Below, piece by piece: positions 1-50,684 of a DNA stretch of 50,684 nt. The position numbers were made by a program, and so were the translations under genes. The notes beneath the pieces are model-generated. The model was given only the letters and a program-made list of their open reading frames with translations. It ran no database searches and was not told the origin of the DNA. Each line of letters starts with the position of its first letter. Within the stretch, counting starts at the first letter, position 1. This DNA comes from Strigamia acuminata (lineage: Eukaryota; Arthropoda; Chilopoda; Geophilomorpha; Linotaeniidae): assembly GCA_949358305.1 (NCBI GenBank), contig CASHSZ010000050.1, positions 1 to 50,684 of the forward strand, read 5' to 3'.

Positions 1-560
1 CGAACGTACGAAAGAGAAAATTCGCCGATCGGACCGAACCGAACCGAACCGAACCAAACCAATCAATTAATCCCGGTCGCGCGTCGGCGGCCGAGAAACG
101 GGAGGACGCGTGTCGATCGGTCGAGTTGGTTTCGGTCCGACCCGACCCGATCCGATTGACGATCTCGCTTACCTTTCTCGGCAGGAGCGACGAAAGGGGA
201 GACGAAGAAGCCAGTAGGTCGATCAACGAGTGGGGATGAGAGGGATACGGACGAGCGTGACGCGAGCGCGACATCCGGTGGCGAAAATTGGAAAATGCGG
301 CCGCTGAGAATGGGCGAGTGGGTTCTCAGACGCCCTCCCGACACATCGCGGATAAGGTGATGCGAAGGGTTTTCTTTCTTTTTTTTTTTTTTTTTTTTTT
401 TTCTTTTTTTTTTCCTTTCACCCGACCGCCACACGAGACGGTGGCGACGATGATCGACGGGGGGGGGGGGGAGAAAAATTGAATAAAATTGAAAATTAAA
501 AAATAAAAAATAAAACAAAATAAAACAAAATAAATAAAAATAAAAATAAAAATAAAAACA
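1..560. other. Left-edge sequence, outside the A/B duplication
   Basis: This stretch precedes the point where copies A and B become alignable (703 in A) and has no counterpart in copy B. It opens with a short ACCGA-type tandem repeat (about 34-60), then GC-rich sequence, a T-rich tract (about 369-418), a G homopolymer near 460 and an A/T-rich tract (478-560). It is probably interior sequence of copy A's element that copy B lost. Apart from a possible exon (173-303) no gene could be supported. Confidence 0.6.
173..303 (-). CDS. Possible internal exon of an unknown gene (partial)
   Basis: On the minus strand a 131-nt open segment lies between an AG acceptor (CATTCTCAG, ending at 304) and a strong donor (AAG followed by GTAAGC, starting at 172). 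It would encode a Ser/Pro/Ala-rich segment ending FVAPAEK. The rest of the gene would lie to the left, outside the window. Only splice-like signals and an open frame support it. No family was recognised and chance is a real alternative. Confidence 0.22.
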
Positions 561-569
561 AAAGGAGAA

Positions 570-866
570 CCGAATCTTTCGACTCTCCCCCACCCCCTCG
601 CAACCCCGCGGGAGAGTGTTCATCATCACCATCTCGAAATAATAAGGGACCAAACTGGAACGGCACAATATTTGGCAATATCAACTGAAATGCTGTGGAA
701 TGCGTGTTTGACAATACAGCTTTGTCGGAAATGAAAAGTCGGCGGGAGCGGGACTCGAACTCTCGGTCACCAACTCCGTGCGGCAGGTCACCCTGCCCGC
801 TCGGCCACCCGGGCCCGAAGATAAACCGTCCTCGTGGCCGTCTAGAATTTCGTCGCTTCGAATTTC
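570..866 (-). repeat. tRNA-headed SINE-like element, copy A1
   Basis: Read on the minus strand: a ~50-nt conserved leader, an ~85-nt tRNA-like head (about 815-733), a ~110-nt body, a conserved ~50-nt GC-rich 3' domain (570-625) and an A/T-rich tail. The head contains box A-like TGGCCGAGCGGG and box B-like GAGTTCGAGTCCC, the internal RNA polymerase III promoter pattern. The leader and T-type tail repeat in the other copies, so the whole block moved as a unit. The start of copy B falls inside this element. Confidence 0.65.
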
Positions 867-1035
867 TTCCTTTTCTGTTTTAACCCAACTCGACTCGGCA
901 GCCCCGTTCGAATCTCGGGGAGGAAAAAACAAAAAAAAAAAAGAAAAGAGAAAAAAAGAAAAGAAGAGAAGAGAAGAGAAAAAGAATAGAAATAAAAACA
1001 AAAATATGAACGAAAAAAATAAAAACAAAAGGAGA

Positions 1036-1291
1036 GCCGAATCTTCCGACTTCCCCCCACCCTCTCGCAACCTCGCGAGAGAGTGTGCCTCACTATCTGA
1101 AGAGAAAGAATGGCGCACAACCGTGCAATAGACTCGACAATGTTAAGATAGATATGAGTGTTTCTGTGATACAGTTTTTGCCAGAAATGAAAAATCGGCG
1201 GGAAGCGGGACTCGAACCCTCGGTCACCAGCTCCGTGCGGCAGGTCACCCTGCCCGCTCGGCCACTCGGGGCCGATGATAAAGCGCCGCCA
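1036..1291 (-). repeat. tRNA-headed SINE-like element, copy A2
   Basis: Second member of the same family. It has box A-like GTGGCCGAGCGGG and box B-like GGGTTCGAGTCCC on the minus strand (about 1205-1275) and the conserved GC-rich 3' domain at 1036-1091. Its leader is shorter or diverged compared with A4 and A5. It lies directly upstream of gene 1, so it could influence that promoter, but nothing in the sequence shows that it does. Confidence 0.65.
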
Positions 1292-1374
1292 ATTTCAACG
1301 ACAACGTTCGCCGTCGTTACCATTCATTCTCGCCGTTGTTAATCGTCGTTAATTAGTTACCGGTTATTAATTAT

Positions 1375-1530
1375 TTTTTGTTTAATAATTATTATTATTA
1401 TTATTATTATTACTATTATTTATTTGTTCGTTCGTTTGCTCGTTTGTTTTTTATTTTTCGTGTCGTCAGCTGACGGACTGACTGACTGACTGACTGACTG
1501 ACTGACTGACAGACAGACAGACAGTCGCAT
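1375..1530. repeat. Simple repeats upstream of gene 1
   Basis: An ATT-type trinucleotide tract (about 1384-1425) is followed by GTTC/GTTT-type sequence and a GACT/GACA tetranucleotide tract (about 1469-1526). They fill the space between the SINE and gene 1. The same tracts occur in copy B with no visible length change. Confidence 0.8.
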
Positions 1531-1594
1531 CCGCGAGAGAGGGTACACTTTTTCCGGCCACGCGGCAGATTTTTTCTCTCGACGCCATTTTCAG

Positions 1595-3169
<1,575 letters not shown>

Positions 3170-3318
3170 TTGATTGGTTGGCCGATCGAGCTAATTAATT
3201 CACACGTTTTCGTTTCACTTGTCTGTTTTTGTTCGTTTTTATTGATTTGTTCGTTTGTTTTCTTTTTTTTCTTTTTCTTTGTCGGCATCGACAATACGTC
3301 GTCATTGTTGCCTTTGTT

Positions 3319-3331
3319 AATAAATAATAAA
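3319..3331 (+). promoter_or_regulatory. Polyadenylation signals of gene 1
   Basis: Two overlapping AATAAA hexamers (3319-3324 and 3326-3331) lie 150 nt after the stop codon of gene 1, in A/T-rich sequence. The copy B equivalents are at 31824-31836. Confidence 0.5.
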
Positions 3332-3497
3332 ATTAACTTACAAAAAAAATGGAATAAATGAATAAATAAATAAATAAGCAAAACAAACAAAACTACTCCG
3401 CCGCGTTCTGGCAAATGGAGGAATGAAATAAAACAAAATTAACCGGCCGGTTGGCCGCCCGAGCGTCGGCGCGCGCTCGGTCGTGGAAACGTCGCGG

Positions 3498-4222
3498 TCA
3501 CTTGTCCGCGCCGGCCACGTGGATCTGAAAACAATCGCGACCGTGTTTCGGCCGGCACAGGTTGATTTCGCAGGGGACGCACCACCAACTGCTCTCGTGC
3601 CGTTCCTTGCGGCGCACGTAACACACCTTGCACCGCTTGCTCTTGGACGTGTGTTCGAGCCGGTGGACGACGGGTCCGCCGGGCGCGGGGGCCGCGCCCG
3701 GCACGGCCCCCTCCCGTCGAGACACGAGTTGGGTGGCGAGCGCTCTCCTGAACTGCAGCTGCGATCGGCCGCCTCGCGCGCCCGAGGTCGCCTCGAGCAT
3801 ATTGATTCGGGCGTTGACGCACACTGGAAGAAGAGAAGAGAAGAGAAGCGAGAATTAATTAGCGACGGATTAATCGGTGGCAAACGGCGCCCCGCTCACC
3901 TTGGTTCAGCTTGTGGAAGAAGAAGTACCGGTGCCAGTACGGGGAACGGCGCCCGATGCGGAACGAGGAGACCAGCCTGTTCAGCACGTCCACCCAGTGG
4001 AAATTGCGCGTGTACGAAAGCGCGGGCGCCGGGCAACGGACGTCCACCCTGTTGCCGCCGATGCGACGGGAGACGTGCCCGGGCGCCGCCAACGGGTCGA
4101 CGTTCGTGCTGAGCAGACTCACGGTCGTCGTGTCCCTCCACCAGGTAAGCAACAGTCGGCCACTCTGACGATGCAGGAAATCGCCTATGAATAAAAAAGA
4201 AGTGAAATCAATCAATCAATCG

Positions 4223-4310
<88 letters not shown>

Positions 4311-5910
4311 GCCGACGATGCGAAGAGCGAGCGGGCGGTTTACCTCTCGCGTTGGCTCGGTACCGCTTGGGGTCCGGGAGGTCGGGCGGCATTTGGGCCG
4401 CGTTGGACCGCAGCGTCCCGACGGCCATTGTGTTGTGGCGGGCAAAGAGGTGCTCGAACAGCACGGCGGACGTGAATCGATTGTCGCACGCAATCGTGTG
4501 CCCTTTGCCGAGGTAGTGCCTGGCGACGTAGACGACGATGCGTCCGATGATGCTGCCCGGGTACCTGGAAACGAAAAAAAGAGAAAAGAAAAAGAAGGAA
4601 TTGTGAGAACGAAGGAGAGAAACAGCGACGACGAAGTGACTCACTCTGGCTCCGGCTCCTCGTCCGGGTCGAAGAACATTTTGGCGCGTTTGCCGATGTG
4701 CGCCTCGTCGTTCAGCACGTAGGCGGTGCCCGCGTCGCATAGTGTGAACAACTCGAAGCCCCATTTGATGGGCTTGGCCGGTTGACGGACCTGGGAAGAA
4801 CGTTAAAGAAAGAAAGAAAGAAAGAAAGAAAGAACGAACGTTAGAGAAAAACGAGATCGGAGGGCGACCCCCGCACGCACCTTCATCTCCGATCGACCCC
4901 GGTAGGCGATCATCGATTCGTCGACGCAGAGAGTTTGGCTGGGCTCGCGGCACGCGCGAAAGCGCTTGTTCACCAGATCGGCGAACAAACGGACTTTCGT
5001 CGTGCCGTCGTCTCGTTCGCGTTCCTTCAAGAACGCCGCCCTCTCTCCCGTCGTGCTGCCGCCGTCGGAGCCGGCCGCCGACCCGCCAACGCGCAGCCGC
5101 TGGTACGACGGCTGCGTGCTGTAGTGGAGATAACGCGAAACCTCTTCGAACCGTTGGCGCGTCATCGCTCGTCGGACGGCCGGCGCGCCGAGATCGCCGG
5201 GCCTGTCGCCCTGCCAGTAGTGGCGCAGTTCGGGCTGTCGGTTGTAACCGGTGAGCACGAGAATGCCCAGGTACGCGTACAGCTCGTCCAGCGCCAGGGG
5301 TCGAACCGGCCCACGTGCCCTCTGCCGAGGAAGAGGAGGAGGAGGAGGAGGAGGAGGAGGAGGAGGAGGAAGGGGAGGAAGGGCTAATTGTCGTCGAGCG
5401 GCCGCGTCGGCCGCCCCCCGGTCGCCCGCGGTGAGGCGCACCCTCAGGTCCGCGCACCGCGCCCCGGGTCGGGTGCCGCTGCCACCGGCAACGGCCACGA
5501 CGCTCCCACCGGCAGCAGTCGTCGTCGTCGTCGCCGCCGTCGTTCGTCTGGACTTTGGACCTCGTGGCCGTGGCCGCGACGCGGCGAGCACCTAGAACGA
5601 AAACGAAAACGAAAACGAGCGTGAGAGTGAGTGTCGCGGATCGTCACCGTTGTTTTTTTCTCGGCACCTGCGCTCGCGCCATTTCCTCCTCTCTCGCCTC
5701 TCTCCGGATGGCTCGATTCGTCGCGGTCACGATGAAACGGGCCGCCTCGCCGAACAGCTCCTCGAAGTAATCGAACTCCGAGCTGCTCGGCACGCAGCGA
5801 CCGCAGTAGCCGGGCGTCCCGCCGGCGAAACCGACGTCCTGCCGGTACGACGTCGTCGCGGCGACCCACACGCGCGCGCCCGCGTCCGTTTTGGGGAAAC
5901 CGTCCGTCAT
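3498..5910 (-). CDS. piggyBac-family transposase (copy A)
   Basis: DDE-type cut-and-paste transposase of the piggyBac superfamily, which excises and inserts DNA at TTAA. Six exons: 5910-5668, 5591-4881, 4790-4645, 4564-4344, 4184-3900, 3823-3498. They join in frame to 643 aa, near the long end of the family. Residues ~48-70 (EFDYFEELF...TNRAI) match the start of the family domain. A low-complexity insertion with a poly-Pro run follows, then YLGILVLTGYNRQPELRHYW. Catalytic Asp candidates are D305 (CVDESMIAYRGR), D394 (IACDNRFTSA) and D506 (HWVDVLNRL). The second Asp expected three residues after the last one is Asn509. The C-terminal Cys-rich zinc domain is complete: C600, C603, C617, C620, C625, H629, C633, H637. 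The frame is intact over all exons, so it may be active. An AATC tract (4206-4309) fills intron 4. Confidence 0.93.
4203..4310. repeat. AATC microsatellite in transposase intron 4
   Basis: About 26 tandem AATC tetranucleotides with one GATC interruption lie inside the fourth intron of the transposase. Copy B has the same length (32708-32815). Confidence 0.9.
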
Positions 5911-6198
5911 GGCTTAAACGAACGAACGAACGAACGGACGAAACGGTCGTTTAGCCAACCAATCAATTAATCAATTAATTGATTAATAAATTAATAAACA
6001 CGAACCGGGAAAGTTGGTCGGTCGGCTGGCTCGTCTTTCTTTATTGGTTTATTTCTCGTTTCTCGTTTCTTTTTCTTTCTTTTTCGACGATGGTGCGTGC
6101 GGATTGAATGACGCCGTCGAGCGGGGTCAAAGGTAGGAATGGGTGTTGTTTTGCTGCGGCGCAAACTCTGTAGAGCGGCACCTGACGACGCGGACTGT

Positions 6199-6206
6199 AT
6201 TTATAA
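6199..6206 (-). promoter_or_regulatory. Candidate TATA box for the transposase
   Basis: TATAAATA on the minus strand lies about 290 nt upstream of the transposase ATG, between that gene and a GAAT-type microsatellite. A start site some 30 nt downstream would leave a 5' UTR of about 260 nt. The evidence is the motif and its position only. Confidence 0.35.
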
Positions 6207-6221
6207 AAACAAAACGAACCA

Positions 6222-6272
6222 AATAAATGAATGAATGAATGAATGAATGAATGAATGAATGAATGAATAAAA
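6222..6272. repeat. GAAT/ATGA tetranucleotide repeat
   Basis: About twelve tandem tetranucleotides upstream of the transposase promoter region. They are followed by A/T-rich sequence that merges with the tail of SINE copy A3. Confidence 0.85.
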
Positions 6273-6377
6273 AGAGAGAAGAATGGAAAGAAATAAGTAA
6301 AAAAAATAAATAAAATAAAAAAGTGGAATGAAATAAAATAAAAGAACGAGAGGAGGGAGGTCGAATAAAATAAAGAA

Positions 6378-6648
6378 GGGCCGATACCTTCGACCCCCCC
6401 TCCCGCGGGTCTTGCGAGAGAGTAGTATTCATGAGAATGCGTTAGTAAAGTACTCATTTGTAACAAATCAATCATAGAAGAAGGGTTTCTGAGAAAACAT
6501 CGGTGAAATGAAAAGTCGGCGGGAGCGGGACTCGAACTTTCGGTCCACGTCTCCGTGCGGCAGGTCACCCTACCCGCTCGGCCACCCGGGGCCGAAGATA
6601 AACCGCCCTCGTAGTGGCTTGGAATTGTGTCGGCCCCAATTCGAGTAC
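6378..6648 (-). repeat. tRNA-headed SINE-like element, copy A3
   Basis: Same minus-strand order as A1: leader (about 6592-6648), tRNA-like head with box A-like GTGGCCGAGCGGG and a box B-like region with TTCGAGTCCC (about 6508-6590), body, conserved 3' domain (6378-6425) and an A/T-rich tail. It is the first of three head-to-tail copies separated only by A/T-rich microsatellites. Confidence 0.7.
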
Positions 6649-6785
6649 TCTATTCTACTTCACTTTGGCCAAATGAACGAAAGAGAGACGCGAATGAATA
6701 AATGAATAAATAGATAAATGGGTGGAAATAAAAAAAATAAATAGAAAAAAAAAAATAATGAAAATAAAGTGAAATAAAATAAAGA

Positions 6786-7065
6786 AGGGCCGATACCTTC
6801 GACCCCCCCTCCCGCGGGTCTTGCGGGAGAGTATTGCCCATGAGAATGTATTAATAAACCACTAGTACGATAACGAGTAATTACGAAGAAAGAAAGAGAT
6901 GTTACCGAATAATTTCGGAGAAACGGAAAGTCGGGAGAGCGGGACTCGAACTCTCGGTCACCAGCTCCGTGCGGTAGGTCACTCTACTCGCTCGGCCACC
7001 CGGGGCCGAAGATAAAGCGTCCTCGTGGTCGTCTAGAATTTCGTCGCTTCCGATTCGAGTATTCG
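6786..7065 (-). repeat. tRNA-headed SINE-like element, copy A4
   Basis: Second of the three consecutive copies. Box B-like TTCGAGTCCC and box A-like GTGGCCGAGCGAG are visible at about 6940-6998. The 3' domain (6786-6836) is nearly identical to that of A3, and the leader (7005-7062) is well conserved with A1 and A5. Confidence 0.7.
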
Positions 7066-7254
7066 TTTCATTTTGGCCGAACGAACGAGAGGAAAAGAGA
7101 CGAAAGGAAGAAAAAAGAAAGAAAGAAAGAAAGAAATAAATAAATAAATAAATAAATAAACAAATAAATAAACAAATAAATAAACAGACGGGTAGATAGG
7201 TAGGTGGAAATAAAATTAAAAATAGAATAAAATAAAATGAAATAAAATAAAGAA

Positions 7255-7510
7255 GGGCCGATACCTTCGACCCCCCCTCCCGCGAGTCTTGCGGAAGAGT
7301 AGTATTTTCAAGAACTTGTCACAGTATAATAAACCAACTAATACAAATCAATCATTCAATGTTGCCAACGAAAAGTCGGGGGAGAGCGGGACGCGAACCT
7401 TCGGTCACCAGCTCCGTGCGGCAGGTCACCCTGCCCGCTCGGCCACCCGGGGCCGAAGATAAAGCGTCTTCGTGGTCGTCTGGAATTTCGTCGCTTTCGG
7501 TTCGAGTGCT
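7255..7510 (-). repeat. tRNA-headed SINE-like element, copy A5
   Basis: Third consecutive copy. Its box B-like region is altered to TTCGCGTCCC, while box A-like GTGGCCGAGCGGG is kept. Its leader abuts a long pentanucleotide repeat. Confidence 0.7.
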
Positions 7511-7845
7511 CTATTTTACTCTACTCTACTCTACTCTACTCTACTCTACTCTACTCTACTCTACTCTACTCTACTTTACTTTACTTTACTTTACTTTACT
7601 TTACTTTACTTCGGGTTTCTTTCTTTTTTGTTTGTTTCAACCTCGTAGGTTGATTTGAACGTTTTTGAGAAGAAATGAAGAGAGAGAGAGGCGAGGCGTG
7701 TGGTTTACTCGCTGATTTATTCGAGAGAGCAGATAACACAACAACAAAATGTATATATATACATGTGTATATGTATGTATGTATGTATACATAAACAAAT
7801 AAATAAATGAATGGGTGAACGAATGAATGAACGAATGGAGAAAAA

Positions 7846-7924
<79 letters not shown>

Positions 7925-8185
7925 AAAAAATAAATAAAAAAAATAAATAAATAGGTCGCGGACGACGTCGTCGATGTCGCTCGCGCGTTCGGTCGTCCAC
8001 CTCGCTCGCTCGCTGTCTGCCTGTCCAGCTCGCGTCATTCTAAGTCGGTCGGTCGGTCGGTCGGTCAATCGGTCGGTCGGTCGTTCTAAGTCGGTTGGTC
8101 GGTCGTTCGTTCTAAGTCGGTTGGTCGGTCGGTCGGTCGGTCGTTCTAAGTCGGTCGGTCGCTCGCTCGCTCGCTCGCTCGCTCA
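7510..8185. repeat. Microsatellite cluster between SINEs and gene 3
   Basis: No gene is supported in this stretch. It holds ACTCT then ACTTT pentanucleotides (7515-7612), a TATG/TATA-type tract (about 7749-7792), a long AAAT tract (about 7842-7930) and an interrupted GGTC/GCTC tract (8043-8185). Copies A and B differ by one pentanucleotide and one tetranucleotide here, which is normal slippage. Confidence 0.85.
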
Positions 8186-8738
8186 CACCGACTCGAAGCT
8201 CCGGTCGTCGAGTGCATACGGCGGACGGTCACAGTATTCCAATAGAAACTCCGCGTGGTCTCGGTCGATATCCTCCGTTGCCGCGATCAACCGGACCATG
8301 TACTCCGGGACCAGGACCTTGGGCACTATCGTCGCGAGACGATCCGGCGGCATGCGGGGAATGCCTTTCGGTGGAAGCAAACCGACCTCCGCTTCGTAGA
8401 GACCCTCGATCTTGCGAACCAGCCATCGACTCTGAAACGTGAATGGAAATTTAAACGAGCGAACAAACAAACGAACGAGCGAACGATTCGTTAACCCGTA
8501 CCACCGCCTTGTCTCTGATCAACGCCTCGTGTTGGTCCGTCACCAGGTCTTCTCGCGCGCTGGTGGTCCCTTTAAACGCGCTCATCCGCCAACTCGCCGA
8601 CTCGCCTCGGAGGACATTCGCGATGTGCCGGTAGCAAGCGTGCTCTTTGCGGGCCAGGCCCTCTTTGGTCGTGTAGACGGAGCACCTGCGAGAGAAATTC
8701 GGGATTAGTTCGACGAACGAAAAACGATCAACACCGAA

Positions 8739-8769
<31 letters not shown>

Positions 8770-10287
8770 TACCGCAGTTTGGAGCAGAGGGGTTCGTCGC
8801 GACAACCGCTGCAGACAAAACCTTCGCTTCGGCCGAGTCGTTTGGTCCACGGCCGCCCCACGCACTCTTCGTGCACCGAGCATAAACACTCGGAGCATTT
8901 GATCCGCGGGTCGGCCACCCCGAGACAGTAGATACTGTCGCAACCGGTTGCCTTGGAGCCAGCGGCACCACTCCGATCGTGGCGATACAGGGACGTCTGA
9001 AATTTGAAACGAGCGAATTTGTGAACGGATACGAGAAAGAAAGAAAGAAAGAAAGAAAGAAAAACGAGACAATACGGGACGAGATTTTTCGTTTCTTACC
9101 TTGAACGGTTGCGAAAACGGCCGCGAAGAAGATGACCGCGACTGCGACCACGACTGCGACTGCGACTCCTTCGATCGCGACTCCTTCGATCGCGACTCCT
9201 TCGACTGCGACCGCGACCGCGACTGCGATCGCGACCGCGACCGCGACTGCGACTGCGACCGCGACTGCGACTGCGACCGCGATTGCGACCGCGACCGCGA
9301 CCGCGACCGCGACCCGGTGCCGCGACTGTGCCCGGGCGAGGGCTCGTGTTCGGCGTGTTCGAGTTCGAACTCACTTTCTCGCCGACGCTGTATCTCGCGA
9401 CTCTGTGCGCGGATCATTTGGCCTTCGCACTCTACCTTCGCGCGGTTCTTCTTGCGGACTTCGCGGCGAGCGCGTTCCTCATCATCGTCGTCGTCGCGGA
9501 CGAGCGGGATGCCGGGTACCCGACTACGCACGAAAGTGAAGCCGCGTACGGTGATGGGATCGCGCGAGAGGTCGACGTCGTATTCTCGGGACTTGCTGGT
9601 GGCACCGGCACCGGCACCACGATCGGGGCGGGCGCCGGTGAAGAGGTCGGCACCACTGTCCTCGGCGCCGTCGTCGTCGCCGCCGCTGCTGCTGCTGCTG
9701 TTGCTATTGTCGTCTGCACGTTTAATGGATCCGGCGTGTTTAGCGGCAACAACAGTAGATTTGGCGCGTTGCTCGGTGGTGGGTTTGGCACGTTGCTCGG
9801 CGGCGGATTTGGCGCGTTGCTCGGCGGCGGATTTGGCGCGTTGCTCGGCGGCGGATTTGGCGCGTTGCTCGGCGGCGGATTTGGCGCGTTGCTCGGCGGC
9901 GGATTTGGCGCGTTGCTCGGCGGCGGATTTGGCGCGTTGCTCGGCGGCGGATTTGGCTTGTTGTTCGGCGGTGCGAAGAGCAGTTGCAGCAGCGGGGGCA
10001 ATGCGAAAGGTACCAGCGAGAGGAGAGGGACGCGGGGAAGGGAAAGAAGCGGGCATGGAAAACAAGCCCCTGACTTTGTCCTTTCCGAAGAGGAGATCCA
10101 GCACCGGGCGTTGTTGCACCATGTCGATGGCTTCCTGAAAAAGAAAACGAACGAGTCAATTCGATCGATAGATTGATCGAGTCCTCGACGCGAGTCAGTC
10201 ACGCACGTTCGACATCCACTTCGTGTACCCTTCCTTCATCAGGTCCAAGTAGCTTTGTTCTACTGGGATGACTACCTGTGTGTGTGT

Positions 10288-10322
<35 letters not shown>

Positions 10323-11624
10323 TGAGTGAATAAAAAATTAAAATAATCAATGGACGAACGAATAAACCGAAACGTTTTTCTTTCACCTTCTTTTCTGCCT
10401 CGCCCTTTCGTCGTTTCGGTTGATCCGAGACACGTTGCGGCGCCGGGCGTTTCGGCGCCGGTAGTTTCGGTTCGTCGCACCCCCTTTGGTCGATGCTCGA
10501 CCTTATCGTCGCGATCGGTACGTAAAATTTATGTTTCGTCCAAAGATGTTGCCTCAGGTCATCCGGCTGCGTGTCGCACAAAGGGCAGTCGGGCGCGTGC
10601 TCCGTCGTCGAAAACAGTTCCTGTCGGGTAAAAAAACAAAAAAAAAAAAACATACGATTTGTTCAGCGACGACACCGAGCGACCGCGCGAGGAAACACAT
10701 ACGTACCTGGCAAAAGCCGTCGAATGTGCCGATGTGGCCGCGCAGCAATTTCCTGGCCGCCTCAAAGTCTTTGGCCACGGTGTGCACACTCCGCCAGTGA
10801 TCGCCAATGTCCCTGAGTGGGCCAGCCGGTTTCCATCCGCCGCCATCGTCGTCGTCGTCGCCGTCGCCGTCGTCGTCGTCGTAGGCGTAGGCGTAGTTCG
10901 CGCGTTTCCTGCGGCACAGCCAACACATCCCCGCCCTGCTGCGAACGGGCTTGTCCTGAACGAAGGAGAAGAAGAAGAAGAAGAAGAAGAAAAAACGAGT
11001 GAATCGACGACACGGGCGGGCGCCGTTGCTCACCTTCGCAGAGTCGTAGGAGCCAAAGTCTGTTTGTTGCGACTGCGACCCGCTGGGAGGGACTGGGAGC
11101 ATCGCCTCGAGAGCCCCCAGTCTTTCGCCGTGGTTGGCGAGGTTCGACCTCAATTCTTCCAGTTCAACTTCCAGGGTGTTGATCTTGGCTTGCATGGCTT
11201 CGACCTCGCGCCCCGTTGCCCCGTCACCGCCGCTGTTGCCGTCGTTGGCTTCGTTGCCGCCGTTGCCGTTGTCGCCGCCACCGCCGTTGTTGCCATTGCC
11301 ATTGTCGTTGTCGTCGTCGTTGTCGCTGTCGAGTCGTCTATCGAAAAACGAAAACAAATGTAAATGGTATCCCGCACGAACTCGGTCGCGCCGTGGTACT
11401 TACATTGGACGGGGTTTGCGCACACCTTCCAATCCGGACAACGTGCTCGGAAACGACTGGCTGGCGCCCGGGTCCGCGCTCTCGGTTCCCGCTGTTCCGT
11501 ACGGCGACGACAAAACGTGCACCACCTCCTCGGCGCCCGTTTCCGCGTGGGTCTCCGTGACACCTCCGCCCTCGGGGTTCACTCCCGTCCGTTCTTCGCC
11601 CACTCCTCGTTGCTCGTCGTCCAT
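8183..11624 (-). CDS. Gene 3 (copy A): zinc-finger, RS-domain and PHD-finger protein
   Basis: No known orthologue recognised. Nine exons: 11624-11404, 11337-11034, 10955-10707, 10620-10387, 10275-10207, 10134-9100, 8996-8773, 8685-8502, 8431-8183. All junctions are GT-AG and join in frame to 922 aa. An acidic N-terminus is followed by an Asn/Gly-rich stretch and a short coiled coil (~125-160). A Cys2His2-like motif follows (C186, C189, H228, H233, with a long Asp-rich loop), then a second (C270, C273, H283, H288). Next come 8-residue AKSAAEQ-type repeats (~414-487), an Arg/Ser-rich domain (~627-700) and a PHD-type finger: C723-x4-C728-x9-C738-x2-C741-x4-H746-x2-C749-x16-C766-x2-C769. More Cys and His follow into the C-terminal domain. 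PHD fingers usually read histone tails and RS domains bind splicing factors or RNA. A nuclear chromatin- or DNA-binding accessory protein is my inference. The exon 8 donor could also be three nt earlier. Confidence 0.75.
8736..8764. repeat. Poly-A tract in gene 3 intron 7
   Basis: An A homopolymer (T on the coding strand) just inside the donor of intron 7. In copy B the tract (37241-37276) is longer, which explains part of the offset change between the copies. Confidence 0.85.
9765..9975. repeat. 24-bp coding minisatellite in gene 3
   Basis: Head-to-tail 24-bp units, each coding for eight residues of the AKSAAEQR type in gene 3 exon 6. Copy B has two extra units (+48 nt) and stays in frame. 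Edge units are degenerate (QAKSAAEQ, RAKPTTEQ). Confidence 0.9.
10288..10322. repeat. AG dinucleotide repeat in gene 3 intron 4
   Basis: A pure AG tract of about 15 units. In copy B (38858-38928) it is expanded to about 35 units, the largest microsatellite difference between the two blocks. Confidence 0.9.
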
Positions 11625-11643
11625 TTTCGTCAATCAATCGCCT

Positions 11644-11653
11644 ACTTATAAAC
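11644..11653 (-). promoter_or_regulatory. Possible TATA-like element before gene 3
   Basis: TTTATAAG on the minus strand lies about 20-30 nt upstream of the chosen ATG of gene 3. As a TATA box it would put the start site almost on the ATG, so either the leader is very short or the match is coincidental. Confidence 0.2.
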
Positions 11654-11654
11654 G

Positions 11655-12870
11655 AATTGGTCGTTTAATCAATTAATTGGTTAATTCGTTAGACCGATTA
11701 ACGGACGAACGGACGGACAAATAATAGCGCCGCGAGTAGTAACCACAAAACCAACGTTGAATCTAGTCGCTTGATATCGACGGGGTTTCCCCCCTCCTCC
11801 GTGCTCACGCACGCTGTCCCGCATGGCACGCCGTTTTTATTCGCCCGCTCCGTTTCTTCTCTCGTTTGTTTGTTTTTTTTTTTTAAGAAATAATGCGATT
11901 GGATAGCCTTACTTACTCGTTTGTTCGTTTTTTTTTTGTTTGTTTGTTTGTTTGTTTTTCCCACTCTACGGAGTCCAACGAACCGATATATGTACGCGTG
12001 TGCGTCGCGAAGAAGGAGAAGGGCACAACAATGGCGGGGAAAAGCTTGATCCGCTGTTCACCTCGATGTCACGGCGCTGCGACGCGACGCTCGGCGATGC
12101 GAATTAAAAAGAAAAAATGAAACAAAATAAAACAAAGTGAAACAATAAAATGAAACGAAACGAAACAAAATAAAATGAAACGAATAAATGATCGGCGTTT
12201 TGAATCGTGCCGCGTCATGTTGCCCGGTTGCGCCACCAGGTGCCCGCGCAGCGCTCGGCGCTCGGTGTTCGGTGTTCGGCCCGTCCCGTGGACGGGGGAG
12301 GAGAAGAACGAAGCGGGGACTACGGGTTCGGGTTAGGCGCCGACGGCGTGGTCGATCGATTATATTTTCTCGTTTTCTATTTATCTTCTCGTAAGAGTGA
12401 GTTGTAAAGGCGTATAAAGAATAAACAATTGGAGCGAAAAGTAAACGGTCTTTTTATTCGTGTACATTTGTAAAATTTGAAAATTTTTCTTAAAACTAAG
12501 CGTGAATAAACGAGCGAAAAAAATGAGGCGGGCTCGCGCGACGAGCGACGGGTCTAGTTGTCGCATTAGTCGGTCCTGGTCGAGGAGCAGTCTGTCTGTC
12601 CTTAACGGTCAAAATGAGAATGGCACCGAAGAGACTCCGTACATTATTCGATGTGAAATCTGAAATCTGAAATCTGAAATCTGAAATCTGAAAAATCTGA
12701 AAAATCTGAAAAACCTGAAAAACCTGGGACCCGTGAAAACCCGAAATCTGAAAACCGATTGATTGGTCGGTCGATCAATCAATCGATCGATCGATCGGTG
12801 GACGGTTGGCTGCCTGCCCCGCCCACCCGCGACGATTGGCCCCACCGGCCGGCGGTGGCCCATTCTCGAC
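11655..12870. other. Spacer between gene 3 and the tandem array
   Basis: No gene is supported. The stretch contains T-rich runs (about 11870-11960), GAAAC/AAAAT-type A-rich sequence (12110-12190), a ~200-nt GC-rich patch (12200-12350), and an AATCTGAAA decamer-like repeat (12655-12720) with fewer units in copy B. A GATC/AATC run follows (12765-12798). Small open frames here are not conserved in form and look like chance. Confidence 0.6.
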
Positions 12871-15800
12871 TTATTTATTTATTATTTTGACCGGCCCGAA
12901 GGCCAGTCTGAGACCGAAAAAGCACGGCTGCTTTTACAAAGACGGGTATCGAATACCGCGCCGCTCGGCGGGTACTGTGCGCCGCTCGACCGAGCGGCGG
13001 GCCCGAGTCCCGAGTTCGATCTGAAAGTGTTGGCAAAACCCATCGAACGTGTTCGGGAAGACTCCCGTCCACAACGACGGCGCGAGACCCCCGGAAGATG
13101 AAAATAAAATACGAAACGGCTCATTTTCTATAAAATTTTTATTCTAACGAATTACGACGAAGATAACCTAATTATCGGTTAAAGCACGGACCGCAAAGTC
13201 GGTCCCACGACCGAAGAATTAAAATTTTAATCGTCTTTCTTTTTTCGTGTGATATTTTTTTTTACCTCGTACCGATCGCCACATCGGACACGAGTAGAAT
13301 GCACGCGACCGCACGCATGCTGCGAGGTTTAGACGGTCGAAGGAATGCCGGTAAGGGAGCTTATTTTCGGGGCGAGTCGTCGGGGCTGCCGCTGCCGCCG
13401 CTGTCGCTCAACGACCCCAACCGCATCTATTCGTCGGGACGGATACGTTCCATTTTCGGACTTATTTATTTATTTATTTATTTATTATTTTGACCGGCCC
13501 GAAGGCCAGTCTGAGACCGTGGCGAAGCAAGGGTCCTTTTATATCGGATACCGCGCCGCTCGGCGGGTACTGTGCGCCGCTCGACCGAGCGGCGGGCCCG
13601 AGTCCCGAGTTCGATCTGAAAGTGTTGGCAAAACCCATCGAACGTGTTCGGGAAGACTCCCGTCCACAACGACGGCGCGAGACCCCCGGAAGATGAAAAT
13701 AAAATACGAAACGGCTCATTTTCTATAAAATTTTTATTACGACGAATTACGACGAAGATAACCTAATTAACGGTTAAAGTACGAACCGCAAAGTCGGTGC
13801 CACGACCGGAGAATTAAAATTTTAATCGTCTTCCTTTCTCTGATGATCTTTTTTTTTTTTACTCCGTACCGATTGCCACGTCGGACACGAGTAGAATGCA
13901 CGCGACCGCACGAGCGCTGCGAGGTTTGAACGAACAAACGGATGCCAGCGCAGGACCTTATTTTCGGGGCGATTCGTCCGGGCTGTCGCTGCCGCTGACG
14001 CCGCTCAACGACACCACCTGCCCCTATTCTGGCCGGGACGGGGGCGTTCTATTTCCGATTTATTCATTTATTTGTTATTTTGACCGGCCCGAAGGCCAGT
14101 CTGAGACCGAGACCCACCGACCGACCATTGGATGGTAGGCGACTCGACCAACAGAAAATGGCGACGAACATTTTAGGAGACGGAACCACACCAACGACCG
14201 ACCGGCCATTTGGTACTCAACAGGTACTCCAGTCTCGATCTGAAAAACGTCCGCAATGTCTATCGGATGCGATGACCGGGACTCGCATCGACTGCGACGG
14301 TACACGGTCCCTGGGAAATGATTTAAAAATGTAAAACGACGATTATTTTGTAAAACTTTTATTCGAATCTGCCACAACGAAGATAACCTAATTAACGGTT
14401 AAAGCACGAACCGCAAAGTCGGTGCCACGACTGGAGAATTAAAATTTTAATCGTCTTCCTTTCTCTGATGATCTTTTTTTTTTTTACTCTGTACCGATCG
14501 CCACGTCGGACACGAGTAGAATGCACGCGACCGCACGAGCGCTGCGAGGTTTGAACGAACGAACGGATGCCGGCGCAGGACCTTATTTTCGGGGCGAGTT
14601 AGTCGTCGGGGCTGTCGCTGCCGCTGACGTCGCTGCCGCTGACGTCGCTCAACGACGCCACCCACCCTTATTCTCGCCGGGACGGGTGCGACCTATTTCC
14701 GATCCATTTATTTATTTATTTATTTATTTATTATTTTGACCGGCCCGAAGGCCAGTCTGAGACCGAGACCGCTCTCGGAGACCCGTCGACAAAATCACTG
14801 GCTGGAGCGTGCATCGGACCGACGACCGATAAACGGATGGGTGAAAAAATGCCAGTGGTCCGCACCGATCGTCGGGGCGTGAATGTCGACCTCTCACATC
14901 GGTCTCGATCCGAAAGCACTCACGGGGTCAATTGAACGCACCGAAGGCGACTGCCATCGAATACGACGGCGCAAGACCCCCGGGAGGTGAAAATAAAATG
15001 CGGAGCGGCGGGTTTCCTATAAAATTTTTATTGCGATAAAGTGCGACGAAGATAACCTAATTAACGGTTAAAACGCAAACCACAAAGTCGGTTCCACGAC
15101 CGGAGAACTAAAATTTTAATCGTCTTTCCTTTTGCGTGTAATATTTTTTTTTTACCCCGTACCGATCGCCACACCGGACACGAGTAGAATGCACGCGACC
15201 GCACGCGCGCTGCGAGGTTTAGACGGACGAAGAAATGCCGGTGCGGGAGCCTTTTTTCGGGGCGAGTCGTCGGGGCTACCGCCGCCGCTGCCGCCGCTCA
15301 ACGACGCCACCCGCCCCTAGTCTCGCCGGGACGGGAGCGTTCTATTTCCGATTTATTCATTTATTTGTTATTTTGACCGGCCCGAAGGCCAGTCTGAGCC
15401 CGAGACCGATTGGGGACCTGTCGACCACCCATTTGGTGCACAAGCATAAATACCGCACCACCGACCGATCCTCGGGTGGGAGAGGCGAATGCCATCTTGT
15501 CATCCAACGGGGATCGAGCGGCGCACGAGACGGGGGCGACGGCCCTCTCACTTTCGTCTCGATCTGAGGATCCCCTCAAAATCCGTAGAACGCGATGATT
15601 GAAACTAACGCCTACTACGACGGCACGAGACCCCCGGAAGATGAAAATAAAATGCATAACGGCTGATTTTCTATAAAAATTTTATTCCAACGAATTACGA
15701 CGAAGATAACCTAATTAACGGTTAAAGCACGAGCCGCAAAGTCGGTGCCACGACCGGAGAATTAAAATTTTAATCGTCTTTCCTTTTTCGGGTGATCTAT

Positions 15801-16614
15801 GCCGATCGCCACATCGGACACGAGTAGAATGCACGCGACCGCACGCGCACTGCGAGGTTTAGACGAGCAAACGGATGCCGGCGCGGGAGCTTATCTTTTG
15901 CGACGAGTCGTCGGGGTTGCCGCTGCCACCACCACCGCCACCGTCCAGCGACCCCAACCGCCTTTATTCGCCGACTCGTTTATTTATTTATTTATTTATT
16001 TATTTGTTTATTTTTTTTGACCGGCCCGAAGGCCGGTCTGAGACCGAGAGGTGCTCTCGACAAAGATGTGTCCACCGTTGGATGCAAGAACTCGGGTACC
16101 GCGCCACTCGACGGGTACTGCGCCGCTCGGACGAGCCACGGCCCCTCGTTCCGCTGGCGATCTGGAAACTCCCACAAAGTCCGTCGAACGCATCGAGCGA
16201 GACTCGCTCCGATTATGACGGCGCAAGACCCCCGAAAGATGAAAATGAAATACGGAAATGTCAATTTTCCGTAAAAATTTTATTCCGATAAATTGCGACG
16301 ACGATAATCTAATTAACGATTAAAGCACGAACCGCGAAGTCGGTTCCACAACCGGAGAATTAAAATTTTAATCGTCTTTCTTTTTCGTGTGATATTTTTT
16401 TTACCTCGTACCGGTCGCTACATCGGACACGAGTAGAATGCACGCGACCGCACGCGCTGCGAGGATTAGACGGACGAAGGACGCACGAAGGGATGCCGAC
16501 GCGGGACTTTATTTTCGGGGCGAGTCATCGAGGTTGCCGCTGCCGCCGCCACTCACTCGACGACCCCAGCTGCCACTATTCGCCGGGACGAACGCGTTCT
16601 ATTTCCCGACCTAC

Positions 16615-16665
<51 letters not shown>

Positions 16666-17640
16666 TTTTGACCGACCCGAAGGCCAGTCTGAGACCGACG
16701 AAGCAAGGGAGGTTTAAAAAAGACGGGTATCGGATACCGTGCCGCTCGGCGGGTACTGGCGCCGCTCGACCGAGCGACGGGCCCGAGTTCCGCATTCGAT
16801 CTGAAAGTGTCGGCAAAACCCATCGAACGTGTTCGGGAAGACTCCCGTCCACAACGACGGCGCGAGACCCCCGGAAGATGAAAATAAAATACGAAACGGC
16901 TGATTTTCTGTGAAATTTTTATTACGACGAGTTGCGACGAAGATAACCTAATTAACGGTTAAAGCACGAACCGCAAAGTCGGTTCCACGACCGGAGAATT
17001 AAAACTTTAATCGTCTTTCTTTTTCGGGTGATCTTTTTTTTACTCTGTACCGATCGCCACACCGGACACGAGTAGAATGCACGCGACCGCACGCGCTGCG
17101 AGGTTTAGACGGACGAAGGAATGCTGGTGCGGGAGCTTATTTTCGGGGCGAGTCGTCGGGGCTACCGCCGCCGCTGCCGCCGCTCAACGACGCCACCCGC
17201 CCCTAGTCTCGCCGGGACGGGGGCGTTCTATTTTCGATTTATTCATTTATTTGTTATTTTGACCGGCCCGAAGGCCAGTCCGAGACCGTGACGAAGCAAG
17301 GGAGTTATTTGATCGGATACCGCGCCGCTCGGCGGGTACTGGCGCCGCTCGACCGAGCGGCGGGCCCGAGTTCCGCGTCCGATCTGAAAGCATTCGCGAA
17401 GCCCGTCGAACGTGTTCGGGAAGACTCCCGTCCACAACGACGACGCGAGACCCTCGGAAGATGAAAATAAAATACGATACGGCCGATTTTCTATAAAATT
17501 TTTATCCCGATAAGTCACGACGAAGATAATCCAATTAACCGTTAAAGCACGGGTCGCGGAGTCGATTCCACGACCGGGGAATCAAATTTCGACTGTCTGT
17601 CTTCCCCCGTTACCCGTTTTTTAATTCCGAGCGATGTCCG
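12870..17640. repeat. Tandem array of eight ~0.6-kb constant/variable units (copy A)
   Basis: Eight units, marked by an identical hairpin (GGCC-CGAA-GGCC within flanking GAC/GTC) at 12889, 13492, 14082, 14738, 15375, 16019, 16670 and 17261. Spacing is 590-656 bp. Each full unit has, in + order: a T/A microsatellite, the hairpin, a variable segment of ~95-180 bp, and a constant block starting CGATCTGAAA. AAAATAAAAT and then TATAAAA ~30 nt later follow. Next come TAATTAACGGTTAA, the palindrome ATTAAAATTTTAAT, a T-run, and a segment starting GAGTAGAATGCACG. The small frame beginning MHATARALRGL is open in most units but shifts frame between units, so conserved protein coding is unlikely. Non-coding RNA units or a satellite are the best readings. 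Function unknown. Confidence 0.85.
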
Positions 17641-17947
17641 GCGCGCGCCCGTTCGCTCCCTCCCTCTACCCGGAATAGACAGACGCGAGAACGGAGCAAA
17701 ATCTCTGACCTCGGCCCGTCCCGCCGCTAGTTTATTTATTTTCGACTTATTTATTTATTTATTTATTTATTTATCTATTTATTATTTTGTTTGTTTATTT
17801 AATTATTCTATTTCATTTTATTTTTTTAATGAATTATTATTATTATTGTTGTTTAGCTAGAAGTATGCTACGTCGCGTGTCATTATCGCCATTGTTATCA
17901 CCGGGCGTCGCGTCGGTTCATTCGCCAAAATCAGACAGACAGACACA
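17640..17947. other. AT-rich spacer before gene 4
   Basis: TTTA-type microsatellite and T/A-rich sequence (about 17728-17850) followed by ~90 nt of mixed sequence that could hold the gene 4 promoter and 5' UTR. No clear TATA box at a convincing distance was seen. Confidence 0.5.
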
Positions 17948-19180
17948 ATGGACGCGACACGCGCTTCGCACACGGAGGTAAATTATTAAACCATTACTTG
18001 TAAAATGTTATTTTGTCAATTGGCCGCGTTCGCGTTTTGCGTGCGCAGAATGCACGAACTCACCGAGTTACTCGCGTAAACGTTAGCGTCGCCGTTGTTC
18101 TCGTCGCTAGACGAAACGACCAATTTGACGAATGGACGAACGAGTTTAACGAATTTGATAAAACTTAACGAGTGGACGAGATTAACGAATGAATGAATAA
18201 ATAAAAAAAAATAAAGAAATAAATAGGCGTTTGTTTCGGGGCAATTCGTATAGTGCAACGAGTCGTGCGGTGAAACTATAGCGCCCCCCTCTCGCTCGTC
18301 CTTCGGTCTCTTTTCCTCACCTCCACCCCTTCTTCTTTCGGTTTTACCGCGCTCGCGCTTCGATTTAATTCAATTTAATTTAATTTATTCCTTCTCTACA
18401 GATGCCGATCGAAAACGAGAGCGAGAGTGGGAGCGAGAACGAGGCGCTGACGCAGCTGCAGCCGCCGCAGTCGCAGCTACCGTCGCAACCACCGTCACCG
18501 GGGACGTCGGAGACGCCGACGCAGCCACAGTCGCCGGAGACGCAGCGAACGGTAAAGCGTCCCGGGGAAGCGGGCGATCCGGCGCCAACCAAAAAGGTAT
18601 CCCGTCAAGATTGTCGTCGTTCATTCGTCTATTCATTCGCCTATTCCCCCTCCATTTTCCAGCCGCGTCAAGACGGAGAATCGTCGCCAGCGCGCGTCGT
18701 CGCCTCGTCGTCGAGCGACGCCGTCCCATCTACGTCGTCCGCCGCTCCCTTGTCGGGCGGGCTGGAGGCTCCGGCAAAGACAGTGGCGGAGGAGGGAGAG
18801 GGCGAAGAAGGAGGAGAGGGAGGAGAAGGAGAAGAAGAGGAAGAAGAAGAAGATGAAGAGGAAGAGGAGGAAGAGAGCGACGACCGAGACGTCGCCGATG
18901 GAGTCGAGTTGCTCCCGGCTGGAGGCCCCGTGTTCTCGCGTTTGGCGTTGGACGCGCACCGCGCTATAGTTAGAATGCTGATGCGCATGGTGAGTGAGTC
19001 AGTCGGTGGAAAACGTTCACCGTGCATGTACGCACCTTTTTTTCCCCGTATTTCGACAAACATTCGTTTTTTTTTTTTTTTTTTTTTTTTTAGCCGCCAC
19101 CCAACACTGGTGGCTCCTCCGACGCACCGGCGGTTACCCGCGAGTCGAAGAAACGGGACAGTGAGCGAATTCTCCACTAA
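17948..19180 (+). CDS. Gene 4 (copy A): acidic Pro/Gln/Ser-rich protein, unknown function
   Basis: Not recognised. The model has four exons in phase 0: 17948-17977, 18402-18596, 18663-18989 and 19094-19180, giving 212 aa. A second in-frame ATG opens exon 2, so translation might start there if exon 1 is not used. The protein is Ser/Pro/Gln/Thr-rich (residues ~20-75). A Ser-rich linker leads to a long Glu/Gly then Glu/Asp run (~125-155) and a short hydrophobic-basic helix (ALDAHRAIVRMLMRM, ~170-184). The Ser/Gly/Lys tail ends RILH. An alternative donor (GTGAGC at 19161) spliced to the AG before 19222 would end the protein a few residues earlier. The first intron is long (424 nt) for this element. 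The intron between exons 2 and 3 is 66 nt and also open, so retention would add 22 residues. Confidence 0.5.
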
Positions 19181-19413
19181 GCGCCTCTTCGAATACTCAT
19201 CTTTTCTTCTCTCATTTCAGAATAGATGGATAGGCAGATAAAGGCGACATCGAGGATCGAAACGGCCAATATTTCATTTTATTTCATTTCATTTCATCTT
19301 TATTTTATTTTATTTTATTTTATTTTATTTTATTTTTTTATGTATTCGATTTGTTTATTAATTTGTTTGTTTGTTTTCATTTGTTTTCATCGATTCGTTT
19401 AAAATGCTAGACG

Positions 19414-19419
19414 AATAAA
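19414..19419 (+). promoter_or_regulatory. Polyadenylation signal of gene 4
   Basis: AATAAA about 235 nt after the stop codon, followed about 30 nt later by a GT-rich stretch (GGTTGTTGTTGCGTGG), the usual downstream element pattern. Confidence 0.5.
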
Positions 19420-19439
19420 AAATAAATAAATAGATAAAC

Positions 19440-19751
19440 GAACTCGGTTGTTGTTGCGTGGCTTCTTTAAGCGAGCTCGGGGTTGCCTCGCACGCACGAG
19501 GGGCGCACCGGTAGTTACTTCCGTGGTGTTGCGCCGTGCACACCGTGCGCCGACGGTAGTTTGCGCGCATTGTCTGTCGCGCGACCCACTCGGTCTATCG
19601 GTACGGAGGCATCGTCGTGGTTCGTATTTTGGAGCGGCCGTGTCTGGCCTCGAGAGGGAGAGGAGGGGGAGGAGGAGGAGGGAGGGGAGACGGTGACAAA
19701 TATTTATTTTGAAACAAATTACCGGGACTACCGGCGCTCGTTGGCGCCCGT
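19440..19751. other. Junction sequence between gene 4 and terminal array A
   Basis: GC-rich unique sequence with a GGA-rich stretch (about 19660-19690). It is almost identical at 47433-47744 in copy B, so it belongs to the mobile unit. No gene is supported. Confidence 0.5.
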
Positions 19752-22700
19752 TGTCCCGTGCGGGCCGTTAACGGGCCGCCGACGATCCCGCAACGGCCCC
19801 GTAACGGCCCGTACGGGCCGTTAACGGGCCGCACGAGGTTGGCGAGGCCGCCGCACGGGCCGCCGACGGTCCCGTAACGACCCCGTTAACGGCCCGTGCG
19901 AGTCGTTAACGGGCCGCCGACGGTCCCGTCACGATCCCGTAACGGCCCGTACAAGCCGTTAACGGGCCGCCGACGGTCCCGTCACGATCCCGTCACGGCT
20001 CGTGCGGGCCGTTAACGGGCCGCCGACGGTCCCGTCACGATCCCGTCACGGCCCGTGCGGGCCGTTAACGGGCTGCCGACGGTCCCGTCACGATCCCGTC
20101 ACGGCTCGTGCGGGCCGTTAACGGGCCGCCGACGGTCCCGTCACGATCCCGTCACGGCCCGTGCGGGCCGTTAACGGGCTGCCGACGGTCCCGTCACGAT
20201 CCCGTCAACGGCCCGCATGGAGTCGTACGGGCCGTTAACGGGCTGCCGACGGTCCCGTCACGATCCCGTCACGGCTCGTGCGGGCCGTTAACGGGCCGCC
20301 GACAGTCCCGTCACGATCCCGTCACGGCCTGTGCGGGCCGTTAACGGCGTAAAACCAAAAACAGGATTCGAGATTAATGTCTATGAATGTTGTACGCGTT
20401 TTCACGTACGTGTTGTCGGTTGTTGATTTTTTCGATTTACGCCGTAACGGCCCGTTAACGGCCCGTTAACGGCCCGTCAACGGCCCGTCAACGGCCCGCA
20501 ACGGCCCGCACGGGCCGTTAACGGGCCGTCGACGATCCCGTCACGATCCCGCAACGGCCCGCACGGGCCGTTAACGGGCCGCTGACGGTCCCGTCACGAT
20601 CCCGTCACGGCCTTCGTTCCCGGACTTCGGCTCGCCGACGGCCCGTACGACCTCACGCGGGCCGTTAACGGGCCGTTAACGGCCCGTTAACGGCCCGTTA
20701 ACGGCGTAAAACCAAAAACAGGATTCGAGATTAATGTCTATGAATGTTGTACGCGTTTTCATGTACGTGTTGTCGGTTGTTGATTTTTTCGATTCACGCC
20801 GTAACGGCCCGTTAACGGCCCGTTAACGGCCCGTCAACGGCCCGTCAACGGCCCGCAACGGCCCGCACGGGCCGTTAACGGGCCGTCGACGATCCCGTCA
20901 CGATCCCGCAACGGCCCGCACGGGCCGTTAACGGGCCGCTGACGGTCCCGTCACGATCCCGTCACGGCCTTCGTTCCCGGACTTCGGCTCGCCGACGGCC
21001 CGTACGACCTCACGCGGGCCGTTAACGGGCCGTTAACGGCCCGTTAACGGCCCGTTAACGGCGTAAAACCAAAAACAGGATTCGAGATTAATGTCTATGA
21101 ATGTTGTACGCGTTTTCATGTACGTGTTGTCGGTTGTTGATTTTTTCGATTCACGCCGTAACGGCCCGTTAACGGCCCGTTAACGGCCCGTCAACGGCCC
21201 GTCAACGGCCCGCAACGGCCCGCACGGGCCGTTAACGGGCCGTCGACGATCCCGTCACGATCCCGCAACGGCCCGCACGGGCCGTTAACGGGCCGCTGAC
21301 GGTCCCGTCACGATCCCGCAACGGCCCGCACGGGCCGTTAACGGGCCGTCGACGATCCCGTCACGATCCCGCAACGGCCCGCACGGGCCGTTAACGGGCC
21401 GCTGACGGTCCCGTCACGATCCCGCAACGGCCCGCACGGGCCGTTAACGGGCCGTCGACGGTCCCGTCACGATCCCGCAACGGCCCGCACGGGCCGTTAA
21501 CGGCCCGTTAACGGCCCGTTAACGGCCCGTTAACGGGGCAAAACCGAAAACAGGATTCGAGATTAATGTCTATGAATGTTGTACGCGTTTTCACGTACGT
21601 GTTGTCGGTTGTTGATTTTTTCGATTCACGCCGTAACGGCCCGTTAACGGCCCGTTAACGGCCCGTCAACGGCCCGTCAACGGCCCGCAACGGCCCGCAC
21701 GGGCCGTTAACGGGCCGTCGACGATCCCGTCACGATCCCGCAACGGCCCGCACGGGCCGTTAACGGGCCGCTGACGGTCCCGTCACGATCCCGTCACGGC
21801 CTTCGTTCCCGGACTTCGGCTCGCCGACGGCCCGTACGACCTCACGCGGGCCGTTAACGGGCCGTTAACGGCCCGTTAACGGCCCGTTAACGGCGTAAAA
21901 CCAAAAACAGGATTCGAGATTAATGTCTATGAATGTTGTACGCGTTTTCATGTACGTGTTGTCGGTTGTTGATTTTTTCGATTCACGCCGTAACGGCCCG
22001 TTAACGGCCCGTTAACGGCCCGTCAACGGCCCGTCAACGGCCCGCAACGGCCCGCACGGGCCGTTAACGGGCCGTCGACGATCCCGTCACGATCCCGCAA
22101 CGGCCCGCACGGGCCGTTAACGGGCCGCTGACGGTCCCGTCACGATCCCGCAACGGCCCGCACGGGCCGTTAACGGGCCGTCGACGATCCCGTCACGATC
22201 CCGCAACGGCCCGCACGGGCCGTTAACGGGCCGCTGACGGTCCCGTCACGATCCCGCAACGGCCCGCACGGGCCGTTAACGGGCCGTCGACGGTCCCGTC
22301 ACGATCCCGCAACGGCCCGCACGGGCCGTTAACGGCCCGTTAACGGCCCGTTAACGGCCCGTTAACGGGGCAAAACCGAAAACAGGATTCGAGATTAATG
22401 TCTATGAATGTTGTACGCGTTTTCACGTACGTGTTGTCGGTTGTTGATTTTTTCGATTCACGCCGTAACGGCCCGTTAACGGCCCGTTAACGGCCCGTCA
22501 ACGGCCCGTCAACGGCCCGCAACGGCCCGCACGGGCCGTTAACGGGCCGTCGACGATCCCGTCACGATCCCGCAACGGCCCGCACGGGCCGTTAACGGGC
22601 CGCTGACGGTCCCGTCACGATCCCGTCACGGCCTTCGTTCCCGGACTTCGGCTCGCCGACGGCCCGTACGACCTCACGCGGGCCGTTAACGGGCCGTTAA

Positions 22701-24290
22701 CGGCCCGTTAACGGCCCGTTAACGGCGTAAAACCAAAAACAGGATTCGAGATTAATGTCTATGAATGTTGTACGCGTTTTCATGTACGTGTTGTCGGTTG
22801 TTGATTTTTTCGATTCACGCCGTAACGGCCCGTTAACGGCCCGTTAACGGCCCGTCAACGGCCCGTCAACGGCCCGCAACGGCCCGCACGGGCCGTTAAC
22901 GGGCCGTCGACGATCCCGTCACGATCCCGCAACGGCCCGCACGGGCCGTTAACGGGCCGCTGACGGTCCCGTCACGATCCCGCAACGGCCCGCACGGGCC
23001 GTTAACGGGCCGTCGACGATCCCGTCACGATCCCGCAACGGCCCGCACGGGCCGTTAACGGGCCGCTGACGGTCCCGTCACGATCCCGCAACGGCCCGCA
23101 CGGGCCGTTAACGGGCCGTCGACGGTCCCGTCACGATCCCGCAACGGCCCGCACGGGCCGTTAACGGCCCGTTAACGGCCCGTTAACGGCCCGTTAACGG
23201 GGCAAAACCGAAAACAGGATTCGAGATTAATGTCTATGAATGTTGTACGCGTTTTCACGTACGTGTTGTCGGTTGTTGATTTTTTCGATTCACGCCGTAA
23301 CGGCCCGTTAACGGCCCGTTAACGGCCCGTCAACGGCCCGTCAACGGCCCGCAACGGCCCGCACGGGCCGTTAACGGGCCGTCGACGATCCCGTCACGAT
23401 CCCGCAACGGCCCGCACGGGCCGTTAACGGGCCGCTGACGGTCCCGTCACGATCCCGTCACGGCCTTCGTTCCCGGACTTCGGCTCGCCGACGGCCCGTA
23501 CGACCTCACGCGGGCCGTTAACGGGCCGTTAACGGCGTAAAACCAAAAACAGGATTCGAGATTAATGTCTATGAATGTTGTACGCGTTTTCATGTACGTG
23601 TTGTCGGTTGTTGATTTTTTCGATTCACGCCGTAACGGCCCGTTAACGGCCCGTTAACGGCCCGTCAACGGCCCGTCAACGGCCCGCAACGGCCCGCACG
23701 GGCCGTTAACGGGCCGTCGACGATCCCGTCACGATCCCGCAACGGCCCGCACGGGCCGTTAACGGGCCGCCGACGGTCCCGTCACGGTCCCGTCACGGCG
23801 CGTGCGGGCCGTTAACGGGCCGCCGACAGTCCCGTCACGATCCCGTCACGGCCTTCGTTCCCGGACTTCGGCTCGCCGACGGCCCGTACGACCTCACGCG
23901 GGCCGTTAACGGGCCGTTAACGGGCCGTTAACGGCCCGTTAACGGCCCGTTAACGGCGTAAAACCAAAAACAGGATTCGAGATTAATGTCTATGAATGTT
24001 GTACGCGTTTTCACGTACGTGTTGTCGGTTGTTGATTTTTTCGATTTACGCCGTTAACGGCCCGTTAACGGCCCGTTAACGGCCCGTCAACGGCCCGCAT
24101 GGAGTCGTACGGGCCGTTAACGGGCCGCCGACGGTCCCGTCACGGTCCCGTCACGGCGCGTGCGGGCCGTTAACGGGCCGCCAACGGTCCCGTCACGATC
24201 CCGTCACGGCCCGTGCGGGCCGTTAACGGGCCGCCGACGGTCCCGTCACGATCCCGTAACGGCCCGTTACGGCCAAGGGCCGTAACGGGA
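19752..24290 (+). repeat. TTAA-bearing terminal array, right side of copy A
   Basis: A 4.5-kb array of GC-rich short repeats built on the 16-bp palindrome GGGCCGTTAACGGCCC, interspersed with GATCCCGTCACGATCCCG-type units. A ~100-bp AT-rich core (AGGATTCGAGATTAATG ... CACGTACGTG) occurs ten times, near 20361, 20720, 21076, 21551, 21908, 22382, 22739, 23211, 23548 and 23971. Cores alternate between ~357 and ~475 bp apart over most of the array, giving an ~832-bp higher-order repeat. The first ~600 bp and the last ~250 bp lack the core and are more divergent. Every palindrome carries a TTAA, the piggyBac target. No coding sequence is supported. Confidence 0.9.
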
Positions 24291-26150
24291 TAACTGAGAG
24301 AGTCGGGTGCGAGACCACGTGACCCGGAGTGTGGTTTTTGGGGGCGAGGGCCGTCCTCCGACCGCGCCGTGACGCGCCCCGGGTCGGATCAAGAGGCGAC
24401 CCGGTCGGAAACCGAACCTCGGGGTTCCTCGGGGCGTGGTTTTTTGGGGAGGGGGGGGGGGGGGGATTGGGTCGCGTGCTCCGACCGCGCCGCAACGCGC
24501 CGTGGGTCGGTCACCAACCTTTGTCAATATTTTATAAATTTCCACGGAATTTCAACAATGTTTTACATAAGTCCGTCAAATCGGGCAGAAATATCCCGTA
24601 CAATGTCGCTGCAATTCTGTGGAAATTTATCAGATATTGACAAAATTCGGTGACGGGCGGAAGGGCGATTCCCGGGCGGAAGAGAGAGAGAGAGAGAGAA
24701 AGGGGGGACGGCCGGCGCCTACGCCGACGGGGCGCGGAGGGCGAGTGCACTGTTCACGCATGTGGGCGCGTGTGGACGCTCGATTTACTGGCGCGTTGGA
24801 CAAGTCAAAAAAAATTTCCCAATGTCTGACAAAAATTCCATCGAATCACGGCAATATTTGACAACACTTGCACAGATTTTTAGCAACATTCACCGGCGAG
24901 GTCGTTGATGAACTCGCTTTACCCCGATGAATCTCGCGCGACAACAACCCTGCGAAAATACCAAATCTCGTACGAATAATAAACACGGCGCAAACCGCAC
25001 AAAAATCCACGACATAAAATCGAATGTCGTCTATCGGCACTCTCAGCATTCCCCCGGACATTTTCCGGAAGAGTTTGGTCCGGCCGGAATCCGAGGAATA
25101 GTCACTCCCAAAGTGCGGATTTTGCGGGTGCACTCGCTTCCGAAGGATAGGCAAAGCAGGCGTGCGGACGCGACGCCCGGACGCGGCCGGACGGGGACCA
25201 GTCGGCGCTTAACCTTGGGGTATGTGTGCGGATTTTGTCGGGGGCGAAAGGGTCCCGCTTTTTAACATTACGGCGGCCTATACGTTGTTTCGTTGATCGC
25301 GACTGTGATGCGGAATTTGCGGATGTTGTTTTGGCCGAGTAGTTCGTGCGACCGAGCGCGTTTTGTTCGTTGCTTTTCGGTGTTCGGTGGGTTTTGTGAC
25401 CGGTCAAGGGTTTCGCTAAAACGTGGTTTTTGTGACGGGAGGGAGGGGGGATCGGTTCATGTGCTCCGAACGCGCCGCGACGCGCCGTGACTTGGGCCAA
25501 AAACGACCCGGTCGGAAACCGGGTCCCGGGCTTCGTCGAGGCGTGGTTTTTGAGAACGGGGGGAGGGGGGGATCGGGTCGCGTGCTCCGAAAGCGCCGCG
25601 ACGCGCCGTGACTTGGGCCAAAAACGACCCGGTCGGAAACCGGGTCCCGGGCTTCGTCGAGGCGTGGTCCCGATCGGGACAAACTCTTCCGGAAAATGTC
25701 CGGTGGAATGTTGAGAGTGTCGATGGACGACGTTCGAGTTTATATCGTAAGTAAGTAAGTATCTGACAAAACTTGCACAGAATTTTGTCAACATTTGATA
25801 AATTTCCACAGAATTTAACGTTGTTTTGCTAAAACCTGCGGAAACGTGTCTAGTCGGGCAGAAACGTCTCGTAAAATGTTGCTGAAATTCCGTGGAAATT
25901 TGTCAAAAATTGACAAAAGTTGGTGACCGACCCACATCGCGTTGCGGCGCGGTCGGAGCACGCGACCCGATCCCCCCCCCCCCCCTCCCCCCGTCCCCAA
26001 AAAACCACGCCTCGAGGAACCCCGAGGTTCGGTTTCCGACCGGGTCGCCTCTTGATCCGACTCGGGGCGCGTCACGGCGCGGTCGGAGGACGGCCCTCGC
26101 CCCCAAAAACCACACTCCGGGTCACGTGGTCTCGCACCCGACTCTTTCAG
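24290..26150. repeat. Partly palindromic spacer between the two arrays
   Basis: The outer arms, 24303-24450 and 26000-26147, are inverted copies with only a few differences. They continue as a more diverged pair (24503-24655 and about 25770-25925) rich in GACAAA and TTTCCACGGAATTT motifs. A third inverted pair lies at about 25010-25082 and 25672-25750 (GGACATTTTCCGGAAGAG). The innermost ~600 bp has two direct ~125-bp repeats (about 25428-25552 and 25552-25675) with GACCCGGTCGGAAACCG, a motif also found in the outer arms. AG and G/C homopolymer runs occur at 24684-24705, 24448-24466 and 25971-25990. No gene is supported; the long open frames here are repeat artefacts. Confidence 0.75.
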
Positions 26151-29100
26151 TTTTCCCGTTTTCAGCCCGTTACGGGATCGTGACGGGACTGTCGGCGGCC
26201 CGTTAACGGCCCGCACGAGCCGTGACGGGATCGTGACGGGACCGTTGGCGGCCCGTTAACGGCCCGCACGGGCCGTGACGGGATCGTGACGGGACCGTCG
26301 GCGGCCCGTTAACGGCCCGTACGACTCCATGCGGGCCGTTGACGGGCCGTTGACGGGCCGTTAACGGGCCGTTAACGGGCCGTTACGGCGTAAATCGAAA
26401 AAATCAACAACCGACAACACGTACGTGAAAACGCGTACAACATTCATAGACATTAATCTCGAATCCTGTTTTTGGTTTTACGCCGTTAACGGGCCGTTAA
26501 CGGCCCGTTAACGGCCCGTTAACGGCCCGCGTGAGGTCGTACGGGCCGTCGGCGAGCCGAAGTCCGGGAACGAAGGCCGTGACGGGATCGTGACGGGACC
26601 GTCAGCGGCCCGTTAACGGCCCGTGCGGGCCGTTGCGGGATCGTGACGGGATCGTCGACGGCCCGTTAACGGCCCGTGCGGGCCGTTGCGGGCCGTTGAC
26701 GGGCCGTTGACGGGCCGTTAACGGGCCGTTAACGGGCCGTTACGGCGTGAATCGAAAAAATCAACAACCGACAACACGTACATGAAAACGCGTACAACAT
26801 TCATAGACATTAATCTCGAATCCTGTTTTCGGTTTTGCCCCGTTAACGGGCCGTTAACGGGCCGTTAACGGGCCGTTAACGGCCCGTGCGGGCCGTTGCG
26901 GGATCGTGACGGGACCGTCGACGGCCCGTTAACGGCCCGTGCGGGCCGTTGCGGGATCGTGACGGGACCGTCAGCGGCCCGTTAACGGCCCGTGCGGGCC
27001 GTTGCGGGATCGTGACGGGATCGTCGACGGCCCGTTAACGGCCCGTGCGGGCCGTTGCGGGATCGTGACGGGACCGTCAGCGGCCCGTTAACGGCCCGTG
27101 CGGGCCGTTGCGGGATCGTGACGGGATCGTCGACGGCCCGTTAACGGCCCGTGCGGGCCGTTGCGGGCCGTTGACGGGCCGTTGACGGGCCGTTAACGGG
27201 CCGTTAACGGGCCGTTACGGCGTGAATCGAAAAAATCAACAACCGACAACACGTACATGAAAACGCGTACAACATTCATAGACATTAATCTCGAATCCTG
27301 TTTTTGGTTTTACGCCGTTAACGGGCCGTTAACGGGCCGTTAACGGCCCGTTAACGGCCCGCGTGAGGTCGTACGGGCCGTCGGCGAGCCGAAGTCCGGG
27401 AACGAAGGCCGTGACGGGATCGTGACGGGACCGTCAGCGGCCCGTTAACGGCCCGTGCGGGCCGTTGCGGGATCGTGACGGGATCGTCGACGGCCCGTTA
27501 ACGGCCCGTGCGGGCCGTTGCGGGCCGTTGACGGGCCGTTGACGGGCCGTTAACGGGCCGTTAACGGGCCGTTACGGCGTAAATCGAAAAAATCAACAAC
27601 CGACAACACGTACGTGAAAACGCGTACAACATTCATAGACATTAATCTCGAATCCTGTTTTCGGTTTTGCCCCGTTAACGGGCCGTTAACGGGCCGTTAA
27701 CGGGCCGTTAACGGCCCGTGCGGGCCGTTGCGGGATCGTGACGGGACCGTCGACGGCCCGTTAACGGCCCGTGCGGGCCGTTGCGGGATCGTGACGGGAC
27801 CGTCAGCGGCCCGTTAACGGCCCGTGCGGGCCGTTGCGGGATCGTGACGGGATCGTCGACGGCCCGTTAACGGCCCGTGCGGGCCGTTGCGGGATCGTGA
27901 CGGGACCGTCAGCGGCCCGTTAACGGCCCGTGCGGGCCGTTGCGGGATCGTGACGGGATCGTCGACGGCCCGTTAACGGCCCGTGCGGGCCGTTGCGGGC
28001 CGTTGACGGGCCGTTGACGGGCCGTTAACGGGCCGTTAACGGGCCGTTACGGCGTGAATCGAAAAAATCAACAACCGACAACACGTACATGAAAACGCGT
28101 ACAACATTCATAGACATTAATCTCGAATCCTGTTTTTGGTTTTACGCCGTTAACGGGCCGTTAACGGGCCGTTAACGGCCCGTTAACGGCCCGCGTGAGG
28201 TCGTACGGGCCGTCGGCGAGCCGAAGTCCGGGAACGAAGGCCGTGACGGGATCGTGACGGGACCGTCAGCGGCCCGTTAACGGCCCGTGCGGGCCGTTGC
28301 GGGATCGTGACGGGATCGTCGACGGCCCGTTAACGGCCCGTGCGGGCCGTTGCGGGCCGTTGACGGGCCGTTGACGGGCCGTTAACGGGCCGTTAACGGG
28401 CCGTTACGGCGTAAATCGAAAAAATCAACAACCGACAACACGTACGTGAAAACGCGTACAACATTCATAGACATTAATCTCGAATCCTGTTTTTGGTTTT
28501 ACGCCGTTAACGGGCCGTTAACGGCCCGTTAACGGCCCGTTAACGGCCCGCACAGGCCGTGACGGGATCGTGACGGGACTGTCGGCGGCCCGTTAACGGC
28601 CCGCACGAGCCGTGACGGGATCGTGACGGGACCGTCGGCAGCCCGTTAACGGCCCGTACGACTCCATGCGGGCCGTTGACGGGATCGTGACGGGACCGTC
28701 GGCGGCCCGTTAACGGCCCGCACGAGCCGTGACGGGATCGTGACGGGACCGTCGGCAGCCCGTTAACGGCCCGCACGGGCCGTGACGGGATCGTGACGGG
28801 ACCGTTGGCGGCCCGTTAACGGCCCGCACGGGCCGTGACGGGATCGTGACGGGACCGTTGGCGGCCCGTTAACGGCCCGCACGCGCCGTGACGGGACCGT
28901 GACGGGACCGTCGGCGGCCCGTTAACGGCCCGTACGACTCCATGCGGGCCGTTGACGGGCCGTTAACGGGCCGTTAACGGGCCGTTAACGGCGTAAATCG
29001 AAAAAATCAACAACCGACAACACGTACGTGAAAACGCGTACAACATTCATAGACATTAATCTCGAATCCTGTTTTTGGTTTTACGCCGTTAACGGGCCGT

Positions 29101-29182
29101 TAACGGGCCGTTAACGGCCCGTTAACGGCCCGTTAACGGCCCGCGTGAGGTCGTACGGGCCGTCGGCGAGCCGAAGTCCGGG
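26150..29182 (-). repeat. TTAA-bearing terminal array, left side of copy B (inverted)
   Basis: The same repeat family as 19752-24290 but in the opposite orientation. Seven inverted copies of the AT-rich core lie near 26445, 26800, 27275, 27635, 28110, 28465 and 29045, with ~357/475-bp alternation over most of the array. It starts with degenerate palindromes after the spacer and stops abruptly at GTCCGGGAA, inside a unit, where a poly-A run begins. Together with 47745-50497 it gives copy B long inverted terminal arrays. Confidence 0.9.
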
Positions 29183-29207
29183 AAAAAAAAAAAAAAAAAA
29201 AAAAAAA
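29183..29207. repeat. Poly-A junction between array and gene block B
   Basis: An A homopolymer of about 25 nt joins the interrupted terminal array on its left to the middle of a SINE-like element on its right. The SINE sequence resumes at the base equivalent to 703 in copy A. In copy A the same SINE continues without a poly-A run. This could be a retroposition or repair scar, or an assembly join at a homopolymer. Confidence 0.8.
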
Positions 29208-29371
29208 CGTGTTTGACAATACAGCTTTGTCGGAAATGAAAAGTCGGCGGGAGCGGGACTCGAACTCTCGGTCACCAACTCCGTGCGGCAGGTCACCCTG
29301 CCCGCTCGGCCACCCGGGCCCGAAGATAAACCGTCCTCGTGGCCGTCTAGAATTTCGTCGCTTCGAATTTC
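29208..29371 (-). repeat. Truncated SINE-like element, copy B1
   Basis: Only the leader, the tRNA-like head and ~20 nt of body remain. The rest of the body and the 3' domain seen in A1 are replaced by the poly-A junction. Confidence 0.65.
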
Positions 29372-29540
29372 TTCCTTTTCTGTTTTAACCCAACTCGACT
29401 CGGCAGCCCCGTTCGAATCTCGGGGAGGAAAAAACAAAAAAAAAAAAGAAAAGAGAAAAAAAGAAAAGAAGAGAAGAGAAGAGAAAAAGAATAGAAATAA
29501 AAACAAAAATATGAACGAAAAAAATAAAAACAAAAGGAGA

Positions 29541-29796
29541 GCCGAATCTTCCGACTTCCCCCCACCCTCTCGCAACCTCGCGAGAGAGTGTGCCTCACTA
29601 TCTGAAGAGAAAGAATGGCGCACAACCGTGCAATAGACTCGACAATGTTAAGATAGATATGAGTGTTTCTGTGATACAGTTTTTGCCAGAAATGAAAAAT
29701 CGGCGGGAAGCGGGACTCGAACCCTCGGTCACCAGCTCCGTGCGGCAGGTCACCCTGCCCGCTCGGCCACTCGGGGCCGATGATAAAGCGCCGCCA
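29541..29796 (-). repeat. tRNA-headed SINE-like element, copy B2
   Basis: Counterpart of A2, with the same box A-like and box B-like motifs on the minus strand, upstream of gene 1 of copy B. Confidence 0.65.
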
Positions 29797-30099
29797 ATTT
29801 CAACGACAACGTTCGCCGTCGTTACCATTCATTCTCGCCGTTGTTAATCGTCGTTAATTAGTTACCGGTTATTAATTATTTTTTGTTTAATAATTATTAT
29901 TATTATTATTATTATTACTATTATTTATTTGTTCGTTCGTTTGCTCGTTTGTTTTTTATTTTTCGTGTCGTCAGCTGACGGACTGACTGACTGACTGACT
30001 GACTGACTGACTGACAGACAGACAGACAGTCGCATCCGCGAGAGAGGGTACACTTTTTCCGGCCACGCGGCAGATTTTTTCTCTCGACGCCATTTTCAG

Positions 30100-31674
<1,575 letters not shown>

Positions 31675-32002
31675 TTGATTGGTTGGCCGATCGAGCTAAT
31701 TAATTCACACGTTTTCGTTTCACTTGTCTGTTTTTGTTCGTTTTTATTGATTTGTTCGTTTGTTTTCTTTTTTTTCTTTTTCTTTGTCGGCATCGACAAT
31801 ACGTCGTCATTGTTGCCTTTGTTAATAAATAATAAAATTAACTTACAAAAAAAATGGAATAAATGAATAAATAAATAAATAAGCAAAACAAACAAAACTA
31901 CTCCGCCGCGTTCTGGCAAATGGAGGAATGAAATAAAACAAAATTAACCGGCCGGTTGGCCGCCCGAGCGTCGGCGCGCGCTCGGTCGTGGAAACGTCGC
32001 GG

Positions 32003-32727
32003 TCACTTGTCCGCGCCGGCCACGTGGATCTGAAAACAATCGCGACCGTGTTTCGGCCGGCACAGGTTGATTTCGCAGGGGACGCACCACCAACTGCTCT
32101 CGTGCCGTTCCTTGCGGCGCACGTAACACACCTTGCACCGCTTGCTCTTGGACGTGTGTTCGAGCCGGTGGACGACGGGTCCGCCGGGCGCGGGGGCCGC
32201 GCCCGGCACGGCCCCCTCCCGTCGAGACACGAGTTGGGTGGCGAGCGCTCTCCTGAACTGCAGCTGCGATCGGCCGCCTCGCGCGCCCGAGGTCGCCTCG
32301 AGCATATTGATTCGGGCGTTGACGCACACTGGAAGAAGAGAAGAGAAGAGAAGCGAGAATTAATTAGCGACGGATTAATCGGTGGCAAACGGCGCCCCGC
32401 TCACCTTGGTTCAGCTTGTGGAAGAAGAAGTACCGGTGCCAGTACGGGGAACGGCGCCCGATGCGGAACGAGGAGACCAGCCTGTTCAGCACGTCCACCC
32501 AGTGGAAATTGCGCGTGTACGAAAGCGCGGGCGCCGGGCAACGGACGTCCACCCTGTTGCCGCCGATGCGACGGGAGACGTGCCCGGGCGCCGCCAACGG
32601 GTCGACGTTCGTGCTGAGCAGACTCACGGTCGTCGTGTCCCTCCACCAGGTAAGCAACAGTCGGCCACTCTGACGATGCAGGAAATCGCCTATGAATAAA
32701 AAAGAAGTGAAATCAATCAATCAATCG

Positions 32728-32815
<88 letters not shown>

Positions 32816-34415
32816 GCCGACGATGCGAAGAGCGAGCGGGCGGTTTACCTCTCGCGTTGGCTCGGTACCGCTTGGGGTCCGGGAGGTCGGGCGGCATTTG
32901 GGCCGCGTTGGACCGCAGCGTCCCGACGGCCATTGTGTTGTGGCGGGCAAAGAGGTGCTCGAACAGCACGGCGGACGTGAATCGATTGTCGCACGCAATC
33001 GTGTGCCCTTTGCCGAGGTAGTGCCTGGCGACGTAGACGACGATGCGTCCGATGATGCTGCCCGGGTACCTGGAAACGAAAAAAAGAGAAAAGAAAAAGA
33101 AGGAATTGTGAGAACGAAGGAGAGAAACAGCGACGACGAAGTGACTCACTCTGGCTCCGGCTCCTCGTCCGGGTCGAAGAACATTTTGGCGCGTTTGCCG
33201 ATGTGCGCCTCGTCGTTCAGCACGTAGGCGGTGCCCGCGTCGCATAGTGTGAACAACTCGAAGCCCCATTTGATGGGCTTGGCCGGTTGACGGACCTGGG
33301 AAGAACGTTAAAGAAAGAAAGAAAGAAAGAAAGAAAGAACGAACGTTAGAGAAAAACGAGATCGGAGGGCGACCCCCGCACGCACCTTCATCTCCGATCG
33401 ACCCCGGTAGGCGATCATCGATTCGTCGACGCAGAGAGTTTGGCTGGGCTCGCGGCACGCGCGAAAGCGCTTGTTCACCAGATCGGCGAACAAACGGACT
33501 TTCGTCGTGCCGTCGTCTCGTTCGCGTTCCTTCAAGAACGCCGCCCTCTCTCCCGTCGTGCTGCCGCCGTCGGAGCCGGCCGCCGACCCGCCAACGCGCA
33601 GCCGCTGGTACGACGGCTGCGTGCTGTAGTGGAGATAACGCGAAACCTCTTCGAACCGTTGGCGCGTCATCGCTCGTCGGACGGCCGGCGCGCCGAGATC
33701 GCCGGGCCTGTCGCCCTGCCAGTAGTGGCGCAGTTCGGGCTGTCGGTTGTAACCGGTGAGCACGAGAATGCCCAGGTACGCGTACAGCTCGTCCAGCGCC
33801 AGGGGTCGAACCGGCCCACGTGCCCTCTGCCGAGGAAGAGGAGGAGGAGGAGGAGGAGGAGGAGGAGGAGGAGGAAGGGGAGGAAGGGCTAATTGTCGTC
33901 GAGCGGCCGCGTCGGCCGCCCCCCGGTCGCCCGCGGTGAGGCGCACCCTCAGGTCCGCGCACCGCGCCCCGGGTCGGGTGCCGCTGCCACCGGCAACGGC
34001 CACGACGCTCCCACCGGCAGCAGTCGTCGTCGTCGTCGCCGCCGTCGTTCGTCTGGACTTTGGACCTCGTGGCCGTGGCCGCGACGCGGCGAGCACCTAG
34101 AACGAAAACGAAAACGAAAACGAGCGTGAGAGTGAGTGTCGCGGATCGTCACCGTTGTTTTTTTCTCGGCACCTGCGCTCGCGCCATTTCCTCCTCTCTC
34201 GCCTCTCTCCGGATGGCTCGATTCGTCGCGGTCACGATGAAACGGGCCGCCTCGCCGAACAGCTCCTCGAAGTAATCGAACTCCGAGCTGCTCGGCACGC
34301 AGCGACCGCAGTAGCCGGGCGTCCCGCCGGCGAAACCGACGTCCTGCCGGTACGACGTCGTCGCGGCGACCCACACGCGCGCGCCCGCGTCCGTTTTGGG
34401 GAAACCGTCCGTCAT
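32003..34415 (-). CDS. piggyBac-family transposase (copy B)
   Basis: Exons 34415-34173, 34096-33386, 33295-33150, 33069-32849, 32689-32405 and 32328-32003 encode the same 643-aa protein as in copy A. It keeps the three catalytic Asp candidates (305, 394, 506), Asn509 and the complete Cys-rich C-terminal domain. Two intact identical transposase genes suggest recent amplification or gene conversion. The gene sits between gene 1, which converges on it, and the SINE cluster, as in copy A. Confidence 0.93.
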
Positions 34416-34882
34416 GGCTTAAACGAACGAACGAACGAACGGACGAAACGGTCGTTTAGCCAACCAATCAATTAATCAATTAATTGATTAATAAATTAAT
34501 AAACACGAACCGGGAAAGTTGGTCGGTCGGCTGGCTCGTCTTTCTTTATTGGTTTATTTCTCGTTTCTCGTTTCTTTTTCTTTCTTTTTCGACGATGGTG
34601 CGTGCGGATTGAATGACGCCGTCGAGCGGGGTCAAAGGTAGGAATGGGTGTTGTTTTGCTGCGGCGCAAACTCTGTAGAGCGGCACCTGACGACGCGGAC
34701 TGTATTTATAAAAACAAAACGAACCAAATAAATGAATGAATGAATGAATGAATGAATGAATGAATGAATGAATAAAAAGAGAGAAGAATGGAAAGAAATA
34801 AGTAAAAAAAATAAATAAAATAAAAAAGTGGAATGAAATAAAATAAAAGAACGAGAGGAGGGAGGTCGAATAAAATAAAGAA

Positions 34883-36015
34883 GGGCCGATACCTTCGACC
34901 CCCCCTCCCGCGGGTCTTGCGAGAGAGTAGTATTCATGAGAATGCGTTAGTAAAGTACTCATTTGTAACAAATCAATCATAGAAGAAGGGTTTCTGAGAA
35001 AACATCGGTGAAATGAAAAGTCGGCGGGAGCGGGACTCGAACTTTCGGTCCACGTCTCCGTGCGGCAGGTCACCCTACCCGCTCGGCCACCCGGGGCCGA
35101 AGATAAACCGCCCTCGTAGTGGCTTGGAATTGTGTCGGCCCCAATTCGAGTACTCTATTCTACTTCACTTTGGCCAAATGAACGAAAGAGAGACGCGAAT
35201 GAATAAATGAATAAATAGATAAATGGGTGGAAATAAAAAAAATAAATAGAAAAAAAAAAATAATGAAAATAAAGTGAAATAAAATAAAGAAGGGCCGATA
35301 CCTTCGACCCCCCCTCCCGCGGGTCTTGCGGGAGAGTATTGCCCATGAGAATGTATTAATAAACCACTAGTACGATAACGAGTAATTACGAAGAAAGAAA
35401 GAGATGTTACCGAATAATTTCGGAGAAACGGAAAGTCGGGAGAGCGGGACTCGAACTCTCGGTCACCAGCTCCGTGCGGTAGGTCACTCTACTCGCTCGG
35501 CCACCCGGGGCCGAAGATAAAGCGTCCTCGTGGTCGTCTAGAATTTCGTCGCTTCCGATTCGAGTATTCGTTTCATTTTGGCCGAACGAACGAGAGGAAA
35601 AGAGACGAAAGGAAGAAAAAAGAAAGAAAGAAAGAAAGAAATAAATAAATAAATAAATAAATAAACAAATAAATAAACAAATAAATAAACAGACGGGTAG
35701 ATAGGTAGGTGGAAATAAAATTAAAAATAGAATAAAATAAAATGAAATAAAATAAAGAAGGGCCGATACCTTCGACCCCCCCTCCCGCGAGTCTTGCGGA
35801 AGAGTAGTATTTTCAAGAACTTGTCACAGTATAATAAACCAACTAATACAAATCAATCATTCAATGTTGCCAACGAAAAGTCGGGGGAGAGCGGGACGCG
35901 AACCTTCGGTCACCAGCTCCGTGCGGCAGGTCACCCTGCCCGCTCGGCCACCCGGGGCCGAAGATAAAGCGTCTTCGTGGTCGTCTGGAATTTCGTCGCT
36001 TTCGGTTCGAGTGCT
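34883..36015 (-). repeat. SINE-like cluster in copy B (three copies)
   Basis: Counterparts of A3 (34883-35153), A4 (35291-35570) and A5 (35760-36015), head to tail on the minus strand and separated by A/T-rich microsatellites. No clear nucleotide difference from copy A was seen by eye. Confidence 0.7.
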
Positions 36016-36345
36016 CTATTTTACTCTACTCTACTCTACTCTACTCTACTCTACTCTACTCTACTCTACTCTACTTTACTTTACTTTACTTTACTTTACT
36101 TTACTTTACTTCGGGTTTCTTTCTTTTTTGTTTGTTTCAACCTCGTAGGTTGATTTGAACGTTTTTGAGAAGAAATGAAGAGAGAGAGAGGCGAGGCGTG
36201 TGGTTTACTCGCTGATTTATTCGAGAGAGCAGATAACACAACAACAAAATGTATATATATACATGTGTATATGTATGTATGTATGTATACATAAACAAAT
36301 AAATAAATGAATGGGTGAACGAATGAATGAACGAATGGAGAAAAA

Positions 36346-36428
<83 letters not shown>

Positions 36429-36690
36429 AAAAAATAAATAAAAAAAATAAATAAATAGGTCGCGGACGACGTCGTCGATGTCGCTCGCGCGTTCGGTCGT
36501 CCACCTCGCTCGCTCGCTGTCTGCCTGTCCAGCTCGCGTCATTCTAAGTCGGTCGGTCGGTCGGTCGGTCAATCGGTCGGTCGGTCGTTCTAAGTCGGTT
36601 GGTCGGTCGTTCGTTCTAAGTCGGTTGGTCGGTCGGTCGGTCGGTCGTTCTAAGTCGGTCGGTCGCTCGCTCGCTCGCTCGCTCGCTCAC
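36015..36690. repeat. Microsatellite cluster in copy B
   Basis: Counterpart of 7510-8185. The pentanucleotide tract is one unit shorter and the AAAT tract one unit longer than in copy A. Confidence 0.8.
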
Positions 36691-37240
36691 ACCGACTCGA
36701 AGCTCCGGTCGTCGAGTGCATACGGCGGACGGTCACAGTATTCCAATAGAAACTCCGCGTGGTCTCGGTCGATATCCTCCGTTGCCGCGATCAACCGGAC
36801 CATGTACTCCGGGACCAGGACCTTGGGCACTATCGTCGCGAGACGATCCGGCGGCATGCGGGGAATGCCTTTCGGTGGAAGCAAACCGACCTCCGCTTCG
36901 TAGAGACCCTCGATCTTGCGAACCAGCCATCGACTCTGAAACGTGAATGGAAATTTAAACGAGCGAACAAACAAACGAACGAGCGAACGATTCGTTAACC
37001 CGTACCACCGCCTTGTCTCTGATCAACGCCTCGTGTTGGTCCGTCACCAGGTCTTCTCGCGCGCTGGTGGTCCCTTTAAACGCGCTCATCCGCCAACTCG
37101 CCGACTCGCCTCGGAGGACATTCGCGATGTGCCGGTAGCAAGCGTGCTCTTTGCGGGCCAGGCCCTCTTTGGTCGTGTAGACGGAGCACCTGCGAGAGAA
37201 ATTCGGGATTAGTTCGACGAACGAAAAACGATCAACACCG

Positions 37241-37282
<42 letters not shown>

Positions 37283-38855
37283 TAAACTACCGCAGTTTGG
37301 AGCAGAGGGGTTCGTCGCGACAACCGCTGCAGACAAAACCTTCGCTTCGGCCGAGTCGTTTGGTCCACGGCCGCCCCACGCACTCTTCGTGCACCGAGCA
37401 TAAACACTCGGAGCATTTGATCCGCGGGTCGGCCACCCCGAGACAGTAGATACTGTCGCAACCGGTTGCCTTGGAGCCAGCGGCACCACTCCGATCGTGG
37501 CGATACAGGGACGTCTGAAATTTGAAACGAGCGAATTTGTGAACGGATACGAGAAAGAAAGAAAGAAAGAAAGAAAGAAAAACGAGACAATACGGGACGA
37601 GATTTTTCGTTTCTTACCTTGAACGGTTGCGAAAACGGCCGCGAAGAAGATGACCGCGACTGCGACCACGACTGCGACTGCGACTCCTTCGATCGCGACT
37701 CCTTCGATCGCGACTCCTTCGACTGCGACCGCGACCGCGACTGCGATCGCGACCGCGACCGCGACTGCGACTGCGACCGCGACTGCGACTGCGACCGCGA
37801 TTGCGACCGCGACCGCGACCGCGACCGCGACCCGGTGCCGCGACTGTGCCCGGGCGAGGGCTCGTGTTCGGCGTGTTCGAGTTCGAACTCACTTTCTCGC
37901 CGACGCTGTATCTCGCGACTCTGTGCGCGGATCATTTGGCCTTCGCACTCTACCTTCGCGCGGTTCTTCTTGCGGACTTCGCGGCGAGCGCGTTCCTCAT
38001 CATCGTCGTCGTCGCGGACGAGCGGGATGCCGGGTACCCGACTACGCACGAAAGTGAAGCCGCGTACGGTGATGGGATCGCGCGAGAGGTCGACGTCGTA
38101 TTCTCGGAACTTGCTGGTGGCACCGGCACCGGCACCACGATCGGGGCGGGCGCCGGTGAAGAGGTCGGCACCACTGTCCTCGGCGCCGTCGTCGTCGCCG
38201 CCGCTGCTGCTGCTGCTGTTGCTATTGTCGTCTGCACGTTTAATGGATCCGGCGTGTTTAGCGGCAACAACAGTAGATTTGGCGCGTTGCTCGGTGGTGG
38301 GTTTGGCACGTTGCTCGGCGGCGGATTTGGCGCGTTGCTCGGCGGCGGATTTGGCGCGTTGCTCGGCGGCGGATTTGGCGCGTTGCTCGGCGGCGGATTT
38401 GGCGCGTTGCTCGGCGGCGGATTTGGCGCGTTGCTCGGCGGCGGATTTGGCGCGTTGCTCGGCGGCGGATTTGGCGCGTTGCTCGGCGGCGGATTTGGCG
38501 CGTTGCTCGGCGGCGGATTTGGCGCGTTGCTCGGCGATGCGAAGAGCAGTTGCAGCAGCGGGGGCAATGCGAAAGGTACCAGCGAGAGGAGAGGGACGCG
38601 GGGAAGGGAAAGAAGCGGGCATGGAAAACAAGCCCCTGACTTTGTCCTTTCCGAAGAGGAGATCCAGCACCGGGCGTTGTTGCACCATGTCGATGGCTTC
38701 CTGAAAAAGAAAACGAACGAGTCAATTCGATCGATAGATTGATCGAGTCCTCGACGCGAGTCAGTCACGCACGTTCGACATCCACTTCGTGTACCCTTCC
38801 TTCATCAGGTCCAAGTTGCTTTGTTCTACTGGGATGACTACCTGTGTGTGTGTGT

Positions 38856-38929
<74 letters not shown>

Positions 38930-40245
38930 GTGAGTGAATAAAAAATTAAAATAATCAATGAACGAACGAATAAACCGAGGCGTTTTTCTTTCACCTTCTT
39001 TTCTGCCTCGCCCTTTCGTCGTTTCGGTTGATCCGGGACACGTTGCGGCGCCGGGCGTTTCGGCGCCGGTAGTTTCGGTTCGTCGCATCCCCTTTGGTCG
39101 ATGCTCGACCTTATCGTCGCGATCGGTACGTAAAATTTATGTTTCGTCCAAAGATGTTGCCTCAGGTCATCCGGCTGCGTGTCGCACAAAGGGCAGTCGG
39201 ACGCGTGCTCCGTCGTCGAAAACAGTTCCTGTCGGGTAAAAAAAACAAAAAAAACAAAAACATACGATTTGTTCAGCGACGACACCGAGAGACCGCGCGA
39301 GGAAACACATGCATACATACGTACCTGGCAAAAGCCGTCGAATGTGCCGATGTGGCCGCGCAGCAATTGCCTGGCCGCCTCAAAGTCTCTGGCTACGGTG
39401 TGCACACTCCGCCAGTGATCGCCAATGTCCTTGAGTGGGCCAGCCGGTTTCCATCCGCCCCCATCGCCGTCGTCGTCGTCGCCGTCGCCGTCGTCGTCGT
39501 CGTAGGCGTAGTTCGCGCGCTTCCTGCGGCACAGCCAACACATCCCCACCCTGCTGTGAACGGGCTTGTCCTGAACGAAGAAGAAGAAGAAGAAGAAGAA
39601 GAAGAAGAAGAAAAAACGAGTGAATCGACGACACGGGCGGGCGCCGTTGCTCACCTTCGCAGAGTCGTAGGAGCCAAAGTCTGTTTGTTGCGACTGCGAC
39701 CCGCTGGGAGGGACTGGGAGCATCGCCTCGAGAGCCCCCAGTCTTTCGCCGTGGTTGGCGAGGTTCGACCTCAATTCTTCCAGTTCAACTTCCAGGGTGT
39801 TGATCTTGGCTTGCATGGCTTCGACCTCGCGCCCCGTTGCCCCGTCACCGCCGCTGTTGCCGTCGTTGGCTTCGTTGCCGCCGTTGCCGTTGTCGCCGCC
39901 ACCGCCGTTGTTGCCATTGCCATTGTCGCTGTCGTCGTCGTTGTCGCTGTCGAGTCGTCTATCGAAAAACGAAAACGAATGTAAATGGTATCCCGCACGA
40001 ACCCGGTCGCGCCGTGGTACTTACATTGGACGGGGTTTGCGTACACCTTCCAATCCGGACAACGTGCTCGGAAACGACTGGCTGGCGCCCGGGTCCGCGC
40101 TCTCGGTTCCCGCTGTTCCGTTCGGCGACGACAAAACGTGCACCACCTCCTCGGCGCCTGTTTCCGCGTGGGTCTCCGTGACACCTCCGCCCTCGGGGTT
40201 CACTCCCGTCCGTTCTTCGCCCACTCCTCGTTGCTCGTCGTCCAT
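36687..40245 (-). CDS. Gene 3 (copy B): zinc-finger, RS-domain and PHD-finger protein
   Basis: Exons 40245-40025, 39958-39655, 39570-39325, 39228-38995, 38841-38773, 38700-37618, 37514-37291, 37189-37006 and 36935-36687 encode 937 aa. Compared with copy A it has 16 extra residues from two 24-bp repeat units and one residue fewer in the Asp-rich loop of the first zinc motif. Scattered substitutions occur, such as R to H and A to V near the first Cys pair and Y to N in exon 5. All zinc-ligand Cys and His residues and all splice sites are kept. The differences are in frame, which supports the gene model, although several change the amino acid. Confidence 0.75.
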
Positions 40246-40274
40246 TTTCGTCGATCAATCGCCTACTTATAAAC

Positions 40275-41475
40275 GAATTGGTCGTTTAATCAATTAATTG
40301 GTTAATTCATTAGACCGATTAACGGACGAACGGACGGACAAATAATAGCGCCGCGAGTAGTAACCACAAAACCAACGTTGAATCTAGTCGTTTGATATCG
40401 ACGGGGTTTCCCCCCTCCTCCGTGCTCACGCACGCTGTCCCGCATGGCACGCCGTTTTTATTCGCCCGTTCCGTTTCTTCTCTCGTTTGTTTGTTTTTTT
40501 TTTAAGAAATAATGCGATTGGATAGCCTTACTTACTCGTTTGTTCGTTTTTTTTTTGTTTGTTTGTTTGTTTGTTTTTCCCACTCTACGGAGTCCAGCGA
40601 ACCGATATATGTACGCGTGTGCGTCGCGAAGAAGGAGAAGGGCACAACAATGGCGGGAAAAAGCTTGATCCGCTGTTCACCTCGATGTCACGGCGCTGCG
40701 ACGCGACGCTCGGCGATGCGAATTAAAAAGAAAAAATGAAACAAAATAAAACAAAGTGAAACAATAAAATGAAACGAAACGAAACAAAATAAAATGAAAC
40801 GAATAAACGATCGGCGTTTTGAATCGTGCCGCGTCATGTTGCCCGGTTGCGCCACCAGGTGCCCGCGCAGCGCTCGGCGCTCGGTGTTCGGTGTTCGGCC
40901 CGTCCCGTGAACGGGGAGGAGAAGAACGAAGCGGGGACTACGGGTTCGGGTTAGGCGCCGACGGCGTGGTTGATCGATTATATTTTCTCGCTTTCTATTT
41001 ATCTTCTCGTAAGAGTTGTAAAGGCGTATAAAGAATAAACAATTGGAGCGAAAAGTAAACGGTCTTTTTATTTGTGTACATTTGTAAAATTTGAAAATTT
41101 TTCTTAAAACTAAGCGTGAATAAACGAGCGAAAAAAATGAGGCGGGCTCGCGCGACGGGCGACGGGTCTAGTTGTCGCATTAGTCGGTCCTGGTCGAGGA
41201 GCAGTCTGTCTGTCCTTAACGGTCAAAATGAGAATGGCACCGAAGAGACTCCGTACATTATTCGATGTGAAATCTGAAATCTGAAATCTGAAATCTGAAA
41301 TCTGAAAAATCTGAAAAACCTGAAAAACCTGGGACCCGTGAAAACCCGAAATCTGAAAACCGATTGATTGGTCGGTCGATCAATCAATCGATCGATCGAT
41401 CGGTGGACGGTTGGCTGCCTGCCCCACCCACCCGCGACGATTGGCCCCACCGGCCGGCGGTGGCCCATTCTCGAC
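40275..41475. other. Spacer between gene 3 and the tandem array, copy B
   Basis: Counterpart of 11655-12870 with small indels: a shorter T run, fewer AATCTGAAA units, and short deletions near 40910 and 41015. No gene is supported. Confidence 0.6.
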
Positions 41476-44400
41476 TTATTTATTTATTATTTTGACCGGC
41501 CCGAAGGCCAGTCTGAGACCGAAAAAGCACGGCTGCTTTTACAGAGACGGGTATCAAATACCGCGCCGCTCGGCGGGTACTGTGCGCCGCTCGACCGAGC
41601 GGCGGGCCCGAGTCCCGAGTTCGATCTGAAAGTGTTGGCAAAACCCATCGAACGTGTTCGGGAAGACTCCCGTCCACAACGACGGCGCGAGACCCCCGGA
41701 AGATGAAAATAAAATACGAAACGGCTCATTTTCTATAAAATTTTTATTCCAACGAATTACGACGAAGATAACCTAATTAACGGTTAAAGCACGGACCGCA
41801 AAGTCGGTCCCACGACCGAAGAATTAAAATTTTAATCGTCTTTCTTTTTTCGTGTGATATTTTTTTTACCTCGTACCGATCGCCACATCGGACACGAGTA
41901 GAATGCACGCGACCGCACGCATGCTGCGAGGTTTAGACGGTCGAAGGAATGCCGGTAAGGGAGCTTATTTTCGGGGCGAGTCGTCGGGGCTGCCGCTGCC
42001 GCCGCTGTCGCTCAACGACCCCAACCGCATCTATTCGTCGGGACGGATACGTTCCATTTTCGGACTTATTTATTTATTTATTTATTTATTATTTTGACCG
42101 GCCCGAAGGCCAGTCTGAGACCGTGGCGAAGCAAGGGTCCTTTTATATCGGATACCGCGCCGCTCGGCGGGTACTGTGCGCCGCTCGACCGAGCGGCGGG
42201 CCCGAGTCCCGAGTTCGATCTGAAAGTGTTGGCAAAACCCATCGAACGTGTTCGGGAAGACTCCCGTCCACAACGACGGCGCGAGACCCCCGGAAGATGA
42301 AAATAAAATACGAAACGGCTCATTTTCTATAAAATTTTTATTCCAACGAATTACGACGAAGATAACCTAATTAACGGTTAAAGTACGAACCGCAAAGTCG
42401 GTGCCACGACCGGAGAATTAAAATTTTAATCGTCTTCCTTTCTCTGATGATCTTTTTTTTTTTTACTCCGTACCGATCGCCACGTCGGACACGAGTAGAA
42501 TGCACGCGACCGCACGAGCGCTGCGAGGTTTGAACGAACAAACGGATGCCAGCGCAGGACCTTATTTTCGGGGCGATTCGTCCGGGCTGTCGCTGCCGCT
42601 GACGCCGCTCAACGACACCACCTGCCCCTATTCTGGCCGGGACGGGGACGTTCTATTTCCGATTTATTCATTTATTTGTTATTTTGACCGGCCCGAAGGC
42701 CAGTCTGAGACCGAGACCCACCGACCGACCATTGGATGGTAGGCGACTCGACCAACAGAAAATGGCGACGAACATTTTAGGAGACGGAACCACACCAACG
42801 ACCGACCGGCCATTTGGTACTCAACAGGTACTCCAGTCTCGATCTGAAAAACGTCCGCAATGTCTATCGGATGCGATGACCGGGACTCGCATCGACTGCG
42901 ACGGTACACGGTCCCTGGGAAATGATTTAAAAATGTAAAACGACGATTATTTTGTAAAACTTTTATTCGAATCTGCCACAACGAAGATAACCTAATTAAC
43001 GGTTAAAGCACAAACCGCAAAGTCGGTGCCACGACTGGAGAATTAAAATTTTAATCGTCTTCCTTTCTCTGATGATCTTTTTTTTTTTACTCCGTACCGA
43101 TCGCCACGTCGGACACGAGTAGAATGCACGCGACCGCACGAGCGCTGCGAGGTTTGAACGAACGAACGGATGCCGGCGCAGGACCTTATTTTCGGGGCGA
43201 GTTAGTCGTCGGGGCTGTCGCTGCCGCTGACGTCGCTGCCGCTGACGTCGCTCAACGACGCCACCCACCCTTATTCTCGCCGGGACGGGTGCGACCTATT
43301 TCCGATCCATTTATTTATTTATTTATTTATTTATTATTTTGACCGGCCCGAAGGCCAGTCTGAGACCGAGACCGCTCTCGGAGACCCGTCGACAAAATCA
43401 CTGGCTGGAGCGTGCATCGGACCGACGACCGATAAACGGATGGGTGAAAAAATGCCAGTGGTCCGCACCGATCGTCGGGGCGTGAATGTCGACCTCTCAC
43501 ATCGGTCTCGATCCGAAAGCACTCACGGGGTCAATTGAACGCACCGAAGGCGACTGCCATCGAATACGACGGCGCAAGACCCCCGGGAGGTGAAAATAAA
43601 ATGCGGAGCGGCGGGTTTCCTATAAAATTTTTATTGCGATAAAGTGCGACGAAGATAACCTAATTAACGGTTAAAACGCAAACCACAAAGTCGGTTCCAC
43701 GACCGGAGAATTAAAATTTTAATCGTCTTTCCTTTTTCGGGTGATCTATGCCGATCGCCACATCGGACACGAGTAGAATGCACGCGACCGCACGCGCACT
43801 GCGAGGTTTAGACGAGCAAACGGATGCCGGCGCGGGAGCTTATCTTTTGCGACGAGTCGTCGGGGTTGCCGCTGCCACCACCACCGCCACCGTCCAGCGA
43901 CCCCAACCGCCTTTATTCGCCGACTCGTTTATTTATTTATTTATTTATTTATTTGTTTATTTTTTTTGACCGGCCCGAAGGCCGGTCTGAGACCGAGAGG
44001 TGCTCTCGACAAAGATGTGTCCACCGTTGGATGCAAGAACTCGGGTACCGCGCCACTCGACGGGTACTGCGCCGCTCGGACGAGCCACGGCCCCTCGTTC
44101 CGCTGGCGATCTGGAAACTCCCACAAAGTCCGTCGAACGCATCGAGCGAGACTCGCTCCGATTATGACGGCGCAAGACCCCCGAAAGATGAAAATGAAAT
44201 ACGGAAATGTCAATTTTCCGTAAAAATTTTATTCCGATAAATTGCGACGACGATAATCTAATTAACGATTAAAGCACGAACCGCGAAGTCGGTTCCACAA
44301 CCGGAGAATTAAAATTTTAATCGTCTTTCTTTTTCGTGTGATATTTTTTTTACCTCGTACCGGTCGCTACATCGGACACGAGTAGAATGCACGCGACCGC

Positions 44401-44563
44401 ACGCGCTGCGAGGATTAGACGGACGAAGGACGCACGAAGGGATGCCGACGCGGGACTTTATTTTCGGGGCGAGTCATCGAGGTTGCCGCTGCCGCCGCCA
44501 CTCACTCGACGACCCCAGCTGCCACTATTCGCCGGGACGAACGCGTTCTATTTCCCGACCTAC

Positions 44564-44614
<51 letters not shown>

Positions 44615-45615
44615 TTCATTTATTTATTTATTTATTTATTTTGACCGACCCGAAGGCCAGTCTGAGACCGACGAAGCAAGGGAGGTTTAAAAAAGACGGG
44701 TATCGGATACCGTGCCGCTCGGCGGGTACTGGCGCCGCTCGACCGAGCGACGGGCCCGAGTTCCGCATTCGATCTGAAAGTGTCGGCAAAACCCATCGAA
44801 CGTGTTCGGGAAGACTCCCGTCCACAACGACGGCGCGAGACCCCCGGAAGATGAAAATAAAATACGAAACGGCTGATTTTCTGTGAAATTTTTATTACGA
44901 CGAGTTGCGACGAAGATAACCTAATTAACGGTTAAAGCACGAACCGCAAAGTCGGTTCCACGACCGGAGAATTAAAACTTTAATCGTCTTTCTTTTTCGG
45001 GTGATCTTTTTTTTACTCTGTACCGATCGCCACACCGGACACGAGTAGAATGCACGCGACCGCACGCGCTGCGAGGTTTAGACGGACGAAGGAATGCTGG
45101 TGCGGGAGCTTATTTTCGGGGCGAGTCGTCGGGGCTACCGCCGCCGCTGCCGCCGCTCAACGACGCCACCCGCCCCTAGTCTCGCCGGGACGGGGGCGTT
45201 CTATTTTCGATTTATTCATTTATTTGTTATTTTGACCGGCCCGAAGGCCAGTCCGAGACCGTGACGAAGCAAGGGAGTTATTTGATCGGATACCGCGCCG
45301 CTCGGCGGGTACTGGCGCCGCTCGGCGGGTACTGGCGCCGCTCGACCGAGCGGCGGGCCCGAGTTCCGCGTCCGATCTGAAAGCATTCGCGAAGCCCGTC
45401 GAACGTGTTCGGGAAGACTCCCGTCCACAACGACGACGCGAGACCCTCGGAAGATGAAAATAAAATACGATACGGCCGATTTTCTATAAAATTTTTATCC
45501 CGATAAGTCACGACGAAGATAATCCAATTAACCGTTAAAGCACGGGTCGCGGAGTCGATTCCACGACCGGGGAATCAAATTTCGACTGTCTGTCTTCCCC
45601 CGTTACCCGTTTTTT
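41475..45615. repeat. Tandem array of seven constant/variable units (copy B)
   Basis: Hairpin markers lie at 41494, 42096, 42686, 43341, 43968, 44643 and 45234. The unit matching the fifth of copy A is missing. The join lies in the constant block around 43680-43750, as expected for unequal exchange between neighbouring units. The variable segments of the remaining units match their A counterparts. The last unit has a ~21-bp tandem duplication of the GGCGGGTACTGGCGCCGCTC segment, and the TTTA tract before the sixth unit is longer. Confidence 0.85.
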
Positions 45616-45940
45616 AATTCCGAGCGATGTCCGGCGCGCGCCCGTTCGCTCCCTCCCTCTACCCGGAATAGACAGACGCGAGAACGGAGCAAAATCTCTG
45701 ACCTCGGCCCGTCCCGCCGCTAGTTTATTTATTTTCGACTTATTTATTTATTTATTTATTTATTTATCTATTTATTATTTTGTTTGTTTATTTAATTATT
45801 CTATTTCATTTTATTTTTTTAATGAATTATTATTATTATTGTTGTTTAGCTAGAAGTATGCTACGTCGCGTGTCATTATCGCCATTGTTATCACCGGGCG
45901 TCGCGTCGGTTCATTCGCCAAAATCAGACAGACAGACACA

Positions 45941-47173
45941 ATGGACGCGACACGCGCTTCGCACACGGAGGTAAATTATTAAACCATTACTTGTAAAATG
46001 TTATTTTGTCAATTGGCCGCGTTCGCGTTTTGCGTGCGCAGAATGCACGAACTCACCGAGTTACTCGCGTAAACGTTAGCGTCGCCGTTGTTCTCGTCGC
46101 TAGACGAAACGACCAATTTGACGAATGGACGAACGAGTTTAACGAATTTGATAAAACTTAACGAGTGGACGAGATTAACGAATGAATGAATAAATAAAAA
46201 AAAATAAAGAAATAAATAGGCGTTTGTTTCGGGGCAATTCGTATAGTGCAACGAGTCGTGCGGTGAAACTATAGCGCCCCCCTCTCGCTCGTCCTTCGGT
46301 CTCTTTTCCTCACCTCCACCCCTTCTTCTTTCGGTTTTACCGCGCTCGCGCTTCGATTTAATTCAATTTAATTTAATTTATTCCTTCTCTACAGATGCCG
46401 ATCGAAAACGAGAGCGAGAGTGGGAGCGAGAACGAGGCGCTGACGCAGCTGCAGCCGCCGCAGTCGCAGCTACCGTCGCAACCACCGTCACCGGGGACGT
46501 CGGAGACGCCGACGCAGCCACAGTCGCCGGAGACGCAGCGAACGGTAAAGCGTCCCGGGGAAGCGGGCGATCCGGCGCCAACCAAAAAGGTATCCCGTCA
46601 AGATTGTCGTCGTTCATTCGTCTATTCATTCGCCTATTCCCCCTCCATTTTCCAGCCGCGTCAAGACGGAGAATCGTCGCCAGCGCGCGTCGTCGCCTCG
46701 TCGTCGAGCGACGCCGTCCCATCTACGTCGTCCGCCGCTCCCTTGTCGGGCGGGCTGGAGGCTCCGGCAAAGACAGTGGCGGAGGAGGGAGAGGGCGAAG
46801 AAGGAGGAGAGGGAGGAGAAGGAGAAGAAGAGGAAGAAGAAGAAGATGAAGAGGAAGAGGAGGAAGAGAGCGACGACCGAGACGTCGCCGATGGAGTCGA
46901 GTTGCTCCCGGCTGGAGGCCCCGTGTTCTCGCGTTTGGCGTTGGACGCGCACCGCGCTATAGTTAGAATGCTGATGCGCATGGTGAGTGAGTCAGTCGGT
47001 GGAAAACGTTCACCGTGCATGTACGCACCTTTTTTTCCCCGTATTTCGACAAACATTCGTTTTTTTTTTTTTTTTTTTTTTTTTAGCCGCCACCCAACAC
47101 TGGTGGCTCCTCCGACGCACCGGCGGTTACCCGCGAGTCGAAGAAACGGGACAGTGAGCGAATTCTCCACTAA
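45941..47173 (+). CDS. Gene 4 (copy B): acidic Pro/Gln/Ser-rich protein
   Basis: Exons 45941-45970, 46395-46589, 46656-46982 and 47087-47173 encode the same 212-aa protein as copy A. The length of the poly-T tract before the last exon is also unchanged. The alternative 3' end described for copy A exists here too. Function unknown; the nearest downstream feature is the TTAA array at the right end. Confidence 0.5.
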
Positions 47174-47744
47174 GCGCCTCTTCGAATACTCATCTTTTCT
47201 TCTCTCATTTCAGAATAGATGGATAGGCAGATAAAGGCGACATCGAGGATCGAAACGGCCAATATTTCATTTTATTTCATTTCATTTCATCTTTATTTTA
47301 TTTTATTTTATTTTATTTTATTTTATTTTTTTATGTATTCGATTTGTTTATTAATTTGTTTGTTTGTTTTCATTTGTTTTCATCGATTCGTTTAAAATGC
47401 TAGACGAATAAAAAATAAATAAATAGATAAACGAACTCGGTTGTTGTTGCGTGGCTTCTTTAAGCGAGCTCGGGGTTGCCTCGCACGCACGAGGGGCGCA
47501 CCGGTAGTTACTTCCGTGGTGTTGCGCCGTGCACACCGTGCGCCGACGGTAGTTTGCGCGCATTGTCTGTCGCGCGACCCACTCGGTCTATCGGTACGGA
47601 GGCATCGTCGTGGTTCGTATTTTGGAGCGGCCGTGTCTGGCCTCGAGAGGGAGAGGAGGGGGAGGAGGAGGAGGGAGGGGAGACGGTGACAAATATTTAT
47701 TTTGAAACAAATTACCGGGACTACCGGCGCTCGTTGGCGCCCGT

Positions 47745-50497
47745 TGTCCCGTACGGGCCGTTAACGGGCCGCACGAGGTTGGCGAGGCCGCCGCACGGGC
47801 CGCCGACGGTCCCGTAACGACCCCGTTAACGGCCCGTGCGGGCCGTTAACGGGCCGCCGACGGTCCCGTCACGATCCCGTAACGGCCCGTACAAGCCGTT
47901 AACGGGCCGCCGACGGTCCCGTCACGATCCCGTCACGGCCCGTGCGGGCCGTTAACGGGCCGCCAACGGTCCCGTCACGATCCCGTCACGGCTCGTGCGG
48001 GCCGTTAACGGGCCGCCGACGGTCCCGTCACGATCCCGTCACGGCCCGTGCGGGCCGTTAACGGGCTGCCGACGGTCCCGTCACGATCCCGTCAACGGCC
48101 CGCATGGAATCGTACGGGCCGTTAACGGGCCGCCGACGGTCCCGTCACGGTCCCGTCACGATCCCGTAACGGCCCGTACAAGCCGTTAACGGGCCGCCGA
48201 CGGTCCCGTCACGATCCCGTCACGGCCCGTGCGGGCCGTTAACGGGCCGCCGACGGTCCCGTCACGATCCCGTCACGGCCCGTGCGGGCCGTTAACGGGC
48301 CGCCGACGGTCCCGTCACGATCCCGTCACGGCCCGTGCGGGCCGTTAACGGGCCGCCGACGGTCCCGTCACGATCCCGTCACGGCCCGTGCGGGCCGTTA
48401 ACGGGCCGCCGACGGTCCCGTCACGATCCCGTCACGGCCTGTGCGGGCCGTTAACGGGCCGTTAACGGGCCGTTAACGGGCCGTTAACGGCCCGTTAACG
48501 GCGTAAAACCAAAAACAGGATTCGAGATTAATGTCTATGAATGTTGTACGCGTTTTCACGTACGTGTTGTCGGTTGTTGATTTTTTCGATTCACGCCGTA
48601 ACGGCCCGTTAACGGCCCGTTAACGGCCCGTCAACGGCCCGTCAACGGCCCGCAACGGCCCGCACGGGCCGTTAACGGGCCGTCGACGATCCCGTCACGA
48701 TCCCGCAACGGCCCGCACGGGCCGTTAACGGGCCGCTGACGGTCCCGTCACGATCCCGTCACGGCCTTCGTTCCCGGACTTCGGCTCGCCGACGGCCCGT
48801 ACGACCTCACGCGGGCCGTTAACGGGCCGTTAACGGCCCGTTAACGGCCCGTTAACGGCGTAAAACCAAAAACAGGATTCGAGATTAATGTCTATGAATG
48901 TTGTACGCGTTTTCATGTACGTGTTGTCGGTTGTTGATTTTTTCGATTCACGCCGTAACGGCCCGTTAACGGCCCGTTAACGGCCCGTCAACGGCCCGTC
49001 AACGGCCCGCAACGGCCCGCACGGGCCGTTAACGGGCCGTCGACGATCCCGTCACGATCCCGCAACGGCCCGCACGGGCCGTTGACGGGCCGCTGACGGT
49101 CCCGTCACGATCCCGCAACGGCCCGCACGGGCCGTTAACGGGCCGTCGACGATCCCGTCACGATCCCGCAACGGCCCGCACGGGCCGTTAACGGGCCGCT
49201 GACGGTCCCGTCACGATCCCGCAACGGCCCGCACGGGCCGTTAACGGGCCGTCGACGGTCCCGTCACGATCCCGCAACGGCCCGCACGGGCCGTTAACGG
49301 CCCGTTAACGGCCCGTTAACGGCCCGTTAACGGGGCAAAACCGAAAACAGGATTCGAGATTAATGTCTATGAATGTTGTACGCGTTTTCACGTACGTGTT
49401 GTCGGTTGTTGATTTTTTCGATTTACGCCGTAACGGCCCGTTAACGGCCCGTTAACGGCCCGTCAACGGCCCGTCAACGGCCCGCAACGGCCCGCACGGG
49501 CCGTTAACGGGCCGTCGACGATCCCGTCACGATCCCGCAACGGCCCGCACGGGCCGTTAACGGGCCGCTGACGGTCCCGTCACGATCCCGTCACGGCCTT
49601 CGTTCCCGGACTTCGGCTCGCCGACGGCCCGTACGACCTCACGCGGGCCGTTAACGGGCCGTTAACGGCCCGTTAACGGCCCGTTAACGGCGTAAAACCA
49701 AAAACAGGATTCGAGATTAATGTCTATGAATGTTGTACGCGTTTTCACGTACGTGTTGTCGGTTGTTGATTTTTTCGATTCACGCCGTAACGGCCCGTTA
49801 ACGGCCCGTTAACGGCCCGTCAACGGCCCGTCAACGGCCCGCAACGGCCCGCACGGGCCGTTAACGGGCCGTCGACGATCCCGTCACGATCCCGCAACGG
49901 CCCGCACGGGCCGTTAACGGGCCGCTGACGGTCCCGTCACGATCCCGCAACGGCCCGCACGGGCCGTTAACGGGCCGTCGACGATCCCGTCACGATCCCG
50001 CAACGGCCCGCACGGGCCGTTAACGGGCCGCTGACGGTCCCGTCACGATCCCGCAACGGCCCGCACGGGCCGTTAACGGGCCGTCGACGGTCCCGTCACG
50101 ATCCCGCAACGGCCCGCACGGGCCGTTAACGGCCCGTTAACGGCCCGTTAACGGCCCGTTAACGGGGCAAAACCGAAAACAGGATTCGAGATTAATGTCT
50201 ATGAATGTTGTACGCGTTTTCACGTACGTGTTGTCGGTTGTTGATTTTTTCGATTTACGCCGTAACGGCCCGTTAACGGCCCGTTAACGGCCCGTCAACG
50301 GCCCGTCAACGGCCCGCAACGGCCCGCACGGGCCGTTAACGGGCCGTCGACGATCCCGTCACGATCCCGCAACGGCCCGCACGGGCCGTTAACGGGCCGC
50401 TGACGGTCCCGTCACGATCCCGTCACGGCCTTCGTTCCCGGACTTCGGCTCGCCGACGGCCCGTACGACCTCACGCGGGCCGTTAACGGGCCGTTAA
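47745..50497 (+). repeat. TTAA-bearing terminal array, right end of copy B
   Basis: Same family and orientation as 19752-24290 but shorter. AT-rich cores lie near 48520, 48875, 49350, 49705 and 50180, with clean ~355/475-bp alternation. The first ~750 bp consists of simpler palindrome units without the core and lacks ~46 bp present in copy A. The array ends in the middle of a unit at GGGCCGTTAA, immediately followed by AT-rich unique DNA. Confidence 0.9.
50494..50497. other. TTAA at the right boundary, candidate target site
   Basis: The last four bases of the repeat-like sequence are TTAA. In other copies of this unit the TTAA is followed by CGGCCCGTTAACGG; here it is followed by TGTTAGAC. 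PiggyBac-family insertions duplicate TTAA at both ends. The matching left TTAA cannot be fixed within this window. Confidence 0.6.
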
Positions 50498-50684
50498 TGT
50501 TAGACTTTGGAACCACTTTTGAGTTATTTAAATCGTTTTTCGATGTGAAATGACTTTGAAATGTTTATTTTATTATCCATCGGTTATCTTTTCTTATTCG
50601 GGGTAATTTAGTATTGTTTCTTATGTTTTTCCTTAGTTTCTATGTAAAGGGAATGCATGATGCCTTTTAGATGTGTCTTATCCA
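50498..50684. other. AT-rich flanking sequence, probably host
   Basis: About 187 bases of AT-rich, non-repetitive sequence, unlike anything else in the window. No gene or known element was recognised in it. Confidence 0.6.

Follow-up and report, generated by a model that had tools for sequence, protein, structure and literature searches.

The window analysed here is the whole of contig CASHSZ010000050.1 (50,684 bp; C61 in our analysis) of the Strigamia acuminata assembly, which comprises 237.5 Mb in 157 contigs. It consists of two adjacent incomplete copies, A and B, of one giant piggyBac-type element (Table 1), and no full-length copy of the element lies within it. The last bases of copy A, at 25146, are ...CTTCCGAAGG, and after a spacer of 62 bp the left terminus of copy B follows as TTAA-CCTTGGGG... 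at 25213. The two copies are direct repeats. Over the compared stretch (703–19754 in A, starting at 29208 in B), no mismatch occurs in any 1-kb block before 9000 or from 15000 onward, and 60 mismatches fall in between. There are also 18 indels, the largest of which leaves B without 654 bp of the cassette array.

Table 1. Features of the two element copies and of the sequence between and beyond them.
Feature	Position	Strand	Remarks
Copy A	1..25146	+	left part beyond contig; right terminus ...GGTGCACTCGCTTCCGAAGG at 25146
piggyBac transposase, copy A	3498..5910	-	coding sequence identical to B, 28,505 bp upstream
Gene 3, copy A	8183..11624	-	922 aa
Right subterminal GC-rich array, copy A	19745..24274	+	109 TTAA
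Tandem-junction spacer	25147..25208	.	62 bp, begins ATAG
TTAA preceding copy B left terminus	25209..25212	.
Copy B	25213..50684	+	internally deleted; right end beyond contig; interrupted by LTR retrotransposon from 50498
Copy B left terminus, CCTTGGGGTATGTGTGCGG	25213	+	exact 19-mer also elsewhere in genome
Left subterminal array, copy B	26164..29182	-	inverted relative to right arrays; 77 TTAA
Gene 2 open frame, copy B	30426..31622	+	coiled-coil-like, Glu-Pro repeats; frame limits, not exon limits
piggyBac transposase, copy B	32003..34415	-	predicted exons 34415-34173, 34096-33386, 33295-33150, 33069-32849, 32689-32405, 32328-32003
Gene 3, copy B	36687..40245	-	9 predicted exons, 937 aa, Cys/His clusters (by eye)
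Cassette array, copy B	41476..45582	+	units of about 0.6 kb; one 654-bp stretch fewer than A
Gene 4 open frame, copy B	46377..47234	+	acidic protein; frame limits, not exon limits
Right subterminal array, copy B	47741..50497	+	cut at 50497 by LTR retrotransposon; 66 TTAA
Partial LTR of inserted LTR retrotransposon	50498..50684	+	foreign to element; 19 spaced pairs

Genes, arrays and edges of the two copies

An intact six-exon piggyBac transposase had been read from the letters alone in an earlier note on this DNA, and this reading holds: the predicted protein of 643 aa is free of stops, matches Pfam DDE_Tnp_1_7 (2e-56), and carries the invariant aspartates and the Cys/His tail. Splice sites were predicted by eye. 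In an alignment of 12 sequences, namely the window protein and 11 of the 13 proteins from the search (the two weakest were dropped), D305, D394 and D506, presumably the catalytic aspartates, are invariant in 12/12, as are C600, C603, H611, C617, C620, C625, C633 and H637 of the tail; a cysteine-rich C-terminal domain is a feature of the piggyBac superfamily. Solved structures related by sequence are those of Trichoplusia piggyBac (6x67, E 7.7e-18) and piggyBat (9c0f, E 6.7e-13). The six relatives inspected are continuous frames, and the protein search itself favours continuous-frame proteins. Among contigs of IMG/VR and GTDB, whose collections are viral or prokaryotic, no relative was confirmed. 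In the host genome, the window-type transposase exon occupies at least 52 places among the best 116 of 346 candidates. To see whether the unit encloses a small piggyBac, TTAA sites flanked by inverted matches of 16 bp were sought; the three pairs per copy that emerged are AT-rich and of low complexity and were rejected.

Two or three further intron-bearing genes had also been claimed. The genes are present, gene 3 with predicted introns and genes 2 and 4 as open frames. PHD-like profile matches of gene 3 fall below the cut-off, the predicted fold of its PHD-like exon has a mean pLDDT of 43.7 and was set aside, and a search with its last 198 residues returned 394 candidates and none at E≤0.001, a weak negative because candidates had to be similar in length to the entire protein. 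Copies A and B of gene 3 differ by 7 synonymous and 13 nonsynonymous codon changes, with no clear selection. A frame paralogous to gene 2 was recognised by eye in the left part of a copy on contig C1 (locus L029), and the gene 4 region (46300–47250) has at least 40 copies in the genome, counted among the best 40 of 86 candidates. Scans of the window for tRNA and Rfam families gave no matches.

The GC-rich arrays are indeed inverted, with 26508–28550 and 48455–50497 complementary at 100% over 2043 nt; they are subterminal inverted domains rather than the terminal arrays they had been taken for, and the ends of the element lie further out. The cassette-like array of roughly 0.6-kb units is also present. 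A structure in the cassettes found no support (60 predicted pairs, 6 changed on both sides, covariation term +0.64), and a SINE-head pattern sought in viral contigs was found in none.

Copy B had been described as a complete unit of about 24 kb, from 26150 to 50497. This description fails at both edges, and the copy is internally deleted and interrupted as well; gene-bearing copies with two ends are larger. On the left, an internal array begins at 26150, and the true terminus lies at 25213. The right flank of A (24201–24652) resembles the left flank of B (26228–25776, inverted) at 83%, and because this similarity extends about 380 bp past the array edge, 26150 is no terminus. About 25 A in a row connect the left array of B with the middle of a tRNA-derived SINE; copy A has this SINE in full, and copy B has therefore lost internal sequence. 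On the right, the TTAA at 50497, one of 66 in an array of 2,757 bp, marks the site where an LTR retrotransposon breaks the array. Among the 40 matches listed for the 187 bp to the right of it (best 40 of 192 candidates) are 19 same-strand pairs 5,925–5,927 bp apart, one single match and the window itself, and the constant spacing therefore identifies this sequence as an LTR that interrupts the right array of B. The flank similarity, the SINE junction and the LTR pairs together rule out 26150 and 50497 as termini.

Termini, target sites and copies across the genome

The right terminus was located by comparison with four other copies of the element. In three of them (c1, c12 and c8) the right side stops as copy A does, with unlike DNA beyond, at the equivalent of 25146 or four bases later (ATAG in common); in the fourth, an assembly gap breaks the right side. 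The 20-mer of the right end has 191 exact matches in the genome, and a reversed-pattern control occurs 0 times. Among 18 sampled right ends, mostly chosen as isolated, the next bases are TTAA in 11, ATAG in 4, TTAT in 2 and ATAT in 1. On contigs C1–C4, where the end lists are complete, TTAA comes next in 24/72 right ends, and a tandem junction with the window spacing follows in 34/72. Two other copies revealed the left end, which reads TTAA-CCTTGGGGTATGTGTGCGG, and in the window the TTAA stands at 25209. Its 19-mer is found 238 times in the genome, directly after TTAA in 224 cases, with controls at 0. These counts are not independent insertions, because internal and tandem copies are included. 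The five outer left flanks that were read end in TTAA (four) or ATAT (one).

The rule for the piggyBac superfamily, as given in two papers, is TTAA targeting and termini starting with CCYT, the terminal inverted repeats being 12–19 bp long (PMC10175614, PMC5601938). The termini here, CCTTGGGG... and CCTTCGGA..., start in this way, and the right terminus reads ...CCGAAGG-TTAA. Their inverted repeat is imperfect, with agreement at 11 of the first 17 bases. The target is TTAA with duplication, apart from the exceptions among right ends and outer left flanks given above, and a single TTAA is found at the empty sites described below. GC content is 37.2% in 16 right-end flanks (two tandem flanks omitted), compared with 53% in the gene part and 64% in the right array of copy A; a contrast of 53–64% against 37% in the sampled host flanks would fit a recent arrival from another species.

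The earlier note had proposed to search for further copies with the transposase, gene 3 and the array, for TTAA duplications at both ends and for empty sites. Copies with the transposase, gene 3 and gene 4 are numerous. Copies were followed with markers, for which the best 116 of 346 candidates were listed for the transposase, 40 of 86 for gene 4, 40 of 158 for the left gene and 40 of 101 for gene 3; since the listings hold the best candidates, a marker missing from a copy is weak evidence. Pairing was analysed on C1–C4. There, a left end on the same strand lies inward within 75 kb for 55/72 right ends, against 6/72 in a wrong-strand control, and the terminus pairs span 3.3 to 71.9 kb. TTAA is present on both sides of 15 pairs, five of which have a left end that is part of a tandem junction. 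Twelve TTAA-type pairs are at least 39 kb long (39–72 kb). Among the matches listed, nine of the twelve hold the transposase, all nine of these also hold gene 4 and eight the left gene, and two show gene 4 and the left gene but no transposase. The twelfth, a TTAA-bounded pair of 61.6 kb on C3, shows none of the three gene markers among the matches listed, and 7/16 of the listed transposase places on these contigs fall outside any recognised pair.

The distance between two transposase exons is 49.7 kb on C137 and 49.0 kb on C74, consistent with a basic unit of close to 50 kb. The unit measures about 48–50 kb without nested insertions, and such insertions bring it to as much as about 70 kb. Another complete copy lies on C2 (56221–105481). 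Many of the copies are shorter derivatives lacking the transposase, which were probably moved in trans. Many copies also lie head to tail. Because their 62-bp junction is constant, these tandems may all go back to a single ancestral junction, having multiplied through recombination or by transposing jointly.

Insertion of the whole unit at TTAA

That the entire block moves together had been offered in the earlier note as an inference; two paralogous empty sites bear on it. A copy on C5 (13803874–13851627, 47,754 bp) holds gene 4, gene 3, transposase exon 2 and the left gene, arranged as in the window. When its flanks are joined over a single TTAA, they correspond to a 140-bp satellite that is uninterrupted in locus L008. 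Eight of the ten satellite matches run across the junction, six of them gap-free at 94–98%. A copy on C1 (7199702–7269179, 69,478 bp) contains the same four genes (transposase, gene 3, gene 4 and left gene) together with nested insertions, e.g., a copia element. Its joined flanks are spanned at 39/39 other listed places, at 83–91%, and at the C1 copy itself the match does not begin until base 25 (best 40 of 161 candidates). Both insertions lie in host repeats of which the other members are uninterrupted; the empty sites are paralogous, and none is allelic. Given such sites for gene-bearing copies of 47.8 and 69.5 kb, the block therefore inserts as one unit. The proposal that a giant piggyBac-type transposon takes extra genes along when it moves to TTAA sites is thus supported by many gene-bearing copies, TTAA ends and two paralogous empty sites.

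We therefore place the element in the piggyBac superfamily, as a giant DNA transposon with several genes that is moved as a unit by a DDD transposase that is most likely its own, with a probability of roughly 0.92. Counted against this reading are the right ends followed by ATAG or ATAT (5/18), the one outer left flank of five without TTAA, the imperfect inverted repeat, the marker-free pair on C3, the transposase places outside pairs, the restriction of empty sites to paralogous ones and the lack of clear selection on gene 3. Mechanistically, the DDD transposase, most likely the element's own, would recognise the short termini TTAA-CCTTGGGG... and ...CCGAAGG-TTAA, cut out the whole unit at its TTAA-bounded ends and insert it at another TTAA. 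We infer that the window transposase is the acting enzyme and is still active. As a guess, the products of genes 2–4 might be DNA-binding helpers and the arrays a binding platform with multiple binding sites.

The strongest competing explanation, though an unlikely one, is that the unit is mobile and the window gene a passenger, the movement being provided in trans by the transposase of another piggyBac family. A second group of at least 43 near-identical piggyBac places (the 75.8-bit type), or the intact single-frame piggyBac genes among the matches listed, could supply such an enzyme, and the C8 copy has as its neighbour a related terminus with TTAA after it; against it, the intact transposase lies inside 9/12 of the TTAA-type pairs of at least 39 kb on C1–C4.

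Rather less probable still is a Teratorn-like fusion of virus and transposon, with its viral genes in the part of the element that reads N. The similar scale, the long inverted end regions and that N-reading part speak for it, as do internal copies of the terminus, a reported trait of Teratorn (PMC5601938): 10/12 pairs of at least 39 kb hold at least two left termini. The readable left part of the C1 copy, which overlaps the window slightly, has 127 open frames of at least 75 aa past a complexity filter, of which 20 were scanned. No viral hallmark was found in these 20 or in the window genes, which argues against a fusion. The one strong match was to an inserted copia retrotransposon; matches below cut-off include Zn_ribbon_11 (0.00024) and Adeno_E3_CR2, the latter far below it (E 0.007, 16.6 bits, cut-off 36). 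Cys/His clusters were seen by eye in other frames of this left part. The statement that nothing viral is present accordingly stands for the sequence that was readable and scanned.

An ordinary small piggyBac that happens to lie in a segmental duplication rich in satellites, in a block that does not itself transpose, would suit the near-identical direct copies A and B and the short derivatives in tandem satellite-like clusters, but it is hardly credible in view of fixed termini with TTAA in unrelated flanks, the same-strand pairing, the two empty sites and the lack of a small TTAA-bounded element around the transposase.

Significance and comparison with known systems

Beyond the preferred reading of a giant transposon moved as a unit, we tentatively suggest, at slightly less than even odds, a lineage of giant piggyBac elements that does not depend on a virus, perhaps with several related families in the one genome, in which zinc-finger-like and coiled-coil proteins from intron-bearing genes of the element and long TTAA-bearing arrays form a transposition machine for moving 50–70 kb, and self-insertion gives rise to tandems and satellites. 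If the unread part holds no virus, a DDD cut-and-paste transposase moves a natural multi-gene block of 50–70 kb without a viral partner. This bears on large gene-carrying transposons in eukaryotes outside fungi, on the load limits of piggyBac and on the origin of satellites from transposon copies, and, given the near-identical copies and the empty sites, resequencing offers a direct test of mobility.

Canonical piggyBac elements are a few kb long and carry one gene. The present element resembles them (6x67, piggyBat 9c0f) in transposase sequence, TTAA and CCTT ends, and differs in being about twenty times larger and in possessing subterminal arrays and several genes. In scale, as a large multi-gene block moved by one recombinase, it is comparable to the fungal Starships, which use a tyrosine recombinase; no kinship is claimed.

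Our literature search, which was incomplete, found Teratorn as the giant piggyBac element, and similar elements may be in print. Teratorn is a piggyBac–herpesvirus fusion of medaka and other teleosts, measuring 180 kb in medaka and 41–182 kb across fish (PMC5601938, PMC10175614, PMC6431247). Both share a piggyBac-type transposase, TTAA, CCYT ends, a size of at least tens of kb, extra genes, long inverted regions and internal terminus copies, whereas the element described here has no herpesvirus gene in the sequence read, measures about 50–70 kb, and carries intron-bearing extra genes of no recognised families. The coral CMITEs are small non-coding piggyBac-related elements in tandem arrays (PMC2872659); piggyBac-related tandems are thus common to both, but those of the centipede also include gene-bearing copies.

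A probable second, related family and other mobile genes

The copy of the giant element on contig C8 is adjoined by a related terminus, ...CCAATCCGCGAAAAGG-TTAA (locus L025 around 5859, C8:1535859), which lies at the exact point at which the C8 and C1 copies cease to resemble each other; this points to a second family of similar elements. The second-family element perhaps sits at a TTAA inside the giant element. Among the matches listed for the genome, at least 43 near-identical piggyBac exons, counted by hand and scoring 75.8 bits, form a second group, and in many of these places reading straight along the match runs into stops, much as intron sequence would give. The group may represent the related family's transposase.

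The genome search also found three piggyBac copies of equal score (loci L001, L002 and L003), with open frames of 528-632 aa, which are of a type different from the window transposase. A further locus, L013:116-7000, is a copia retrotransposon, whose frame of 1696 aa contains a methyl-CpG-binding domain match above cut-off.

Repeats and differences between copies A and B

Ten tRNA-derived SINE heads are present in the window, five in each copy, all on the minus strand. All 60 mismatches between the copies fall within one patch (window 9000-15000 versus 38000-44000), and over its gene-3 segment copy B matches a copy on C22 without any difference. The patch and this identity may reflect gene conversion, an assembly switch or recombination between subtypes.

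SINE heads in the window and clusters of short derivatives in the genome
Feature	Position	Strand or arrangement	Type or source
SINE heads, copy A	window 774-1263, 6551-7444	-	tRNA-derived
SINE heads, copy B	window 29279-29768, 35056-35949	-	tRNA-derived
Short-derivative cluster	C1:57578267-57629894	head-to-tail	right- and left-end lists
Short-derivative cluster	C4:3450187-3527266	head-to-tail	right- and left-end lists
Short-derivative cluster	C6:15716969-15766605	head-to-tail	right-end list only

Tandem clusters and terminal structure

According to the genome-wide terminus lists, short derivatives of the element (~3.3-17.5 kb) form head-to-tail clusters on C1 and C4, throughout which the junction of right end, 62 bp, TTAA and left end is constant. 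Some right ends (loci L035 and L037, C8:1569514, C12:5703908) are followed by ATAG and then unrelated DNA. The tandem spacer opens with these four bases, which are perhaps donor flank taken along by copies leaving a tandem.

Large copies carry a second, internal left terminus with TTAA (C1:7257580, C5:13843168, C2:65130, C3:5087812), and on C1-C4 at least two left termini occur in 10 of the 12 same-strand terminus pairs of at least 39 kb. These internal left termini resemble the internal TIRs reported for Teratorn (PMC5601938).
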